64,000 nt of DNA. Origin: Caballeronia concitans. Lineage in GTDB: Bacteria > Pseudomonadota > Gammaproteobacteria > Burkholderiales > Burkholderiaceae. This document shows, one piece after another, positions 1-64,000 of the stretch; the stretch's first letter is position 1, and every line of letters begins with the position of its first letter. The translations under genes and the position numbers were made by a program. The notes under the pieces are model-generated. The model was not told where the DNA came from. It did no database searches and saw only the letters and a list, made by a program, of their open reading frames with translations. The DNA is taken from contig NZ_FCNV02000014.1 in NCBI RefSeq assembly GCF_001544615.1, positions 88,297-152,296 on the forward strand, given 5' to 3'.

Positions 1-328
1 CGGCGGGCGTGAAGTCGTCCATGCTCTCGAAGGTGAGATCGACCGCGACGTTGCCTTCGCCCGTCAGCGTGTTCGGCACCTGCACCGCGACGCGCGGCTT
101 CATCGACTTGAGGCGTTCGTCGAAGTTGTCGACGTCGATCTCGAGAAACTTCCGCTCGGCGGCAGGCGCGAGCGGCTCGGAGGGCTCTCCCGAGAGGTCC
201 GCGAGCACGCCCATCACGAAGGGCAAGTTGACCTTCTTTTCCGAGCCATAAACTTCGACGTCGTATTCGATCTGCACGCGCGGCGCACGATTGCGCGCGA
301 TGAATTTCTGACTGCTTTCCTTGGCCAT
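1..328 (-). CDS. tssB: Type VI secretion sheath small subunit TssB (partial; 3' end outside window)
   Basis: Reading leftward from an ATG at 328, the frame encodes MAKESSQKFIARNRAPRVQ followed by a conserved block with VYGSEKKVNLPFVMGVLADL and later KPRVAVQVPNTLTGEG. This is the TssB/VipA (COG3516) N-terminal pattern. TssB pairs with TssC to form the contractile sheath that propels the Hcp tube. About 109 codons are present and the gene runs off the left edge. An in-frame ATG lies 9 bases upstream (337), but the purine-rich AAGGA sits immediately before it and is spaced properly only for 328, so 328 is preferred. It follows tssA by 32 bases on the same strand, which suggests one transcript hcp-tssA-tssB. 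Confidence 0.93.
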   Translation of the reverse strand, partial: MAKESSQKFIARNRAPRVQIEYDVEVYGSEKKVNLPFVMGVLADLSGEPSEPLAPAAERKFLEIDVDNFDERLKSMKPRVAVQVPNTLTGEGNVAVDLTFESMDDFTPA

Positions 329-360
329 GATGTCCATTCCTTTGCTTGTGTTCGGGACCG

Positions 361-1416
361 TCAGACGACCCCGCCCAGATGCCTGAATTGATGTGCGCCA
401 TCCGGCGCGACGTCCTCGATGATTTCGATGAAGCTCTTGCCGACCAGTCTCCGCGCGCGTTGCAGCAGCACCGGCAACGGGCTCGACGGTTCGCATTCGG
501 CGTAGTACGCGCAGATCGCGTCGAGCGCGTCGCTCACGTCGCGCGCACTCGCGATTCGCCGGGGCGTGGCGGGTCCGGCCGCGGCGGCGCGATGCGTCGC
601 CGGACCGAAACCCGCGCCCTCTTCACTGCTGCCGGTCTCCGTCGCACTGCTCCTTCCCCCCGTAGCCGGTTCCAGCACGCCGACCCGCGCCGCGACGAAC
701 TCGCCGATACGCGCGAGCGGCCTGGCGAGCGCGCCGAAATCGAGCGCGCGCGACGGCCCCACGCGAGCGGTCAGCCTGCTCTCGATATTCGCGAGCGATG
801 CCCTCGCCGACGCGAGCGCCTCGTCCATCGCCCGCGCTTCGCCGATGCCTGCCTGCGCGAACGCCGCATCGATGGCCGCGAGCGTCGGCATCTCGTCGCC
901 ATCGGCAAGCGGCGCTTCGCCCGACATCACATCGAGCTCGCGCAGTGCGAAACCACGCTGGCCGCGCGGCGCGACGAAGGGCACATCGCGCAGGTCGCCC
1001 ACGAGACCCGCGTCGTCGATGAGCGCCGAGAGCGCGTTGACCCGCGCGGTCGGATCGTCGCCGTCGCTGGCGTCGAGTTGCGGATGCACGCCGCCCCAGT
1101 GCCGATCGAGCAGCCCTTCGATCAGCGCGAGGCCGCGCGCGAGTCCTGCGAAGCCCTCGCGAACCGTGCTCGAACGCGTGTAATGCACCGCCACGCGAAG
1201 ATCGCGCGTGCGTCCGAGCAGGGTCGTCGAAAGCGCGTGGGCGAGCGTCCAGTCGGGCGGCGTGGCGGCGATCACGGTGCCGCCGTACTGGGCGTCGGGC
1301 TTGCCGGCGATCGCCTCTTCCAGCGACCGAAAATCCGCGCTGTACTCTTCGTCCTCGCCGCACGGAAGATCCGGCGTGAGGTCGGTGAGCCAGCCTGCGA
1401 TATCTGCGCGATTCAT
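361..1416 (-). CDS. tssA: Type VI secretion protein TssA (ImpA family)
   Basis: This 351-residue protein starts with an ImpA N-terminal region: the acidic motif PCGEDEEYSADFRSLEEA at about residues 18-35, then a DWT segment and a helix-rich region. It ends with SSPLPVLLQRARRLVGKSF, the short C-terminal tail typical of this TssA class. TssA coordinates assembly of the baseplate, tail tube and sheath in the cytoplasm. A low-complexity Ala/Gly/Ser linker (about residues 250-285) separates the domains. The gene lies between hcp (46 bases upstream) and tssB (32 bases downstream), all on the minus strand. No strong Shine-Dalgarno sequence was seen, so the start is chosen from domain completeness. 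Long plus-strand open frames over it are GC-driven shadows. Confidence 0.92.
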   Translation of the reverse strand: MNRADIAGWLTDLTPDLPCGEDEEYSADFRSLEEAIAGKPDAQYGGTVIAATPPDWTLAHALSTTLLGRTRDLRVAVHYTRSSTVREGFAGLARGLALIEGLLDRHWGGVHPQLDASDGDDPTARVNALSALIDDAGLVGDLRDVPFVAPRGQRGFALRELDVMSGEAPLADGDEMPTLAAIDAAFAQAGIGEARAMDEALASARASLANIESRLTARVGPSRALDFGALARPLARIGEFVAARVGVLEPATGGRSSATETGSSEEGAGFGPATHRAAAAGPATPRRIASARDVSDALDAICAYYAECEPSSPLPVLLQRARRLVGKSFIEIIEDVAPDGAHQFRHLGGVV

Positions 1417-1462
1417 GGTGAGGTCCGTGAGAGGCGTGGGATTTAGTCCGTCAAGCGGCGGC

Positions 1463-1948
1463 TCATTCCGACTTGTTCTTCGGGATGTTCCACTTGCCCG
1501 TCACCACGCCGCCCTTCTTCGCGCCGGTGTTGTCCTGCGGCTGATACTCCATGTTGAATTGCGCGAAATTGAGCGTGATCGTCTCGGAGATCTGATCGCC
1601 GCCGCCCGCGCCCATCGAGTGGCTGCTGATGAGCACTTCCTTGAGCGTGAGCTTCAGATACTCGACCGGGTCCTTGCCGCCCGCCTTCCGTAGCGTGAGC
1701 ACGGCCTCGGGCATGTGCACGCCCTGGCAGCACGACTGCACGATCGTGGGCGAGCTTTTGTCGACGTACTTGCTGATCGTGATGTCCTGCACATTCGCGG
1801 TGCCGGTGCCGCCGCCCGTGCCGGTGTGCGTCGTGCCGGTCTGGGCGCATCCCCACGACCAGCTGAACACCTCTATCTCTTCGGCATGACCCACCGCCAG
1901 AGATTCACCCTTGATATCGCCCAGCTTGAGAAACATGTCGAAAGCCAT
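1463..1948 (-). CDS. hcp: Type VI secretion tube protein Hcp
   Basis: This 161-residue protein begins MAFDMFLKLGDIKGESL and contains EIEVFSWSWG, the hallmark start of the Hcp (TssD) beta-barrel fold. It also has the family segment LTLKEVLISSHSMGAGGG and a late TITLNFAQFNMEYQPQ strand. Hcp hexamers stack into the inner tube of the secretion apparatus and are secreted with the tip. It has no signal peptide, as expected. It is the first gene of the visible minus-strand run hcp-tssA-tssB, so its promoter should lie in 1949-2077. That stretch is AT-richer than the neighbours, but no sigma54 GG-N10-GC pair was recognised there. Length is normal for the family. Confidence 0.95.
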   Translation of the reverse strand: MAFDMFLKLGDIKGESLAVGHAEEIEVFSWSWGCAQTGTTHTGTGGGTGTANVQDITISKYVDKSSPTIVQSCCQGVHMPEAVLTLRKAGGKDPVEYLKLTLKEVLISSHSMGAGGGDQISETITLNFAQFNMEYQPQDNTGAKKGGVVTGKWNIPKNKSE

Positions 1949-2077
1949 TTCAGTCTCCAGAGAAAAATGCGCCTTGCGGCACAGGCAAAATTCGCGTCGC
2001 CATTGATCGCGAAAATTGATTTAATTCGGATGTCAAATTGATATCGATGCTTCGCCGTGTTTCGACACACCGCACGT

Positions 2078-2311
2078 TTAGCCGAGCGCTTGGCGGATCG
2101 CCGCCGCCACGGCTGCCACGTCGCCGCGTTCGCAGAGCGCCGCCCAGTGTTCGAGCGTCTCGCGGCTCACGGCGGGTGCTTCGCAAAGCTGTGCAAAACG
2201 TGCGAGCGTTGCTGTCGAAGCGGCTATGCTATGAAAACGTTCGCGTCCGATGCACGCGTCCAGCATGACTGCCATGCCTGCCTGTCGTGCGCGGTCGAGG
2301 AGGGTCTCCAT
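2078..2311 (-). CDS. Conserved small hypothetical protein (77 aa)
   Basis: A 77-residue acidic/alanine-rich protein starts METLLDRARQAGMAVMLDA and ends in a helical tail VAAVAAAIRQALG. The ATG at 2311 is preceded by AGGAGAC at a good distance, so it is preferred over upstream in-frame starts. No transmembrane segment or signal peptide is visible and I recognise no named domain. It lies upstream of hcp on the same strand with a 129-base gap, and it is divergent from an ECF sigma gene. It could belong to the secretion locus or be regulated with the sigma factor; neither can be decided here. Confidence 0.6.
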   Translation of the reverse strand: METLLDRARQAGMAVMLDACIGRERFHSIAASTATLARFAQLCEAPAVSRETLEHWAALCERGDVAAVAAAIRQALG

Positions 2312-2385
2312 GATCTGTCTCCTATTCGGTTCGAGTGCGCGCCGTTGCGCGATCCGTGACCCGAAAACAACTGCCCCCGTCCGCT

Positions 2386-2420
2386 TATTCCGCAAAAAAA
2401 ATCGAAAAATTCGCGGAATA
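2386..2420. repeat. Inverted repeat in divergent intergenic region
   Basis: TATTCCGC (2386-2393) and GCGGAATA (2413-2420) form a perfect 8-bp inverted repeat around a 19-base A/T-rich spacer that includes an A8 run. It sits between the minus-strand small gene starting at 2311 and the plus-strand sigma factor starting at 2477. The position fits an operator for either gene. No regulator is identified. Confidence 0.4.
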
Positions 2421-2476
2421 GATCGGCGTCTCGAGTGTTGTCAATCATGAGCGCGCCCATCACAGGAGCTGCCCCG

Positions 2477-3010
2477 ATGAACGACGACGATCTGCCGACC
2501 GTTCTGCCGACGTTGTTGCCGCGCCTGTGGCGGTTCGCGCTGCGGCTCACGCAGAACCAGCACGACGCCGAAGATCTCGTGCAGCGCGCCTGCGTGCGGG
2601 CGCTGGAGCGGCGCAGTCAGTTGCAGCCGGGCACATCGACGTTGAGCTGGCTCTTTTCGATCGTGCATTCGACATGGATGAACGAATTGCGCGCACGTTC
2701 GATCCGTAACCGCGGCAGCATGGACTGGCAGGACGAGGAAATCGAATCGTTCGCCGATCCGTCGGCGCGCAATCCGGAGCTGGATTTGCTGCATCGCCAG
2801 GTGATCGACGCGGTCGAGGCGCTTCCCGAAGCACAGCGCGTCGTGATGGTGCTGGTGGCGATCGAGGGCTTGAGCTATCGCGAGGCCGCCGACGTGCTCG
2901 ACGTGCCGATCGGCACGATCATGAGCCGGCTTTCACGCGCGCGGCTGACGATCGGTCAGCGCTTCAGCGTGCAGGCGCCGGGGGCAGGTAGAAAAGGAGA
3001 ATCCTTATGA
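2477..3010 (+). CDS. ECF-type RNA polymerase sigma factor
   Basis: This 177-residue protein has a sigma70 region 2 (residues about 15-80, with HDAEDLVQRACVRALERR and TSTLSWLFSIVHSTWMNELR) and a region 4 helix-turn-helix (EGLSYREAADVLDVPIGTIMSRLSRAR) near the C-terminus. The start at 2477 is chosen because AGGAGC precedes it correctly; the open frame also runs further upstream. The stop overlaps the next start in an ATGA junction, so it is translationally coupled to its putative anti-sigma factor. It likely directs RNA polymerase to a small envelope or oxidative-stress regulon. The target promoters and inducing signal cannot be read here, and no copy of its own promoter was recognised. Confidence 0.9.
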   Translation: MNDDDLPTVLPTLLPRLWRFALRLTQNQHDAEDLVQRACVRALERRSQLQPGTSTLSWLFSIVHSTWMNELRARSIRNRGSMDWQDEEIESFADPSARNPELDLLHRQVIDAVEALPEAQRVVMVLVAIEGLSYREAADVLDVPIGTIMSRLSRARLTIGQRFSVQAPGAGRKGESL

Positions 3011-3849
3011 TGAATGTCGATGATTCGCTGCTGATGTCGTACGTCGACGGGGAGCTTTCGCCGGAGCAGCGCGCGGAAGTCGAAGCGGCAATTGCGCACT
3101 CCGACGAACTCGCGGCGCGCGCGGCGGCGCTGCAGGCGTCGGTGCTGCCGTATCGCGCCGCGTACGACCGTCAAACGGTGCCGCCGGTGCCGGAGAGCCT
3201 CACGCGCCGCATCGAGGAATTGGTGAGCGTGAGCACGACGCAAGAGCGCAAGCGTTCGCGCGGCTCGCGCCGTTTCTCCATGTTCCCGATGCAGTGGGCC
3301 GCCGCTGCATTCGTCGCGGGCGCGATCTGCTCGGGCGTGCTGACCGGCTATCTCGGCGGCTACAACCCGTTCAATCGCGGCGCCGATCCGTGGGTGCAGA
3401 GCGTGGCCGACTATCAGGTGCTGTACGGGCGCGACACGGTCTCGAATCTGCGGGAAGACAAGGTCAGCACGCAGCAAGTGCTCGCCGACATCCATCAACG
3501 CGATGGCATGCCGATCGATGTTCCGGATCTGCGTGAGGCCGGTCTCAAGTTCAAGCGCGTGCAGCGCCTGAATTACCATGATCGCCCGCTGATTCAGATG
3601 GTGTATCTGCCGGAGCGCGGCGATCCGGTCGCGTTGTGCGTGATCGAGGAAAACAAGGGTGACGCGCCGGTGCACGCCGGTCAGGTCGGGGAAATGAAGA
3701 CGGTCACGTGGCGCACGAACCGGCTCGCTTATGTGCTGCTGGCGAAAGCGCCGTCGCTGGATCTTCAGGCTGTCGGCAACAGCATCGCCAGTGGGAAGAC
3801 CGTTCCGCTCTATAGCAGCGGCGACGCGGACGTATCGCGTGATAGTTGA
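3007..3849 (+). CDS. Transmembrane anti-sigma factor (cognate of upstream ECF sigma)
   Basis: This 280-residue protein begins with a cytoplasmic anti-sigma region (MMNVDDSLLMSYVDGELS, then EVEAAIAHSDELAARAAAL), as in RsgI/RskA-like anti-sigma factors. A single membrane helix follows near residues 96-115 (WAAAAFVAGAICSGVLTGYL). The remaining C-terminal part, about 165 residues, would be periplasmic. The family normally sequesters the sigma factor until a signal arrives. No zinc-binding HxxxCxxC is apparent in the N-terminus, so it is not a classical ZAS domain. The gene overlaps the sigma gene by 4 bases (ATGA). It ends facing the MXKDX operon, with a bidirectional hairpin between. Confidence 0.85.
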   Translation: MMNVDDSLLMSYVDGELSPEQRAEVEAAIAHSDELAARAAALQASVLPYRAAYDRQTVPPVPESLTRRIEELVSVSTTQERKRSRGSRRFSMFPMQWAAAAFVAGAICSGVLTGYLGGYNPFNRGADPWVQSVADYQVLYGRDTVSNLREDKVSTQQVLADIHQRDGMPIDVPDLREAGLKFKRVQRLNYHDRPLIQMVYLPERGDPVALCVIEENKGDAPVHAGQVGEMKTVTWRTNRLAYVLLAKAPSLDLQAVGNSIASGKTVPLYSSGDADVSRDS

Positions 3850-3870
3850 TCGAATAGAGGAGCGAGAAAA

Positions 3871-3900
3871 GGGACCGGGCTTGTCTGCGCGCCCGGTCCC
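3871..3900. terminator. Bidirectional intrinsic terminator between convergent operons
   Basis: GGGACCGGGC (3871-3880) and GCCCGGTCCC (3891-3900) form a perfect 10-bp stem with a 10-base loop. Read on the minus strand it is followed by TTTTC, which serves the MXKDX/molybdoenzyme operon. On the plus strand it follows the anti-sigma gene, where the tail is C/T-rich. It lies in the 64-base gap between the two convergent genes. Confidence 0.8.
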
Positions 3901-3913
3901 CTTCCCTTGCGCG

Positions 3914-4147
3914 TTACTGAGACATCGCGCCCGATGCCGGATGGTCCTTGCCCATCGCATCGTGTTTCTTCATCTTGTCGCTCTTGCCCATCGAGTCGTG
4001 AGACATGGCGCCCTTCTTCATCGAGTCTTTCGACATCGAGTCTTTCGACATGGCGTCGTTCGACATCGCGCCGCTCGCCTGGGCGAACACATTCATCGCG
4101 CCAATCGAAAGCGCCGCTGCGAGCACTGCCGTCATCAATCGCTTCAT
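3914..4147 (-). CDS. Pentapeptide MXKDX repeat protein (secreted)
   Basis: A 77-residue protein starts at an ATG with AAGGAG upstream (4147). It has a clear Sec signal peptide, MKRLMTAVLAAALSIGAMNVFAQA. The mature part is a Met/Lys/Asp/Ser repeat: AMSKDSMSKDSMKKGAMSHD, then SMGKSDKMKKHDAMGKD. This is the MXKDX pentapeptide family, small periplasmic proteins of unknown function often found beside ECF sigma/NrsF pairs. The regular Met and Asp/His residues could bind metal or act as a Met-oxidation sink; that is inference. It is the last gene of a minus-strand run cytochrome b561 - molybdoenzyme - MXKDX and ends at a strong terminator. Confidence 0.85.
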   Translation of the reverse strand: MKRLMTAVLAAALSIGAMNVFAQASGAMSNDAMSKDSMSKDSMKKGAMSHDSMGKSDKMKKHDAMGKDHPASGAMSQ

Positions 4148-4211
4148 TGCTTCTCCTTGGTGAGTCTTGCATGGCATCCGGACAATCCGGAACCGGTGGA
4201 TGGCGCGGCGC

Positions 4212-4988
4212 TCAGGAGCCGCCGAACCAGTTGTATCCCTGGTCGACCCAATAGCCGCCCGGATACGTGTTCGTGACGAATATCTCGACGATGTGCTTCG
4301 GGTTCTTGTAGCCGAGCTTGGTCGGCATGCGCAGCTTCATCGGATAGCCGTACTTCGCGGGCAGACGCTCGCCGTCGTATTCGAAGGTCAAGAGCGTCTG
4401 CGGATGCAGCGCCGTGGGCATGTCGATGCTCTCGTAGTAGTCGTCGGCACAACGAAAGCCCACGTACTTCGCCGTCGTATCCGCGCCCACGCGACGCAAG
4501 AAGTCCGAGAACGGCGTGCCGCCCCAGCGCCCGATCGCGCTCCACCCTTCGACGCAGATATGCCGCGTGATCTGCTCCGCGTGCGGCAGCGCGTAAAGCT
4601 CCGGCAAGGTCCATACGCGCTGGCCCGTGACGAGACCGCTCACTTTCAGGCGATAGTCGTCGCCATTCACTTCGGGCACGTCGTCGATTCCATAGAACGC
4701 ATTGAATGGAAACGGCCGCGTGATTTGCGCCTCGGTGTAAGTCGGCGCGAGCCGCTTCGGATCGAAGAGCAACGCCTGCGCGCGATCGTTCAGGCGCGAT
4801 ACGGCGGCGAGGAATGTGTTCACCGATTTGTCGTCGGTCAGCGAGCAGCCGGTCAGAAGCGACAGCCCGCCCAGCGTCAGCACGCGCTTGCCGAAGAGGC
4901 GCCGCGAAGGGTTGTCGAGTTCGCGGTGCGCATCGGCCAGCACGGATGCGCGATCCACGTTGATGATTCGCTTGTGGTCGGTTTTCAT
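4212..4988 (-). CDS. Tat-exported lipoprotein of the sulfite oxidase/MsrP molybdopterin family
   Basis: A 258-residue protein. Near residues 28-45 it has SRRLFGKRVLTLGG, a twin-arginine signal, ending in a lipobox LLTGC. It is therefore predicted to be folded in the cytoplasm with its cofactor, exported by Tat and lipid-anchored. The enzymatic part has the oxidoreductase molybdopterin-binding fold: HICVEGWSAIGRWGG carries the Cys expected to ligate Mo, followed by FRCADDYYESIDM and GYPMKLRMPTKLGYKNPKHI. This resembles MsrP (YedY), the periplasmic methionine-sulfoxide reductase catalytic subunit. A membrane cytochrome b561 gene directly upstream would feed electrons. An in-frame ATG at 5009 overlaps that gene's stop (TGATG) and is an alternative start. 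Substrate is inferred only. Confidence 0.85.
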   Translation of the reverse strand: MKTDHKRIINVDRASVLADAHRELDNPSRRLFGKRVLTLGGLSLLTGCSLTDDKSVNTFLAAVSRLNDRAQALLFDPKRLAPTYTEAQITRPFPFNAFYGIDDVPEVNGDDYRLKVSGLVTGQRVWTLPELYALPHAEQITRHICVEGWSAIGRWGGTPFSDFLRRVGADTTAKYVGFRCADDYYESIDMPTALHPQTLLTFEYDGERLPAKYGYPMKLRMPTKLGYKNPKHIVEIFVTNTYPGGYWVDQGYNWFGGS

Positions 4989-5008
4989 GGCATCAGGTCC
5001 GGGTTGCA

Positions 5009-5647
5009 TCAGCGGCCGCGCAGCATCGTGAGCAGCGAGCGCGGCACGAGCGCGACCATCGCCACATGCACGACGACGAATGCCGCCATGAACGCCATCG
5101 CGCAGAAATGCACGATGCGCGCGTTGTCGTAACCGCCCATCAGCTCGCGCAGCAGCGGGAATTGCACCGATTTCCAGATCGCGAGTCCCGACAGCACGAT
5201 CACGAACAGATCGACGATGACTGCGAGATAAGCGAGCTTCTGCACCGCGTTGTACTGGCGCAGGTCGGCGTGCGAGAGCTTGCCGCTCAATGCAGCGGCG
5301 AGATCGCGCAGCACGGCGCGCGGCGACAGCGGAAAGAACTTCGCGAAGAACCGGCCGCTCGCCACGTTCAGCACTACATAGACGATGCCGTTGAAGACCA
5401 GCAGCCACATCGCCGCGAAATGCCACTGCAACGCGCCGCCGAGCCAGCCGCCGAGCGTGATCGAAGGCGGAATGACGATCTGCCTGAACACCGGCGATGC
5501 ATCGTAGATGCGCCAGCCGGACAACATCATGATGAGCGCGGCCAATGCGTTGAGCCAGTGCGTCACGCGCAGCCATAGCGGATGAATCGGCGCATCGCGG
5601 CGCGAGCGTTCGTGCGCGGATGAAACGGGCGCTTTGATCGTTTCCAT
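5009..5647 (-). CDS. Cytochrome b561-type membrane subunit
   Basis: This 212-residue integral membrane protein has four hydrophobic helices and well-placed histidines for heme b: HPLWLRVTHWLNA in the first helix, LQWHFAAMWLL in the second, RIVHFCAMAFM and FVVVHVAMVAL at the end. The pattern matches the prokaryotic/nickel-hydrogenase cytochrome b561 family. It probably takes electrons from quinol and passes them to the lipoprotein molybdoenzyme encoded immediately downstream (1-base overlap or 20-base gap, depending on the start used). It is the first gene of the minus-strand operon. A promoter-like GTAACC-N16-CGAA lies 44 bases upstream, so it is predicted to be controlled by the divergent SigF-type sigma factor. 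Confidence 0.85.
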   Translation of the reverse strand: METIKAPVSSAHERSRRDAPIHPLWLRVTHWLNALAALIMMLSGWRIYDASPVFRQIVIPPSITLGGWLGGALQWHFAAMWLLVFNGIVYVVLNVASGRFFAKFFPLSPRAVLRDLAAALSGKLSHADLRQYNAVQKLAYLAVIVDLFVIVLSGLAIWKSVQFPLLRELMGGYDNARIVHFCAMAFMAAFVVVHVAMVALVPRSLLTMLRGR

Positions 5648-5690
5648 ATCGTCACCTCGATGGTCGGCCTGTGAGTCGGTTACCGGTTAG

Positions 5691-5716
5691 TTCGTCGCGG
5701 ATGCATCGCCGGTTAC
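5691..5716 (-). promoter_or_regulatory. SigF-type ECF promoter, proximal, for the b561/molybdoenzyme operon
   Basis: Read on the minus strand, GTAACC (5716-5711) is followed by exactly 16 bases and CGAA (5694-5691). This matches the -35/-10 pattern reported for SigF-NrsF systems. The -10 lies 44 bases upstream of the cytochrome start at 5647. Assignment to the neighbouring sigma factor is inference from the match and from the context. Confidence 0.65.
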
Positions 5717-5752
5717 AGACGTTTCATTGAATTTGCGTCTTCGTCAGGTGAG

Positions 5753-5778
5753 TTCGTCCGCTGCCCGAAAAAAGTTAC
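5753..5778 (-). promoter_or_regulatory. SigF-type ECF promoter, distal copy on the same strand
   Basis: A second minus-strand match, GTAACT (5778-5773), 16 bases, CGAA (5756-5753), lies 62 bases further upstream than the proximal site. Spacing is identical. It may be a tandem promoter for the same operon. Confidence 0.5.
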
Positions 5779-5787
5779 AGCCACGCT

Positions 5788-5813
5788 GTAACGCGCGACG
5801 GCCAGGCAGCGAA
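5788..5813 (+). promoter_or_regulatory. SigF-type ECF promoter, autoregulatory, for the sigma/NrsF operon
   Basis: On the plus strand GTAACG (5788-5793) is followed by 16 bases and CGAA (5810-5813). This is the same architecture as the two outward-facing sites. A transcript starting near 5820 would place AGGAGGTGA (5826-5834) and the ATG at 5843 in a very short leader. Confidence 0.6.
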
Positions 5814-5842
5814 CTAACTTCGAGCAGGAGGTGAACGACGAC

Positions 5843-6553
5843 ATGAATCAGGAAGGCGCTATTGAGACGAGTCACGGCTTCGGCTACCCTGAAGCGATCG
5901 AACCACGGCATGACGGCCGTCTCGCGTTTGCTGCGGCGGGCGTGTGGTCTTCCGCTGCTTCTTCATTCCTTACTTCGTCCCGTCGCACCGGATACACAGG
6001 AACCATGTTGCAAGATGCGGAAAGCCGGCTGAAAGCGCTGTTCATCGGCGGACTCGATGGCGACCAGAGCGCATATCGCGGCTTTCTGCAGGACCTCACG
6101 CGGCATTTGCGCGGCTATCTGCGCAAGCGCATCGCGCGTCGTCCCGAAGATGTCGAAGACCTCGTGCAGGAAATTCTGCTGGCCGTTCATAACGCGCGTC
6201 ACACGTATCGTCCGGATGAGCCGTTGACGGCGTGGCTGCACGCCATTGCCCGCTACAAGCTGATGGACTTCTTCCGCGCTCATGCGCGCCGCGACTCGCT
6301 GAACGTTCCGCTCGACGATCACGAGGAACTGCTCGCCGCCATCGATGACGAACCGGCAGAGGCGCGCCACGACGTCGGGAAATTGCTCGAACATCTGCCG
6401 GACAAGCAGCGCCTGCCGATCGTTCATATGAAACTGGAGGGAATGTCAGTGACGGAGACCGCGCGGATCACGGGTCTTTCCGAATCGGCCGTGAAAGTGG
6501 GCGTGCATCGCGGTCTCAAGGCACTCGCCGCAAAAATTCGGGGACTCCGATGA
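5843..6553 (+). CDS. sigF: SigF-type ECF sigma factor (partner of NrsF)
   Basis: The core protein starts [20 protein letters not shown] at an ATG at 6005 (182 aa). It has region 2 ([21 protein letters not shown], then [20 protein letters not shown]) and a region 4 helix-turn-helix ([26 protein letters not shown]). The open frame continues upstream in phase. An ATG at 5843 has a near-perfect AGGAGGTGA and lies just downstream of a matching promoter, so I report the long form (236 aa); 6005, with AGGA before it, is the conservative alternative. The stop overlaps the next start (ATGA at 6550). It is predicted to activate its own operon and the divergent molybdoenzyme operon when NrsF releases it. 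Confidence 0.85.
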
Positions 6554-7191
6554 AAACCGACGAACTCATCACGCTCCTCTCGAATCAGGTGACGCGCGTC
6601 GATCGCACGGTCGCGTCGCGCCGCTTCGCGCAGGCGCTGCTGCTCGGCGCGGCAGGCTCGCTCGTTCTGATGAGCATCGTGTTCGGCGTGCGGCACGACA
6701 TCGGCATCGTCGCGCGCACGGGAATCTTTTGGGCGAAGCTCGCGTTTCCGCTGGCGACGGCCATCGGCGCGATGCTCGTTATCGACCGCATCGGCCGCCC
6801 GGGCGGGCGTATCGGCTATTCATGGGCGATCGTCGCGTTGCCTTTCGTCGCGGTGTGGATCGGCGGCTGGCTGGTTTTGGACGCAGCGGATTCCACCGCG
6901 CGCTCGGCGCTCGTGCTCGGGCATACGTGGCGCACCTGCCCGTTCAACATCCTGCTGCTCTCGGTGCCGACGTTTCCCGCCGCGATGTGGGCGATGCAAT
7001 CGCTCGCACCGACGCGCCTGCGGCTCGCCGGCGCCGTCGCGGGATTGCTGGCGAGTTCGACCGCGACCATCGTCTACTGCCTGCATTGCCCGGAGATGAG
7101 CCCCGCGTTCTGGGGCGTGTGGTACGCAATCGGCATGTTGCTGCCGGCGCTCATCGGCGCATGGCTGGGGCCGCGGCTCTTGCGATGGTAG
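6550..7191 (+). CDS. nrsF: NrsF/DUF1109 integral-membrane anti-sigma factor
   Basis: This 213-residue protein has an N-terminal cytoplasmic stretch, [18 protein letters not shown], and about six hydrophobic helices across the rest. Conserved cysteines occur in [10 protein letters not shown] and in [11 protein letters not shown]. Both are characteristic of the DUF1109/NrsF family, where membrane-exposed cysteines are thought to sense metal or oxidant stress and control SigF release. The overlap with the sigma gene indicates coupled synthesis. Its end is 27 bases from the end of the convergent acyl-CoA dehydrogenase gene, and no intrinsic terminator was seen in that gap. Confidence 0.88.
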
Positions 7192-7218
7192 GCGGCGTCG
7201 AGCGTCGCCGACTCATGC

Positions 7219-8379
7219 TCACGAAGCCTTCATCAAATGCTTGCCGATGACTAACTGCTGAATCTGAGTCGTGCCTTCATAGAGGCGCAGCAAGCGAACG
7301 TCGCGGTAGAAACGTTCGACCTTGTACTCGCTGATATACCCGGAACCGCCGTGGATCTGAACGCCACGGTCTGCCACGCGGCCCACCATCTCAGTAGTGA
7401 ACATCTTTGCGCAAGACGCTTGCATGCTGACTTCGGGATCGCTCACGCCGAATGGCTTCGCGTCGTAACGGCTCGCCACGGACTGAACCAGCGACCAGCC
7501 GGCCAGCAGTTCGGCCTGGCTGTCCGCCAGCATCGCCTGTACGAGTTGAAAGTCGCCGATGCGCTGACCGAATTGCTTGCGTTGTTGAGCATAGGCCACG
7601 CTTTCCTGCAGGATGCGGCTCGCCATTCCACATGCGAGTGCTGAAACGTGAAGACGGCCGCGATCCAGCACTTTCATCGCCGTCTTGAAGCCTTTGCCCG
7701 GTTCGCCACCGATGATATTGGCCGCGGGCACGCGCACGTTGTCCAGATTGACGTCGCACGTCTTGGTGCCGCGTTGCCCCATTTTCTTGTCGGGCTTGCC
7801 GAGTGAAAGCCCCGGCGAATCAGCGGGAACGATGAACGCGCTGATGCCGCTTGCACCCGCTCCTTCGGTACGGGCCATCAGCGTGAACGCACCGGCACGC
7901 GTTGCGTTCGTGATGAAACGCTTGGTGCCGTTGAGAACGTACGCATTTCCCTCTTTCACGCCCTTTGTCTTGATCGACGCCGCATCCGAACCGGCATCCG
8001 GCTCCGTCAGCGCAAAGGAAATGATCAAGTCCCCACTCGCGATGCGAGGCAGATACTCGGCCTTCTGCTCGGGCGTCCCGTCCATCAAGATGCCTTGCGA
8101 GCCGATACCGATGTTCGTCCCCACCACCGACCGGAACGCGAGTGCGGTATGGCCGAGTTCATAGGCGACTTCACACTCCTGCGCCAGGCTCAGGCCGATG
8201 CCGCCGTACTCCTCGGGAATGGAGATGCCGAACAGTCCTAGTTCCTTCATGTCGGTCACGATATCGACGGGAACCTCATCATGCTCTTCGACATAATCCT
8301 CGGCGGGCATGAGTCGCTCTCGCACGAAGCGATGCACGCTGTCTTTGAGAAGCTTAAAGGTTTCGTTATCGAGTGACAT
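7219..8379 (-). CDS. Acyl-CoA dehydrogenase
   Basis: A 386-residue FAD enzyme of the acyl-CoA dehydrogenase family. Visible markers are ISIPEEYGGIGLSLAQECEV, the flavin-binding ISFALTEPDAGSDAASIKTK block, and the C-terminal YRDVRLLRLYEGTTQIQQL, whose Glu is the expected catalytic base. It would introduce an alpha,beta double bond into a short or branched acyl-CoA and pass electrons to ETF; the chain length is not readable. The start at 8379 has AGGAGA in the right place, so the longer open frame upstream is not used. A LysR gene lies 107 bases upstream on the same strand and may regulate it. No hydratase or ETF genes are adjacent, so it appears as a lone enzyme. Confidence 0.9.
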   Translation of the reverse strand: MSLDNETFKLLKDSVHRFVRERLMPAEDYVEEHDEVPVDIVTDMKELGLFGISIPEEYGGIGLSLAQECEVAYELGHTALAFRSVVGTNIGIGSQGILMDGTPEQKAEYLPRIASGDLIISFALTEPDAGSDAASIKTKGVKEGNAYVLNGTKRFITNATRAGAFTLMARTEGAGASGISAFIVPADSPGLSLGKPDKKMGQRGTKTCDVNLDNVRVPAANIIGGEPGKGFKTAMKVLDRGRLHVSALACGMASRILQESVAYAQQRKQFGQRIGDFQLVQAMLADSQAELLAGWSLVQSVASRYDAKPFGVSDPEVSMQASCAKMFTTEMVGRVADRGVQIHGGSGYISEYKVERFYRDVRLLRLYEGTTQIQQLVIGKHLMKAS

Positions 8380-8485
8380 GACATCTCCTGTGAATGAGGC
8401 ACATTGTTCGCGCATCGATGCACCATGACAACGGCAGTGCGGTCGATACCTTGCGCCACGTCGTCTATCTCCACGCAAGCGCGCC

Positions 8486-9358
8486 TTATGCTCGCGCCGC
8501 GAAATCCAGATACGCCCGCACCGCCGCCGCCCGCTCGAAGCGCCGGTACATCATCGCGACTTCCGAAGGCACCGCCTTCCCCGCGATCTCCCGATACTCC
8601 ACGCCCGGCACCGTCACGCACTGCGCGAGCGAACGCGGCACGACAGCGACATCGCCGCCCAGCGACACGAGCGCGAGCACGGCGGCGAGCGTGCCCGGCC
8701 GCGCGACGATGCGCGCCGGAAAGCGTCCGCGCCGCGCCACTTCGAGCGTGCCGGATTCCTGCTCCGGAACCACGAACGCCTGATCGCGCAACTGCGCCGG
8801 CGCGATGACGCTGCTCGCCGTCAGCGGCGAATCGGCGGGCAACGCGACGATGAACGCATCGCGATGCACGGTGCGCGCCTCCACGCCCTCCGGTTGAGGC
8901 ACGGGCGGCCGCACATACGCGATGTCGATGCGCCCGTCGCCCAGCAGCGCACCGGCGTCGCGCATCACGATTTCCTCGATGCCGATCTCGACCTGCGGAA
9001 AGCACGCGCGAAAGCCGCGCACGGTCGTCTGAAGCACGCCCGAATACACCGCCGACCCGACATAGCCGATCACGATCTTGCCCACTTCCCCGCGCTCCGC
9101 CAGCGCCGCGCGTTCGGCGCCGCGCGCGAGATGATCGAGCGCGGTCGCGGCTTCGTCGAGATAGGCGACGCCCGCCGCCGTCAGTTCGACCGAACGCTTC
9201 GTGCGATGAAAGAGGCGCACGCCGAGCAGCCGCTCCGCTTCCTGAATCTGCCGGGTGAGCGCGGGCGGCGCGATGCCGAGTTCTTCCGCGGCGCGCGCGA
9301 AATGCAGATGCCTCGCGACACTCAGGAAGCAGCGCACATGACGCAGTTCAACGGACAT
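8486..9358 (-). CDS. LysR-family transcriptional regulator
   Basis: A 290-residue LysR regulator. The N-terminal winged helix-turn-helix is clear (RHVRCFLSVARHLHFARAAE, LTRQIQEAERLLGVRLFHRT), followed by a periplasmic-binding-protein-like effector domain starting at KIVIGYVGSAVYSG. It diverges from a DHA2 efflux pump with about 100 bases between them, the usual layout for a LysR controlling its neighbour. A near-perfect palindrome lies 6 bases upstream of its start and could mediate autoregulation. The acyl-CoA dehydrogenase downstream on the same strand is an alternative target. The effector is unknown. Confidence 0.9.
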   Translation of the reverse strand: MSVELRHVRCFLSVARHLHFARAAEELGIAPPALTRQIQEAERLLGVRLFHRTKRSVELTAAGVAYLDEAATALDHLARGAERAALAERGEVGKIVIGYVGSAVYSGVLQTTVRGFRACFPQVEIGIEEIVMRDAGALLGDGRIDIAYVRPPVPQPEGVEARTVHRDAFIVALPADSPLTASSVIAPAQLRDQAFVVPEQESGTLEVARRGRFPARIVARPGTLAAVLALVSLGGDVAVVPRSLAQCVTVPGVEYREIAGKAVPSEVAMMYRRFERAAAVRAYLDFAARA

Positions 9359-9364
9359 TTCGGT

Positions 9365-9382
9365 ATTTACGAATTCGTTAAT
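9365..9382. promoter_or_regulatory. Candidate LysR operator (near-perfect palindrome)
   Basis: ATTTACGAATTCGTTAAT is an 18-base palindrome with one mismatched pair, centred on GAATTC. It lies in the LysR/efflux-pump intergenic region next to the LysR start codon. The regulator is inferred from position only. Confidence 0.45.
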
Positions 9383-9462
9383 TATTCAGCGATTCTATGC
9401 CAATGACGGGAAAGACGATCGGCTCTAGCATCGGCGTATCGAATAGTCCTTCCGCCCACCTC

Positions 9463-11028
9463 ATGTCCGAAACGAAAGAACGCGCGGGTTCTGCCCGCTT
9501 CGTGCTGCTCACCGCGTCCGCGACGTGCGCGCTCATCACGCTCGATACCAATGTCGTCGCGGTCGCGCTGCCGTCCATCGCGCGGGATTTTCACGCGGGC
9601 TTCGCCGATGTCGAATGGGTCGTCAGCGCGTATATGGTTGCGTTCGCCGCGTGCCTGTTGCCCGCCGGCGCGCTCGCCGACCGCATCGGCCGCAAGCGGA
9701 TGCTGATCGCCGGGCTTGCCGTGTTCTCGCTGGCGTCGCTCGGCTGCGGGCTCGCGCCGTCGGCGGTCGCGCTGAACGTCGCGCGCGCGGCAAAGGGCGT
9801 CGGCGCGGCGATGCTGCTCACGTCGGCGCTCGCGATCATCGCGAATACCTTCCACGAAGGCGCGGCGCGTGCGTGGGCGGTGTGGGGCACGTGCATGGGC
9901 GTGTCGACGACCATCGCGCCGCTCGTCGGCGGCGTCATCACGCAATGGGCCGGATGGCGCTGGATCTTCCTGATGAACCTGCCGATCTGCGCGCTGCTCG
10001 CGGCCTGCGCGTGGCGCGGCATGCGCGAATCGCGCAACCGCGAAGCAGGCGCACTCGACCTCGCGGGCAGCGCGCTGTTCGCCGCCGCGCTCGCACTCGG
10101 CATCTGGGCGCTGATCGACGCGCAAGCGGACGGCTGGGCGAGCTGGCGCACCGAGGCGCGTCTGGCGGCGTGCGCGGTGCTATTCGTCGTCTTCGTGCGG
10201 GTACAGCGCTCGCGCGCCCACGCGATGATTGACCTCGCGCTGTTCCGCCAGCCGCGCTTCGTCGCCGCCGTGCTCGCCATGTTCGGCTACGCCGCATGCG
10301 CGCAGGTCATGATGACCTTCCTGCCGCTTTATCTGCAGAACGCATTCGGCCTGCCGGCGGTGCGCGCGGGTATCGGCATGCTGCCGTTCGCGATCGCGAT
10401 GGTCGTCGGGCCCTACATCGGCGCGGCGCTCGGCAAGCGCGTGCCGGGCATGGCGCTGTTGACGCTCGGGCTTACGATCATCGGCGCGGGCAATCTGCTG
10501 ACGGCGCTGTTCGCGGGCATGTCCAACTACGCGTTGATCGCTGTCGGGATGATCGTTACCGGGCTCGGCGCGGGCGTGCTCAATGGCGATACGCAGAAGG
10601 CGATCATGGCGTGCGTGCCGCCGAATCGCACCGGCATGGCTTCGGGCATCAGCACGACCACGCGCTTTACCGCCATCGTCACGTCGGTTGGCGTGCTCGG
10701 CGCGGTGCTCGCGACACGTACGCAAGCCGCACTCGATTCGCACGCGGGCGATTTCGTGCAGGCCGGTAACGGATTCGACGCGGCCTTTCTTTCCCGCCTC
10801 CTCGCGGGCGATCTCGCGCATGCCGGCGCAAACCTGAGCGGCCCGGCGGGCGCAGCGGTCGCCGCGATCGCACGCGCGAGTTTCGCGAGCGGCTTCTCTG
10901 CGGCACTCGGCGTGGCGGGCATCTGCGCGCTGACGATCGCGGCGGCGGTCTGGCTGCTCGGCGGGCGCGTGCGGACCGAAAGCAGCGCGCAAGCGCAGGG
11001 GAAAGCCGGATCAGCGTTGCCGGAATAA
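9463..11028 (+). CDS. DHA2-family (EmrB/QacA) drug-efflux MFS transporter
   Basis: About 521 residues with 14 predicted helices. The N-terminal DHA2 motifs are present: ITLDTNVVAVALPSIARDF, WVVSAYMVAFAACLLPAGAL, and motif A GALADRIGRKRMLIAGL. Motif C-like GVSTTIAPLVGGVITQW-AGWRWIFLMNLP follows. The family exports hydrophobic drugs in exchange for protons. An in-frame ATG at 9397 would add 22 polar residues; 9463 (MSETKERAG) is preferred because the homologous region starts shortly after, although neither start has a strong Shine-Dalgarno. It is divergent from the LysR gene at 8486-9358, which probably regulates it. A GC-rich C-terminal tail is normal here. Confidence 0.9.
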   Translation: MSETKERAGSARFVLLTASATCALITLDTNVVAVALPSIARDFHAGFADVEWVVSAYMVAFAACLLPAGALADRIGRKRMLIAGLAVFSLASLGCGLAPSAVALNVARAAKGVGAAMLLTSALAIIANTFHEGAARAWAVWGTCMGVSTTIAPLVGGVITQWAGWRWIFLMNLPICALLAACAWRGMRESRNREAGALDLAGSALFAAALALGIWALIDAQADGWASWRTEARLAACAVLFVVFVRVQRSRAHAMIDLALFRQPRFVAAVLAMFGYAACAQVMMTFLPLYLQNAFGLPAVRAGIGMLPFAIAMVVGPYIGAALGKRVPGMALLTLGLTIIGAGNLLTALFAGMSNYALIAVGMIVTGLGAGVLNGDTQKAIMACVPPNRTGMASGISTTTRFTAIVTSVGVLGAVLATRTQAALDSHAGDFVQAGNGFDAAFLSRLLAGDLAHAGANLSGPAGAAVAAIARASFASGFSAALGVAGICALTIAAAVWLLGGRVRTESSAQAQGKAGSALPE

Positions 11029-11123
11029 CGCGGTTTAACGCATTCTCATGAAGCTCGGTTTCGCGGCGCGCAGCATTCCGTCCTATGCTTCATCTGGCGC
11101 CATGCAACCGGAGTGACATCGTG

Positions 11124-11825
11124 ATGAACAGCCTCGAAGGAAAGATCGTCGCCGTCACGGGCGGCTTCGGCAGCCTGGGACGTGCGACGGCGCGCGTGCT
11201 GGCCGGACGCGGCGCGCGCATCGCGCTGATCGGACGAAGCGACAAGGCCGATGCGCTGCCCCCGCCGCTCGCCGATGCATGCATGGTGACGGGCATCGAC
11301 CTGACGGATGCGAACGCGGCGCACCGGGCAATCGATACGATCGTTCAGCGGATGGGCGGACTCCATGCGCTCGTGAACGTCGCGGGTGCGTTTGCGTGGG
11401 AGACGATCGCGGACGGCAGCGTCGACACATGGCAATCGATGTTCGACGTGAATGTGAAGACCGCGCTCAACGCATCGAAGGCGGCGCTCGCGCCATTGAG
11501 CGCACAGGAAGGCGGGCGCATCGTCAATGTCGGCGCGCTCGCCGCGCTGAAGGCCGGCACGGGCATGGGCGCCTACGCGGCGTCGAAGGCCGCGCTGATC
11601 CGCTTCACCGAGGCGCTCGCGGAAGAACTCAAGGACCGTGGCGTGACGGTGAACGCGGTGCTCCCGTCGATCATCGATACCGCGCCGAATCGCCGCGACA
11701 TGCCCGACGCGGATTTCTCCCGCTGGGTGAAGGCGGAAGAACTGGGCGCGGTGATCGCGTTTCTGCTTTCGCCCGAGGCGCAATGCATTACCGGCGCGTC
11801 GATTCCGGTGAGCGGGCGGGTTTGA
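11124..11825 (+). CDS. Short-chain dehydrogenase/reductase (SDR)
   Basis: A 233-residue classical SDR. It has a Rossmann motif VAVTGGFGSLGRATARVLA (TGxxxxxG form), the NAG-like VNVAGAF, and the catalytic segment with Ser/Ala before GAYAASKAAL (Tyr-x-x-x-Lys). It should reduce or oxidise a carbonyl/alcohol with NAD(P); the substrate cannot be inferred. The start at 11124 follows GGAG at a fair distance; an in-frame upstream start would add 13 residues. It stands alone between the efflux pump (95 bases upstream) and a convergent histidine kinase. Confidence 0.88.
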   Translation: MNSLEGKIVAVTGGFGSLGRATARVLAGRGARIALIGRSDKADALPPPLADACMVTGIDLTDANAAHRAIDTIVQRMGGLHALVNVAGAFAWETIADGSVDTWQSMFDVNVKTALNASKAALAPLSAQEGGRIVNVGALAALKAGTGMGAYAASKAALIRFTEALAEELKDRGVTVNAVLPSIIDTAPNRRDMPDADFSRWVKAEELGAVIAFLLSPEAQCITGASIPVSGRV

Positions 11826-11891
11826 CGCGTGGGTGACGGCGGGTGTTGCTTGTCGATGTGGACCGAGGCGCTGAAGCCGAGAAACAAGCAG

Positions 11892-13016
11892 TCACGCATG
11901 GGTGACGCGCGGCAGCGTCACCGAGAAAGTCGTCACATCCGCGCCGGACTCGGCTTCGATCGTTCCATGATGAAGCCTGGCTACGCAGTCGCAAACGTAG
12001 AGACCGAGGCCGAGGCCCGCCGCCGCGCCGCGCCGCTCAGGAGCGGTGTAGGTTCGCATCAGCGGATCGAAAAGCGCGCGCATTGCATGATCCGGGATAG
12101 GGTCTCCCGCGTTCGATACTTCGATTCGTACCGTCTCGTCTTCACCGATCGCCCTTAAGTGCACCTCGCCCCTTCCATGTTGAACCGCGTTGACGAGCAG
12201 ATTCACCAGGATCTGACTGAGGCGCGCGCCATCCCACACGCCGCTCATATCGCCGCTGATGGTGAGTTGGATCGCAGCGTCGGGGTAGGATGCGCGCACT
12301 TCTTCGAGCGCGTGTTGACACAGTTGCTCGAGGTCTTGCGGGGAGACCGTCATCGGCAACGCCTCCCCCAAACGATCGCGCGTGAAATCGAGAAGGTCAT
12401 CGATCATGCGCTTCATGCGCGAAGCACTGCGCCGCGCATTGTCGGCGGCCTTTATGACGATCGGCGGCGTGCCGGGGACGCGGCCGATCAACTCGACCGA
12501 ATTGGTAATGGCAGACAACGGAGAACGCAGGTCGTGCGCGAGAATGCCCGACAACAGGGTGCGTTCCTTCTCCGTGCGCTTCTGATGCTCGCGGGCGGAC
12601 TCCGTCAGCGCTTCATCGATGGCCTCGTTGAATCGAATCATCTGCTGGAAGGCGGCTGCCCCGCCCGAATCCGTCTCCTGCCACAAACGCAGGACCGTTG
12701 CACGCAACGCGCGATATTCCGCGATGATGTCGTCGAGGCTGAAGCCCTGCGACAGTCGGTCGTCGGCGTGTCGTTGGGCGGCGTCCTTGACGGCTGAAGG
12801 TGCCTCGGCGAACTCACCGCGTGACTTTGCAACCTGGCTGGCGCCCTCTTGCAGGGTACGCATGTCCGCGGCCACGCTGGACAGCAGTTGCACACCGGCT
12901 TTTTCCAGATCGATGACGGACAGCGGCCGCCCCTTGCCCGCCAGACGCAACGCCTGCTCCGCCCACTCTGTGACGATTGTCGGGATTTCTTGTTCGATGA
13001 AGGCGGAGAGGTCCAT
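11892..13016 (-). CDS. Sensor histidine kinase with RsbRD-like N-terminal domain
   Basis: A 374-residue soluble kinase with no membrane helix. The N-terminal half (FIEQEIPTIVTEWAEQALRL and onward) looks like an RsbRD/globin-like helical sensor. The phosphoacceptor helix GILAHDLRSPLSAITNSVEL lies near residue 160. The ATPase domain has the N box ILVNLLVNAVQHG and the G boxes ending GLGLGLYVCDCVARLH. It is expected to sense an intracellular cue and phosphorylate a response regulator, but no regulator gene is adjacent. A GTG 6 bases upstream of the ATG at 13016 is a possible alternative start. It lies next to a small conserved gene on the same strand and near the KaiC-like signalling pair. Confidence 0.88.
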   Translation of the reverse strand: MDLSAFIEQEIPTIVTEWAEQALRLAGKGRPLSVIDLEKAGVQLLSSVAADMRTLQEGASQVAKSRGEFAEAPSAVKDAAQRHADDRLSQGFSLDDIIAEYRALRATVLRLWQETDSGGAAAFQQMIRFNEAIDEALTESAREHQKRTEKERTLLSGILAHDLRSPLSAITNSVELIGRVPGTPPIVIKAADNARRSASRMKRMIDDLLDFTRDRLGEALPMTVSPQDLEQLCQHALEEVRASYPDAAIQLTISGDMSGVWDGARLSQILVNLLVNAVQHGRGEVHLRAIGEDETVRIEVSNAGDPIPDHAMRALFDPLMRTYTAPERRGAAAGLGLGLYVCDCVARLHHGTIEAESGADVTTFSVTLPRVTHA

Positions 13017-13144
13017 TTCCACTCTGGGCTCAATGACGGTCGCACTGCGGCCTGCCGGGTTTGCATGAGGATTTTGCCCTGCATCTTAACGAAAATCTCT
13101 CTCGGCGCGTGCAATTTACTCAGTCCGAGTGGACGAAACATGCA

Positions 13145-13549
13145 TTACTTACCTGCTCTCGGTGATCCTTCCAGACGAGTTAATGCATTGGCGCATGTCG
13201 GTGCAATCCCTCGCGGCATTCGGTCGGCTAGTGCTTTATTACTGGCTAACTCACCGAATAACTCACTGACGCACAAGCTGTCCATGTTTTGTTCCGACGC
13301 GTTGTTGTCAGCGAGCCGCCGCATGGTCGCCTGAAGACGAGTCAGTGCAGCGTACGGCTGTCGCAGGATCAGGTACGAGCGAACCACGGCGAGGCATTGC
13401 CTGAGTTCGAGGTCGCAATGAAGCCACTCTTCACAAAGCCAGGCTATTTGATGGACTTCGCGCGTCAAAAGCCACTCTGCCCACTCGGGCTCCTCTCGTG
13501 CACGTCGTTCCAGAGATTCAATGAGGAAAAGAACGTCCGTGGACTTCAT
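13145..13549 (-). CDS. Hypothetical helical protein (134 aa)
   Basis: A 134-residue protein starting MKSTDVLFLIESLERRAREE. It is rich in charged and aromatic residues (EWAEWLLTREVHQIAWLCEEWL) and predicted mostly helical. No signal peptide, membrane segment or named domain is seen. The ATG at 13549 is chosen because GGAGC precedes it at about five bases; upstream in-frame codons lack such a site. It lies 128 bases upstream of the histidine kinase on the same strand, so it may be co-transcribed and act as a partner protein; that is only positional inference. Confidence 0.55.
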   Translation of the reverse strand: MKSTDVLFLIESLERRAREEPEWAEWLLTREVHQIAWLCEEWLHCDLELRQCLAVVRSYLILRQPYAALTRLQATMRRLADNNASEQNMDSLCVSELFGELASNKALADRMPRGIAPTCANALTRLEGSPRAGK

Positions 13550-14074
13550 CGTTGCTCCATTCATCGAACCGGGGAAGTCATTCCTTGACGAAATCGCCTT
13601 GAGCAATTTGCAGACCGCATTGCCATGCTCGTTGATGACGGAGCGTCAAAGCCGGGCAATCCGGTCAGTGTCGATTGTCGGCCGGCCGCTGCGGGCACTC
13701 ACTCGCTGTTTCATAAAGAAGCGCGTGCCGAGAGCGACACGGCAGCGCGACTGGACGCTGCTTTCAACATCCGTCAACTTACTGTTCTAGTCATTTTTTC
13801 AGACAGAGTTGGATCGCAACGACCGCTCGTAGAGGCGTTTAAGCGTTCTGGTCGAACGCATGACACTGGAAGCGACGCGAAAGCGAAATCAGCGCGGCGG
13901 CTGACACGGCTCAAGAATGAACCTTGAAAGCTTCGGTCAAGCACTCGCAAGACAACGGCAGTACCCATGCCCTATGGCGCGAACGCAAGTCCCCAAAGTT
14001 ACTGTCAGTTCCGAAGAGAGGCAGGACCGAAACTTGCCATTCACCGCGTTTCTACCTTTGATTAGGCGCGTCGT
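13550..14074. other. Intergenic region without a supportable gene
   Basis: About 525 bases separate the hypothetical gene from the KaiC-like gene. Short open frames occur on both strands (up to 100 codons), but none has a ribosome site, family resemblance or neighbour-like codon use. The region must contain the promoters for both divergent genes; none is convincing by eye. Confidence 0.5.
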
Positions 14075-15586
14075 ATGTCTGAGCAGTCAAAACTTCCAAT
14101 TATTGAAACAGGCATTCCGGAACTGGACGTCGTTCTTCGTGGCGGGCTTCCCAGGAACCGCCTGCATCTCATCGAGGGAGCCCCGGGCACCGGGAAAACC
14201 ACGCTGGGTCTTCGCTTCCTGCTCGATGGCATAAGCCGTGACGAACGATGCCTGTATGTCACGCTATCGGAGTCCACCGAAGAGTTGAAGACCACCGCGA
14301 GCACGCATGGATGGAATACCGACGGCATCGAATTCTTCGAACTCATACCTGAGGAGGCGCTTCCCGAGCGGCAGCAAACGGTGCTGTTCCCGGCAGAAGT
14401 GCAGTTTGGGAAGACCATCGAGCAATTGATCGATCGAATCGAGCGATCGAATCCCGACCGAATCATTATCGACAGCGTCTCCGAAGTGCGGATGCTCGCG
14501 CAGGATCCTCTGCAATTCCGTCTGCAGATGACTTCGCTCAAGCGATATCTCCAGGGAAAGAACGTCACAGTCCTTCTGCTGGACGACTTGACCGAAACAG
14601 ACAAGGGCGATCTTCACAGTCTCGTTCATGGCGTGCTGTCGTTGCGCCTCTTCGAGCGCGACTACGGCGCGGCGCGGCGGCGTCTGCGCATTGCGAAGAT
14701 GCGCGGTGTCGATTTCCAGAGCGGATGGCACGACTATGCGATCGTCACGGGGGAAATCCTGGTCTTTCCCAGTCTGATTGCCGAGGAGCATGAGGGCGTC
14801 GTGCAGGGCGCACCGCTCCTCAGTGTGTTCGAGGACCTGAATGGTGTGTTTCCACAGGGACTGGATCGCGGAACGACAACCATGTTGATCGGCCCTTCCG
14901 GCGCGGCGAAGTCCACACTCGCGATGAGCTATGCGCTCGCCGCCACGCGAACGGGCGAATCCGCAAGCTTCTTCTCTTTCGATGAAACCTATGAGACGTT
15001 CCTGCGCCGCAACGAATCGATGAACCTCGATCCCACCGAAGCAATCCGTGCCGAGAAGTTCCACTGGCGGCGCATGAATCCGTCGCGGATTTCTCCCGGT
15101 GAGTTTGTCTGGCAAGTGAGAAGAGACGTCGAAGGCCGCAGAGTTCGCGTGGTCGTGATCGACAGTATCAACTCGTATCTCAGCACGATGCCCGAAGAAC
15201 AGTCGCTGATACTGCACTTGCACGAGTTGCTCAGCTACCTCAACAAGCAGGGCATCGTGACGATCCTCGTGCTTGCGCAACAAGGCGTAGTGGGCGATGT
15301 CGAGAATCCCATCGATCTGAGCTTCCTGAGCGACACCGTGGTGCTTTGCCGCTTCTTCGAGGCAGCAGGCACCCTGCGTCGCGCCTTGGCCATCGTCAAG
15401 CGTCGCACCGGCGCCCACGATCTCGCGATCCATGAATATCGGCTGTCCTCTTCAGGCATGCAAGTCGGCCCCGAACTGACCGAGCTGCGCGGCATATTCA
15501 CAGGGGTGCCCGTCTACACCGGTGCGCATGAGGAACTGCTGGACGCGGTGCCCGACGACGGAACACGCGATGAATCGACGAGCTAG
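14075..15586 (+). CDS. KaiC-like tandem RecA-type ATPase
   Basis: A 503-residue protein with two KaiC/RecA ATPase domains. Domain 1 (about 1-245) has an intact P-loop GAPGTGKTT (Lys41) and Walker B-like PDRIIIDSVSEVRML. Domain 2 (about 246-490) has a P-loop GPSGAAKST (Lys279), in which the Gly normally preceding Lys is Ala, and RVVVIDSINSYLSTM as Walker B. Domain openings ETGIPELDVVLRGGLP and DLNGVFPQGLDRGTT match KaiC sequences. Such proteins in non-cyanobacteria are thought to be signalling switches paired with histidine kinases. The gene overlaps the following hybrid kinase by 17 bases, which supports a shared function. No KaiA or KaiB gene is nearby. Confidence 0.9.
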   Translation: MSEQSKLPIIETGIPELDVVLRGGLPRNRLHLIEGAPGTGKTTLGLRFLLDGISRDERCLYVTLSESTEELKTTASTHGWNTDGIEFFELIPEEALPERQQTVLFPAEVQFGKTIEQLIDRIERSNPDRIIIDSVSEVRMLAQDPLQFRLQMTSLKRYLQGKNVTVLLLDDLTETDKGDLHSLVHGVLSLRLFERDYGAARRRLRIAKMRGVDFQSGWHDYAIVTGEILVFPSLIAEEHEGVVQGAPLLSVFEDLNGVFPQGLDRGTTTMLIGPSGAAKSTLAMSYALAATRTGESASFFSFDETYETFLRRNESMNLDPTEAIRAEKFHWRRMNPSRISPGEFVWQVRRDVEGRRVRVVVIDSINSYLSTMPEEQSLILHLHELLSYLNKQGIVTILVLAQQGVVGDVENPIDLSFLSDTVVLCRFFEAAGTLRRALAIVKRRTGAHDLAIHEYRLSSSGMQVGPELTELRGIFTGVPVYTGAHEELLDAVPDDGTRDESTS

Positions 15587-17252
15587 CCCCATCATGGGTG
15601 CCATTGCGATCTGCGCGCCGTCGGGCGCCGATGCGGAGACCATCGCGCACGCGATCAACGCAATCGATCTGCAGACGCGCATTCTCGCCAGCCTGGACGA
15701 GCTGGGTGCGCGTCTGGCCGCGGAGGATGGCGAGGAGTTCGCCGGCCTTTTCGTGACGGAGGAGGCGCTGGTCGATGAACTCGCGCTTGCCGGCGCACTT
15801 CGTCAGCAGCCGGTCTGGTCCGACCTGCCGGTCATTATCCTGACCGTCGCCGGTAACCGTGCGAGCAGCCGCAAGCGCTGGGCACTCTTCAAGAGTCTGG
15901 GCAACGTCACGCTGCTCACTCGGCCGCTGCATCGGGAAGATCTCGAGAGCGCCGCGCGCGGCATTGTGAGAGCGCGCGCACGCCAGCACGAGACGCGCGC
16001 TCATCTGCTGGAAATGAAGCTGGCCGCGCGAGATCTCGAGGCGCGCGTGGAAGAGCGAACCGCTGCCTTGATGGAAGTTGAAGCCACGCTGCGGCAGTCG
16101 CAGAAGATGGAAGCAATCGGTCAGTTGACGGGCGGCCTCGCGCACGACTTCAATAACCTGCTCCAGATAGTTAGTTCGAATACCGAACTAATCAAATTGC
16201 GAATCAGACAGGGAAATGTCACTGATCTTGGGCGCTACGCGCACAATGTCTCGGGCGCAACCGAGAAGGCCGCCGCACTGACGCACCGTCTGCTCGCGTT
16301 TTCCCGCCAGCAAACGCTCGATCCAAAGCCGGTGGACGTGAACAGGCTGGTGCTCGAAATATCGGACCTGGTGAAGAGCACCGTCGGTCCCACCATCAAG
16401 GTAGAGACAAGGCTGCATGCGGATCCGATGCTGACTCACTGCGATCCGCCGCAACTCGAGAATGCGTTGCTCAACCTGTGCATCAACGCACGCGACGCCA
16501 TGCCGAATGGCGGCCAGCTCCACATCGATACGGATCATGCAACGCTCGATGAACATCGTGCCAGGCGCTTCGGACTCGCGCCGGGCGATTACGTCTCGGT
16601 CGCGGTAACCGACAACGGAGAGGGAATGACGCCGGAGGTCGCGGAACGCGCCTTCGATCCGTTCTTCACCACGAAGCCGATGGGTAAAGGAACGGGGCTC
16701 GGTCTGTCGATGGTCTATGGCTTTACACGACAATCGCAAGGGCATGCGAGCATCGACACGGCACCCGGTCAAGGAACCACGGTGCGCCTATGGTTGCCTG
16801 AACTGAAAGCAGCGCGAGCCGCTACGCAGGATGCCGCTTCGGCCCGCACCGCAGTCGCATTGCCCGCCACCCTGACCGTACTGCTGGTCGACGACGAGAC
16901 GGGTGTACGAACGCTCCTGGCTGAAATTCTCCGCGATGCAGGATACGAGGTGATCGAAGCAAACGATGGCGTCGAGGGGCTTGAAGTCCTGCACTCCGGA
17001 GCGACCATCGATATCGTCGTGACCGACGTTGGCATGCCTCGAATGAACGGCGTTGAGATGATCGAACGGGCGCGCGTTTCTCTGCCCGAGTTGAAGGTGC
17101 TTTTCATCACCGGTTATGCGCAACAGCAAGTGTCGCTCGAACAACAACTGGATCGAAATTCACACATGCTGACCAAGCCCTTCGCAATGAATGCCTTGCT
17201 TGAGCGGGTCGCGGTCATTGTGAAGTCGTCGTCGGGGCCATCGCCCAACTGA
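15570..17252 (+). CDS. Hybrid sensor histidine kinase/response regulator
   Basis: About 560 residues. The N-terminal 120 residues look like a degenerate receiver ([19 protein letters not shown], then a hydrophobic VIILTVAG strand). A coiled-coil linker ([20 protein letters not shown]) leads to a HisKA domain with [17 protein letters not shown] (His192). The ATPase domain follows ([47 protein letters not shown]). A C-terminal receiver has [11 protein letters not shown] and the phosphoacceptor Asp in [12 protein letters not shown]. It starts inside the end of the KaiC-like gene, so translation is coupled. An alternative in-frame ATG is at 15594. It probably transduces the state of the KaiC-like ATPase; output targets are unknown. 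Confidence 0.9.
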
Positions 17253-17341
17253 TGCGTATGGCGTTCTGCGCCGCCGTCGGTGAATCAGGTCGCTGCGCTC
17301 GTCGGCGAACGACCCGAGTTTCTGCCGGCGTCCACGAACCA

Positions 17342-17656
17342 TCACCGTGCGTTGCCGATGGCCGCGCGGACCGGATGGCCACCGATGTGCAGAATGTCGC
17401 CGTGCGTCGACGTCGAAGAGGAATTGAGCTGTGCCGCGATTCGCTCGAGTTCATCGAGCAGCGAAAGCAGTTGCGCCCGCTGAACCGGCGACGCGGCGGG
17501 CGCCTGGCGCAAGCTCTCGATGCGTTCGCGCCAATACGACACCGGCCATGCGACACTGCGATGCCAGTGCCGGGAGCGGATCATCCTTGCCAGATGATCG
17601 ATTTCCCGCTCGATGAAAGGTTCTGTGATGTGAGTGAAGTCGCGTTGTTGAACCAC
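17342..17656 (-). CDS. Conserved hypothetical protein (about 104 aa, GTG start)
   Basis: The frame from a GTG at 17656 encodes VVQQRDFTHITEPFIEREID, then a tryptophan-rich block RSRHWHRSVAWPVSYWRERI and a helical AQLLSLLDELERIAAQLNSS. The GTG has AGGGGC seven bases upstream, whereas the longer ATG-started frame reaches back through the divergent promoter region and is unlikely. No signal peptide or known domain is recognised. It is divergent from a winged-helix regulator gene, with a perfect palindrome between them. Confidence 0.5.
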   Translation of the reverse strand: MVQQRDFTHITEPFIEREIDHLARMIRSRHWHRSVAWPVSYWRERIESLRQAPAASPVQRAQLLSLLDELERIAAQLNSSSTSTHGDILHIGGHPVRAAIGNAR

Positions 17657-17739
17657 GGTCGTGCCCCTGATGACAACTCTGGCAGGTGAACGCTTCGCGT
17701 CTTCCCGATGCCCTTGCTTCGCGGATGATGTTAGCATTT

Positions 17740-17758
17740 GCTTATCATTTTGATAAGC
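17740..17758. promoter_or_regulatory. Perfect palindromic operator candidate
   Basis: GCTTATCA (17740-17747), TTT, TGATAAGC (17751-17758) is a perfect 8-3-8 inverted repeat. It lies in the AT-rich gap between the divergent hypothetical gene (start 17656) and the winged-helix regulator (start 17833). It is the right size for a dimeric winged-helix repressor site, possibly autoregulatory. Confidence 0.55.
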
Positions 17759-17832
17759 ACGGCGGCATCGCTCGATCTTCTTTTTTTTTGCCCCCATGCT
17801 ATGACCGAATCATCCCTTTCAATGGTTTCCAC

Positions 17833-18183
17833 ATGGCCCCAAAGAGCTTCGATGCCTATTTCCGCTTCCTGAATCTGGCTCACGCGGTCCAGGCGTTGCC
17901 CTCGGTGCCGAAACTCGACGCCCTCGAAGCACGTCTCCTGGAAGCACTCACGGCGTCGTGGCATGCGGGGCGCGCGCTGACGGTCACGGAAACGATGGCG
18001 CTATCGGCTGCCGGCGCGCCGGCCACCGTGCATCGCAAGTTGAAGAGTCTGAAGAACCAGGGTCTCGTATCCGTCGACGAGACCAGCGGCGATCTGCGCA
18101 TCAAGACGGTCGCGCCGACGCCCGAGGCGCTGGAGTATTTCGAAAAGCTGGCGGCGTGTCTCGAAGAGGCGAAGCAACGCTAG
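17833..18183 (+). CDS. Small winged helix-turn-helix regulator (MarR-like)
   Basis: A 116-residue protein starting MAPKSFDAYFRFLNLAHAV. The central part has the wHTH pattern LLEALTASWHAGRALTVTET, then ATVHRKLKSLKNQGLVSVDE, which reads as recognition helix plus wing, as in MarR/HTH_20-type regulators. There is no effector domain beyond short flanking helices. The open frame extends upstream, but the extension crosses the palindromic intergenic site, so the ATG at 17833 is used; its ribosome site is weak. Autoregulation through the upstream palindrome is inferred. It may control the divergent hypothetical gene. Confidence 0.75.
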   Translation: MAPKSFDAYFRFLNLAHAVQALPSVPKLDALEARLLEALTASWHAGRALTVTETMALSAAGAPATVHRKLKSLKNQGLVSVDETSGDLRIKTVAPTPEALEYFEKLAACLEEAKQR

Positions 18184-18330
18184 GCGTCGCGGCAACGCCT
18201 TACCACAAAGCTGTGCAGGGAACGTTATAATTCGTCGCTTTCCGGCGCACACGCGCAGTAAATTTTTCCACCCAGGCCGAATTCCCTCCGGAGAGCGGGG
18301 ATGGCCAGCAGTATCCGACAGCCTCTGTAG

Positions 18331-18367
18331 CAATCGCAGGTGTTGTGCTGCATCCAGACCGCGATTG
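18331..18367 (+). promoter_or_regulatory. Hairpin abutting the TonB-receptor start codon
   Basis: CAATCGC (18331-18337) pairs with GCGATTG (18361-18367), and the ATG follows two bases later at 18370. No clear Shine-Dalgarno is visible. A TATAAT hexamer at 18226-18231 could be the -10 of the promoter. The 186-base leader matched no riboswitch class I could recognise. Confidence 0.3.
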
Positions 18368-18369
18368 TC

Positions 18370-20550
18370 ATGTCCTTCCCGAGTACCGAAGTCGTTTATC
18401 GCCGCCATGCTTCGACGGCGGCGAGCGTGCTATTCCTGAGCCTCGTTCTTTCTGCCGGTGCTCGCGCGGATGAAAGCGATGCAGGCGCGCAACAGTTGAA
18501 GCCGGTCATCGTCAGGGCGGAAAAGCTGCCCGCGCCCGAAGAGCGCACGCCTGTCGCCATGAGCGTCTATGGCGATGCCTTCATCGACAGCACAGGCGTG
18601 AGCGATATCAAGTCGCTTGCCACGATCGCGCCGGACCTGAGCTATGCGCAGGTGCAGACGGTCGTGCCCGTGCTGACGATTCGCGGCATCTCCAGTCGCG
18701 ACACGACCGAGGTCGGCGATCCGTCCGTGGTCGTCGTGACGGACGGCAGCTCGAACAATCGCCCGTATGCATTGAGCGCCACGCTCTACGATCTCGACCA
18801 CATCTCGGTGCTGCGCGGACCGCAAGGCACGCTGTACGGGCGCAACGCGGTGGGCGGCATCGTCGATATCGTGACGGCGAAACCATCGCGCACTTTCGAG
18901 GGCCGCGCGTCCGTCGATCTCGGCAACTACGCGACGCGCAACCTGGAGGCGATGGTCAACGTTCCGATGAACGACGTCCTGCAGTTTCGCGTGGCCGCCA
19001 TCTCGCGACGGCACGACGGCTATCTGAACAATGCGCCTCAGGCGGACGGTGACGACGAGAACACGCGCTCCGGACGGCTCTCCGTCGCGCTCGAGCCGAC
19101 GTCGCATCTGCGCATGCTGTTCACCGCGCAACAGACGACATTGAAGGGCGTCGGCCCCGTCTCGCTCGATATTCCCTATATCTACGACGCGAACGGCAAT
19201 GTCTCGCACGACAAGCCGCCCTTCCCGGCCGATCCGCGCACCTTCACGTATGCGACGCCGCAATCGCAAAGCATCGACGACACGACCGCGCGATGGACCG
19301 TCGCTTATGACTTCCGCAACGTCGAGCTGAGCTATATCGGCAGCTACGACAATCTGACCTGGCGTCACGCAGCAGACAGCAGCCCGAGTTTCGCCGAACC
19401 GGTGTCGTACCGGCAGAACGAGTTTCCGAAGACGCTGAATCAGGAAGTGCGCGTGAGCTCGCTCGGCAATGAGCGGTGGTCATGGCAAGCGGGCGTGTCG
19501 TACTTCAGAGAATCGTCATCGCTCAACAGCGCGAACGAATCGCCGTTCGACGGCGGCGTGTATCTGCCCACGCTCGCGTTCGCCTACGGCATCCGCACGA
19601 CATCGACGGCGGCCTACGGCCAGTCGTCGTACCGCGTCACCGACAAGATCAAGCTGACCGCGGGCATCCGCGTCACCCGCGACGAAAAGAGCCGCGACGG
19701 CGAATACTTCTACGCCAATTCGAACGAGCCGCCGTTCGTGTATACGCACGTGCCGCAGGACAACTCCGGCACCTGGTCGAAGCCGACGGTGCACCTCGCG
19801 GCCGAATACGCGCCCACCTCGGCGGTGATGAACTACATCCGCTACGACACCGGCTACAAGTCGGGCGGCTTCTCTTCGTCGGGATCGTATGCGCCGGAGA
19901 CGCTGAGAGGCATCGAGATTGGCACGAAGTCGTTGTGGAATTCGCAGCGCGTGCAGATCAACGCGAGCGTCTTCGACTATGACTATTCGGGCCAGCAGAT
20001 CTCGCAGCTCGTGCCGTTCGCGGACGGGCGCACGGGAACGAGCATCGTCAACGCGGGGCGCACGCGCATTTATGGCGCCGACGCCGATATCCGCGCGCTC
20101 GTCGATCACGTCGGTCTGGTGACGCTATCGGTGGCGTGGCTGCACGCGCGCTTCACCGATTTCGTCGTCGACGACGGCAGCGGCCAGAATGTGCAGCTCG
20201 CCGGCAATGCGCCGCCGCAGAGCCCGGCGTTCACCGTCGGCTTCGGACTGGAACATGCGTGGACGACGGCGGCGGGACGCATCGTCGGCCGCGTGGACGC
20301 GAAGTTCCAGAGCGGCCAGCACTTCACGGTCTACAACTACGCGGACGATTACCAGAAGCCGTATCTGACCGCCGATCTCTCGGCGACCTGGATGCCGAAC
20401 CGCAAGGACATCGAGTTGATGGCGTATGTCCGCAACGTGACGAATCAGCGTGTGTTCACGGCCGCCGAGGAGTACACGTTCGATGACTCGTACCGCTATG
20501 CGTTCGCCGCCCCGCGCACGTTCGGCGTGAAGGCGACTTACTTCTGGTGA
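18370..20550 (+). CDS. TonB-dependent outer-membrane receptor
   Basis: A 726-residue receptor. A signal peptide ends near SAGARADES. The N-terminal plug domain follows (PVAMSVYGDAFIDSTGVSDI, then DLDHISVLRGPQGTLYGRNA, the plug consensus). The rest is a 22-strand barrel pattern with alternating aromatic strands and ends in an aromatic residue (GVKATYFW), needed for barrel assembly. It imports a siderophore, cobalamin or carbohydrate using TonB energy; the sequence does not decide which. No N-terminal signalling domain is present, so it does not itself control a FecI-type sigma factor. No transport partner is adjacent. It is convergent with the flavin reductase gene and separated by a hairpin. 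Confidence 0.93.
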   Translation: MSFPSTEVVYRRHASTAASVLFLSLVLSAGARADESDAGAQQLKPVIVRAEKLPAPEERTPVAMSVYGDAFIDSTGVSDIKSLATIAPDLSYAQVQTVVPVLTIRGISSRDTTEVGDPSVVVVTDGSSNNRPYALSATLYDLDHISVLRGPQGTLYGRNAVGGIVDIVTAKPSRTFEGRASVDLGNYATRNLEAMVNVPMNDVLQFRVAAISRRHDGYLNNAPQADGDDENTRSGRLSVALEPTSHLRMLFTAQQTTLKGVGPVSLDIPYIYDANGNVSHDKPPFPADPRTFTYATPQSQSIDDTTARWTVAYDFRNVELSYIGSYDNLTWRHAADSSPSFAEPVSYRQNEFPKTLNQEVRVSSLGNERWSWQAGVSYFRESSSLNSANESPFDGGVYLPTLAFAYGIRTTSTAAYGQSSYRVTDKIKLTAGIRVTRDEKSRDGEYFYANSNEPPFVYTHVPQDNSGTWSKPTVHLAAEYAPTSAVMNYIRYDTGYKSGGFSSSGSYAPETLRGIEIGTKSLWNSQRVQINASVFDYDYSGQQISQLVPFADGRTGTSIVNAGRTRIYGADADIRALVDHVGLVTLSVAWLHARFTDFVVDDGSGQNVQLAGNAPPQSPAFTVGFGLEHAWTTAAGRIVGRVDAKFQSGQHFTVYNYADDYQKPYLTADLSATWMPNRKDIELMAYVRNVTNQRVFTAAEEYTFDDSYRYAFAAPRTFGVKATYFW

Positions 20551-20570
20551 TGCGCGCGGCGGCGCGCATC
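20549..20570. terminator. GC-rich hairpin between convergent genes
   Basis: GATGCGCGC (20549-20557) and GCGCGCATC (20562-20570) form a perfect 9-bp stem with a 4-base loop, between the receptor stop and the flavin reductase stop. There is no T-run, so it may only assist termination. Confidence 0.35.
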
Positions 20571-20586
20571 GCGATGCGGATGAGCC

Positions 20587-21687
20587 TTACTCGGCGACCG
20601 CGTACCGTTCCAGCCAGTGAGCATAGGGCGCGGGAAGCACCCACGACGGCCGGTCGATCTTCAACTTCTTCGCCGCGTGATACGGCCAGTGCGGATCGGC
20701 CAGATGCGCGCGACCGATCATCACCAGATCGAGCTGCTCCTGCGACACGGCGCGTTCCGCGTTGACCGGCGAGTCGAAGCCCCAAGCCGAGGACACCGGA
20801 ATCTTTGCCTCGCGCCGGACACGCTCCGCGACGGGCGCGAGAAACGCCGGCCCCCACGGAATGCTCGCCTTGGGCGTGGAGAATCCGATGCTCACGCTCA
20901 GCATGTCGAGACCGTCGCTGCGCAGCGCCTTCACCAGATCGATCGACTCCTGCAGCGTCTCTTCATCGCGACCGTCGTATTCAATGACCCCGAAGCGCGC
21001 CGTGAGCGGCAGGCGCTCCGGCCATACTTCGCGGACCGCTTGATAAGTCTCGCGCAGGAAGCGGCCGCGACGGACGGCATCGCCGCCGTACTCGTCGTCT
21101 CGCTGATTCGCGTGGACGGAAAAGAAGCTCTGCGCCAGATAGCCGTGCGCAAAGTGCAACTCGAGCCACTCGAACCCGGCTTGTTTCGCGCGACGGGCGG
21201 CGGCTGCAAAATCCGCCTTGACCCGCTCGATGTCCGCGAGCGTCATTGCCTTGGGCAGCTTCGGCAAGTTGGCGCCGAATGCGATTGCCGACGGCGAGAG
21301 GGTGTCCCAGCCGCGCCGGTCGTCGGCGGCGATATGGTCGTCGCCTTCCCACGGGCGATTGGCGCTTGCCTTGCGTCCCGCGTGCGCGATCTGAATGCCC
21401 GGCACGGCGCCGGCTGCCTTGATCGCAGCGGCGATGCGCGCCATTCCTTCGATTTGCGCATCGTCCCAGAGCCCGGTGCAGCCCGGCGTGATGCGGCCTT
21501 CCGGCGCGACGCCGGTGGCCTCGACGATCACGAGGCCCGCGCCGCCACGGGCGATGCTTGCGTAGTGTGCGAGATGCCAGTCGTTGACGAAGCCGTCGTT
21601 GGCGCGGTATTGGCACATCGGCGGAATGGCGATGCGATTGCGGAGCTTGACGTCTTTGAGTTCGATCGGTGAAAAGAGTGCGGACAT
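20587..21687 (-). CDS. Old-yellow-enzyme family NADPH:flavin oxidoreductase (XenA/YqjM-like)
   Basis: A 366-residue FMN TIM-barrel enzyme starting MSALFSPIELKDVKLRNRIA. PPMCQYRA carries the Cys typical of the thermophilic-like/YqjM-XenA class. QIAHAGRKASANRPW contains a substrate-binding His, and FEWLELHFAHGYLAQSF with VHANQRDDEYGG is the family signature. It reduces activated C=C bonds such as enals, enones or nitro compounds. The ATG at 21687 matches the family N-terminus; the upstream extension is rejected. No operon partner is seen; the LysR gene 243 bases upstream on the same strand faces the transketolase operon. Confidence 0.92.
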   Translation of the reverse strand: MSALFSPIELKDVKLRNRIAIPPMCQYRANDGFVNDWHLAHYASIARGGAGLVIVEATGVAPEGRITPGCTGLWDDAQIEGMARIAAAIKAAGAVPGIQIAHAGRKASANRPWEGDDHIAADDRRGWDTLSPSAIAFGANLPKLPKAMTLADIERVKADFAAAARRAKQAGFEWLELHFAHGYLAQSFFSVHANQRDDEYGGDAVRRGRFLRETYQAVREVWPERLPLTARFGVIEYDGRDEETLQESIDLVKALRSDGLDMLSVSIGFSTPKASIPWGPAFLAPVAERVRREAKIPVSSAWGFDSPVNAERAVSQEQLDLVMIGRAHLADPHWPYHAAKKLKIDRPSWVLPAPYAHWLERYAVAE

Positions 21688-21930
21688 AGTGTGTTCGGGT
21701 GAGCCCAGATCATGCGGAAGAGGAAGCATAAGGGTAAACGTGAATCTCTGCTCGGCACGCGGTCGCGAGACCGATTTCCCAGTCACGGCGTACAACGGGC
21801 GCAGTTCAATTCGAGGATGGCTGCGAATGACCGCGCGGTCCGTCCCATTTCATACGCACTACCAATTAACACCGTTGTGCAAACTCGTGTCGGAGCGATT
21901 GCAACTCATAATCCGCCGATATCCGCCGGG

Positions 21931-22818
21931 CTATTCCAGCTCTTCAAAAAGCCAGTCCTGAAAGCTCTTCACTTTCGGCAGGTCCACCGACGACTTGAGT
22001 AAGTTCAGCGTATACCCATTCACGCTCAACCCGTCGAACCCGAACGGCGCGACGAGCTTTCCCGCATCGAGCTCGCGCTGCACGAGCAGCAGACTCTCCA
22101 GACACACGCCGACTCCATCGACCGCCGCGCTGATCGCCATGAACGAGCGATCGAAGCGCGGTCCGCGCGAAATGTCGAGCGGCGTCTTCCGATGCATACG
22201 CATCCAGTCGCGCCATCCGACCAGACAATTCTCGCTGTGAATCAGCGTGTGATGCTTCAGGTCCGCCACCGTGCGAATCGGATGCTTCCCTTCCATCAGC
22301 GCCGGCGAACACAGCGGCACGATGGTCTCCGACGGCAGGTCGAGCACCAGCGTGCCCGCCGGTTGCAGCCTGCGCGCGCCGTATCGCAAGTCGATATCGA
22401 CGGACTCACGCGTCAGATCGACGGGATCGTTCGACGCATTCAGCCGCAAATCGATGTCCGGATGCCGCGACGAAAAGCGCGCGAGCCGCGGCATCAGCCA
22501 TTGCGTGGCGAAGCTCGGCGTCGAATGCACGGTGAGGATGTCGCTCTTGGCCACGCGCCCGATGTCGCGCGTCGCCTTCTCGATGCGCGCGAACGCCGCG
22601 CCGATCTCTTCCGCATAGTGCCGGCCGCTGTCGGTGAGGATCACCGCGCGATGCACGCGATGAAAGAGCCTCAGGCTCAACTGCTCTTCCAGCAGCTTGA
22701 TCTGATGGCTGATCGCGGACGGCGTCACGAACAGTTCCTCTGCTGCAAGCGCGAAAGAGGAGAGCCTCGCCGCCGCCTCGAACGCTTGTATGGACTTGAG
22801 CGTCACGCGATTGTGCAT
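21931..22818 (-). CDS. LysR regulator, GcvA-like, of split-transketolase module 1
   Basis: A 295-residue LysR protein of the GcvA subgroup. The helix-turn-helix is KSIQAFEAAARLSSFALAAE, then TPSAISHQIKLLEEQLSLRL. The effector domain contains STPSFATQWLMPRLARF, a GcvA hallmark. It is divergent from the transketolase operon starting at 22977 and probably activates it in response to its substrate or an intermediate. It closely parallels the second LysR (31571-32461), which has the same STPSFATQWL-like motif and the same divergent arrangement. This suggests duplication of a whole regulator-enzyme module. A palindrome precedes its start codon. Confidence 0.9.
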   Translation of the reverse strand: MHNRVTLKSIQAFEAAARLSSFALAAEELFVTPSAISHQIKLLEEQLSLRLFHRVHRAVILTDSGRHYAEEIGAAFARIEKATRDIGRVAKSDILTVHSTPSFATQWLMPRLARFSSRHPDIDLRLNASNDPVDLTRESVDIDLRYGARRLQPAGTLVLDLPSETIVPLCSPALMEGKHPIRTVADLKHHTLIHSENCLVGWRDWMRMHRKTPLDISRGPRFDRSFMAISAAVDGVGVCLESLLLVQRELDAGKLVAPFGFDGLSVNGYTLNLLKSSVDLPKVKSFQDWLFEELE

Positions 22819-22831
22819 TGCAGTGCTCGGA

Positions 22832-22844
22832 TGAATTCAATTCA
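22832..22844. promoter_or_regulatory. Palindrome in LysR1/transketolase-1 intergenic region
   Basis: TGAATTCAATTCA is a perfect 6-1-6 inverted repeat, 14 bases upstream of the LysR1 start. A GGCTGTC at 22875-22881 further downstream is also present in the equivalent place of the second module (32520-32526). Both are candidate LysR contacts. Confidence 0.35.
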
Positions 22845-22976
22845 ACGATGCGCCACTTTAATTCGTTTGAGCGCGGCTGTCTAAAGCAATACGCTTGAAC
22901 CTACTCACTGGCCGCCGCGTTCGAGGGAATACCCGGAGTCGCGCGGGCCGCCAATAAAACGATGGAGACAACACGC

Positions 22977-23810
22977 GTGAACAACGACATCGCGCAACTC
23001 GCGGAGCATGCGCATCGCATTCGGCGCAACGCCCTTCTGATGGGCGAGGTGCAAGGCCAGGGCTATATCGGCCAGGCGCTCGATATCGCCGACGTGCTCG
23101 CGGTCGCCTATTTCGGCGCGATGAATCACCGCCCCGACGATCCCGCATGGGAAGAGCGCGATCGCTTTCTTCTGTCCAACGGTCACTACGCGATCGCGCT
23201 CTACGCCGCGCTCTTCGAAGCGGGTGTGTTGCCCGAAGACGAACTCGAAACCTACGGCAGCGACGACAGCCGTTTGCCGATGTCCGGCATGGCGAGCTAC
23301 ACGCCCGGCATGGAAATGTCCGGCGGCTCGCTCGGTCAGGGCCTGACGATCGCAGTCGGCCGCTGTCTCGGTCTGAAGCGCAAGGGCTCAACATCCTTCG
23401 TCTACACGCTTTTCTCCGACGGCGAACTCGATGAAGGCGCGATCTGGGAAGGCCTGATGTCCGCCGCGCACTGGAGACTCGACAACCTCATCGCCATCGT
23501 CGATGTGAACAACCAGCAAGCCGATGGTCCCTCGACGCAGGTCATGGCATTCGAGCCGCTCGTCGAGAAGCTCGAAGCATTCGGCTGGTACACGCAACGC
23601 ATCGACGGCAACGACATCCGCGCCGTGAAAGCGGCATTCGACAACGCGCGCAACCTGAAGGAGGCGAAGCCGCGCATCATCGTGTGCGACACGAAGATGG
23701 GCTGCGGCGTGCCGTTCCTCGAGGAGCGCGAGAAGAATCACTTCATTCGCGTCGATCCGCACGAGTGGAAGCTCGCGCTCGAAGCGCTGGAACAAGGACG
23801 CCCGGCATGA
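22977..23810 (+). CDS. Transketolase N-terminal (TPP-pyrophosphate) subunit, copy 1
   Basis: A 277-residue transketolase large subunit homologue. GEVQGQGYIGQALDIADVLA and DRFLLSNGHYAIALYAALFE are the substrate/TPP-proximal blocks; GGSLGQGLTIAVGRCLGL and FSDGELDEGAIWEGLMSAAH form the TPP-Mg motif. The usual GDG appears as SDG. The start is taken at a GTG with GGAGAC upstream; an ATG at 22962 is the alternative. It overlaps the C-terminal subunit gene by 4 bases (ATGA). The two chains together should make one ketol-transferring enzyme. It is the first gene of an operon reaching to 31576 and is controlled divergently by LysR1. Its nearest relative in the window is copy 2 at 32636. Confidence 0.9.
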   Translation: MNNDIAQLAEHAHRIRRNALLMGEVQGQGYIGQALDIADVLAVAYFGAMNHRPDDPAWEERDRFLLSNGHYAIALYAALFEAGVLPEDELETYGSDDSRLPMSGMASYTPGMEMSGGSLGQGLTIAVGRCLGLKRKGSTSFVYTLFSDGELDEGAIWEGLMSAAHWRLDNLIAIVDVNNQQADGPSTQVMAFEPLVEKLEAFGWYTQRIDGNDIRAVKAAFDNARNLKEAKPRIIVCDTKMGCGVPFLEEREKNHFIRVDPHEWKLALEALEQGRPA

Positions 23811-24790
23811 ATACGCGACTGAAAACCTCCGCGATGATCGCGTCCATCGCAGGCGAAGGACAGGTCACGCGTTCCGCACCGTTCGGCCACGCACTCGCCG
23901 AACTCGCGCGCACGAATGCGAACGTCGTCGGCATGACGGCCGATCTCGGCAAGTACACGGACCTGCATGTCTTCGCGAACGCATTTCCCGAGCGCTATTA
24001 CCAGATGGGCATGGCCGAGCAACTGCTGATGGGCGCGGCCGCGGGCATGGCGCACGAAGGCGCGCAGCCGTTCGTCACGACCTATGCCGTGTTCGCGACG
24101 CGCCGCGCCTACGACTTCATCCATCAAACGATCGCGGAGGACAACCTCGACGTGAAGATCGTCGCCGCGCTGCCCGGACTCACGACCGGCTACGGTCCGA
24201 GCCACCAGGCCGCCGAAGACCTCGCGCTGATGCGCGCGATGCCCAACATGACGGTCATCGACCCGTGCGATGCGCTCGACATCGAGCAGATGGTTCCGGC
24301 CATCGCCGCGCACAAGGGCCCGGTCTATGCGCGTCTGTTGCGCGGCAACGTGCCCGCCGTGCTCGACGAATACGGCTATCAGTTCGAACTCGGCAAAGCG
24401 AAGCTCTTGCGCGGCGGCAATGACGTGCTGATGATTTCCACCGGCATCATGACGATGCGCGCGCTCGAGACGGCCAAGGCCCTCCGGCAGGACAACGTCG
24501 ACGTCGCCGTGCTGCACGTCCCGACGATCAAGCCGCTCGACACCGCGACGATCCTGCGCGAAGCGAAGCGCACCGGCCGCATGGTGGTCGTCACCGAAAA
24601 CCATACGACGATCGGCGGACTCGGCGAAGCCGTCGCGCGCGCCCTGCTCGGCGCGGGCGTGACGCCGCCCTTCCGCCAGATCGCCCTGCCCGACGCGTTT
24701 CTCGACGCGGGCGCGCTACCCACCTTGCACGATCGCTACGGCATCTCGACCGAAGCGATGTGCAACACCATCAAAGGCTGGCTCGGCTAA
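23807..24790 (+). CDS. Transketolase C-terminal (pyrimidine-binding) subunit, copy 1
   Basis: A 327-residue subunit. TSAMIASIAGEGQ and GMTADLGKYTDLHVFANAFP are followed by YQMGMAEQLLMGAAAGMAHE, whose Glu is the catalytic residue that activates TPP. PGLTTGYGPSHQAAEDLALM corresponds to the canonical GEDGPTHQ acceptor loop, but the position of the Asp that contacts substrate hydroxyls is Tyr (Tyr129). A C-terminal transketolase domain follows (VLMISTGIMTMRALETAKAL). It partners with the preceding gene through an ATGA overlap. The changed acceptor loop suggests a non-standard acceptor or donor. Confidence 0.9.
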   Translation: MNTRLKTSAMIASIAGEGQVTRSAPFGHALAELARTNANVVGMTADLGKYTDLHVFANAFPERYYQMGMAEQLLMGAAAGMAHEGAQPFVTTYAVFATRRAYDFIHQTIAEDNLDVKIVAALPGLTTGYGPSHQAAEDLALMRAMPNMTVIDPCDALDIEQMVPAIAAHKGPVYARLLRGNVPAVLDEYGYQFELGKAKLLRGGNDVLMISTGIMTMRALETAKALRQDNVDVAVLHVPTIKPLDTATILREAKRTGRMVVVTENHTTIGGLGEAVARALLGAGVTPPFRQIALPDAFLDAGALPTLHDRYGISTEAMCNTIKGWLG

Positions 24791-24825
24791 GCCTTCATCG
24801 ACAACAACCACTGGAGATTCAAATC

Positions 24826-25590
24826 ATGTCAGAGTCGCGTCTTCTCGAAGGCAAGGTCGCCGTCATTTCCGGAGCGGCATCGCCGCGCGGGATCGGCATG
24901 GCGACGGCGCGCATGTTCGCGAAGCACGGCGCGAAAGTCGCCATTCTCGATCTCGACGAAGCCGCCGCGCGCGAAGCGGCCGGCAGCATCGGCCCGGAAC
25001 ATCGCGGCTATGTCTGCAACGTGACCGACCGCGCCGCGTGCGACGCCGCCGTGGATCGCATCGTCACGGACTTCGGCGGCATCGACATTCTCATCAACAA
25101 CGCGGGCGTCACGCAGGCCGCGAAGCTGCTCGACATCGACTCCGAAAGCTGGGACCGCATTCTCGACGTGAACCTGCGCGGCGTGCTGTATCTGTCGCAA
25201 GCCGTCGTCCCGGTGATGAAGCGCAACGGCGGCGGCTCGATCGGCTGCATGTCGTCGGTATCGGCGCAGCGCGGCGGCGGCATTCTCGGCGGCCCGCACT
25301 ATTCCGCCGCGAAGGCAGGCGTGCTCGGTCTCGCCAAGGCGATGGCGCGCGAGTTCGGCGTCGACGGCATCCGCGTGAATTGCGTGACGCCGGGCCTCAT
25401 TCAGACCGACATCAACGCCGGCAAGATCAGCGACGAAAAACGCGTCGAGATTCTCGCCGGCATTCCGCTCAATCGTCTGGGCGTGCCCGACGACGTCGCC
25501 GGCGCATTTCTCTTTCTCTCCGCGCCGATTTCCTCGTACATTACGGGCGCCGTCATCGACGTGAACGGAGGCATGCTGATTCACGGTTGA
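24826..25590 (+). CDS. Short-chain dehydrogenase/reductase in transketolase operon
   Basis: A 254-residue classical SDR: VAVISGAASPRGIGMATARM (cofactor loop), ILINNAGVTQAAKLLDIDSE, Ser in GCMSSVSAQRG, and the Tyr/Lys pair in HYSAAKAGVLGLAKAMAREF. AILDLDE places an Asp after the second beta strand, favouring NAD over NADP. The ATG follows GGAGA at a good distance. It sits 35 bases after the transketolase subunit and 60 bases before a TRAP binding protein, so it probably oxidises or reduces the imported polyol or ketose. The true substrate is unknown. Confidence 0.9.
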   Translation: MSESRLLEGKVAVISGAASPRGIGMATARMFAKHGAKVAILDLDEAAAREAAGSIGPEHRGYVCNVTDRAACDAAVDRIVTDFGGIDILINNAGVTQAAKLLDIDSESWDRILDVNLRGVLYLSQAVVPVMKRNGGGSIGCMSSVSAQRGGGILGGPHYSAAKAGVLGLAKAMAREFGVDGIRVNCVTPGLIQTDINAGKISDEKRVEILAGIPLNRLGVPDDVAGAFLFLSAPISSYITGAVIDVNGGMLIHG

Positions 25591-25650
25591 AACGCGCGGC
25601 ATCGAATAACAACACTTATATCGACATCACCCGGTTTGGAGGAGCACACC

Positions 25651-26691
25651 ATGACCACTCGCACGAAAGACAGCGGCATCGACCGGCGTACGTTCCTGAA
25701 GACGGGCGCGACCATCGCCGCGGCCGCTCCGCTGTTCGCCATCACGACGCGCCGCGCATCGGCGGCCGAGTTCTCGTACAAGCTCGCGACGGGTCAGGAC
25801 CCGACGCATCCGGTGAACATTCGCGGCCAGCAGGCCTGCGACAAGATCCGCGAAGCGACCGGCGGCAGGCTCGACATCAAGCTCTTTCCCGCCAATCAGC
25901 TCGGCTCCGACACCGACCTGCTCTCGCAGGTGCGCAGCGGCGGCGTCGAGTTCTTCAATCTCGCATCGTCGATTCTCGCGACACTCACGCCCGCCGCCGG
26001 CATCGTCAACACGGGCTTCGCGTTTCCCGACTACGACACCGTCTGGAAAGCCATGGACGGCGATCTCGGCGGTTATATCCGCCAGCAGATCGAGAAGTCG
26101 GGAATCATCGCGGTGTCGAAGCCGTGGGACAACGGCTTTCGGCAAGTGAGTTCGTCCACGCGCGTCGTGAAGACGCCCGCCGATCTGAAGGGCTTCAAGA
26201 TTCGCGTGCCGCAAGCGCCGATGCTCACGTCGCTCTTCAAGTCGCTCGATGCCGGTCCCGCGCCGATCAACTTCAACGAACTGTATTCCGCGTTGCAGAC
26301 GGGCGTGGTCGAAGGTCAGGAAAACCCGTTGCCGATCATCGCGACGGCGAAGCTCTACGAAGTGCAGAAGTCCATCAGCCTCACGTCGCACGTGTGGGAC
26401 GCGTACTGGATTCTCGGCAACCGCCGCGCGTGGGAGAAGCTGCCCGCCGACATGCGCGCGATCGTCACGCGCGAGTTCGAAGCGGCCGGCATGAATCAGC
26501 GCGCGGATATCGCGAAGCTAAATTCGAGCCTGCGCGACGACCTGAAGGGCAAGGGCATCAACATCGTCGAGGTAGATCGTGAAGCGTTCCGCGGCGCGCT
26601 GAAGAAAACGAGCTTCTATACCGACTGGAAATCGAAGTACGGCGAGCAAGGCTGGGGCGTGCTCGAAAAGTACACCGGCAAACTGGTATGA
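25651..26691 (+). CDS. TRAP transporter substrate-binding protein DctP (Tat signal)
   Basis: A 346-residue periplasmic solute-binding protein. The N-terminus has DRRTFLKTGATIAAAAPLFA, a twin-arginine signal, and is then processed near RRASAAEF. The TRAP DctP pattern follows: KLATGQDPTHPVNIRGQQAC, VKTPADLKGFKIRVPQAPML, with the Arg that usually salt-bridges a substrate carboxylate, and ALQTGVVEGQENPLPIIATA. The start has GGAGG six to eight bases upstream. It overlaps the permease gene by 4 bases (ATGA). The conserved Arg suggests that the imported compound carries a carboxylate or sulfonate group, which fits a sugar acid rather than a neutral sugar. Confidence 0.93.
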   Translation: MTTRTKDSGIDRRTFLKTGATIAAAAPLFAITTRRASAAEFSYKLATGQDPTHPVNIRGQQACDKIREATGGRLDIKLFPANQLGSDTDLLSQVRSGGVEFFNLASSILATLTPAAGIVNTGFAFPDYDTVWKAMDGDLGGYIRQQIEKSGIIAVSKPWDNGFRQVSSSTRVVKTPADLKGFKIRVPQAPMLTSLFKSLDAGPAPINFNELYSALQTGVVEGQENPLPIIATAKLYEVQKSISLTSHVWDAYWILGNRRAWEKLPADMRAIVTREFEAAGMNQRADIAKLNSSLRDDLKGKGINIVEVDREAFRGALKKTSFYTDWKSKYGEQGWGVLEKYTGKLV

Positions 26692-28559
26692 AAATCATGC
26701 AGACGGTTCCGCTTCCGCATCCGGCGCCGCATCGCGGTATCGCGGCGAAACTCGATACCGTGCTCGGCCATCTCGTCGAGATTCCGGCAGCGCTGCTGGT
26801 CGTGGCCGAGATCGTCGTGCTGCTCGCCGGCGTGACGAGCCGCTATGCGCTGCACACGCCGCTCGTCTGGTCCGACGAACTCGCCTCGATGCTGTTCCTC
26901 TGGCTCGCGATGCTCGGCGCGGTCGTCGCCTTGCGGCGCGGCGAGCACATGCGGATGACGGCGCTCGTCGGCATGGCGTCGCCCGGCATGCGCGCGTTTC
27001 TCGATGTCGTCGCGATCGCGGCGCCCCTCGCCTTCCTCGCGATGGTGATCGGCCCTGCCATCGACTTCGCGCAGGACGAAGCGTTCATCACGACGCCCGC
27101 GCTCGGCATTTCCAACTCGTGGCGCGCGGCCGCGCTGCCCATCGGCTCGGGCCTGATGCTGCTCGTCGCGTGCGTGCGGCTCGTGCGCGTCGGCGACCGG
27201 AAGCTCGTGCTCGGCGCGCTCGCGGTGGTCGCGGCCATCGCAGGCGCGTTCTACGCGGCGAGTCCGATGCTGAAGGATCTCGGCAATCTGAACCTTCTGA
27301 TCTTCTTCGTCGGACTCGTGGCGTTGTGCGTGCTGTCGGGCGTGCCCATCGCGTTCTCCTTCGGGCTTGCGACCTTCGGCTATCTCGCGCTCACGACGAG
27401 CACGCCGCTCGAAGTCGTGGTCGGGCGCATGGACGAAGGCATGTCGCATCTGATCCTCCTGTCCGTGCCGCTCTTCGTGTTCCTCGGACAACTGATCGAG
27501 ATGACCGGCATGGCCGCCGCGATGATCGCGTTCCTCGCGAGCCTGCTCGGTCACGTGCGCGGCGGCTTGTCGTACGTGCTCGTCGGCGCGATGTATCTCG
27601 TCTCCGGCATCTCCGGTTCGAAAGCCGCCGACATGGCCGCCGTCGCGCCCGTCTTGTTCCCCGAGATGAAGGCGCGCGGCGCGAAGCCCGGCGATCTCGT
27701 GGCGCTGCTCGCGGCAACGGGCGCGCAGACGGAAACCATTCCGCCGAGTCTCGTGCTCATCACGCTCGGCTCGGTGACCGGCGTGTCGATTTCCGCGCTG
27801 TTCACGGGCGGCATGCTGCCGGGCATCGTGCTCGCGATCACCTTGTGCGCGGTCGTGTGGTGGCGCTATCGCGTGGACGATCTGTCGAACGTGAAACGCG
27901 CGTCGCGCGGCGAGATCCTGCGCAAGCTCGCCATCGCCCTGCCCGCGCTCGCCTTGCCGTTCGTGATTCGCGCGGCGGTGGTCGAAGGCGTCGCGACCGC
28001 GACGGAAGTCTCGACCATCGGCATCGCATATGCAGTGCTCGCGGGCCTGCTCATCTATCGCCGCTTCGAATGGGCGCGTCTCAAGCCGATGCTGATCGAC
28101 ACCGCCGCGTTGTCCGGCGCGATCCTGCTCATCATCGGCGCGGCGACGAGCATGGCGTGGGCGCTCACGCAATCCGGCTTCTCCGGCCAGCTCGCGCGCG
28201 CGATGGCGGCGCTTCCCGGCGGCGGATGGATGTTCATGGCGGCCTCGATCCTCGTGTTCATCGTGCTCGGCAGCGTGCTCGAAGGCATTCCGGCAATCGT
28301 GCTGTTCGGCCCGCTGATGTTTCCGATCGCGCGGCAAATGGGCATCAACGACGTGCATTACGCGATGGTCGTGATCCTGTCGATGGGCGTCGGCCTGTTC
28401 GCGCCGCCGTTCGGCGTCGGCTATTACTCGGCGTGCGCCGTGAGCCGCATTCATCCCGACGAAGGCATGAAGCCGATCCTCGGCTATATCGCGGCGCTGA
28501 TCGTCGGCCTGATTCTCGTCGCCGCCATTCCGTGGATTTCCACGGGCTTCCTGAAGTAA
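26688..28559 (+). CDS. Fused TRAP permease DctQM
   Basis: A 623-residue membrane protein joining the small DctQ subunit (about residues 1-170, four helices: VVAEIVVLLAGVTSRYALHT, VWSDELASMLFLWLAMLGA) to the large DctM subunit (from about 200, with NLLIFFVGLVALCVLSGVPI, VGAMYLVSGISGSKAADMAA and GLFAPPFGVGYYSACAVSRI). Together with DctP it forms a sodium-driven importer. It overlaps the binding-protein gene. Alternative start MQTVP lies three codons in. Fused QM forms are common in this family. Large antisense open frames over this gene are composition artefacts. Confidence 0.93.
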   Translation: MKIMQTVPLPHPAPHRGIAAKLDTVLGHLVEIPAALLVVAEIVVLLAGVTSRYALHTPLVWSDELASMLFLWLAMLGAVVALRRGEHMRMTALVGMASPGMRAFLDVVAIAAPLAFLAMVIGPAIDFAQDEAFITTPALGISNSWRAAALPIGSGLMLLVACVRLVRVGDRKLVLGALAVVAAIAGAFYAASPMLKDLGNLNLLIFFVGLVALCVLSGVPIAFSFGLATFGYLALTTSTPLEVVVGRMDEGMSHLILLSVPLFVFLGQLIEMTGMAAAMIAFLASLLGHVRGGLSYVLVGAMYLVSGISGSKAADMAAVAPVLFPEMKARGAKPGDLVALLAATGAQTETIPPSLVLITLGSVTGVSISALFTGGMLPGIVLAITLCAVVWWRYRVDDLSNVKRASRGEILRKLAIALPALALPFVIRAAVVEGVATATEVSTIGIAYAVLAGLLIYRRFEWARLKPMLIDTAALSGAILLIIGAATSMAWALTQSGFSGQLARAMAALPGGGWMFMAASILVFIVLGSVLEGIPAIVLFGPLMFPIARQMGINDVHYAMVVILSMGVGLFAPPFGVGYYSACAVSRIHPDEGMKPILGYIAALIVGLILVAAIPWISTGFLK

Positions 28560-28617
28560 GTCAATCCCTTTCGAACTCGTTGATGCCGCTCCTTTCACGG
28601 AGCGGCAAGGAGAAGTC

Positions 28618-30597
28618 ATGTCTTCCATCGACACGCCAGCGCTGTCGAACGCCATCCGCTTCCTCGCCATCGATGCGATCGTGCGCGCGGGCGAAGGCCA
28701 CCAGGGCGTGCCGCTCGGCATGGCCGAGATCGCCACGGCGCTCTTCACGCGCCACATGAAGTTCAATCCCGCCGATCCGCAATGGCCCGACCGTGACCGC
28801 TTCGTGCTGTCCAACGGACATGGCTCGATGCTGCTCTATGCCGTGCTGCATCTGACCGGCTATGCGAACTTCGGCATCGATCAGATCAGGACGTTTCGCG
28901 AGATGGGCTCGCACTGCGAAGGGCATCCCGAGTTCGATACGGCGTCGGGCATCGAAGTGACGACCGGCCCGCTCGGGCAAGGCATCGCGAACGCGTTCGG
29001 CATGGCCGTCGCGGAGGCGTATCTGAACGCGAAGTTCGGCGACGGCATCGTCGATCACTACACGTACGCGTTCGTCGGCGACGGCTGTTTGCAGGAAGGC
29101 GTCGGACAGGAAATGATTTCGCTCGCGGGGCATCTGAAGCTCGGCAAGCTCATTCTGTGCTGGGACGATAACCGCATCACCGACGACGGCAGCACGTCGC
29201 TATCCATCAGCGAGGATGTGAGCGCGCGCTTTCGCGTGGCGGGCTGGCATGTGATCGAAGTCGACGGCCACGATCTGGACGCGGTTTCCCGCGCGCTCGA
29301 CGAAGCGAAGCAAGACGCGCGGCCCTCGATGATCGCGTGCCGCACGGTGATCGCACGCGGCATCGCGCGTCTGCAAGGCCAGCGCGGCGGGCACAGCGGG
29401 CGTCTCTTCGAAAAGGACGCCGACGCCGCGCGCAACGAACTGAACTGGCCGCACGCGCCGTTCGAGATTCCCGCCGACGTGCTGAAAACCTGGCGCGATG
29501 CGGGCCGCCGCAGCGAAGGCGAATATCGCGCGTGGCGCGAGCGCGTCGCGTCGTTGCCGTCGCAAACGCGTGCGGAGTTCGAGCGCATCATGGCGGGCGA
29601 ATTGCCGGAAGGCTGGAAAGACACGCTCGAAACGTACAAGCGCGATGCGCAGAAGAGAGACGAAGCGCCCGGCGGAATCCTGATCTCGGCGGAGATCAAC
29701 GATCTGCTCGCGAACGTGCTGCCCGAGCGCGTGGTCGGCTGCGCGGACCTCGAAGCGCCGACGAGCCACAAGCGCAGCCTGCGCGGGTTCAATGCAGAAG
29801 ACCGCGGCGGCGCCTACGTGCATTGCGGCGTGCGCGAGCACGTCATGGGCGCGATGGCGAACGGCATGGCCGCGCACGGCGGCATCGTGCCGCTCGCCGT
29901 CACCTATCTGGCCTTTTCCGACTACGAGCGCCCCGCGATGCGCATGGCCGCGCTGATGGGTCTGCCGGTGAAGTTCGTCTTCAGCCACGACTCGATCGGC
30001 GTCGGCAAGAACGGGCCGACGCACCAGCCGGTGGAAATCCTCGCGTCCCTGCGCGCGATGCCGAACATGCGCGTGTTTCGTCCCGCGGATGCCGTCGAAG
30101 CCGCCGAATGCTGGATGCTCGCCTACGAGCACAGGACCGGCCCGAGCACGATGGTGTTCGCCCGTCAGACGCTGCCGCTCGTGCGCCGCTCGCACGACGC
30201 GGCGAATCTCAGCGCGCGGGGCGGCTATGTGCTTGCGAAGGCCGTTGGCGGCGAGCGCCGCGTCACGCTCATCGCGACCGGCTCGGAAGTGGCCATCGCG
30301 CTCGCCGCGCGCGAGCAGTTGCAGGCGGCGGGCATTCCGACGGCCGTCGTGTCGATGCCCTGCTGCGAACTCTTCGACGAACAGGACGCGGATTATCGGC
30401 AAAGCGTGCTCGGCGCCGGCACCGTGCGCGTCGCGGTGGAAGCGGCCGTGCGCTTCGGATGGGACCGCTATCTCGGCGATCGAGGCGGCTTCGTCGGCAT
30501 GAACGGCTTCGGCGCATCGGGGCCGGCCGAGGCGTTGTACGAGCACTTCGGCATCACGCCCGCGCATGTCGTCGCACAGGCGCAGCGGCATCTTTGA
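28618..30597 (+). CDS. tkt: Full-length transketolase with altered acceptor site
   Basis: A 659-residue single-chain transketolase. Conserved parts: DRFVLSNGHGSMLLYAVLHL, EGHPEFDTASGIEVTTGPLG, the TPP motif VGDGCLQEGVGQEMISLAGH, CGVREHVMGAMANGMA with catalytic Glu407, and FSHDSIGVGKNGPTHQPVE. In the last motif the E. coli Asp469 equivalent is Asn465. AGHPG is EGHQG, and the segments carrying the phosphate contacts Arg358 and Ser385 in E. coli (SRKAS, NLTLWSGS) do not match. The phosphate-contacting Arg520 equivalent (FARQTLP) is kept. A GGAG site precedes the ATG. It lies 58 bases after the TRAP permease, inside a catabolic operon rather than with pentose-phosphate genes. Confidence 0.92.
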   Translation: MSSIDTPALSNAIRFLAIDAIVRAGEGHQGVPLGMAEIATALFTRHMKFNPADPQWPDRDRFVLSNGHGSMLLYAVLHLTGYANFGIDQIRTFREMGSHCEGHPEFDTASGIEVTTGPLGQGIANAFGMAVAEAYLNAKFGDGIVDHYTYAFVGDGCLQEGVGQEMISLAGHLKLGKLILCWDDNRITDDGSTSLSISEDVSARFRVAGWHVIEVDGHDLDAVSRALDEAKQDARPSMIACRTVIARGIARLQGQRGGHSGRLFEKDADAARNELNWPHAPFEIPADVLKTWRDAGRRSEGEYRAWRERVASLPSQTRAEFERIMAGELPEGWKDTLETYKRDAQKRDEAPGGILISAEINDLLANVLPERVVGCADLEAPTSHKRSLRGFNAEDRGGAYVHCGVREHVMGAMANGMAAHGGIVPLAVTYLAFSDYERPAMRMAALMGLPVKFVFSHDSIGVGKNGPTHQPVEILASLRAMPNMRVFRPADAVEAAECWMLAYEHRTGPSTMVFARQTLPLVRRSHDAANLSARGGYVLAKAVGGERRVTLIATGSEVAIALAAREQLQAAGIPTAVVSMPCCELFDEQDADYRQSVLGAGTVRVAVEAAVRFGWDRYLGDRGGFVGMNGFGASGPAEALYEHFGITPAHVVAQAQRHL

Positions 30598-30619
30598 ATC
30601 GTCAATTCCGGACATAGTC

Positions 30620-31576
30620 ATGCAGAAGATCGTCTTTCTCGACCGCGAAACGCTCGCTCCGCAAATCACGCTCAGGCGCCCCGCATTCGAACACGAACTC
30701 GTCGAATACGACCGCACCGCGCCCGATCAGGTCGCGGCGCGCCTCGCGGGCGCGAGCATCGTCATCACGAACAAGGTCGCGATCACCGCCGACGTCATCG
30801 AGCAGGTGCCCACGCTCCAACTCGTCGCGGTCGCCGCCACGGGCACGGACGTCGTCGACAAGGCGGCGTGCGCGAAACGCGGCATCGTCGTATCGAACAT
30901 TCGCGGCTATGCGGTGAACACGGTGCCGGAGCACACCTTCGCGCTGATGCTCGCGTTGCGCCGCAACCTCGTCGCATACCGCGACGACGTGCTGAACGGC
31001 GAGTGGCGGAAATTCGGCCAGTTCTGCTTCTTCAATCACGCGATACGCGATCTGGGCGGCGCCACGCTCGGCATCATCGGCGAAGGCGTGCTCGGGCAGC
31101 GCGTCGCCGAAATCGCGAAAGCGTTCGGCATGAAGCCGGTTTTCGCGGCGCATAAAGGACGCGATGGACTGGGGCCGCTCTACACGCCGTGGGACGAAGT
31201 GCTCGCGACGAGCGATGTCATCACGATCCATAGCCCGCTCACGCCGCAGACGCGCGGCATGCTGTCGACGGCCGAATTCCGCGCGATGAAGAAGAGGCCG
31301 CTCATCATCAACACGGCGCGCGGCGGACTGGTCGACGAAGCCGCGCTGGCCGCGGCGCTGGACGAAGGGCTCATCAGCGGCATCGGTTTCGACGTGCTCA
31401 CGACGGAGCCGCCCGCGCCCGACAACCCGCTCATGCGCATCGCCGGCCGGCCGAACGTGATCGTGACGCCGCACGTCGCGTGGGCGTCGGACGAAGCGCA
31501 GCAGTCGCTCGCCGATCAGCTGATGGACAACGTCGCGGCGTTCGTCGCGGGCGCGCCGGTCAACGTGGTGTCATGA
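30620..31576 (+). CDS. D-isomer-specific 2-hydroxyacid dehydrogenase
   Basis: A 318-residue NAD(P)-dependent enzyme of the D-2-hydroxyacid dehydrogenase family. VAVAATGTDVVDKAACAKRG lies in the substrate domain, LGGATLGIIGEGVLGQRVAE is the nucleotide fold (GxGxxG), and TIHSPLTPQTRGMLSTAEF, IINTARGGLVDEAAL and VTPHVAWASDEAQ contain the Arg-Glu-His catalytic set. Relatives reduce hydroxypyruvate or glyoxylate. In this operon it may process a 2-keto acid product of the transketolases. Start at 30620 is 22 bases after the transketolase stop. Its last codon abuts the stop of the convergent LysR2 gene. Confidence 0.9.
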   Translation: MQKIVFLDRETLAPQITLRRPAFEHELVEYDRTAPDQVAARLAGASIVITNKVAITADVIEQVPTLQLVAVAATGTDVVDKAACAKRGIVVSNIRGYAVNTVPEHTFALMLALRRNLVAYRDDVLNGEWRKFGQFCFFNHAIRDLGGATLGIIGEGVLGQRVAEIAKAFGMKPVFAAHKGRDGLGPLYTPWDEVLATSDVITIHSPLTPQTRGMLSTAEFRAMKKRPLIINTARGGLVDEAALAAALDEGLISGIGFDVLTTEPPAPDNPLMRIAGRPNVIVTPHVAWASDEAQQSLADQLMDNVAAFVAGAPVNVVS

Positions 31577-32461
31577 CCGCTCGACGATACCGAGCGCGTT
31601 CAGCAGCCACGCCTTGAAGGTCTCGAACGCCTCGTGCCGATGCGCCCTGCGCGGATGCACGAGGTAGTGCCCCACGTACTCCACTTCTTTTGCCGATCCG
31701 GCGAGCGGCCGCACGAGTTCGCCGCGCTGCAGCTCGCGCTCGGACAGCAACGTCGATTCGAGCACGACGCCGAGACCGTCGACGGCGGCGGCGATCGCCA
31801 TCGAACTGCGGTCGAAGCGCAGGCCGTAGTGCGTCGGCGGCGGAAGCGCGTTGGCTTCGAACCAGCCTTTCCATTGATACATCTGCACTTCGCACTGGAT
31901 CAGCGGCAGGTGATACAGATCTTGCGGCTCGCGGATGCGCTCCGCGAGCGCCGGCGTGCACAAGGGCGCTAGGCCTTCGAGCACGAGCGGAATCTTTTCG
32001 TGCGGTGAAGGCTTCGGCTCGCCATAGACGATGTCGAGATCGAAGTCGTCGTCGAAGCGCGCGTAGTCGGTATTCGCGGAAAAGCGCAAGTCGATGTTCG
32101 GGTGATCGCGCACGAAGCCCGCGAGCCGCGGCAGCAGCCATTGCGTCGCGAAGCTCGGCGCGGTGTGCAGCCGCAGCGGCGTGCGCTCGTCGCTCGCCAG
32201 CAGCGCAAAGCCGCGCTGCATCTCGTCCATGCCGCGCTGGATGTGCTCCATCAGCATCGCGCCTTCGCGCGTGAGGCGCACTTCCCGCGTGCTGCGCAGG
32301 AAGAGCCTGGTCCGGAGCAGATCTTCCATCTTGCGCACCGAATGACTGACCGCGCTGGGCGACAGATTCAGCTCGCGAGCAGCATCCGCGAAAGAAAGCG
32401 TGCGGCCGGCAGCCTCGAAAACCCGGATATACGAGAGCGGAACCTTGCGGAAGACGTTCAT
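31571..32461 (-). CDS. LysR regulator, GcvA-like, of split-transketolase module 2
   Basis: A 296-residue GcvA-type LysR. The helix-turn-helix is YIRVFEAAGRTLSFADAARE, then LSPSAVSHSVRKMEDLLRTR. The effector domain opens with LHTAPSFATQWLLPRLAGF, matching LysR1. It is divergent from the second transketolase operon (start 32636), and its stop overlaps that of the convergent 2-hydroxyacid dehydrogenase by six bases. It probably regulates module 2. Its similarity in fold, motif and placement to LysR1 supports module duplication. Confidence 0.9.
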   Translation of the reverse strand: MNVFRKVPLSYIRVFEAAGRTLSFADAARELNLSPSAVSHSVRKMEDLLRTRLFLRSTREVRLTREGAMLMEHIQRGMDEMQRGFALLASDERTPLRLHTAPSFATQWLLPRLAGFVRDHPNIDLRFSANTDYARFDDDFDLDIVYGEPKPSPHEKIPLVLEGLAPLCTPALAERIREPQDLYHLPLIQCEVQMYQWKGWFEANALPPPTHYGLRFDRSSMAIAAAVDGLGVVLESTLLSERELQRGELVRPLAGSAKEVEYVGHYLVHPRRAHRHEAFETFKAWLLNALGIVERS

Positions 32462-32635
32462 GCGCGGGATTCGTGAATGGTGTTCATCAGTTGCTGCAAT
32501 CTTTTCTTTTGTCAGCGCCGGCTGTCAAGGCTAAATTTTGCCAACCTCGTTTCCACACTGCCCGATTGCTGAACAGGAGACAACTGCAGCTTTCGGAGGT
32601 TGTCGAGGATTTCTCTTCCGTCCGCAGGAACAGCC

Positions 32636-33526
32636 ATGACAATGATTACCGAGGCCGAGCCGCAAGCCGGCTCGCGCCCAGCGCAACTCGCCAAACTCGC
32701 CGATCACGCTTACCGCATTCGCCGCTTCGCGCTGCGCATGGGCGAAGTGCAGGGCCAGGGCTATATCGGCCAGGCGCTCGGACTCGCCGATGCCCTCGCC
32801 GTCGCCTGGTGCCACGCGATGAACCTCCGCCCCGCCGATCCCGAATGGGAAGGCCGCGACCGCTTTCTGCTCTCGCACGGCCACTACGCGATCGCGCTTT
32901 ACGCCGCGCTGATCGAAGCGGGTGTGATCCCCGAGGAAGAGCTGGAAACGTACGGCTCCGACGACTCGCGCCTGCCCATGTCCGGCATGGCCACGTACAC
33001 GCCGGGCATGGAAATCTCGGGCGGCTCGCTCGGGCAGGGGCTGACGATCGCCGTCGGCATGGCGCTCGGTCTCCGTCTGAAGGGCAATCCGGCATTCGTC
33101 TACAACTCGATGTCCGACGGCGAGCTCGATGAAGGCGCGACGTGGGAAGCCGCGTTGTCCGCCGCGCATCACGGCCTCGGCAATCTCATCACGATGGTCG
33201 ACATCAACCGCCAGCAGGCGGACGGCCCGTCGCACGACGTGCTCGCCTTCGAGCCGCTCGCGGACAAGTTCGCGTCGTTCGGCTGGCACGTCGAGCGCGT
33301 GAACGGCAACGACATGCCCGCGCTGGTCGCGGCATTCGACCGTTGCCGGTCGCTGAACGAGGCGAAGCCGCGCGTCATCCTGCTCGACACCTTGATGGGC
33401 AAGGGCGTGCCGTTTCTGGAGGCGCGCGAGAAGAATCACTTCATCCGGGTGGACCCCGAAGAATGGCAGCAGGCGATCGCCGTGCTCGATCAACACCACG
33501 CAGCAGCACAAGGAGACGCAGCATGA
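32636..33526 (+). CDS. Transketolase N-terminal subunit, copy 2
   Basis: A 296-residue paralogue of the gene at 22977, sharing GEVQGQGYIGQAL, DRFLLSHGHYAIALYAAL, ELETYGSDDSRLPMSGMA, GGSLGQGLTIAVG, and MSDGELDEGATWEAALSAAH. Again the TPP motif has SDG instead of GDG. The ATG at 32636 is preceded by AGGAAC; ATG codons two apart (MTM) leave a small ambiguity. It overlaps its C-terminal partner by 4 bases. It is the first gene of a four-gene operon, and its promoter region shares the GGCTGTC element with module 1. Confidence 0.9.
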   Translation: MTMITEAEPQAGSRPAQLAKLADHAYRIRRFALRMGEVQGQGYIGQALGLADALAVAWCHAMNLRPADPEWEGRDRFLLSHGHYAIALYAALIEAGVIPEEELETYGSDDSRLPMSGMATYTPGMEISGGSLGQGLTIAVGMALGLRLKGNPAFVYNSMSDGELDEGATWEAALSAAHHGLGNLITMVDINRQQADGPSHDVLAFEPLADKFASFGWHVERVNGNDMPALVAAFDRCRSLNEAKPRVILLDTLMGKGVPFLEAREKNHFIRVDPEEWQQAIAVLDQHHAAAQGDAA

Positions 33527-34524
33527 GCGCCGTCGCTGAAAAGAAACCACGCCTCACGACCTCCGCGATGATCGCGTCGATCGCATCGGAAGGCCAGCAG
33601 ACGCGTCCCGCGCCGTTCGGCCACGCGCTCGTCGCGGAAGCGGAGAAGCGCCGCAACATCGTCGGCATGACGGCCGATCTGTCGAAGTACACCGACCTGC
33701 ACATCTTCAGCCAGGCGTTCCCCGAGCGTCACTTTCAGATGGGCATGGCCGAGCAGTTGTTGATGGGCGCGGCGGGCGGCATGGCGAAGGAAGGCTTCAT
33801 TCCGTTTGCGACGACCTACGCCGTGTTCGCCACGCGCCGCGCGTACGACTTCATCCACCAGGTGATCGCGGAAGAGAACCTCAACGTGAAAATCTGCGCG
33901 GCGCTGCCCGGACTCACGACCGGTTATGGCCCGAGCCACCAGGCGACCGAAGACCTCGCGTTGATGCGCGCGATTCCCGGCATGACCGTGATCGACCCAT
34001 GCGACGCGCTGGACACCGAACAGGCCGTCGCCGCGATCGCGGCGCACGAAGGCCCGGTCTACATGCGTCTCTTGCGCGGCAAGGTGCCCGCCGTGCTCGA
34101 CGACTACGACTACCGCTTCGAACTCGGCAAGGCGAAGATGCTGCGCGACGGCGCGGACGTGCTCATCGTCTCGTCCGGCATCATGACCATGCGCGCGCTC
34201 GAAGCAGCGCAGGCGCTGGATGACGGCTCGGCGAGCGTCGGCGTGCTGCACGTGCCGACCATCAAGCCGCTTGACGAGGCGACCATCATCGAGCAATGCA
34301 GGAAGCCGGGACGGCTCGTGATCGTCGCGGAGAACCACAGCGTGATCGGCGGTCTGGGCGACGCCGTGACGAGCGCACTGGTGCGTCATCGCGTGATGCC
34401 GGAGTTCCGTCAGATCGCCCTGCCCGACCAGTTTCTCGATGCGGGCGCGCTGCCGACGCTGCACGACCGCTATGGCATTTCGACGGCATCCATCGTGGAA
34501 AACATCAAACACTGGCTCAAGTAA
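33523..34524 (+). CDS. Transketolase C-terminal subunit, copy 2
   Basis: A 333-residue paralogue of the gene at 23807. GMTADLSKYTDLHIFSQAFP, FQMGMAEQLLMGAAGGMAKE with the catalytic Glu, and PGLTTGYGPSHQATEDLALM with Tyr135 in place of the canonical acceptor-loop Asp. The C-terminal domain has VLIVSSGIMTMRALEAAQAL. AAGGAGA precedes the ATG, which overlaps the partner's stop. Both paralogues carry the same Tyr substitution, so it pre-dates the duplication and is unlikely to be a random error. Confidence 0.9.
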   Translation: MSAVAEKKPRLTTSAMIASIASEGQQTRPAPFGHALVAEAEKRRNIVGMTADLSKYTDLHIFSQAFPERHFQMGMAEQLLMGAAGGMAKEGFIPFATTYAVFATRRAYDFIHQVIAEENLNVKICAALPGLTTGYGPSHQATEDLALMRAIPGMTVIDPCDALDTEQAVAAIAAHEGPVYMRLLRGKVPAVLDDYDYRFELGKAKMLRDGADVLIVSSGIMTMRALEAAQALDDGSASVGVLHVPTIKPLDEATIIEQCRKPGRLVIVAENHSVIGGLGDAVTSALVRHRVMPEFRQIALPDQFLDAGALPTLHDRYGISTASIVENIKHWLK

Positions 34525-34526
34525 TC

Positions 34527-35378
34527 ATGAACGTGACTTTCATTGGGATCGGTGCGATCGGTCTGCCGATGGCGCTGCGAATCAAGGGCGCGGGCCACGA
34601 CGTGACCGGCGTCGACCTGTCGCCCCGAGCGCTCGACATGGCGCGCGAGAGCGGTCTTGCCGCCGTCGACAGTTTCGCGGCCGCGCCTGCGCCGGACGTC
34701 GTCGTCGCGATGGTGGCGACGCCGCAGCAGCTCGCATCGCTCGTCGAGAGCGTCGGCACGAAGCTCGACAACCAGACCTGGGTCGTCATGTCGACGGTCG
34801 GTCCGGATGCGGTGCGCGAGCAAGGCAAACGCCTTGCGGCGGCAGGCGCGCGCGTCGTCGATGCGCCCGTGACCGGCGGCACCGCGCGTGCGAAGACCGG
34901 CCAGCTCGTGATCTTCGCATCGGGCGATCAGGCGGACATCGACGCCGCGCGCCCCGTGCTCGACGCGATGGGCAGCGTGCGCGTCACCGGCCCGAAGCTC
35001 GGCGACGGGCAGGCGATCAAGGTCGTGAACCAGCATCTGTGCTCGGTGCATATCGTCGCGGCGGCCGAAGCGCTGAATCTGGCGCGCTCGCTCGGCCTCG
35101 ATCCGGCGGCCGTGCTCGAACTCGTCGAGAAAGGCGCGGCGGGCTCGTGGATGCTTTCGGATCGCGGTCCGCGCATGCTGCAAGGCACGGACGTGAACGT
35201 GACCAGCTCGATCAACATTTTCGTTAAAGACAGCGATCTCGTCGCCCATGCCGCGAAGTCCTGCGGCGCGGATGTGCCGCTGCTTTCGATCGCCAACGCG
35301 CGTTATCACGAAGCCGCCGACAAGGGACTCGGCCTGCGCGACGACAGCCGCGTGATAGAAACCTGGGAGAAGTCCTGA
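34527..35378 (+). CDS. Beta-hydroxyacid dehydrogenase, L-threonate dehydrogenase (LtnD)-like
   Basis: A 283-residue member of the 3-hydroxyisobutyrate dehydrogenase family. NVTFIGIGAIGLPMALRIKG is the Rossmann motif; VVDAPVTGGTARAKTGQLVI is the second family signature; GDGQAIKVVNQHLCSVHIVA carries the catalytic Lys. The C-terminal AAGSWMLSDRGPRML and SINIFVKDSDLVAH resemble LtnD, which oxidises L-threonate to 2-oxotetronate, more than tartronate-semialdehyde reductase; this is from memory of family sequences. It begins 2 bases after the transketolase subunit, so it is co-translated with module 2 and suggests a four-carbon acid or similar intermediate. Confidence 0.85.
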   Translation: MNVTFIGIGAIGLPMALRIKGAGHDVTGVDLSPRALDMARESGLAAVDSFAAAPAPDVVVAMVATPQQLASLVESVGTKLDNQTWVVMSTVGPDAVREQGKRLAAAGARVVDAPVTGGTARAKTGQLVIFASGDQADIDAARPVLDAMGSVRVTGPKLGDGQAIKVVNQHLCSVHIVAAAEALNLARSLGLDPAAVLELVEKGAAGSWMLSDRGPRMLQGTDVNVTSSINIFVKDSDLVAHAAKSCGADVPLLSIANARYHEAADKGLGLRDDSRVIETWEKS

Positions 35379-35485
35379 GATCGGGACGCCATTTGTCGCG
35401 TTGAAAGCGCTCGGCGAAGCGCAACGCATTCTCGGCCGCCTCGCTTCCCGCAGGCGGCTGGTTGATGTATCGGAGACACCACGAC

Positions 35486-36793
35486 ATGAGCAGCAACAAC
35501 GAAGACCGCGCGGTCAAGGTGGCCGTCGCGTCGATGATCGGCTCGGCGGTCGAGAGCTACGACTTCTTCATCTACGGCACGGCCGCCGCCGCGTGGTTCG
35601 GCAAGATATTCTTTCATACGACCGAGCCGATCGTCGGCATTCTGGCGTCGTTCGCGACGCTCGCCATCGGCTTTCTCATGCGTCCGTTCGGCGGCTATCT
35701 CGCCGGACACTACGGCGATCGCCTGGGCCGCAAGGCCGTGCTGTTCTGGTCGCTCGTGGCAATGGGCGGCGCGACCGTGCTGATCGGCTTCCTGCCGACT
35801 TACGCGCAAGCCGGCGTGCTCGCGCCGATCCTGCTCATCCTGCTGCGCATGGTGCAGGGCGTCGGCTTCGGCGCTGAATGGGGCGGCGCGGTGCTGATGG
35901 CGTGTGAACACGCGCCGGAGAAGCGCCGTGGTTTCTTCGGCGCGGTGCCGCAACTGGGCATTCCGCTCGGCCTGCTCCTTGCGAACGGCGCGTTCCTTTT
36001 GTCGGGCGCGCTCTTCGAAGGCGACTGGGTCTGGCGCATGCCATTCCTGATGTCTTTCGTGATGGTCGCGATCGGCATCTTCATCCGGATGAGCGTGTCC
36101 GAGTCGCCGGCATTCGAAGCGGTGAAAGCCGAGAACAAGGTGATGAAGCAACCGGCGCTCGAAGTCATCAGGAGCGACTGGCGCGGCATTCTGAAGATCG
36201 TCGGCCTGCGCATGGCGGAGACCGGCGGCTACTACATCACGACGAGTTTCATGCTGTCGTATGTGGCGCTCGCGCATGTGTCGACCACGCGCCATATCCT
36301 GTGGGGCACGTTGATCGGCTCCGCGCTCGGCCTCGTGAGCCACCTGATCTACGGCGCGCTGAGCGACAGGATCGGCCGCCGTCCGGTGTTCATGATGGGC
36401 GCGCTGTTCACCATCGCCTTCGGCGTGCCGATGTTCATGCTGATCAACACCGGCGCGGTCATCATGGTGATCGTCGCGGTCGCGCTGTCCCTGCTCTTCA
36501 GCCACGATCCAATTTTCGCGGTCGAAGCAAGCTGGTTCTCGGAGCAGTTTCCGGCCAACGTGCGCTCGTCGGGCATTTCGCTCGGCTATAACGGTGCGTC
36601 GGTGATCGCGGGTCTTCTGCCGATCATCGCCACCGGCATGTACGGCGCGTTCGGCTGGATCGGTCCGGCGCTGATGTTCTCCGTGCTCGGCGTGATCTCG
36701 ACATGCTGTGCGCTGGCGATGAAGGAGACCGCGCCCGCCGTGCTGGAGAAACGCGATCTGCGGCACAGCGCGGATCGGCGCTTCGCGGCTTAG
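35486..36793 (+). CDS. MHS-family (metabolite:H+ symporter) MFS permease
   Basis: A 435-residue, twelve-helix permease of the MHS group (ShiA/KgtP-like). Typical features are MIGSAVESYDFFIYGTAAAA, FLMRPFGGYLAGHYGDRLGR (motif A), VQGVGFGAEWGGAVLMACEH, and GALSDRIGRRPVFMMGALFT. Members import organic acids such as shikimate, oxoglutarate or proline-betaine with protons. ATG 35486 is used; GGAG lies about eleven bases upstream. It closes the module 2 operon and is followed by a strong terminator. The island thus has two different uptake systems, one per module. Confidence 0.9.
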   Translation: MSSNNEDRAVKVAVASMIGSAVESYDFFIYGTAAAAWFGKIFFHTTEPIVGILASFATLAIGFLMRPFGGYLAGHYGDRLGRKAVLFWSLVAMGGATVLIGFLPTYAQAGVLAPILLILLRMVQGVGFGAEWGGAVLMACEHAPEKRRGFFGAVPQLGIPLGLLLANGAFLLSGALFEGDWVWRMPFLMSFVMVAIGIFIRMSVSESPAFEAVKAENKVMKQPALEVIRSDWRGILKIVGLRMAETGGYYITTSFMLSYVALAHVSTTRHILWGTLIGSALGLVSHLIYGALSDRIGRRPVFMMGALFTIAFGVPMFMLINTGAVIMVIVAVALSLLFSHDPIFAVEASWFSEQFPANVRSSGISLGYNGASVIAGLLPIIATGMYGAFGWIGPALMFSVLGVISTCCALAMKETAPAVLEKRDLRHSADRRFAA

Positions 36794-36812
36794 TATCTTT
36801 CCGCGCGTGGCA

Positions 36813-36839
36813 AGCCCGCCCTTCCCTGGCGGGCTTTTT
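36813..36839 (+). terminator. Rho-independent terminator of transketolase module 2
   Basis: AGCCCGCC (36813-36820) pairs with GGCGGGCT (36828-36835) across a 7-base loop and runs into TTTTT. It is 20 bases after the permease stop. Confidence 0.9.
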
Positions 36840-37178
36840 CGCTTTTCGGCAAGGGCGTGCCGCAGAAACGCTCGCCATCATGTGCTGCTGCTTTGAGCGA
36901 CGCAAAGCCAGTCCGCGGTCGAATACAAGGACGCCAGGCCCGCCCGATGACAATGACCGGACGGCAACAGCTAGAAACGTGAAGGCGTCGGGTGTGGCTT
37001 TGCCCGGCCAACGTCGCGTTCGAAAGCCGCCGCCGTGCACGCGTTCGAGCGCAAGCGGCGGCGGCGGCGACAGGCGTTGCGTTGCTGTCCGCTGACCGGT
37101 CCGAGCCGCACAGCCTCGCAGATGTTGGTGCGCCGATTGCTACTCAGAGCGCCAAGCACTTCATCCTCGAGGCCATGC
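36840..37178. other. Intergenic region, no gene supported
   Basis: About 340 bases between the terminator and the PRISE-like gene. Open frames here are arginine/cysteine-rich composition artefacts. It should contain the promoter for the gene at 37179; no clear -35/-10 was recognised. Confidence 0.5.
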
Positions 37179-38228
37179 ATGAAACGGTACAAAGCACTCG
37201 TGGCGGGTGGCGTCGGCGTGATCGGGCGTCAACTCGTCGATCATCTCGCTTCTCTGCCTGAATGGGACGTCATCGGTTTGTCTCGACGCACGCCGGACGA
37301 GGCGAAGCCCGGCGGGCACATCGCCGTCGATCTGCTCGATCCCGACGACGTGCGCGCGAAGCTGGGCGATATTCACGACGTCACGCACATCTTTCACGCG
37401 GCGTATCAGGAGAAGCCCACGCCGCAGGCGCTCATCGACGTGAACCTCGGTATGCTGCGCAATCTCGTCAGCGTGGCAGCCGAGAATTCGCCGGCGCTCG
37501 AGCGCGTCGTGCTGTACGAGGGCGCAAAGTACTACGGCGCGCATCTCGGGCGCTTCAAGACGCCCGCGCGCGAAGACGATGCGCGTCACATGCCGCCCAA
37601 CTTCTATTACGACATGGAAGACTGGCTGCTGCAGGAGGCGGCGGGCAAACGGTGGGATGCGGTCGTGCTTCGGCCGGACGTAGTGTGCGGCTTCGCGCTC
37701 GGCAATCCGATGAATCTCTCGATGGTCATCGCCGTCTATGCAGCGATCAGCAAGGAACTCGGCTTGCCGCTGCGCTTTCCCGGCACCGCCACCTGCTATG
37801 GCAAGCTCGCGCAAGTCACCGACGCCGCGCAGCTTGCACGCGGTTCGGTGTGGGCCGCGACCGGCGCGCCGGGCGGCGAGAGCTACAACCTCACCAATGG
37901 CGACGTGTTCCGCTGGGACCAGCTGTGGCCCGCCATCGCCGATCATTTCGACATGCCGCTCGCCGAGCCTCAGACCATCAGCCTGCGCGAGTACATGGCG
38001 GACAAGGGGCCGCTGTGGGAGCGCATGGTGAAGAAGCACGGTCTCGTCGACGTTCCGTACGAGCATGTCGCCGCCTGGGGCTTCGGCGACTTCATCTTTC
38101 GCTGCGACTGGGATGTGATATCGAGCACGACGAAAATCCGGCAGGCCGGGTTTCACGATGTCGTCGATAGCACGGACATGTTTCTGCGTCTTTTCGAGGA
38201 ATTTCGCGAGCGAAAGGCAATTCCCTGA
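37179..38228 (+). CDS. PRISE-type NAD(P)-dependent reductase (progesterone 5-beta-reductase/iridoid synthase-like SDR)
   Basis: A 349-residue extended SDR starting MKRYKALVAGGVGVIGRQLV (cofactor loop). VVLYEGAKYYGAHLGRFKTP contains the GxKxYxG motif with the functional Lys, and MPPNFYYDMEDWLLQE contains the FYYxxED motif with the functional Tyr; both are hallmarks of the PRISE subgroup, which reduces enones at the beta carbon. CTCGAGG precedes the ATG. It stands alone after a terminator, so a separate promoter is needed. The natural substrate of bacterial members is mostly unknown. Confidence 0.85.
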   Translation: MKRYKALVAGGVGVIGRQLVDHLASLPEWDVIGLSRRTPDEAKPGGHIAVDLLDPDDVRAKLGDIHDVTHIFHAAYQEKPTPQALIDVNLGMLRNLVSVAAENSPALERVVLYEGAKYYGAHLGRFKTPAREDDARHMPPNFYYDMEDWLLQEAAGKRWDAVVLRPDVVCGFALGNPMNLSMVIAVYAAISKELGLPLRFPGTATCYGKLAQVTDAAQLARGSVWAATGAPGGESYNLTNGDVFRWDQLWPAIADHFDMPLAEPQTISLREYMADKGPLWERMVKKHGLVDVPYEHVAAWGFGDFIFRCDWDVISSTTKIRQAGFHDVVDSTDMFLRLFEEFRERKAIP

Positions 38229-38324
38229 GCGCGATCCGTGGGGCAAGACTCGGCCGGAGCGACTTGCCCTCGACGCGAGCAGGACCGAAGGTAATGGTCG
38301 CGTTGATTGCGACCAGTGCAACGT

Positions 38325-38507
38325 TCACTGAGCGATGAATTCAGGCAAGAATTTTTTATCGAGCCGTTGCACGATCTGCTTGCGAGACTCGGGAATCAGC
38401 CGCTGACAGGACTTGTCGATGTCCGACGGAAAAGCGGCATTGCCGTCGGGCAAGTCGGTCATCGGTTCATGGACATAGGTCCGCGCCGGCCTGCTGACCT
38501 CTTCCAT
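38325..38507 (-). CDS. Small hypothetical ORF, possibly a remnant (60 aa)
   Basis: The frame encodes MEEVSRPARTYVHEPMTDLP and ends CQRLIPESRKQIVQRLDKKF plus a short tail. No ribosome site is visible before the ATG and no signal peptide or domain is recognised. It lies 43 bases downstream of the outer-membrane protein gene on the same strand. The polar, low-alanine composition is unlike a random GC-rich frame, but the support is weak. Confidence 0.25.
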   Translation of the reverse strand: MEEVSRPARTYVHEPMTDLPDGNAAFPSDIDKSCQRLIPESRKQIVQRLDKKFLPEFIAQ

Positions 38508-38550
38508 TTGACGGCGTCCCGCCGCGCTTGCCGCCGTGCCGATGCGCGGA

Positions 38551-39339
38551 TCAGAAGCGGTACCGCACCTTCAATCCAATGGCTTTGCGTACATGCTCTG
38601 GTTGCGCCACGGTCCCGACTGGAGCACCGCCCTTGGTCAATATGGCTGTGTCGCTGCGTTTGACACGCATCCATTCAAAGTCACTCTCAATCGTGACGCG
38701 CGAAAACGCTTTTGGATGCACTTCAATTGCCAACCGTGCGCCGATCCCCGGTTTAGTCGATAGCGTGGCCCGGTCGAACAACTGATTGTCGAAGCTCACT
38801 TGCAAATGCTCGGGCGAAGAAACGACGAGCAAGCCCGTCATATCGATATCGGCCCATGACATTCGCAGCACGCGTGTTTCGGCTCCAGCGATGAATCGCC
38901 AGGAGTTGTATTCCTCGCCCAGTCCCAGGGTAGTGCCGCGCCCTTGAATATCCCGCTTCCAGTAATCCCACTCCGCGCCCGCAACCAGTAACGTTGCATC
39001 GGAGATATAGCGTCCCGCTTGTGCGTTGATGCGCAGCTGTCTCGTTCTCGTCGTGGTCGAGAAACTCATTCCGCTCTGCATTTGCCCGTCGTAGGAAATA
39101 TTGCCTCCATAGACTTCGCCGCCGAACGTGAATCGCCAACCTGCTTTTCGATAATCAGCCTTTAATTCCAGGCCCGGCAGATAGCCGTGCTCTGCCACGA
39201 GCTTCTTCCCATCGGAGTCGAATTCATCCGTGGCGACGTACCGAACTCCCGCTGCGCCGGAGAACTGCCATTGCGCTTCGACCGACTTACTTGCGACCAC
39301 GCCAGTGACGAGAATGGCGAGTAGAGCGAATTGCCTCAT
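38551..39339 (-). CDS. Outer-membrane beta-barrel protein
   Basis: A 262-residue protein with a Sec signal peptide MRQFALLAILVTGVVASKSV ending near VEAQW. Strand-like alternation runs throughout: WQFSGAAGVRYVATDEF, PGLELKADYRKAGWRFTFGG, LLVAGAEWDYWKRDIQGRG. It ends LKVRYRF, with the terminal Phe needed for barrel assembly. About ten to twelve strands are possible. I recognise no named family. The start at 39339 is placed at the signal peptide; the in-frame extension upstream runs into the terminator hairpin of the lipoprotein gene. Confidence 0.75.
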   Translation of the reverse strand: MRQFALLAILVTGVVASKSVEAQWQFSGAAGVRYVATDEFDSDGKKLVAEHGYLPGLELKADYRKAGWRFTFGGEVYGGNISYDGQMQSGMSFSTTTRTRQLRINAQAGRYISDATLLVAGAEWDYWKRDIQGRGTTLGLGEEYNSWRFIAGAETRVLRMSWADIDMTGLLVVSSPEHLQVSFDNQLFDRATLSTKPGIGARLAIEVHPKAFSRVTIESDFEWMRVKRSDTAILTKGGAPVGTVAQPEHVRKAIGLKVRYRF

Positions 39340-39369
39340 GACATGCAACTTCTTGGCGGCAGAATAAAA

Positions 39370-39396
39370 TAAAAATGGGCGCGTGAACGCGCCCAT
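39370..39396 (-). terminator. Intrinsic terminator of the lipoprotein gene
   Basis: On the minus strand ATGGGCGCG-TTCA-CGCGCCCAT (39396-39375) is a perfect 9-bp stem with a 4-base loop followed by a T-rich run (TTTTTATTTTATT). It lies 18 bases after the lipoprotein stop at 39414. Confidence 0.9.
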
Positions 39397-39413
39397 CGAT
39401 CTGGAAAATCCGA

Positions 39414-40439
39414 TCAGGTTCGGCTTCTCAGGTCAGCCCAGGTCGTGTTGAGCGTCTGGTCGATGACACCGTCGCCGTTCGTATCGATGTCGATCTTCAC
39501 GTTGGTGCTATCGATTGCAGTGAGTGTGGCACTGCTCTTATTCCCCGCAGTCACGGTCATCGATCCAACTGACGGGTTCGCTGTGCCGACCGCTGCAAAC
39601 GGCGTATTCGTCTTCACGACGAAACTCACGTTACCTACCTTCGGTGAACTGCCGGTCAACGTAAAGTTCGCACTCGACGTATTGTTGCTGCCGTTGACCG
39701 AGGCGGTCATGGCATAGGCCGTGAGTTTGCGGCTGACGAAGGATGCGTCGCTCTTGGTCAGGTCCATCTGCAGCGAGGATCCGCTGATAACCGCCGTGGC
39801 GACCTGGTACTTCGACTGGTTGTAGCTCAAGGTCATATCGCCATTGTTAGCGATAGTGGCGCCACCGCTCTTGAGCGTGAAATTCGTGTACTTGATGCTC
39901 AGCGTAGCGCCCCATGCCGCGCTCGAACCAATCGAGCCAGACAGATTGCTGAACGTAAATGCGAGCTGGCCGTTGATGACCGCACCGTTTTCGGAGCAGT
40001 TACTCGCGCTGATCGACATGCTGTCGCCATTGCTGACGACCCCCTGCACTGCTTCGGTGACGGTAACGGAGATCGATCCTCCTCCCGCGCAAGCACCCGA
40101 GCTCGAAGCCGTTACGCCAGTTGCCAGATTATTGGCGGGCTGTACCGCAACGCCTTTATAGAGCTGGGCCAGCGAAGCTGTGAGCACGCTTTCAGTGGGC
40201 GTGTCGACGGAGACCCCCGTCGCAAGCGATGCCCCAGCCTGGCTCTGAGTGCCAAGATCCGATACGCCTGAATAGGCATACGCCACCGTCTCGGTTGCGT
40301 TCGTAGCGGTAATGGCACCGACAGGTGCGGCGCTCGCGTTCGACGCGGGCGTACTGCCACCGCCACCGCCGCCACAAGCCGCCAACAAACCCGCGCTAAC
40401 CAAGCCAGCAAAGACGCCTCTCATCGGGCTGACAGACAT
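39414..40439 (-). CDS. Secreted lipoprotein with C-terminal calcium-type motif
   Basis: A 341-residue protein with a lipoprotein signal ending GLLAACGGGGGG, so the Cys is lipidated. The mature chain is Ser/Thr/Ala/Asn-rich, low in charge and probably beta-structured (FTFSNLSGSIGSSAAWGATL, TLSYNQSKYQVATAVISGSS). Near the C-terminus IDIDTNGDGVIDQTLNTTW matches the DxDxNGDGxID calcium-loop pattern. No enzyme motif is seen. AT content and residue use differ from the neighbours, as in many Burkholderia surface proteins. It is divergent from the exported lyase gene. Confidence 0.75.
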   Translation of the reverse strand: MSVSPMRGVFAGLVSAGLLAACGGGGGGSTPASNASAAPVGAITATNATETVAYAYSGVSDLGTQSQAGASLATGVSVDTPTESVLTASLAQLYKGVAVQPANNLATGVTASSSGACAGGGSISVTVTEAVQGVVSNGDSMSISASNCSENGAVINGQLAFTFSNLSGSIGSSAAWGATLSIKYTNFTLKSGGATIANNGDMTLSYNQSKYQVATAVISGSSLQMDLTKSDASFVSRKLTAYAMTASVNGSNNTSSANFTLTGSSPKVGNVSFVVKTNTPFAAVGTANPSVGSMTVTAGNKSSATLTAIDSTNVKIDIDTNGDGVIDQTLNTTWADLRSRT

Positions 40440-40692
40440 AAACGATCCCCGTTTGTTAGTTTTTTGTTGTTCATGTTTCACCGTTCGAAAGCGCACTGAA
40501 TGCGTTACGAAGGTGTGACAAATGGTAACTTAATGTAAACGCATAAATCAATAGCTCACCGGCGCAGAGTGCGGCACGAATGTCGCCCGCGCCGTGCGAA
40601 TCGCACTCCGATGTCATCAGGCGAAGGCCCTGCGATTAGAATCGCCGTCTCCGGTTACAGCACTAAGCCCGAACGACAAGGACATCGAGACC

Positions 40693-42192
40693 ATGCCCAG
40701 AATGAAGGTAGTACCGTTCGTCATCACGCTTCTTCTCCATGCTTTGCCCGCTAGCGCGCAGCAGACAACGAACCGGGACGAGTTTTACTGGCTGGGGGAA
40801 ATCAACAAGGCTACTGCGGTCATCAATACTCAGGAGGGCCTGCTCGACAAAACGCTGGCGCCTGGCATCGCGGCGAGTCTCGCCAAAGTCCTTCACGACG
40901 GCGATCAACCCGGCGGAAAGCGCCCCGCCACCGTCATCACCTTCGAGCCGCTGCTGATTCAGGCTGCCGGGATGGACGTCACCCTCCTGCACGCCGGACG
41001 CTCGAGTCAGGACATGCATGCCACTTATCGCGCGGCCATCTTGCGCGACGACATGCTCCGCCTCGCCGAGCAACTGGACAAGACGTCCGCGACAATCGTC
41101 ACGCTGGCCGCGAAGCACGAGCGCACCATCGTGCCGAATTACACCAACGGGGTTGCAGCCCAGCCGAACAGTTACGGCCACTATTTCCTCGGCTACGCTG
41201 CCGCGCTCGATCGTGACGCGCAGCGCATCCGTGAAGCGTACGCGCGCATCGATCTCTCTCCGATGGGGACAACGGTTCTCAACGGCACGAGCTGGCCACT
41301 GGACCGCGTTCGCATGGCCCATTATCTCGGCTTCCCCGATATCGTCGACAACGCCTACGACGCCCATCAGATTGCCGCGGTCGATCACCCGGTCGAAGTC
41401 GGATCGATCGTCACGGAAATCGCGCTTCATGCGGGCAGCTTCATCGAGGACGTCATGACGCAATATGCGCAGCCGCGCCCGTGGATTCTTCTTCAGGAAG
41501 GCGGCGCGAATACCTACGTTTCCAGCGCCATGCCTCAGAAGCGCAACCCCGGCCTGCTGAATTCCACACGGGCTGACGCATCGACCGCCATTACGCTCGC
41601 GATGGGGCCGGTCATTCGCGCACACAATCTGCCCCCCGGCATGCCCGACGCAAAGGAAGTCAGGGACAACAAGGAAATGGTGAACAGCGCCATAACCGTC
41701 CTGAGAAAGTGGGATGACATTCTCAAGGCGCTGGTGATCGATCAAGGCAGAGCGCTGGACGAATTGAACAACGATTGGACCGCATCGCAGGAAGTCGCCG
41801 ATGTGCTGATGCGAAAGTACAAGCTGCCTTTCCGATTAGGACACCACTTTGCGTCGGAGATCGTCGAATACGCGAGAGCGAACAATATCAAGCCGAGTGA
41901 TTTTCCATACGAGCAAGCCACGCGAATCTATGCTGAAACCACTAAAGGTTACGGCGATGGCGTGCTTCCGATGAGCCAGGAAGAATTTCGGGCAACGCTC
42001 GATCCGATCGCAATCGTCAACAACCGGCGAACCATCGGTGGTCCGCAACCCGCGGAGATGGAGCGCATGCTGACCGCGGCGAGAGCGAAGCTCGCGCAAC
42101 GCAGCCAATGGGTGAAAGAAGAGCGCGCCAGGATCGATTCATCGCTGGCCGGCCTCGATCGTGACTTCGACAAGCTCCTGTCCGATCGATGA
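40693..42192 (+). CDS. Exported lyase of the argininosuccinate lyase/fumarase superfamily
   Basis: A 499-residue protein that starts with a Sec signal peptide (MKVVPFVITLLLHALPASAQ; cleavage near ASAQ-QT). It then shows the superfamily signature YVSSAMPQKRNPGLLNSTRA (the SSxMPxKxNP loop), MGTTVLNGTSWPLDR and a VEVGSIVTEIALHAGSFIED segment. Superfamily members eliminate fumarate or an amine from aspartyl/succinyl compounds and are normally cytoplasmic. An exported version would act in the periplasm on an amino acid conjugate such as an N-succinyl compound. The ATG at 40693 is used, with a second at 40702 giving MKVV. It faces a porin gene downstream on the same strand. Confidence 0.8.
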   Translation: MPRMKVVPFVITLLLHALPASAQQTTNRDEFYWLGEINKATAVINTQEGLLDKTLAPGIAASLAKVLHDGDQPGGKRPATVITFEPLLIQAAGMDVTLLHAGRSSQDMHATYRAAILRDDMLRLAEQLDKTSATIVTLAAKHERTIVPNYTNGVAAQPNSYGHYFLGYAAALDRDAQRIREAYARIDLSPMGTTVLNGTSWPLDRVRMAHYLGFPDIVDNAYDAHQIAAVDHPVEVGSIVTEIALHAGSFIEDVMTQYAQPRPWILLQEGGANTYVSSAMPQKRNPGLLNSTRADASTAITLAMGPVIRAHNLPPGMPDAKEVRDNKEMVNSAITVLRKWDDILKALVIDQGRALDELNNDWTASQEVADVLMRKYKLPFRLGHHFASEIVEYARANNIKPSDFPYEQATRIYAETTKGYGDGVLPMSQEEFRATLDPIAIVNNRRTIGGPQPAEMERMLTAARAKLAQRSQWVKEERARIDSSLAGLDRDFDKLLSDR

Positions 42193-42363
42193 TTCTGCAC
42201 TTCTCGGCAGCATGAATATTGAAGGTTTAAACAAGGCAGGCGCTGCGTCGTTATAAAGCGCCGACGATTGCGTTGTGTGCGGCGTGTAGGCGTCACTGCG
42301 CCCCTCGTCCGATTTATTTCAGTCTTGTGACCGATCCTTCTGCATTCAGGAAGAGACCGTGCC

Positions 42364-42403
42364 GAATTCTGACCTGAATTCCACCGAAGACCTTTTCTAT
42401 ACT
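42364..42403 (+). promoter_or_regulatory. Porin upstream region with paired GAATTC sites and a -10-like hexamer
   Basis: GAATTC occurs at 42364-42369 and 42376-42381 with a 6-base spacer, followed by TATACT at 42398-42403. The latter is 42 bases upstream of the porin GTG and could be its -10. No strong -35 is visible. Confidence 0.3.
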
Positions 42404-42444
42404 CGCGGGCGTCCCAACCGGCGTTCAATGAACAAGAGTCTTCA

Positions 42445-43587
42445 GTGAAAAAAATCTCCATCGCGGCAGCATGCGTCACCGCGTTCGCAGCCACTTCCGC
42501 GTACGCTCAACACTCCGTCACGCTGTATGGCCTTATCGATACCGGCATCGCCTATACGAATAACGTGGGCGGCAGCGGTCGCGTCGCCCTCGCGAGCGGC
42601 AACATCAGCGGCAGCCGGTTCGGTTTGCGCGGCAGCGAAGACCTCGGCGGCGGCATGAAGGCGATCTTCGTGCTGGAGAACGGCTTCAGCGCCAATAACG
42701 GACAACTGGGCCAGAACGGCCGCATGTTCGGTCGTCAGGCGTATGTCGGCCTGAGCAGCAGCGCGCTCGGAACCGTTACGATGGGTCGCCAGTACGACGA
42801 CGTCGTCGACTTCGTCGCGCCGCTTTCGGCCGCGAGCGGCACGTTCGGCGACTCGGGCTTCGCGCATCCATACGACAACGACAATCTGCAGCACAGCGTT
42901 CGCTTCAACAACGCCGTCAAGTACACGAGTCAGAACTACGGCGGCTTCAAGTTCGGCGGCATGTACGCCTTCAGCAACGGCACGGACTTCGCGCTGAACC
43001 GAGCCTATAGCGCGGCGGCAAGCTATCACTATGGCCCGCTGACAGCCGCTGCGGGGTATCTCCAGACCAACGGGTCGGGCGCGAGGACGGCTTCGGGCAC
43101 CGCGTTCGCGAACACCGGTGGCGCGGTCGATCAGGCCGAGGTCAAGGGCAACCTTACATCCGACGTGCAACGCACAGTCGCCGCCGGCCTCAACTATGTG
43201 GTCGGGCCCGCAGTCCTGGGCTTCGTTTATTCGCATAGCCAGTACCACGACACGAGCGCGTTCGGCCTGAACAACGGCTCGGTGCGCTTCGATAACTACG
43301 AAGTCAACGGCATGTACAACTTCACTCCTGCCCTCAGGGCTGGCCTGGCCTACACCTACACGGACGCGCATCTGAGCGGCGCAACCCTGTACGGCGCGGA
43401 TCCGAAGTGGAATCAGGTGAACGCGATTGCACGTTACTCGCTGTCCAAACGCACGGAGCTTTACGCCGAAGCGATGTATCAGCACGCGACGGGCAACAAG
43501 AACGTGGCGGTCATGTACAACGCGGGCGGCGCATCGTCGACGGGTAACCAAATCATGGGCGCCGTGGGCATGCTCACGCGCTTCTGA
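42445..43587 (+). CDS. Gram-negative porin (Burkholderia/Neisseria type)
   Basis: A 380-residue trimeric general porin. The signal peptide is MKKISIAAACVTAFAATSAYA, then QHSVTLYGLIDTGIAYTNNV, the family opening, and GNISGSRFGLRGSEDLGGGM with the RFGLRGxEDLGxGL-type motif. GRQAYVGLSSSALGTVTMGR follows. It ends GAVGMLTRF with the terminal Phe. The start codon is GTG; the only nearby ATG (42428) is out of frame. It mediates passive uptake of small hydrophilic solutes. It may be co-regulated with the exported lyase upstream (252-base gap). Confidence 0.95.
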   Translation: MKKISIAAACVTAFAATSAYAQHSVTLYGLIDTGIAYTNNVGGSGRVALASGNISGSRFGLRGSEDLGGGMKAIFVLENGFSANNGQLGQNGRMFGRQAYVGLSSSALGTVTMGRQYDDVVDFVAPLSAASGTFGDSGFAHPYDNDNLQHSVRFNNAVKYTSQNYGGFKFGGMYAFSNGTDFALNRAYSAAASYHYGPLTAAAGYLQTNGSGARTASGTAFANTGGAVDQAEVKGNLTSDVQRTVAAGLNYVVGPAVLGFVYSHSQYHDTSAFGLNNGSVRFDNYEVNGMYNFTPALRAGLAYTYTDAHLSGATLYGADPKWNQVNAIARYSLSKRTELYAEAMYQHATGNKNVAVMYNAGGASSTGNQIMGAVGMLTRF

Positions 43588-44229
43588 GCCGGTCCGGACG
43601 CAGCACGCCGTTCCTGAAACTTCCGCGTTTCGCAGGTAAGTACACGGCCATGTGCACACATGGGATCGAGACCGCCGTTCGGTCTCGACGTCACGCCGCC
43701 CGGCCGATGCATTCCGCGCTCGAAGATGCTTCACCAGCGGATGCCGAGCGTGACGTGCGCGACGGGCGGCGTGCGCGACCGTCGCGAATCGCGCCGCCGG
43801 CCGTCGAAAGTGAGAGGACGCCCGATGCGCGGAACGAAAGTTATATCGTCCGCAGCGCAAACACGCCCGTGTTGGCCATGAGCGCGTTGATCATGTCGTT
43901 GAAACGCTTTTCATAGCTGCTGAAGTCGCAGCAGGCCGCAATGAGACCTCAAACCTTCGTAGACCGCACGTTACCCTCGATGCCGCAGGAGACGCACAAG
44001 ATCGAAGCGCTCGTAGCGGTGCGGACGTGGATAGCGCCCGCGCCTGCTTCGCCCGGACGCGTATTTATTGCGTAGCCACGAAGAGGATTGCGGAACACGC
44101 TCCAAGGCCCGGATGCCCGGCGTATAGCACGAACTGCCCATGAATCACGGCTGCATCGATAGCCGCCACACCCTGTAGGCCCTAACAGCCGTGGCATAAT
44201 CCGACGCACCCAACTCATACGACAGACCG
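43588..44229. other. Long intergenic region with hairpin and possible gene remnant
   Basis: 642 bases with no intact gene. A perfect 8-bp hairpin CGAGACCG-N5-CGGTCTCG (43667-43687) lies 79 bases after the porin stop and may help terminate it, though no T-run follows. On the minus strand 43841-43945 reads DFSSYEKRFNDMINALMANT-GVFALRTI-stop, which resembles the C-terminus of an Lrp/AsnC-type regulator; it is too short to be sure. The end of the region must carry the promoter for the DUF2946 gene. Confidence 0.4.
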
Positions 44230-44607
44230 ATGAGAAGCCGCCTGATCCGGATGATTGGTAGCTTTCTCGGATTGCTTGCAATCCTGATGGTCACGCTCGC
44301 GCCTGTCGTCTCTCATGTGCTCGACACGACGCGCAACGGTGGCGGCGCAAGCGCCATGCATTGCGCAATGCCGTCGATGCAGCACGATCATGCGCAGACG
44401 TCGCATGCGCCCCTGCACGATGCGCCTGACGCATGCGGCTACTGCAGCCTGTTCGCGCACATGCCGGCGGTGACCACGCCGCCCGTGCTCTTCGCGCAAA
44501 TCTTCGAAGCCGTGCTGCTGCCACGCGTGACACGCTTCGAGAGCGTGCGGCTCGTCGAACCGCTCAAGGCGGGCCAGCCGCGCGCCCCTCCCCTCCTGCT
44601 TTCCTGA
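44230..44607 (+). CDS. DUF2946-family membrane/periplasmic protein
   Basis: A 125-residue protein with an N-terminal hydrophobic segment (LIRMIGSFLGLLAILMVTLA), then a His/Cys-rich stretch: AMHCAMPSMQHDHAQTSHAP, and HDAPDACGYCSLFAHMP. This matches DUF2946, small proteins commonly found with copper genes; the CGYC and His/Met residues could bind metal. It starts a run with a secreted protein and CopC. ATG 44230 has modest ribosome-site support. Codon use is like its neighbours. Confidence 0.8.
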   Translation: MRSRLIRMIGSFLGLLAILMVTLAPVVSHVLDTTRNGGGASAMHCAMPSMQHDHAQTSHAPLHDAPDACGYCSLFAHMPAVTTPPVLFAQIFEAVLLPRVTRFESVRLVEPLKAGQPRAPPLLLS

Positions 44608-44702
44608 TTACGTTGACTACGTTGCGATGCGTCACACGCATCGCACGTCCTCGTGCACGCGCACGAAGGGCGACGACCACGATTCAGAACACAGGATGGG
44701 AC

Positions 44703-45617
44703 ATGAACACTGTTTCCATGCGCCGCGCGTCCTCACGCGCCGCGCTATCCGTCGCGGCAGCAGCGCTCGCCGCTGTCTCGATGATGCCGCAGCACGCGCA
44801 CGCTCACTCGATTGCCGGCGACCGCGTCTTCCCCGCGACGATGGCCGTCGACGACCCCGGTGTCGGCGACGAAGCGAATCTGCAGTTCGGGCACATCCGC
44901 GTCCCGGGCGACGACGGCGACCAGAGCATCAACACGTTTCAGTTCGAGTACGACAAGCTGATTACTTCACGGCTCGCGGTTTCAGTCGGCGGGACGTATG
45001 CGATGCAGAACAACCCGACCGCGCATGGCTTCGATAACTTCGAGGTGGGCCTCAAGTATCTGTTGTACGTCAACGAGGCCCACGAGTTCATGACCTCGGT
45101 CGGTGTCAACGCGGAGCTGGGTGGAACGGGTAGCCGCGCCATTGCGGACAATTTCTCCACCATCTCGCCGACCCTCTTTGTCGGCAAAGGCATGGGCGAT
45201 CTCCCCGATTCGCTCGCGTGGCTGCGCCCGGTCGCGATCACGGGCGAAGCCGGCCCGGCGCTCACCACCGGCGCAGGCCAGCCGAACGCGTTCAATTACG
45301 GCTTCACGGTGCAGTACAGTCTCCCGTATCTGGAGCAGCATGTGCATTCGCTTGGCTTGCCCCAGCCGATCGCCAGCATCGTTCCGTTGGTCGAGATTCC
45401 GCTCTCGCGCAGTCAAGGTCAGACGACAGGCACGGTCAACCCCGGTTTCATCTGGATCAATCGCTACGGCCAGTTCGGCATCGAAGCACAGATTCCGATC
45501 AACCGGGCGAGCGGCTCACATGTCGGCGTGCTGGTGCAGGCGCATATCTTCTTCGACGATGTCGCGCCGACGACCATCGGCAAACCACTCTTCAGTGGTA
45601 ACGGGAGCATGAAATGA
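44703..45617 (+). CDS. Secreted/outer-membrane protein of the copper cluster
   Basis: A 304-residue protein. The signal peptide contains AALSVAAAALAAVSMMPQHA and ends near AHAHS. The mature part has strand-like segments: QSINTFQFEYDKLITSRLAV, VGGTYAMQNNPTAHGFDNFE, FIWINRYGQFGIEAQIPINR. It looks like an outer-membrane or periplasmic beta protein of unknown family. Histidines near the mature N-terminus could bind metal. The stop overlaps the copC start by 4 bases (ATGA), so both are translated together. Confidence 0.7.
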   Translation: MNTVSMRRASSRAALSVAAAALAAVSMMPQHAHAHSIAGDRVFPATMAVDDPGVGDEANLQFGHIRVPGDDGDQSINTFQFEYDKLITSRLAVSVGGTYAMQNNPTAHGFDNFEVGLKYLLYVNEAHEFMTSVGVNAELGGTGSRAIADNFSTISPTLFVGKGMGDLPDSLAWLRPVAITGEAGPALTTGAGQPNAFNYGFTVQYSLPYLEQHVHSLGLPQPIASIVPLVEIPLSRSQGQTTGTVNPGFIWINRYGQFGIEAQIPINRASGSHVGVLVQAHIFFDDVAPTTIGKPLFSGNGSMK

Positions 45618-45988
45618 ACTCACGACACATTCCGGGCCGTCGCGTGGCTCGAGCGGCCTGCGCGCTCGGGCTCGTCTGGTCCGTCGCGGCTTCGGCCCAC
45701 GTCTTTCCACGCACCCAGGTTCCCGCGGCCGGCGCCACCGTCTCTCCGCCCGGCGAAGTGCGGATAAACTTCGATGGTCCGCTCGAACCCGCGTTTTCCT
45801 CGCTCGTCGTCGACGACGCGACGGGCAAGCAGGTCAATATCGCCAAGTCCGGGGTGGATGCGCAACATCAGGAAGTCATGGCGGTCGCGCTGCCGCCGTT
45901 GCAGCCGGGGCATTACACAGTGCACTGGGTCGCCGTCGCGTCCGATGGACATCGAACGCACGGCAACTATGGCTTCGACGTGAAGTGA
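45614..45988 (+). CDS. copC: CopC-domain periplasmic copper-binding protein
   Basis: A 124-residue protein whose signal peptide ends at ASAHVFPRTQVPAAGATV. The His two residues after the likely cleavage site is the N-terminal copper ligand of CopC, and VASDGHRTHGNYGFDVK at the end supplies the conserved Asp and His. LEPAFSSLVVDDATG is the family core. It binds Cu(II) in the periplasm and normally hands it to CopD. No copD gene is present here. It overlaps the upstream gene and ends at a hairpin. Confidence 0.88.
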   Translation: MNSRHIPGRRVARAACALGLVWSVAASAHVFPRTQVPAAGATVSPPGEVRINFDGPLEPAFSSLVVDDATGKQVNIAKSGVDAQHQEVMAVALPPLQPGHYTVHWVAVASDGHRTHGNYGFDVK

Positions 45989-46019
45989 AGGCCGCTTGCC
46001 GTTGCCGCGGACGGCCTTC
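45987..46019. terminator. Hairpin after copC
   Basis: GAAGGCCG (45987-45994) and CGGCCTTC (46012-46019) form an 8-bp stem with a 17-base loop between convergent genes. It lacks a T-run and is only a possible terminator. Confidence 0.35.
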
Positions 46020-46055
46020 GCATGCAGCGCAAGTTCACGAGTTTCTCCCGTCGCG

Positions 46056-46415
46056 TTAGCGTGCCTGAATACTGTGCCAGACAGTATTCAGGCCGTCGCC
46101 TGCGCGGTCACCTGGCTTCTTGTCCATCATCCCGCGATACAACGGCTTGCCTCCATACGTCCATTGACGTTCACCGTTACCCCTGGCGAGGAACTGCAGC
46201 GAACCCGTGGCCTTATCGTCCGGGCCAGCGAGCGCAGGCGGAAAATTGCGCGCACAGTCGCCCTCGCATGATTTGGCATCCGGCGCGCCTTGTCCTCCAA
46301 AAACGTAGAGCGTCATCCCATGTTCGTCGACGAGCCTGCCATCGCTCACGCGAGGCGGCGCGGCAAGTGCAGACGCGGCAACGGATAGCACTGCGAATCC
46401 GATAAGCGTTTTCAT
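46056..46415 (-). CDS. Secreted COG4315-type protein (YxFxxD repeat family)
   Basis: A 119-residue protein with signal peptide MKTLIGFAVLSVAASALAAP. HGMTLYVFGGQGAPDAKSCE is the first YxFxxD-like unit and RQWTYGGKPLYRGMMDKKPG the second; CEGDCARNFPPAL lies between. These are the secreted repeat (PF03640/COG4315) features, with unknown function. The start at 46415 is placed at the signal peptide. It is the last gene of the minus-strand chromate cluster, 123 bases after chrC. A 13-bp inverted repeat covers its last codons. Confidence 0.85.
   Translation of the reverse strand: MKTLIGFAVLSVAASALAAPPRVSDGRLVDEHGMTLYVFGGQGAPDAKSCEGDCARNFPPALAGPDDKATGSLQFLARGNGERQWTYGGKPLYRGMMDKKPGDRAGDGLNTVWHSIQAR
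46063..46093. repeat. 13-bp perfect inverted repeat over the end of the COG4315 gene
   Basis: GCCTGAATACTGT (46063-46075) and ACAGTATTCAGGC (46081-46093) pair perfectly around a 5-base loop. The repeat lies inside the last dozen codons of the COG4315 gene and could act as a terminator or mRNA-stabilising hairpin. Confidence 0.6.
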
Positions 46416-46538
46416 GTTCGAACTCCTTGCTTCAAATCCTGAACGCGCGTCGTCCGCCAGTGCGCGCTCTTCGTCTCCGGGCGGTGTCATCAAAATCATC
46501 GCAACGACTTCGTCGCGCACGTGCGTCGCATAGAACGT

Positions 46539-47270
46539 CTACGCGCTCCGCGCCGACATGGCTGCGCGGAGCCGCATGGACGCGTTGTCCCAGTTCACGA
46601 TATTGAAAAGCTGATTAACGTACTCGTTGCGCCGGTTTTGATATTTCAAGTAGTACGCGTGCTCGAAGACATCGAGTACGAGGATGGGTTGAACGCCCCA
46701 AGCCGTGAGCTTCTGGTGGTTTTCGCATTGCAGGATCATGACCTTGTCCATCGCTGGGTGATAACCCACTACACCCCAGCCGGAGGCCTCAGTCGCGACC
46801 GTCGCGGCCACGAGCTGCGCCTTGAACTTCGCATACGAGCCGAAACTCTTGTCGATTGCCTTCGCCAGTTCGTTCTTCGGTTCTCCGCCTTTGCCGGAAA
46901 TGCTCGTCCAGTACACGGTATGCAAGAGATGGCTCGACAGTTGGAAGGCCAGCTCCTTTTCGTGATGCTTCACGAGCGCGAAGTCGTTTGTGTCGCGTGC
47001 CTTCGCAAGCGCCTCTTCTGCCTTGTTCGCCGCGGCAACCGCAGGCTTGTGGTGGAAGTCGTAGTGCAGTTCGACAGTACGCGCGTCGATCACCGGCTCC
47101 AGCGCATCGTAGGCGTACGGCAACGGAGCGGCCGCGTACTTGCCGTCCGCATCGGTCAGCTTGTCGACATAGCCAGCGTTCTCGGCCGCGTCCGCTGATT
47201 GCGCGTTCGTCATGAGCAAGCCTGCTCCGAGCGCCGCGGTGTCATGAAGGAAAGTACGCCGAGTCGCCAT
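46539..47270 (-). CDS. chrC: Exported Fe/Mn superoxide dismutase (ChrC)
   Basis: A 243-residue superoxide dismutase. The N-terminus has TRRTFLHDTAALGAGLLMTN, a twin-arginine signal, so it is predicted to act outside the cytoplasm. Metal ligands are visible: His in ELHYDFHHKPAV, His in LSSHLLHTVYW, and Asp/His in LVLDVFEHAYYLKYQN. In chrBAC operons of Cupriavidus and relatives this gene is chrC, and it limits oxidative damage during chromate reduction. It starts 36 bases after chrA on the same strand. The export signal distinguishes it from the usual cytoplasmic enzyme. Confidence 0.9.
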   Translation of the reverse strand: MATRRTFLHDTAALGAGLLMTNAQSADAAENAGYVDKLTDADGKYAAAPLPYAYDALEPVIDARTVELHYDFHHKPAVAAANKAEEALAKARDTNDFALVKHHEKELAFQLSSHLLHTVYWTSISGKGGEPKNELAKAIDKSFGSYAKFKAQLVAATVATEASGWGVVGYHPAMDKVMILQCENHQKLTAWGVQPILVLDVFEHAYYLKYQNRRNEYVNQLFNIVNWDNASMRLRAAMSARSA

Positions 47271-47306
47271 GATGCACTCCTGTCACTGCGATGCGCGCAC
47301 CTCTGC

Positions 47307-48491
47307 TCAGTGCGCGTTCAAGTGTTGAAGCGGAAAGACGGCCAGCCCGATAAGCGCGGCGGTCGCGACGATGACCGGCTCTTGCAGCTTCCTGAAGCGC
47401 CAAAGGAGGAGCACGGTCGCAACGGCGAGCAAAGCGGTCGGCCAGTCGACAATCGATCGTTTGGCGATCACGATCACCGAGCCGGCGATTGCGCCGACCG
47501 CCGCCGCGGTGATGCCATCGACGAACGCTTTCACGGCGGCCAACCTGCCGTACTTCTTGAAGTACGGTGCCGGGAGCACGGTGAAGAGATAGCAAGGCAG
47601 GAACGTCCCCAGCGCGGCGACACAGGCGCCGGGAAAACCCGCCACGAGATAGCCGATGAACCCGACGGTGATGACGACAGGCCCGGGCGTGATCATCGCC
47701 ACGGCCACCGCATCGACGAACTGCTTTTCGTTTAGCCAGTGGTGCTCGGTGACCACGCCGCCATAGAGAAAAGGAACGATGGCAAGTCCCGACCCGAAGA
47801 CGAACGCACCCGCCTTCGCGAAGAACAGGCCGATCTGGCTCAGCAACGACAAGTCGAGGCCGCTCAGCGCACCGCTTAGCGCGGGGGCTTGGGCTGAAGC
47901 CAGTGCATGCGCGCCGCCTTTACCGCGCCACGCAGGCGGCGACCGGCGAAACAGGTTCACGAGGCCGCCAGCAATGAACAGCCAGGCGATTTCCGACTCC
48001 GTCGCAACCGTCACTACGATGAGCACCGCAAAGATGCCCCACAAGGTCTTGTCAGCGCCGAGCGTCTTGCTCGTCAGCTTGTATGCGCTCATCGCGATGA
48101 TGCCGACGACAGCTGCGCCGACGCCGTAGAAGACCGCCTGCATCCACGGCAGTCCGCCGAAATGCACGTACGCCCATCCGAGCGCCACGACCATGAGAAA
48201 GGAAGGCAGCACGAATGCAATGCCGACCGTCGTGGCGCCGATGATGCGGTAGTGCACGTAACCAAGGTAGATTGCGAGTTGTGCGGCCAGTGGTCCGGGC
48301 ATCATCTGCGCGAGGGCGAGGCCTTCGCGGTAGTCGTCGTCGCCGATCCACCCGCGCTTCTCGACCAGATCCCGGTGCATATATCCGACGAGCGCGACAG
48401 GGCCGCCGAAACCGAACGTGCCCAGTCTCAGCATGTACAGCATCAATTGACCGAGCGAATAGGAAGGCGTGGCGGTCGCTGTCGTCAGCAT
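47307..48491 (-). CDS. chrA: Chromate transporter ChrA
   Basis: A 394-residue membrane protein made of two tandem CHR domains. Domain 1 has LGTFGFGGPVALVGYMHRDL and ALAQMMPGPLAAQLAIYLGY; domain 2 has GAFVFGSGLAIVPFLYGGVV and AMITPGPVVITVGFIGYLVA. The FGGP and PGP motifs are the family signature. It exports chromate. The start overlaps the end of chrB by seven bases. Length is typical. Confidence 0.95.
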   Translation of the reverse strand: MLTTATATPSYSLGQLMLYMLRLGTFGFGGPVALVGYMHRDLVEKRGWIGDDDYREGLALAQMMPGPLAAQLAIYLGYVHYRIIGATTVGIAFVLPSFLMVVALGWAYVHFGGLPWMQAVFYGVGAAVVGIIAMSAYKLTSKTLGADKTLWGIFAVLIVVTVATESEIAWLFIAGGLVNLFRRSPPAWRGKGGAHALASAQAPALSGALSGLDLSLLSQIGLFFAKAGAFVFGSGLAIVPFLYGGVVTEHHWLNEKQFVDAVAVAMITPGPVVITVGFIGYLVAGFPGACVAALGTFLPCYLFTVLPAPYFKKYGRLAAVKAFVDGITAAAVGAIAGSVIVIAKRSIVDWPTALLAVATVLLLWRFRKLQEPVIVATAALIGLAVFPLQHLNAH

Positions 48492-49477
48492 GGTCGACTC
48501 CCCTGCGCTGCGCTCTTCGCAACCGCTGCGAAATGCGCGTACATGGAATCGAGCACGCGACTCATCTCGCTGAGCATCGCGTCATCGTCAGCGACGCGTT
48601 CACGAGCGCCCGCCATGATGGCTTCGAAGCCGATCGCCTCGGGCACGGGAGCGCCGCCGACATCGAGCGCGTGGACCATCGCGGCAAGGCGCAGCAGCGC
48701 GGGATCGCTCTCCAGGCTGAAGCTCGCCATCAGCACCTCGAACGTAACGCGCTCGCCTACATGCGTGAACGCCGCGCCGTCGAAGTCGAATCCGAGCGCA
48801 TCGGGCGGGCAAGCGCCCGGCGATGTCAGCCACAGAAATCGACCGTCGGGATCGATGAAGCGGCGGATGAGCCACGCGCTCGCCACTCGATCGACCCAGA
48901 TACGCTGCCGTGTCGCCCATGTGCGCCCCCGGTAGTCCTCCAAAGCAAGCGCGCGGATCGCTTGCTCCGCCGGGTGCGGCTCGCCGGGAGACATTACCGT
49001 GTCGACGTGCGCGACGAAATCCTGCCAGGCTGCTTCCGCGCGAGTCGCTGCCTCAGTGGGAAAAAAGTCGATTGCAACGATGCTTTCGTAGTCCTTTCGC
49101 AGACGCCGAATCAGGCGCCGGAGTTCCGTTTCCGCCTGTCCGAAAACGCTCTTTCGCGCTTCGCTGAGCGCGCCGATCAGGGCGTCGTAGTCGTTGGAGC
49201 GGTCGAACAGGTCGCGAAACTCGGCTTCTTGCTCGTGACTCAGGCTGGGCGCTCGCAGCAGATGCGCGGTGCCGCCGCTCTCGCCGATCGCATTCGCCAG
49301 TTCGCGCAACGCCGCTTCCCGGTCGGGCGTGAATGGGAGCAGATAAATACCGTCGCGTAGCATCGCGCATCCCTTTGCCTTCAACGCGCGCCAGAAGCGC
49401 ATACGCGCGGTGGCGTTCTCGGTAGGCAACGTCAGAACAAGCAAGGACCAGCTCGAAAGGTCGTGCATGTAACGCAT
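48485..49477 (-). CDS. chrB: Chromate resistance regulator ChrB
   Basis: A 330-residue protein. The N-terminal part SLLVLTLPTENATARMRFWR and LRDGIYLLPFTPDREAALRE is the ChrB N-terminal domain. The C-terminal part (RTWATRQRIWVDRVASAWLI, DGRFLWLTSPGACPPDALGF) is the ChrB C-terminal domain. ChrB senses chromate and regulates the chr operon. It is first in the order chrB-chrA-chrC and overlaps chrA. An alternative start three codons in (MHDLSSW) is possible. Confidence 0.93.
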   Translation of the reverse strand: MRYMHDLSSWSLLVLTLPTENATARMRFWRALKAKGCAMLRDGIYLLPFTPDREAALRELANAIGESGGTAHLLRAPSLSHEQEAEFRDLFDRSNDYDALIGALSEARKSVFGQAETELRRLIRRLRKDYESIVAIDFFPTEAATRAEAAWQDFVAHVDTVMSPGEPHPAEQAIRALALEDYRGRTWATRQRIWVDRVASAWLIRRFIDPDGRFLWLTSPGACPPDALGFDFDGAAFTHVGERVTFEVLMASFSLESDPALLRLAAMVHALDVGGAPVPEAIGFEAIMAGARERVADDDAMLSEMSRVLDSMYAHFAAVAKSAAQGSRPC

Positions 49478-49502
49478 GCTACGTCCGCGTTTCGATCTCT
49501 AC

Positions 49503-49512
49503 AAGTTAACTT
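49503..49512. promoter_or_regulatory. Candidate ChrB operator upstream of chrB
   Basis: AAGTTAACTT is a perfect 10-base palindrome 26 bases upstream of the chrB start, within a short AT-richer stretch. It may be an operator; the regulator is inferred. Confidence 0.35.
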
Positions 49513-49989
49513 TCGAACTGCCCGAGTGCTGCACCGCATAAAAGATGCACTGTCGCGTCTGCAGAATGAGTCGAGCGCTACTAGAAGGCGCCCAAGCGAG
49601 GCGCTTTTGCAACCGAAGCTCTGATTCATGGTGACCAGCACTCACCCTCTTGCGCGACGGTGCACGCGGCTCCGCTTTCTTTGCAAACATTGCGACCAAA
49701 GAAAAAGCAACAATTCAAGTAGTGACGGAGGCGGTAGTCTCACGCAAGCTTCGGCCCCAGCGAGCCACTGCCGCTCGATGAAGTTGTTGAGGCCAATCCA
49801 ATCATTAGGATATCCAAACGATTGAGGAACTTCCCCGGTTAAGGGCACTTCAGTGCGGGATGCGAGCCTCGTTCGAGATGTGCTCGGCCGCAACGAAGAC
49901 AATGCGCGCCCGAAAGCGCGTGAGCCTGTCCGCGCATGCGCACAAGCACCCGGGGCAACTCTCGGGCGATGCGCTCGCGCATCACGGCG
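49513..49989. other. Intergenic region without supportable gene
   Basis: Short open frames on both strands lack ribosome sites and homology; the minus-strand frame at 49642-49902 is the longest (86 codons). The region separates the chr cluster from the pdxA2 gene and presumably holds the chrB promoter. Confidence 0.5.
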
Positions 49990-50991
49990 TCAGTTCAGGC
50001 GATCCTGCGCCATGCGCAGTGCAATGTCGAACGCCTTCTGTGTCGCGCCGACATCCGCCTTGCCCTGGCCCTGGATATCGAATGCGGTGCCGTGCGCGGG
50101 CGTTGCGATCGGCACCGGCAGGCCGCCGTGCACGGTGACACCGCGCCAGAAGCCCATTAACTTCATCGCGATCTGACCTTGATCGTGGTACATCGTGACG
50201 ACGCCATCGAAAGCCTTCTGATCGCGTGCGCGCACGAAAATCGTGTCGGCGGGGAAAGGACCTTGCGCGTCGTAGCCGAGCTTGCGGGCGTGCTCCACGG
50301 CGGGCGCGATCACGTCGATCTCCTCGCGTCCGAACGCGCCGTTGTCGCCGTTATGCGGATTGAAGCCGCACACCGCGATGCGGGGCGACGCGATACCCGC
50401 GCGCTTCTGGCCATCATGAATCAGTTGCACCGCGCCGACGATACGCTCCGGCGTCAGCTTCGCGCTCACGTCTTTCAGCGCGATATGCGAGGTGACGCGC
50501 GAGGTCCACAGCTCGTCGAGCACGTTGAATTCGCAAAATGCGCCTTCGTAGTCGAGCTGGCGCGCGAACCATTCCATCTCGTCGTTGGTCTTCATGCCGG
50601 CCATGTGCAGGGAAGTTTTGTTGACCGGCGCGAACAGCATGGCCTGCGTGCGGTTCGCGCGCGTCAACGCGAGTGCCTTTCTGAAGGCTTCGAGACTGTA
50701 GCGGCCGCCGCGTTCGGTGGACACGGCGCGTTCATAGTGTGCGTCGTCGGGCAGGCGGAAATCGATAAGCGAGGGCGTGTCCGTGCCGCGTGCCGCATCG
50801 GCTTCGTCATCGATCACGCGATAGTCGAAGCGTTGTCCAGCGATCTCCATGCCGAGATCGAGCTCGCGCCTGTCGCCGATGATGAGCAGATCCGCCTGCA
50901 CGCGATTCTCGAGCCGCGCGACAAGGCGAGCGATGAGTTCCGGACCGATGCCGGCAGGGTCGCCCAGCAGGACTGCAATTTGAGGTTTCAT
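49990..50991 (-). CDS. PdxA2-like 4-phospho-D-threonate/erythronate dehydrogenase
   Basis: A 333-residue member of the PdxA family. It begins MKPQIAVLLGDPAGIGPELI (the GDPAGIGPE motif). GMKTNDEMEWFARQLDYEGA, ALKDVSAKLTPERIVGAVQL and VCGFNPHNGDNGAFGREEID carry metal-binding His/Asp residues, and TMYHDQGQIAMKLMGFWRGV is conserved. PdxA makes pyridoxine precursors, while PdxA2 paralogues located in sugar-acid clusters oxidise 4-phosphotetronates. The neighbours here (enolase-superfamily dehydratase, LysR, MFS) favour PdxA2. The DUF1537 kinase usually needed to phosphorylate the substrate is absent. Confidence 0.88.
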   Translation of the reverse strand: MKPQIAVLLGDPAGIGPELIARLVARLENRVQADLLIIGDRRELDLGMEIAGQRFDYRVIDDEADAARGTDTPSLIDFRLPDDAHYERAVSTERGGRYSLEAFRKALALTRANRTQAMLFAPVNKTSLHMAGMKTNDEMEWFARQLDYEGAFCEFNVLDELWTSRVTSHIALKDVSAKLTPERIVGAVQLIHDGQKRAGIASPRIAVCGFNPHNGDNGAFGREEIDVIAPAVEHARKLGYDAQGPFPADTIFVRARDQKAFDGVVTMYHDQGQIAMKLMGFWRGVTVHGGLPVPIATPAHGTAFDIQGQGKADVGATQKAFDIALRMAQDRLN

Positions 50992-51183
50992 GTTGATATT
51001 GCCTGTTGTCGGGTATGAGTGTGTGCGGCTTAGATGAATGGCGGTCGAACCGAAGAATCGCCGATGGCTGACCGCAGCGCCCGCCACCGTTCGTCGCGTG
51101 TTTGCTCGCCGCGTGCGCTTCGGTCCTGCTCTCCATGTCTGTCTCCTGAACGTTGCCGGCTGCATTGGCCTTTCATGCGCACC

Positions 51184-52365
51184 TCATTCAATGATGTCGA
51201 AGTCCTCCAGGTGCCTGTCCGACAGCGAGATGCCCAGCCCCGGCGTCTCATCGGACAGTTGCAGATAGCCATTCTCGGGCTGCGGTTCACCGTCGAAGAT
51301 GTAATAGAAGAGTTCGTTGCCCACTTCGACATCGAACACCGGGAAGAACTCGGACATGGGGCTCGCGGTGCTCGACATCGTCAGGTGATAGTTGTGCATC
51401 TGTCCCGCATGCGGAATCACCGGCACCGACCAGGCCTCGGCCATCGCGTTGATCTTGCGGGCGGCCGTGAAGCCGCCGACGCGGTTCGTGTCGTACTGGA
51501 TGACATCGACCGCGCGACGTTCGAGCAGGTCCTTGAATCCGTAGACAGTGAACTCGTGCTCGCCGCCGGAGATCGGCAAGATATTCATCTTCTTCAGTTC
51601 CTGATAGCCCTCGATGTCGTCGCCGATCACCGGTTCTTCCAGCCAGCGCGGATTGAACTCGGCGAGACGCGGCAGCATCCGACGCGCATATTCGAGCGTC
51701 CAGCCCATGTAGCATTCGAGCATGATGTCGACTTCGTCGCCGACGAGTTCGCGCAGCAGACGCACCTGCTCGAGATTCTTCGCCATGCCCTTCGGGCCGT
51801 CCTTCGGGCCATAACCGAAACGCATCTTCATCGCGGTGAAGCCCTGGTCCAGATAGCCTTCCGCTTCCGCGAGGAACGCGTCGCGGTCGTCGTTGTTGTA
51901 GAGCTTCGATGCATAGCACCAGATCTTTTCTTTCGTGCGGCCGCCGAGCAGCTTGAAAACGGGCTTGTTCACGGCTTTGCCCATGATGTCCCACAACGCG
52001 ATGTCCATTGCCGAAATCGCCGCCATGCCGATACCCTTGCGGCCCCACGCGAGCGTGCGGCGATACATCTTCTGCCAGATGTATTCATGATCGAACGGAT
52101 CTTCGCCGATGGCGATGGGCGCGAGATATTCATCGACGATCTGTTTGGCGACGCGCGGCGCGAGCGCGCAATTACCGATGCCGACGGTGCCGTCATCGCA
52201 CTCGACTTCGACGACAAGCCAGCCGTGAAAGCGGAAGGAGCCCATGGCGTCGCCGCGCTGATAGAGAATGTCCACGGCATTCGTGCAGAAATGCGATTGC
52301 GGCGGCACCACCTTCCCTTTCCATTCGAATACGCGTGCGCGGACATGCTTGATCTTCATCTTCAT
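51184..52365 (-). CDS. Enolase-superfamily sugar-acid dehydratase, L-rhamnonate dehydratase-like
   Basis: A 393-residue protein of the mandelate racemase group. [20 protein letters not shown] is the family signature. The metal-binding acids lie in [30 protein letters not shown] and [12 protein letters not shown], followed by [20 protein letters not shown] and [15 protein letters not shown] with the catalytic His. The order and spacing resemble RhmD (L-rhamnonate dehydratase), which dehydrates an acid sugar to a 2-keto-3-deoxy acid. GGAGACA precedes the ATG. It is divergent from a LysR gene at 52503 and 192 bases from the pdxA2 start. The exact acid is inferred. Confidence 0.85.
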
Positions 52366-52445
52366 TGTCTCCGTTTGATGCGAGCAGAGCCGCTTCGACA
52401 AGGGTTTGCGCGGCTGTTTCGGGTAGCGCTAGTGTGCGAGACTCC

Positions 52446-52498
52446 GCGATAACTGACCATTGAATTAATTGCATCGGCCTATTTCCGGGAGTTATCGC
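52446..52498. promoter_or_regulatory. 9-bp inverted repeat with 35-base spacer before LysR
   Basis: GCGATAACT (52446-52454) and AGTTATCGC (52490-52498) are perfect inverted copies 44 bases apart, centre to centre, in the dehydratase/LysR intergenic region. The second ends 4 bases before the LysR start. They could be half-sites bound by a LysR tetramer. Confidence 0.45.
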
Positions 52499-52502
52499 TC
52501 GC

Positions 52503-53426
52503 ATGATCGCGCCTGCTACCGCCATTCGCAAACGCCTGCGCCTGCGTCATCTGCAACTGATGACGGCGCTCTCCGAGACCGAGTCGCTCAGAAGCGCTGC
52601 CGACGAACTCGCAATGACGCAACCTGCCGCGACCAAGGCGCTGAAGGAACTGGAGGACACCATTGGCGTCGCGCTGTTCGTGCGGCATGCACGCGGCATG
52701 GAGCCGACCATCTACGGCGAAGCGGTGATGCGCTATGCGCGCGTGGTGTTCGAGGATCTCGATGAGTTGCGCGAAGAACTGGCGGCGATCGAGGCGGGCG
52801 ATATCGGCAAGGTGCGTATCGGTGCGGTGATGGCGCCGGCGCCGGACCTGCTGACGAAGGTGATCGTGCAGTTGAAGAATGCGCATCCTCGCTTGCAGAT
52901 CAGCGTGCAGATCGACACGAGCGATGTGCTCGTGCAGGCATTGCAGCAGGATCAACTGGATATTGTCGTGGGACGGATTCCTTACGGGTTCTCCGCGCTC
53001 GATCTGAGCTTCGAGACCTTGTCGGAGGAAGCGCTTGCCATCGTCGCGCGGCCGGATCATCCGGTCGTCGGCATGGCGGGGAAGCCCAGGCTTGCCGATC
53101 TTGCGCAGTATCCGTGGATCGTGCAGCCGCATCCGAGCCCTATGCGGCAGGTCGTCGATCAGACGTTCCGCGAGTCGCGGGTCGCGCCGCCCGTGAGTAC
53201 TGTCGAAACCTCTTCCATTCTCACGACGTTGTCGCTATTGCGGGACTCGGACATGCTGGCGGTTCTACCGAGTTCCGTTGCCGATTACTATGCGGCGCTT
53301 CGGACTATCGCTTCCCTGGCTACGCCGCTAAGGGGCCGGCTTGCCCCTTATGGGTTGATTCTCAGGAAGAATCGGAGGATCAGTCCGGCGACGCAACTGG
53401 TTATCGAAGCCATCCGAGGCGGGTGA
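52503..53426 (+). CDS. LysR-family regulator (GbpR-like) of the sugar-acid cluster
   Basis: A 307-residue LysR protein. The DNA-binding helices are HLQLMTALSETESLRSAADE and TQPAATKALKELEDTIGVAL; the effector domain starts at KVRIGAVMAPAPDLLTKVIV. KALKELE and RHARGMEPT resemble the galactose-binding GbpR subgroup, which controls sugar/sugar-acid genes. It is divergent from the dehydratase gene and is its most likely regulator. GGGAG lies near the ATG. An inverted repeat upstream is a candidate binding site. Confidence 0.9.
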   Translation: MIAPATAIRKRLRLRHLQLMTALSETESLRSAADELAMTQPAATKALKELEDTIGVALFVRHARGMEPTIYGEAVMRYARVVFEDLDELREELAAIEAGDIGKVRIGAVMAPAPDLLTKVIVQLKNAHPRLQISVQIDTSDVLVQALQQDQLDIVVGRIPYGFSALDLSFETLSEEALAIVARPDHPVVGMAGKPRLADLAQYPWIVQPHPSPMRQVVDQTFRESRVAPPVSTVETSSILTTLSLLRDSDMLAVLPSSVADYYAALRTIASLATPLRGRLAPYGLILRKNRRISPATQLVIEAIRGG

Positions 53427-53557
53427 CAGGTTCTTTGCTTTTCTCTTGGCAATTCAGCAAAGAAAGTGACCCGCGCCCCGGTTCTGGCAGTGCCAATAAA
53501 CTCACTCGGAATCAGGATTCACGGAAGCCTGCGAGCACCGCCCCGACCTTGCACCCC

Positions 53558-54889
53558 TTATCTCCCTACACGCCGCTCGGCAAAGTCCAGCTCTCCTCGT
53601 CCCAAGCGCGTGGCATCGTCAGCAGAAGAAGAAGAACCCGGATCCAGAGTGATATCCGGCCGCATGTAGAAGGTCATCACGATTCCTGCAGCGAGCAATC
53701 CGAGCGACCCGATGAACGGCAGAGTCCAACTCCCGGTTCGATCCACGATGAACCCGAACACGATCGGCGAGAAGATCCCAGCGACAGCCGACCCCGCATT
53801 CACAAGCCCGCTCGCAATACCGACGTGCTTCGGCGTGATGTCCATCGGCACGGCCCAGATCGGCCCGATCGTCATCTCGAGAAAGAAGAAGGACAGACTC
53901 ATCGACGCTGCCATGACCGGCAGCGACTTCACGAACATCACCGGCGCGAGAAAAACGAGCGCACCCAGAAACGCGACGATGATCATGTTGCGCCGCGCGG
54001 CTACCACACTCCCCGTACGCTTGAGGATACGATCCGAAACAACGCCGCCCACCGTGTTGCCGACAACACCCGAAAGAAACACGCCTGCCGAGAACAGCGC
54101 AGAGCTTTTCAGATCGAGCCCGCGTCCATGCATGAAGAACGACGGCAGCCAGGTAAAGAATAGCCAGCCGGTCCATCCATAGCAGAAGTAGACGATCATC
54201 GTCGGCGCGATGCGCTTGATGAGGCGCGCCCACGGCGTCGGCTCGCGCGTCTTGTCGACGGCGACCTTATGCTCCGGCGGCAATGCCGCCTCCTCCTCCG
54301 CCGTCATGTGACGATGCTGACGCGGGTTGTCCTTGAAGTACCAGGCATAGACCACGACCCACACGGCCGTCAGTGCGCCGACGAGAACGAACGAAGCTCG
54401 CCACGAAGCAAACGCGATGAGCAGCGCGATCAAGGGCGGCGTGACCGCGTTCCCAAGACGCGAAAACGAGTGCGTAAGCCCCTGCACGAATCCGCGCTGG
54501 CTCGCCGGATACCAGTTGACAAGCGCGCGCGCCTGCGCGGGCAGCGCCGCGCCTTCCCCGACGCCGAGCAGCATGCGCGCACAGAACAGCGAAACCACAC
54601 CGCCCGCGAAGCCGGTTGCGACGGTCGCGACAATCCAGATCGATGCGCACAGTACCAGTGTCGACTTCGCGCCGAATCGATCGCTGACCCATCCGCCGAT
54701 GATCTGGCAGATCGCATACGTGTAGGCAAAGGCGCCGAACACGAGGCCGACGTCCGTATTGGTCAGATGAAGGTCGTCGCGTATCACTCCCGCGGCGGCG
54801 GACAAATTCACGCGATCGAGGTACATGATGAATGACATCGCGCACATCAGCGCGAGCACGGACCGGGTGACTCTGGGGCGTTGCAGCAT
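53558..54889 (-). CDS. MFS permease, anion:cation symporter-type (sugar-acid uptake)
   Basis: A 443-residue twelve-helix MFS transporter. FIMYLDRVNLSAAAGVIRDD is the opening helix of the ACS group (ExuT/GudP-like) and GGWVSDRFGAKSTLVLCASI is motif A. GVGEGAALPAQARALVNWYP and GIASGLVNAGSAVAGIFSPI are conserved. Such carriers import hexuronates, glucarate or phthalate. The neighbouring dehydratase, PdxA2 and LysR suggest it imports the same acid. GGAGGA precedes the ATG at a wide spacing. Its 3' end faces the LysR gene. Confidence 0.9.
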   Translation of the reverse strand: MLQRPRVTRSVLALMCAMSFIMYLDRVNLSAAAGVIRDDLHLTNTDVGLVFGAFAYTYAICQIIGGWVSDRFGAKSTLVLCASIWIVATVATGFAGGVVSLFCARMLLGVGEGAALPAQARALVNWYPASQRGFVQGLTHSFSRLGNAVTPPLIALLIAFASWRASFVLVGALTAVWVVVYAWYFKDNPRQHRHMTAEEEAALPPEHKVAVDKTREPTPWARLIKRIAPTMIVYFCYGWTGWLFFTWLPSFFMHGRGLDLKSSALFSAGVFLSGVVGNTVGGVVSDRILKRTGSVVAARRNMIIVAFLGALVFLAPVMFVKSLPVMAASMSLSFFFLEMTIGPIWAVPMDITPKHVGIASGLVNAGSAVAGIFSPIVFGFIVDRTGSWTLPFIGSLGLLAAGIVMTFYMRPDITLDPGSSSSADDATRLGRGELDFAERRVGR

Positions 54890-55209
54890 GGTGTATGTCT
54901 CCTCCGAGGCTTGTTACGCGCTGGTAAACCCTTGCGCGTGCTCTTATTCGAGGCGGACCGCGTTCGATCCGACACTGCGCAGTCTCCCGAGAACACCGAT
55001 AGCCGTCTATTGAATTCGCCTCATGAGGTGATTACCTGCGGTTATGTCTGCAAGAACTTCAGCCGATCGACTCCTTGCGGACATGCACGCGCTTCTCTGT
55101 CAGCAAATCGCCGCAACCGTTCCTATACTTGGAGCGAGAGAACAAGCCAATACTCGTCCTCTGACGGTATCCCAGCCATCGAAAGCCGAACGCCTGAATA
55201 GGGACGATC
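54890..55209. other. Divergent promoter region between the MFS gene and kup
   Basis: 320 bases with no gene. TATACT at 55124-55129 could be a -10 for kup. No operator or riboswitch was recognised. Confidence 0.4.
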
Positions 55210-57141
55210 ATGGGAGCGACGACATCGGAAGGCGCGACGCCGGACCGTGAACACCGCGCGCCGGACGATCCGCATCGACGTGCGGTGTACGGCCTTGCAC
55301 TCGCGGCGCTGGGCGTCGTCTATGGCGATATCGGCACGAGTCCGCTTTACACGCTTAAAACCGTGTTCGATCCATCGGGCGGTTTGCCGCTTCAACCGGC
55401 GAATGTCATCGGCATTGTTTCGCTGATCTTCTGGTCGTTGACGGTCATCGTTTCGCTCAAGTATGTCGCGCTGATCCTGCGCGCGAGCAATCACGGCGAA
55501 GGCGGCATCATGGCGTTGCTCGCGCTCGCGGCTTCATCGGTCAAAGAGAGGCGCCGCTTGCGTCATGGGCTGCTGGTCGTCGGCGTGATGGGCGCATCGC
55601 TCTTCTATGGCGATGGCGTCATCACGCCTGCTATTTCCGTGCTAAGCGCGGTCGAGGGACTCGAAGTGGCCGCGCCCGTGTTGCAGCCATACGTGGTCCC
55701 GGTAACGCTTATCGCGCTGATCGCGCTGTTTCTCTTGCAGAAGCGCGGCACGGCGGGCATCGGCGCGGTATTCGGTCCGATCATGGTGCTGTGGTTCGTC
55801 GTCATTGCTGTGGCGGGCGCGATGAACATCAAGGACGCACCGCGCATCCTCGCCGCGCTCGATCCTTTCGAAGGGCTCGCGTTCTGTCTGCATCATCGCT
55901 GGCTGGCGTTCGTCGCATTGGGCGCGGTCGTTCTTTCGCTGACGGGCGCCGAAGCGCTCTATGCGGACATGGGTCACTTCGGTGCCCGTCCCATTCGGCT
56001 GACGTGGTTCGCAGTGGTCTTTCCGGCGCTCGCGCTCAACTATCTGGGTCAGGGCGCGTTGCTGCTCGCCGACCCCGCCGCGTTGCAAAACCCGTTCTAT
56101 CGGCTGTTTCCGTCGTGGATGCTCTTTCCGATGATCCTGCTCTCGACCATCGCGACGGTCATCGCTTCGCAAGCCGTCATCTCCGGCACATACTCGATGA
56201 CGAAGCAGGCGATGCAGCTCGGCTTCCTGCCGCGCATGAACGTGGTTCACACGTCGGCACGCGAGATCGGGCAGATTTATGTGCCCGGTATCAACTGGAC
56301 CTTATTGCTCGCGGTAGTAGCGGCCGTGCTGGGCTTCGGCTCGTCCACCGCGCTTGGCTCGGCATATGGCATCGCGGTGACGGGCACGATGCTCATCACC
56401 ACCATGCTCACCTTCTTCGTCATTCGGTATGCATGGCACATGAACTGGGCGCTATGCGTCTTCGCCACGCTGTTCTTCTTCGTCATCGATTCGATGTTCT
56501 TCTCAGCGAACCTACTGAAAGTGGCGGAGGGCGGCTGGTTCCCGCTGGCGATCGGTCTGCTGATCTTCACCGTGATGGCGACATGGGGACGCGGCTCGGA
56601 GATCATGGCGCACGAAGCCCATGTGCGCGCGGGCACGACGCCGCTTCGACCATTCCTCACTTCGTTGCTGACGAAGAAGCCGGTGCGCGTGGAAGGGACG
56701 GCTGTATTCATGTCGGCCGATCCGGACGGCGTGCCTCACTCCTTGCTGAACAACTTGATGCATAACCGCGTGCTGCACGAACACGTGGCGTTTCTCACCG
56801 TTATCAACGAGCCGGTGCCGTGGGTCGACAACGCAAGACGCCTCGATATTCAAGTGCTCGGTGACGGCTGTTTTCAGGTCACCGTCCGGTACGGCTTCAA
56901 GGACGAAGTCGATCTTCCCGCTGCACTCGAAAGTTGTCGGCAGTCCGGACTCAAGTTCGACCGCTCGACCATTTCATATTTCCTGTCGCGAGCGACGGTC
57001 GTGCCGACGCCCGGCACCGGCATGGCGCTGTGGCGTGAGCGCCTCTTCGCGATCATGCTTCACAACGTGGGCAACGTGGCCGCGTATTTGCGGTTGCCTG
57101 CGGACCGCGTGATCGAGTTGGGTGCGCGCATCGAGATATGA
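55210..57141 (+). CDS. kup: Potassium uptake protein Kup
   Basis: A 643-residue potassium transporter. It begins with the Kup pattern ALGVVYGDIGTSPLYTLKTV; then NHGEGGIMALLALAASSVKE and GVMGASLFYGDGVITPAISV, all family hallmarks. About 12 membrane helices fill residues 20-440 and a soluble tail follows (VEGTAVFMSADPDGVPHSLL, then FQVTVRYGFKDEVDLPAALE). It takes up K+ with protons. AGGGA precedes the ATG. The gene appears monocistronic, with a SnoaL-like gene 133 bases downstream. Confidence 0.95.
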   Translation: MGATTSEGATPDREHRAPDDPHRRAVYGLALAALGVVYGDIGTSPLYTLKTVFDPSGGLPLQPANVIGIVSLIFWSLTVIVSLKYVALILRASNHGEGGIMALLALAASSVKERRRLRHGLLVVGVMGASLFYGDGVITPAISVLSAVEGLEVAAPVLQPYVVPVTLIALIALFLLQKRGTAGIGAVFGPIMVLWFVVIAVAGAMNIKDAPRILAALDPFEGLAFCLHHRWLAFVALGAVVLSLTGAEALYADMGHFGARPIRLTWFAVVFPALALNYLGQGALLLADPAALQNPFYRLFPSWMLFPMILLSTIATVIASQAVISGTYSMTKQAMQLGFLPRMNVVHTSAREIGQIYVPGINWTLLLAVVAAVLGFGSSTALGSAYGIAVTGTMLITTMLTFFVIRYAWHMNWALCVFATLFFFVIDSMFFSANLLKVAEGGWFPLAIGLLIFTVMATWGRGSEIMAHEAHVRAGTTPLRPFLTSLLTKKPVRVEGTAVFMSADPDGVPHSLLNNLMHNRVLHEHVAFLTVINEPVPWVDNARRLDIQVLGDGCFQVTVRYGFKDEVDLPAALESCRQSGLKFDRSTISYFLSRATVVPTPGTGMALWRERLFAIMLHNVGNVAAYLRLPADRVIELGARIEI

Positions 57142-57273
57142 GCTTTGGCGTCGGCCTGAGCACGGGCCGCATGCCGCAGATACACCGCGAAGACAACCGG
57201 CCCAGGACGCGACAGCTGCACGCCGGCACTGCGTCTCGCCTTCCTTACTCCGACTGGCAGGAGGCCATCGCCC

Positions 57274-57693
57274 GTGCAAGACATCGGCAGCGTAGTTCGC
57301 GAATTTGTCGAGGAAGTGCTGAACCAGGGGCGAATCGATTCCGCCGAACGGTTCTTCTGGGACGACATGATCGAGCAGGTGCCATTCCCCGGGCAGGGTC
57401 CCGGTCTCCAGGGGCTCAAGGAGGTGCTGCGGGGAATGCGTGCCGCGTTCCCGGACATGCACTGGCGCATCGAGGAACAGCTCGTCGACGGTGACCGCGT
57501 GCTGACCCGCTTCGAGTGGACGGGCACACATCGGGATGCATTCCTCGGCGTGCCTGCCACGGGAAAGGCGGTCAAGGTGTGGGGCATGGTCATCGACCGC
57601 TTTCAGGAAGGCAGGATCAAGCAAACGCGCATCATCATGGATACGCTCGGATTGATGATGCAACTCGGCGCGGTTCCCTCGCCGGACTCGTGA
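57274..57693 (+). CDS. SnoaL-like/ester-cyclase family protein
   Basis: A 139-residue protein starting at GTG with CAGGAGG upstream. It has the SnoaL/NTF2-like pattern: VREFVEEVLNQGRIDSAERF, GLKEVLRGMRAAFPDMHWRI, VLTRFEWTGTHRDAFLGVPA, VKVWGMVIDRFQEGRIKQTR. Members bind or isomerise small polyketide-like or steroid-like molecules; many are of unknown function. No signal peptide is seen. It is convergent with a small conserved hypothetical gene and shows no clear operon link to kup. Confidence 0.85.
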   Translation: MQDIGSVVREFVEEVLNQGRIDSAERFFWDDMIEQVPFPGQGPGLQGLKEVLRGMRAAFPDMHWRIEEQLVDGDRVLTRFEWTGTHRDAFLGVPATGKAVKVWGMVIDRFQEGRIKQTRIIMDTLGLMMQLGAVPSPDS

Positions 57694-57712
57694 AACCGGG
57701 CGCAAGAGCGGA

Positions 57713-58105
57713 TCAGAGCGGCACGTCCTCGATCAGATCCAGACGCACGGCGCGGATCCTGCGGTCGACGAAATAGCCTCCGCCTTCGGTATAGCGCAGA
57801 TAGAGACGGCCACAGGATGAACATTCCCACAGGCCGCAGCGGTTGTACGGAAAGTAGCGCGGTGCGATGGGCGCGTCGGCCGCCCAGTAATTGGTCCCGT
57901 CGGGCAGATATTCCGAGTAAGTCGGTTCGGGATCGTCTTCCGGCAGCAAGGTGCCGATCTCGCGGAACCGCGCTTCGTCGAGGGAAAGCGGCTGGGATTG
58001 CCAGCCGTCGAGCGGCGTCCTCGTGCATGCGCAAGCATCGGGCGCACTGGCCTCCGCGCGTCGTGCGTGTTCGATCAGTGCGGCGGTGTTCAGGTAGTCG
58101 GGCAT
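57713..58105 (-). CDS. Conserved hypothetical protein with C-x-x-C motif (130 aa)
   Basis: A 130-residue protein starting MPDYLNTAALIEHARRAEAS. It contains CACTRTPLDGWQSQPLSLDE, EDDPEPTYSEYLPDGTNYWA and CGLWECSSCGRLYLRYTEGG, where CGLWECSSC could bind zinc. No signal peptide. The ATG at 58105 lacks a strong ribosome site; an upstream in-frame ATG at 58141 is possible. It follows the possible frameshifted gene 58171-58366 on the same strand. Confidence 0.65.
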   Translation of the reverse strand: MPDYLNTAALIEHARRAEASAPDACACTRTPLDGWQSQPLSLDEARFREIGTLLPEDDPEPTYSEYLPDGTNYWAADAPIAPRYFPYNRCGLWECSSCGRLYLRYTEGGGYFVDRRIRAVRLDLIEDVPL

Positions 58106-58170
58106 GGCGGCGTGTCGTCGATGAAGCAAACGCGCCATCATGCGCGCGTCCGCCGTGTTTGGGCAAGCCG

Positions 58171-58366
58171 TCAGCCTCGCATCATCCGGTCCCGCTGCGG
58201 CGCGACCCACGGACAATGGTCGAACCGTCCTTCCGCAATCGACTTCAGCCGCGCCGCTTCCTTAGCCGCCTGGTTGCGCGCGCCCGCGATCACGGCTTCG
58301 AGATCCGCAGGCGCGATGGCGAGCACGCCGTCTTATCGCCGACGCGACAGTGAGGTTCGTCGTCAT
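58171..58366 (-). pseudogene. Small gene, apparently frameshifted near its start
   Basis: The 3' part (58326-58171) reads VLAIAPADLEAVIAGARNQA, then KSIAEGRFDHCPWVAPQRD and a stop, a composed protein-like sequence of 51 residues with a possible GTG start. An ATG at 58366 begins MTTNLTVASAI in a frame one base off, and the two would join near 58335. Either the gene is broken by a one-base change or it starts at the GTG. It precedes the CxxC gene on the same strand. Confidence 0.35.
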
Positions 58367-58474
58367 GGCGCAGGACTGCCGCAACAGGTACCGACCGCGC
58401 ATGAGGCGTTGCACAGCACTCGCGATCCAGCCAGGACCGGCTGCCCGGTACTCGACAAGATTTGCAGCAGGCCG

Positions 58475-58798
58475 TTACTGCCCTCCGAAGTAGATTCGCC
58501 GCATCTCGTCGGTAGAGGCGGGACGAGTGACGACAGTCGAACCGGATCCCGACGAGCCGGACGACGCGCCGCCGTAGCCCGTAGCGCCCTTCTGCATTTG
58601 CAAACGCGTCTCGGCTGCCTGAATGTCCGTCGGATAAGTGGGATTTTCGCCTTTGGCCGGGTCATAGCCAACCTGCTCGAGCTGTTTCAACTCGGCGCGT
58701 ACCTGGGCACGCGTGAGTGTGGCGTCCGTCTGAGAAAACGCGGCAAGCGGCACGCAAAGCGCCGAAGCAGCCGCAATCACGATCGCAACTGATTTCAT
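58475..58798 (-). CDS. DUF4148 secreted protein
   Basis: A 107-residue protein with signal peptide MKSVAIVIAAASALCVPLAA ending near AFSQT. LTRAQVRAELKQLEQVGYDP and ENPTYPTDIQAAETRLQMQK match the DUF4148 pattern, which is very common in Burkholderia. A Gly/Ser linker and a MRRIYFGGQ tail complete it. Function unknown. The start coincides with the signal peptide. Confidence 0.88.
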   Translation of the reverse strand: MKSVAIVIAAASALCVPLAAFSQTDATLTRAQVRAELKQLEQVGYDPAKGENPTYPTDIQAAETRLQMQKGATGYGGASSGSSGSGSTVVTRPASTDEMRRIYFGGQ

Positions 58799-59364
58799 GG
58801 TGACTTCCTGGAAGGCCTTGAAGGATGTCAGGACGCCGCGTCAGGGATGCAAGATCCGGTAGCTGGCGACCAGAGCCTGAACGGGCACTTCTTTAACTTT
58901 CATACGATGAAGGCATCGCCCTTTCATGGCGATAACATGCCGAAAAGCTGCCCGTAGATACAAGACGAACAGAAACGCGGGAAATCGCAAACTCATCGTC
59001 CGGTTGCGTAACACGCTGGCCTTCTGCAACGGCAGTCACCGAGGTTCGAGCCCGGCGTTACGCCCAAGCGATCAGGAAGGGCCATGTCGCAAGTATGTTG
59101 ACGACCTCGAGTTTCCATATGACAAAACAGAAAGACGGTGCTGCCAAAAATCTGTTTTAAGAGGGCGCTTTATAACTGTAAGTAAAGATAAAACTACTGC
59201 ATAGACGAAAATTGAACCGGTAATATTTCATTTCGCATCAAACAGTTTGTAAAAAGCTGGCGAACGATCGTTCACCGTATCGCGGATTGATTCGCGGCGG
59301 CGTCCACAAGCACGAATGGCGTCAATGAATGCCGATTCGAATAGAACCTGAGAGAGAACACCAG
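58799..59364. other. Long non-coding region with AT-rich segment
   Basis: 566 bases without a supported gene. The stretch 59110-59260 is clearly AT-richer than the rest of the window, which may mark inserted DNA or a promoter region. It includes the palindrome listed separately. A tRNA-like fold near 59006-59063 was tested and rejected. Confidence 0.5.
59259..59276. promoter_or_regulatory. Palindromic operator candidate
   Basis: GGCGAACGATCGTTCACC contains the perfect 12-base palindrome GAACGATCGTTC with flanks matching except one pair. It lies 89 bases upstream of the small gene at 59365, the spacing of a TetR-type operator. Confidence 0.45.
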
Positions 59365-59592
59365 ATGATCATTTATCACGGCGGAGCGGCGTTCGAGCCG
59401 AATGTCACGCGCGACGGAAAAGCATTCGTCGCAACAGCGTCCATTCTTGAGGAAGATGGTCATGTCACCACCCTCGGAAAGCTGGGCTTGTTCGCGAACG
59501 AAGAGTGCGCAATGCACTTCGCCATTCTGTCCGCGACGGCCTTCGTCGAGGGCGATGAAATGCCGGTGCCTCCCATCAGACTATCGGCGTAA
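59365..59592 (+). CDS. Small conserved hypothetical protein (75 aa)
   Basis: A 75-residue soluble protein starting MIIYHGGAAFEPNVTRDGKA. It has HVTTLGKLGLFANEECAMHF and ends EMPVPPIRLSA. No signal, membrane segment or named domain. GAGAGA precedes the ATG at a wide spacing. Codon use is normal. The gene stands alone between two long non-coding gaps, behind the palindrome at 59259. Function unknown. Confidence 0.6.
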   Translation: MIIYHGGAAFEPNVTRDGKAFVATASILEEDGHVTTLGKLGLFANEECAMHFAILSATAFVEGDEMPVPPIRLSA

Positions 59593-60079
59593 GGCCGTAC
59601 TACAGCGATGAGTCGTCGCCCGCGATGCCTGTACGGCGACTTCGCTGTGCTGCTGGCGTTGCGCCGTCGCAATAACGGGAACAGTTGCCGCTGATCGGCC
59701 GAGTCTGATCAGCGGTCGATCGCCAACACTATTGTGCGATTGGCTTCGGCGTACGGCGCCAGAATCATCCTGCGGTATGACTCCGCATGCATGTGGTCTT
59801 GGGACCGACCGGTTCATCGACAGGTCGGCGGCGAAGGACTTCGCAAATGAAGGTCGGACGCCCATCGCCTGTGGTGACACTGACGCATGGGCTGAACGCC
59901 CGTTCCGACGGCATGTCGGGACATCGATTCGATTCGTAGGATCGTCGCAGCCCTAAGAAGAATTCGGTGCGCACAAAAGCGCCTTGAATGCTGGCGAGGC
60001 AACGCCTACAGTTAGCCTCGACTCACAGGCGGACTACACGGCTCTTACGTTTCGCGTTCACCACAACGGAGAAAGCGAT
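59593..60079. other. Non-coding region with inverted repeat
   Basis: 487 bases with no gene. CCGCTGATC (59688-59696) and GATCAGCGG (59707-59715) form a perfect 9-bp inverted repeat with a 10-base spacer, about 100 bases after the small gene; no T-run. It may be an operator or a weak terminator. Confidence 0.4.
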
Positions 60080-61114
60080 ATGGAGAAGGTTCCAGCATCT
60101 TCAGTCACCGATCAGTTGTCTCCGGAAAGGCTGCTCCAGATCGGCATGGGCTTCTGGGCGTCGAAGACGCTCCTGTCCGCCGTGGAACTCGGCGTCTTTA
60201 CCGAACTCGCGGGCGGTCCACGTGACGCGTCCGACCTCATCGAGCGTCTCGGGCTTCATCCGCGTTCGGCACTTGACTTCCTGGACGCCCTTGTTGCCCT
60301 TCAGTTGCTGGAACGAAAAGAATCGGTGTATGAAAACACCGCTGAGACCAACATCTTTCTCGACAAGGCTAAGCCCAGCTATGTCGGCGGTCTCCTGGAA
60401 ATGGCGAATGCACGCCTCTACCCGTTCTGGGGTTCGCTCACTGAAGCGCTCGTCACGGGGCTTCCGCAGAACGAGGCGAAGCGAGGCGGCAATCCTTTTG
60501 ACGCGATCTACCGCGACGAAGCGTCGTTGCGCGGCTTCCTTCAAGCGATGACGGGTGTCAGCCTCGGCGCCGCGCGCGCCATCGCACGGCAATTCCCGTG
60601 GGCCGACTACGGCACGTTCATTGACATCGGCGCAGCGCAAGGCGTGTTGCCGGTGCAGGTCGCATTGGCACACCCGCATTTGACCGGCGGCGGTTTCGAC
60701 TTGCCGGCCGTCGGGCCGATATTCGATGAATATGTCGCTCACCACGGCCTTTCCGCACGTTTGCGCTTTTATCCCGGCGATTTCTTCAAGGTCGCATGCC
60801 CGTCGGCCGATGTGCTCATCATGGGCCACATCCTGCATGACTGGGCGTTGCCGCAGAAGCTCGCTTTACTTAGGATGACATATGACGCTCTGCCGCCCGG
60901 AGGGGCGCTCATCGTCTATGATGCGATCATCGACGACCAGCGAAAAAATAACGCATTTGGCTTGTTAATGAGCCTCAACATGCTGATTGAAACGCCGGGC
61001 GGGTTTGACTACACAGGCGCCCAGTGCCGACAATGGATGGAAACGACGGGGTTCAAGGGAGTACGCATTGAACCGCTAGCCGGGCCCGACTCCATGGTTA
61101 TCGGCTTCAAGTGA
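60080..61114 (+). CDS. SAM-dependent O-methyltransferase (family 2-like)
   Basis: A 344-residue methyltransferase. An N-terminal dimerisation/wHTH domain is visible: [40 protein letters not shown]. The SAM fold has [20 protein letters not shown] (glycine-rich motif I), then [20 protein letters not shown] and [20 protein letters not shown], whose His is the usual catalytic position. Plant-type and polyketide O-methyltransferases share this layout. GGAGAAA precedes the ATG. No biosynthetic genes are adjacent, so the acceptor is unknown. Confidence 0.88.
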
Positions 61115-61143
61115 GCGCGCCTTAGCGGTTCTCGCGCCAACAG

Positions 61144-61848
61144 CTACGCGTTCGATTTCTCGGCCTCGCTGGGCTCCTCCCTCGCTTTGTAGCGCGGCGT
61201 GGGCTGCGGCAGCAGAAAAAAACCGACGCACAGCAGTGCAATGGCCACTCCGATGCGTGACGCCGCGATCACGACGGGAACCGCGACGATCTGGACCAGC
61301 GTCGCAATGCCGTAGCGACGCGTCATCTGCTGGACGAAATCGGGCGCGAGACGTTCATCCATCAACCGGCGGCCTGGCATTGCATAGAACCACTTCCCCA
61401 TCCAGGCGCAGGCGAGCAGGGCAAGACCGGCAACCAGGGTCACTGAGGCGACGGGCTCGAAGCCCGTGCCGAGGTGGAAGCACCAGACGCGGATTGGATA
61501 AGGAATGACGACGATCGCCAGCAGGAACAGCAGATTGATCACGCCGAACCAGTGATCACTCTTCGCATAAATGCGACCTGAATAATGGTGCTGAAGCCAG
61601 TAGGCCCCGATCACAACATAACAGAGAACCAGCGCAAGATATTGGCGCCATTGCGCCGCCATGGCGTTTGCCAGGTCGCTGTAGCCATGCGTGCCCTCCG
61701 GAGATCCCGGGACCTTGATCTCGACGATCAGCAAGGTCAGCGCGATTGCGAAAACGGCGTCGCTGAACCCCTCGAAGCGGCCCAGTCCGCGCTCGGCACC
61801 ATGCGTCTCCCCGGCGGTAGGTTTGCTCCGCGTATTACTTGGCATCAT
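61144..61848 (-). CDS. TMEM175-family (DUF1211) potassium channel-like protein
   Basis: A 234-residue membrane protein. RFEGFSDAVFAIALTLLIVE is the TMEM175 signature helix (FSD motif). Five more hydrophobic segments follow: QYLALVLCYVVIGAYWLQHH, VINLLFLLAIVVIPYPIRVW, VTLVAGLALLACAWMGKWFY, LVQIVAVPVVIAASRIGVAI. Bacterial TMEM175 forms K+ channels. AAGGAG precedes tandem ATGs. The gene is convergent with the methyltransferase. Confidence 0.9.
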   Translation of the reverse strand: MMPSNTRSKPTAGETHGAERGLGRFEGFSDAVFAIALTLLIVEIKVPGSPEGTHGYSDLANAMAAQWRQYLALVLCYVVIGAYWLQHHYSGRIYAKSDHWFGVINLLFLLAIVVIPYPIRVWCFHLGTGFEPVASVTLVAGLALLACAWMGKWFYAMPGRRLMDERLAPDFVQQMTRRYGIATLVQIVAVPVVIAASRIGVAIALLCVGFFLLPQPTPRYKAREEPSEAEKSNA

Positions 61849-62408
61849 GTGACTCCTTTCGCGCACCTGGAGACGTTCTTCTCGGCGCAGCAGGCAAAAT
61901 CTTCGTTGGACAATCAGAATTACATCCTGCCAAGAGTAAGTTCCAAGGATGCATCGAGTTGCCCGCAACTCAGTATGACCGCTTTTGGCCGGCTTCGTCG
62001 TTCCGTGCGCGGCGAGGAAACTCCGCGCGGCGTTGAAGACCAATCGTTGTGTATCCAATGAACCGAGGGGATGCGCGGCGCTACAGGGAGTCACCGGCAG
62101 TTTGTTTTTAGTGTATTGAGTCATCGCCAGCGAGCTCTTGGCCTGCGCAACGCCCAACGTCAGGCAGACCTAGGCCGACTCTCTGGAACCCTTGTGGTCT
62201 GATTTCACCGTTGTCGCGCCCAGTGCGCCAGTCATTCCCACCTGGGCCCAGATGTCGCGGACCTGATGAACGCCGAATGGATGCGTCGTTCGTCATCGTG
62301 GGAACCGCTATTGCTCACTCACTCCAAAATGTAAGCAGCATGTCCGCGAACGCCGTGCGCGCTCCAGTACGCAAAACTCAGGTCTATCGACCGCAAACGA
62401 AGACATAG
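61849..62408. other. Divergent non-coding region
   Basis: 560 bases between the TMEM175-like gene and the flavoprotein. Short frames lack support. No strong promoter, hairpin or repeat was recognised. Confidence 0.45.
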
Positions 62409-63332
62409 ATGAACGATCCGATCGTTGATTGCATTATTGTCGGGGGCGGGCCCGCTGGCCTCACCGCTGCCCTCTATCTCGCACGATTCAGGCGCTCGAC
62501 GATCGTGATCGACGACGGTCAGAGCAGAGCGTCTTTGATACCCGTCGTGCGTAACCTCGCCGGCTTCGAGAGCGGCATCAATGGAAACGCACTGCTTGCC
62601 AAGATGCGTCGTCAGATCGAATGTTACGACGTGCCAGTCGTCACAGGCCGAGTCACGACGATAAGGCACACGGACGGCAGGTTTCTCGTTGAATACTGCA
62701 GCAATGGCGGTTCTTCGTCCCGCAGCCTGATTGCACATCGTGCACTGCTCGCGTGTGGAATTCGCGACAAACTTCCGCCGATTGACGACGCCGTTAGGCT
62801 GACTCAACGAGGATTGCTCCGTTTCTGCGCGATATGCGACGGGTTCGAAGCGCAAGGCAAACGGATCGCAATGCTGGGTCCGGCGTCACGAGCGCTGTCG
62901 CATGCCTTGTTCTTCCGCACGTTCTGTCAGCAGGTGGCAGTCATCGCCTCCGATATCGATGCGCTGACGCAACAGGAGCGTGCCCTCGCGGCGGAGCACG
63001 CAATCGATTTGGTCATGACTGAGGCGCTCCAGTTACCGAATAGCACTGAGGCGCCCTTGAGCGTTGCATGCCCGAATGGGCAGCGACATGTATTCGATGC
63101 TATTTATCCGGTGCTTGGCTGCGACTCGCAAGCGGACCTGTTGAGTGGCTTCGATGTGCAGCGAGACAGCGACGGAATGATCGTGACCGGTAAGGATCAG
63201 CAGACGAGCGTAGATGGACTGTACGCAGCGGGGGATGCAGTGAACACGCTCAATCAGATCTGCGTCGCAGTGGGTGAAGCTGCAATGGCTTCGATGGCTA
63301 TCCATCGAAGCTTGCCGGCTAATCCGCTTTAG
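62409..63332 (+). CDS. Thioredoxin-reductase-like FAD flavoprotein with degenerate NADPH motif
   Basis: A 307-residue flavoprotein. CIIVGGGPAGLTAALYLARF is the FAD fold; RFCAICDGFEAQGKRIAMLG carries the CxxC redox pair. After it the normal GxGxxA NADPH loop reads MLGPASRALSHALF, without the second Gly, and the usual HRRxxxR segment is not present. GLYAAGDAVNTLNQICVAVG is the C-terminal FAD site. It may use an electron donor other than NADPH, as in other NADPH-motif-lacking TrxR relatives. The ribosome site is weak. Confidence 0.85.
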   Translation: MNDPIVDCIIVGGGPAGLTAALYLARFRRSTIVIDDGQSRASLIPVVRNLAGFESGINGNALLAKMRRQIECYDVPVVTGRVTTIRHTDGRFLVEYCSNGGSSSRSLIAHRALLACGIRDKLPPIDDAVRLTQRGLLRFCAICDGFEAQGKRIAMLGPASRALSHALFFRTFCQQVAVIASDIDALTQQERALAAEHAIDLVMTEALQLPNSTEAPLSVACPNGQRHVFDAIYPVLGCDSQADLLSGFDVQRDSDGMIVTGKDQQTSVDGLYAAGDAVNTLNQICVAVGEAAMASMAIHRSLPANPL

Positions 63333-63388
63333 CGTAAGCGCGCCGTAAATCACATGTCATGTGGGAGATGACCATGCATGAAGGCGCT

Positions 63389-63544
63389 TCAGGCGGCCGC
63401 CTTCACGCCACCGAAATGCTGACGCCAGTTGTAGATCGTCTGCTCGCGGATTCCGTGCTTCTTCGCCACCTCGGCGACCTACGTCTTGTCCGCCTCGCGC
63501 AGCGTCGTGACCATCTGCTCTTCAGTGAATCGGCTCTTCTTCAT
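63389..63544 (-). pseudogene. IS3-family OrfA remnant with premature stop
   Basis: Reading leftward from ATG 63544: MKKSRFTEEQMVTTLREADK-T, then a TAG stop (63481-63479), then in the same frame VAEVAKKHGIREQTIYNWRQ-HFGGVKAAA and a stop. This is the helix-turn-helix part of an IS3-family OrfA (IS911-type transposase), cut off after the HFG motif. The stop and the truncation show it is dead. Confidence 0.75.
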
Positions 63545-63655
63545 GACTTCCATCGTAAGCGCGCAGAAATGGACGTCTGGAACTGTTTGATCTGAGCGCG
63601 CAGGCTATGTCCACTGTTTCGATGAACTGACCCCGGAATGTTGGACGCGGTGACG

Positions 63656-63935
63656 TTAGTGCTGCTTATATTTCATTCTGTACTGGACAGGGCTGAGTCC
63701 TTGCAATCTTAGCTTGATTCGATCGTGGTTGTAATAGTGGATGTAGTCCTTGATGCCGGTTTGCAGTTCGTCGACGTTGCGAAACCTGTTCATGTAGAAA
63801 AATTCCGACTTAAGCGTACCGAAGAAGCTCTCCATCGTGGCGTTATCGAGACAATTGCCTTTGCGTGACATGCTCTGTCTTACTTTCTGCTGTTTAAGCC
63901 GGCGACCATAGACCGGCATCTGGTATTGGGCGGAT
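63656..63935 (-). mobile_element. IS3-family OrfB transposase, C-terminal remnant
   Basis: The frame encodes QYQMPVYGRRLKQQKVRQSM, then SRKGNCLDNATMESFFGTLK, whose Glu is the last DDE residue, and YIHYYNHDRIKLRLQGLSPV to a stop at 63656. This is the C-terminal third of an IS150/IS3-group OrfB. The upstream HSDQG motif is missing; the sequence before QYQ is unrelated, so the N-terminus is lost. TGAACTGACCCC near 63624-63635 looks like the adjoining IS end. Confidence 0.75.
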
Positions 63936-64000
63936 TCAAACGGTCGTCGCAACACTGGATTGTTGAACAGATTTCAGGTACTCGTCTAGGGCTTCCGCAG
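63936..64000 (-). pseudogene. C-terminal fragment of an unknown ORF running off the window
   Basis: On the minus strand the last 65 bases read AEALDEYLKSVQQSSVATTV and a stop at 63936. The stop lies at the junction with the IS3 remnant, so this gene may be truncated by it. Its identity is unknown. Confidence 0.3.

Follow-up and report, generated by a model that had tools for sequence, protein, structure and literature searches.

Split transketolase cassettes with altered active sites in Caballeronia concitans, possibly serving catabolism of an unphosphorylated sugar acid

Introduction

Transketolases with unusual donors occur in catabolic clusters, among them SqwGH, the sulfofructose transketolase, and AptAB, the apulose-4-phosphate transketolase. 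L-Threonate and other tetronates have pathways of their own (LtnD, OtnI, OtnK, OtnC). Residues are given here in what we take to be the Escherichia coli transketolase numbering, mapped via the motifs of PDB chain 8qmf. According to the sections consulted of the reports on that enzyme, Ser385 and His461 contact phosphate (PMC5073344, PMC3657141), Tyr at 385 would clash with the substrate phosphate (PMC5073344), D469Y raises activity with propanal 8-fold (PMC3657141), and H100L with D469T admits pyruvate, with a 630-fold gain in kcat for an aromatic acceptor once S385Y is added (PMC10787763). A review (PMC11066805) further mentions 5-keto-D-gluconate as a proposed unphosphorylated donor, one accepted by an E. 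coli mutant.

Here we describe a transketolase island of C. concitans located in a window of 64,000 nucleotides (contig NZ_FCNV02000014.1, positions 88,297 to 152,296). No description of its cassette was found in the open full-text literature; subscription papers lay mostly outside that search, and one may be in print.

Genetic organization and distribution

The island (21931–36793) contains 13 genes, all assigned to families by Pfam and NCBIfam scans (Table 1). Its extent and content are as the original prediction had them, including a TRAP (25651–28559) and an MHS (35486–36793) uptake system. No kinase, isomerase, epimerase, aldolase or sulfonate-function gene was detected among the 13 genes.

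Table 1 Genes of the island, with window coordinates, strand and family evidence.
Gene product	Coordinates	Strand	Evidence and remarks
LysR-type regulator 1 (GcvA-like)	21931..22818	-	divergent from cassette 1; NCBIfam PRK11139 GcvA subfamily, 307.5 bits (cut-off 288)
TK1N, N-terminal chain of split transketolase 1	22962..23810	+	Pfam PF00456; aligned to 6yak
TK1C, C-terminal chain of split transketolase 1	23807..24790	+	Pfam PF02779 + PF02780; aligned to 6yaj
SDR-type dehydrogenase	24826..25590	+	Pfam PF13561; top PDB chain 7krk, 328 bits
TRAP solute-binding protein (DctP)	25651..26691	+	TIGR00787, 227.6 bits (cut-off 175)
TRAP membrane protein, DctQ-DctM fusion	26688..28559	+	Pfam PF04290 + PF06808
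Full-length transketolase	28618..30597	+	TIGR00232, 719.5 bits (cut-off 682.25)
D-2-hydroxyacid dehydrogenase (glyoxylate/hydroxypyruvate reductase type)	30620..31576	+	Pfam PF02826; PDB 5tx7 and glyoxylate reductases; reaches no NCBIfam equivalog cut-off
LysR-type regulator 2	31571..32461	-	divergent from cassette 2
TK2N, N-terminal chain of split transketolase 2	32642..33526	+	start ATG 32636 or 32642
TK2C, C-terminal chain of split transketolase 2	33523..34524	+	family scan
HIBDH-family dehydrogenase	34527..35378	+	Pfam PF03446 + PF14833; top model NF043037 (L-threonate dehydrogenase), 211.9 bits (cut-off 350)
MHS-type MFS carrier	35486..36793	+	TIGR00883, 351.8 bits (cut-off 443.45); Pfam MFS_1

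In both split enzymes the N- and C-chains are encoded by adjacent genes overlapping by 4 bases (23807–23810 and 33523–33526). TK1 and TK2 are 69.5% (N-chains) and 73.4% (C-chains) identical; they belong to a single widespread cassette present here twice, each copy regulated separately and beside its own LysR gene (the two regulators share 41.1% identity). A third copy lies elsewhere in the same genome.

The split family was found in 22 of 398 sampled Pseudomonadota genomes; it spans three classes of the phylum and occurs on numerous plasmids, and the records examined label it only 'transketolase'. An SDR gene adjoins the transketolase pair in 116 of 122 contexts; counting HIBDH-type dehydrogenases as well raises this to 118. 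TRAP or MFS carriers are near it in 112, and carriers of these kinds are absent from the other ten. The arrangement of cassette 2, HIBDH and MHS without SDR, recurs in two contexts (Klebsiella aerogenes L014; G328 L149). HIBDH-type neighbours in relatives score best with the L-threonate dehydrogenase model (284.9, 217.9, 334.4 and 308 bits; cut-off 350). The neighbour counts use strict identity limits; looser limits left the main figures unchanged and gave 42 full-length transketolases, 41 2-hydroxyacid dehydrogenases, 16 HIBDH-type enzymes and 57 MFS carriers. The lack of a kinase, isomerase, epimerase and aldolase, originally put forward for the island, is accurate there, but absence of a kinase and an isomerase is no general trait: Dha-type kinase genes are near the pair in 4/122 contexts and a TIM-barrel gene (xylose-isomerase-like fold) in 7/122. 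The latter was considered as a candidate hydroxypyruvate isomerase: of five copies scanned, one gave a weak epimerase hit in NCBIfam and the other four nothing at 1e-4, no NCBIfam isomerase model exceeded its cut-off in the five, and the one copy searched gave no PDB match at 1e-5.

Two further leads were followed. The solved TRAP protein nearest to that of the cassette is 4oan, whose ligand we take to be acetolactate. 2-Acetolactate is among the TRAP ligands named in a review (PMC5812351). The 4oan sequence is matched at 100% in genome G678 and at 84% in G035, and around either match neither a cassette-type transketolase nor a cassette-type SDR is present; three annotated plasmid relatives adjoin acyl-CoA synthetase, DUF296 and other SDR genes. 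The cassette protein is another copy, sharing 58.6% identity with the G678 protein. The ligand of 4oan can therefore not be transferred to it, and acetolactate was rejected as a clue to the substrate. The four-carbon-acid kinase family PF07005 occurs in 21/22 cassette genomes versus 15/116 others in a sample of 120. Among 40 cassette-free genomes picked at 4.1–7.8 Mb it occurs in 26 (Fisher p 0.011 against 21/22); genome size explains much of this co-occurrence.

Phylogeny and active-site residues

Pfam places the split family in the ThDP-dependent transketolase superfamily, with N, pyrimidine and C domains and the ThDP residues. In the tree it forms one clade (support 100/99) far from ordinary transketolases and does not branch among the canonical enzymes, the placement that would have spoken against the original prediction. 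Nor is it DXS: C-subunits score 202.3 and 184.8 bits against a cut-off of 465.95, and the family does not join the DXS row. The full-length rows of the operon branch on a fork of their own (100/98), apart from the 15 canonical rows sampled; 14 of these stem from Burkholderiales, the order of the window, and from hits within the genome, and one is 8qmf. Low-identity groups in the residue counts and the tree group 'otherSplit' include pieces of full-length transketolases and were used for no conclusion.

All five residues characteristic of pentose-phosphate transketolases (His26, His100, Ser385, His461, Asp469) are changed in every split-family row. TK1N has Tyr35 and Ser108 at the His26 and His100 places, TK2N Tyr41 and Ser114; at the Ser385, His461 and Asp469 places TK1C has Tyr50, Leu122 and Tyr129 (with Arg179 at Arg520), and TK2C has Tyr56, Leu128 and Tyr135. 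Throughout the family His26 is Tyr and His100 is Ser in 121/121 N-subunits, and Ser385 is Tyr, His461 is Leu and Asp469 is Tyr in 124/124 distinct C-subunit sequences (at least 60% identity). Asp stands at the 469 place in 35 of 38 other full-length matches, so that the substitution is not chance. The residues for ThDP (Asp155, Glu160, Asn185, Glu411) are kept in 121/121 N- and 124/124 C-subunits; Arg520 and the other donor-site histidine, His473, are each kept in 124/124 C-subunits.

Tyr was assigned to the Asp469 place by an ungapped count back from the invariant His473 (alignment to 6yaj). In a second alignment, where the split family comes out one residue short at this point, Tyr falls one column upstream and 469 is left empty. 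Asp, whose presence would likewise have counted against the original prediction, is absent in both. Position 26 is Tyr in 40/40 cassette rows of the second alignment, where 2/36 canonical rows are gapped. Arg358 is lost in one alignment and present with a one-residue insertion in the other, and neither is claimed. With Arg520 kept and an Arg near the 358 place, a phosphate site may survive in the split enzymes.

In the full-length enzyme Asn465 occupies the Asp469 place, Ser385 is Pro and Arg358 is Ile; His26, His100 and His461 are kept. The absence of Asp469 first noted for all three transketolases, with Tyr129, Tyr135 and Asn465 in its place, was thereby borne out; the substitutions at 26, 100, 385 and 461 in the split enzymes, and at 358 and 385 in the full-length one, go beyond what had been predicted. 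Among 40 relatives of the full-length type (at least 55% identity) Asn is found at 469 in all, His100, His461 and Arg520 are kept in all, and His26 in 39 (one gap). At E ≤ 1e-235 this type was present in 3 of 299 genomes, each of which also has the split family. Judged from sequence, the full-length enzyme is of another lineage than the split pair.

Discussion

We propose, at a probability of about 0.42, that the two neighbouring cassettes catabolise an unphosphorylated sugar acid, a dehydrogenase forming a keto-aldonate from which transketolase takes the terminal C2 ketol. Gene content, conservation, residue changes and phylogeny are direct observations; for direction, donor, acceptor, products and substrate we infer the following course. 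The acid-type carrier (TRAP or MHS) would import a short aldonate; the SDR in cassette 1, and in cassette 2 probably the HIBDH-type enzyme, would oxidise the hydroxyl adjoining the terminal CH2OH to give a ketose acid. The two-chain transketolase, its pocket lacking residues that bind phosphate and the acceptor hydroxyl in E. coli, would take the C2 ketol from this acid and transfer it to an aldehyde, in the simplest case that of a sugar phosphate (glyceraldehyde 3-phosphate giving xylulose 5-phosphate), leaving a short oxo-acid. The full-length transketolase may transfer C2 units within the same pathway. As a tentative first guess, and an unlikely one taken singly, the substrate would be a tetronate (threonate or erythronate, C4 acids): 3-oxotetronate would leave glyoxylate, reducible by the 2-hydroxyacid dehydrogenase, or, if decarboxylated, would yield dihydroxyacetone and so account for the Dha-type kinases of some relatives.

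An acidic donor that carries no phosphate agrees both with the loss of Ser385 and His461 and with the presence of carriers of acid-using kinds. That part of the original prediction is supported; its picture of one pathway with three transketolases does not, TK1 and TK2 being copies of one cassette and the full-length enzyme standing apart.

The same loss, together with the clash expected of Tyr385, would suit enzymes that work with an unphosphorylated donor and an unphosphorylated acceptor, C2 passing to a free aldehyde (glycolaldehyde, formaldehyde or glyoxylate) and the product, erythrulose or dihydroxyacetone, being phosphorylated later, for instance by a Dha-type kinase. Such kinases accompany the pair in the few contexts counted above, and two Dak1 genes lie on another contig of the same genome; but Dak1 is absent from 14/22 cassette genomes, against 15/120 genomes at large that have it, and the invariant Arg520 speaks for phosphate. 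We regard this reading as doubtful, and equally so its corollary, a natural counterpart of the laboratory-evolved E. coli enzymes through which sugar acids enter with no prior kinase step. The unit moved might not even be hydroxyacetyl, since the loss of His100 resembles the laboratory changes that admit pyruvate. An acetyl-like unit, as in DXS and the pyruvate-accepting variants, could then come from a methyl-ketone donor, for example a 5-keto-6-deoxy acid. The S385Y effect in the H100L/D469T background, the 202.3 bits with the DXS model and an amidohydrolase near the pair in 5/122 contexts (weak L-fuconolactonase score, 102 bits; cut-off 400) point that way; His473 and the tree point elsewhere, and DXP, the product expected with glyceraldehyde 3-phosphate as acceptor, would serve poorly as a catabolic intermediate. 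On balance we hold this to be improbable.

Less probable still is a sulfosugar or apulose-type branched sugar as donor, the precedent first suggested for the island; no positive evidence for sulfosugars emerged. The likeness is general (split transketolases with carriers, and a sulfo-transketolase literature); the site at Ser385/His461, where sulfonate or phosphate would be expected, is lost, sulfonate functions are missing from the island, and apulose routes require a kinase. That these are ordinary pentose-phosphate transketolases, merely duplicated, we consider very improbable: the full-length enzyme does exceed the NCBI cut-off, but the tree, the active-site changes and the dehydrogenase and carrier constantly alongside argue otherwise, and the genome has three other full-length transketolases (43, 49 and 51% identical to that of the island).

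If the sugar-acid reading is true, the cassettes would be a kinase-free entry route for sugar acids, a natural scaffold for chiral keto-diol synthesis, and a natural test of the roles of donor- and acceptor-site residues in transketolase.

Comparison with known systems

The split transketolase of Carboxydothermus hydrogenoformans (6yak, N-chain; 6yaj, C-chain) is the top PDB match of both split chains (200.3 and 229.2 bits) and has the two-chain layout and ThDP residues in common with the cassette family; it keeps His26, His100, Arg358, Ser385, His461 and Asp469, whereas the cassette family has Tyr, Ser, an ambiguous 358, Tyr, Leu and Tyr. SqwGH and AptAB, compared here by their general description, act on substrates that carry sulfonate or phosphate, whereas the cassette family lacks residues of the phosphate site. 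The HIBDH-type enzyme of cassette 2 and of some relatives resembles, below the model cut-off, the L-threonate dehydrogenase of the tetronate pathways; unlike those, the island has transketolase in place of a kinase or decarboxylase. Laboratory-evolved E. coli transketolases (D469Y; S385Y/D469T/R520Q; H100L/D469T) are altered, in the sections consulted, at positions shared with the cassette family (PMC3657141, PMC5073344, PMC10787763), D469Y and S385Y giving identical residues; the cassette enzymes differ in being natural and two-chain, in the additional His26→Tyr and His461→Leu and in keeping Arg520. In the cleavage of 5-keto-D-gluconate proposed for tartrate formation, as in the cassettes, a dehydrogenase would yield an unphosphorylated keto-aldonate whose C2 end is taken by transketolase; that case concerns plants and Gluconobacter, with ordinary transketolases or an E. 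coli mutant, and the section of the review consulted describes no dedicated cassette (PMC11066805).

Gene content and neighbourhood of the split pair

Two cassettes make up the island, in place of the single kinase-free pathway with three transketolases of one kind that the original prediction described; the 13 genes contain, as it had stated, no kinase, isomerase, epimerase or aldolase. In cassette 1, a LysR gene is divergent from TK1N and TK1C (the N- and C-terminal chains of split transketolase 1), SDR, DctP, DctQM, the full-length transketolase and a D-2-hydroxyacid dehydrogenase; in cassette 2, a second LysR gene is divergent from TK2N, TK2C, an HIBDH-type dehydrogenase and an MHS carrier. 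The genome (6.17 Mb) carries a third split pair on another contig with LysR, SDR and MFS genes (C-subunit 90% identical), and three additional full-length transketolases, 43–51% identical to that of the island.

The pair was found at 150 places; the 122 whose locus spans 9 kb or more were counted and the 28 with shorter loci excluded. Neighbours were counted within 9 kb, with identity limits applied; as 82 of the 122 contexts came from a scan of the best 80 loci, all Burkholderiales, and 40 from elsewhere, the counts lean to Burkholderiales. SDR was near the pair in 116/122 contexts, SDR or HIBDH type in 118, and a TRAP or MFS carrier in 112; no carrier of the kinds sought was found within 9 kb in the other 10. 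Three of the four dehydrogenase-free contexts (L042, L075, L095) end at a contig edge; L143 does not. Other neighbours were the full-length transketolase (40/122), D-2-hydroxyacid dehydrogenase (39; both together, 38), HIBDH type (13), CUT2-like ABC genes (10, five with a lactonase-like amidohydrolase), a TIM barrel gene (7) and a Dha-type kinase (4). In two contexts, those of Klebsiella aerogenes and genome G328, HIBDH and MHS occur without SDR, just as in cassette 2. Pantoea and Acinetobacter have the smallest sets, which hold LysR, SDR, MFS and the two chains. From these counts and smallest sets, the pathway core is a carrier, one dehydrogenase and a two-chain transketolase.

At two loci (L241, L242), 4oan-type TRAP genes lie in a different operon type, with annotated relatives beside acyl-CoA synthetase, DUF296 and SDR genes; a branched hydroxy-acid pathway is possible there.

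Coordinates of the island, neighbouring genes and related loci
Feature	Position	Remarks
Island	window 21931-36793	cassettes 1 and 2
Cassette SDR	window 24826-25587	best solved match PDB 7krk/7krm, chain named 3-oxoacyl-ACP reductase (328 bits; next 183); depositors' name may be wrong, if the protein comes from a cassette
PRISE-like reductase gene	window 37179-38228	PF22917; after MHS carrier, just beyond island
Lyase gene	window 40594-42192	argininosuccinate/adenylosuccinate lyase superfamily (PF00206); by eye, N-terminal part resembles an export signal, an uncommon feature in this superfamily
L014, Klebsiella aerogenes plasmid pYD-K10_1 (conjugative)	6990-17004	cassette-2 type set; adjoins aminoglycoside phosphotransferase gene, recombinase, Tn3 transposase
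L158, genome G274	10244-11425	55% identity, nearest relative outside clade
L159, genome G331	11897-13069	50% identity, next relative outside clade
L171, Variovorax paradoxus plasmid	7136-10800	split pair, 43% identical; beside glycerol dehydrogenase, SDR, acyl-CoA genes

Phylogeny and spread

A tree was built from 92 C-terminal halves, with several long branches flagged. Its 34 split-family rows make up a single clade (100/99), which lies with the split enzymes and is parted from full-length transketolases by a very long branch. The operon full-length rows fork separately from the 15 canonical rows, which represent one order and 8qmf.

Of the eight closest named loci, seven are Caballeronia (93–96% identity for TK1C). 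The C-subunit was present at 65% identity or more in 22/398 Pseudomonadota genomes (next best 55%, 50%, then 44% or less), and the full-length type (E ≤ 1e-235) in 3/299 genomes, all with the split family; two further cassette genomes have a stand-alone full-length-type copy with GKNGPTHQ. Pair DNA was matched in 195 of 72,556 plasmid records, including Pantoea (49), Rhizobium (34), Bradyrhizobium (15), Azospirillum (7) and Acinetobacter (6). L158 and L159 each have nearby an enolase-superfamily gene, both belonging to one cluster (PF13378 in L158), possibly marking a sister pathway with a sugar-acid dehydratase.

Active-site residues

Residues were counted in the distinct subunits (121 N and 124 C, at least 60% identity) of the related loci and mapped through chain 8qmf onto the E. 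coli numbering. The replacements predicted at Asp469 in all three island enzymes were recovered and extend to further sites. All 121 N-subunits have Tyr at His26 and Ser at His100, and retain His66, Asp155, Glu160, Asn185 and His261; all 124 C-subunits have Tyr at Ser385, Leu at His461 and Tyr at Asp469, and retain Glu411, His473 and Arg520. Gly at Arg91 and Phe at Gly262 were each found in 40/40 sampled. The Carboxydothermus split transketolase, in contrast, keeps the canonical residues, so the replacements do not characterise split enzymes in general. Among 40 sequences related to the full-length enzyme at 55% identity or more, Asn469 occurs in 40, Ile358 in 39 and Pro385 in 39, and all 40 retain His100, His461 and Arg520. 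Since the ThDP residues are intact, the enzymes are probably active.

Proposed pathway

A ketose is the product expected of a dehydrogenase that feeds a transketolase, and the carriers belong to acid-using types. In the simplest chemistry, the dehydrogenase would oxidise an aldonate at the position adjacent to the terminal CH2OH, and the transketolase would then remove the resulting C2 ketol. An unphosphorylated acidic donor is the best available reading; that the dehydrogenase models scored under cut-off and that 10/122 contexts lack a carrier of these types count against it.

A C4 acid is the favoured candidate substrate. The HIBDH family acts near the carboxylate, and the best model of the cassette 2 enzyme is L-threonate dehydrogenase, though under cut-off. 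Decarboxylation of 3-oxotetronate would yield dihydroxyacetone and so explain the Dha-type kinases in four contexts. Against the reading stand the absence of a Dak kinase from 14/22 cassette genomes (one is present in 15/120 genomes at large) and the frequency of four-carbon-acid kinase genes in large genomes generally (26/40). Threonate is also a plant product of ascorbate breakdown (PMC11066805). C5 acids, leaving tartronate semialdehyde, or C6 acids, leaving tartaric semialdehyde, are possible substrates too. As to a phosphorylated acceptor, the retained Arg520 may still hold the phosphate; Tyr385 argues against it, as Ser385 contacts phosphate in E. coli and Tyr would clash (PMC5073344).

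Comparison with known transketolases

The split family may already be described in literature beyond that searched. In E. coli transketolase, Asp469 of one chain is bonded to His26 and Arg91 of the other, and phosphate binding is linked to His461; the laboratory variant D469Y, identical to the change in the cassette family, had 8-fold propanal activity and reversed stereochemistry (68% R) (PMC3657141). H100L with D469T led to acceptance of pyruvate as donor, and adding S385Y strongly raised pyruvate use with an aromatic acceptor (PMC10787763); loss of His100 may thus mean a donor of another kind. The cassette family thus carries natural changes at the positions that laboratory evolution chose for leaving sugar phosphates; their effect is read here by analogy with the E. 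coli enzyme.
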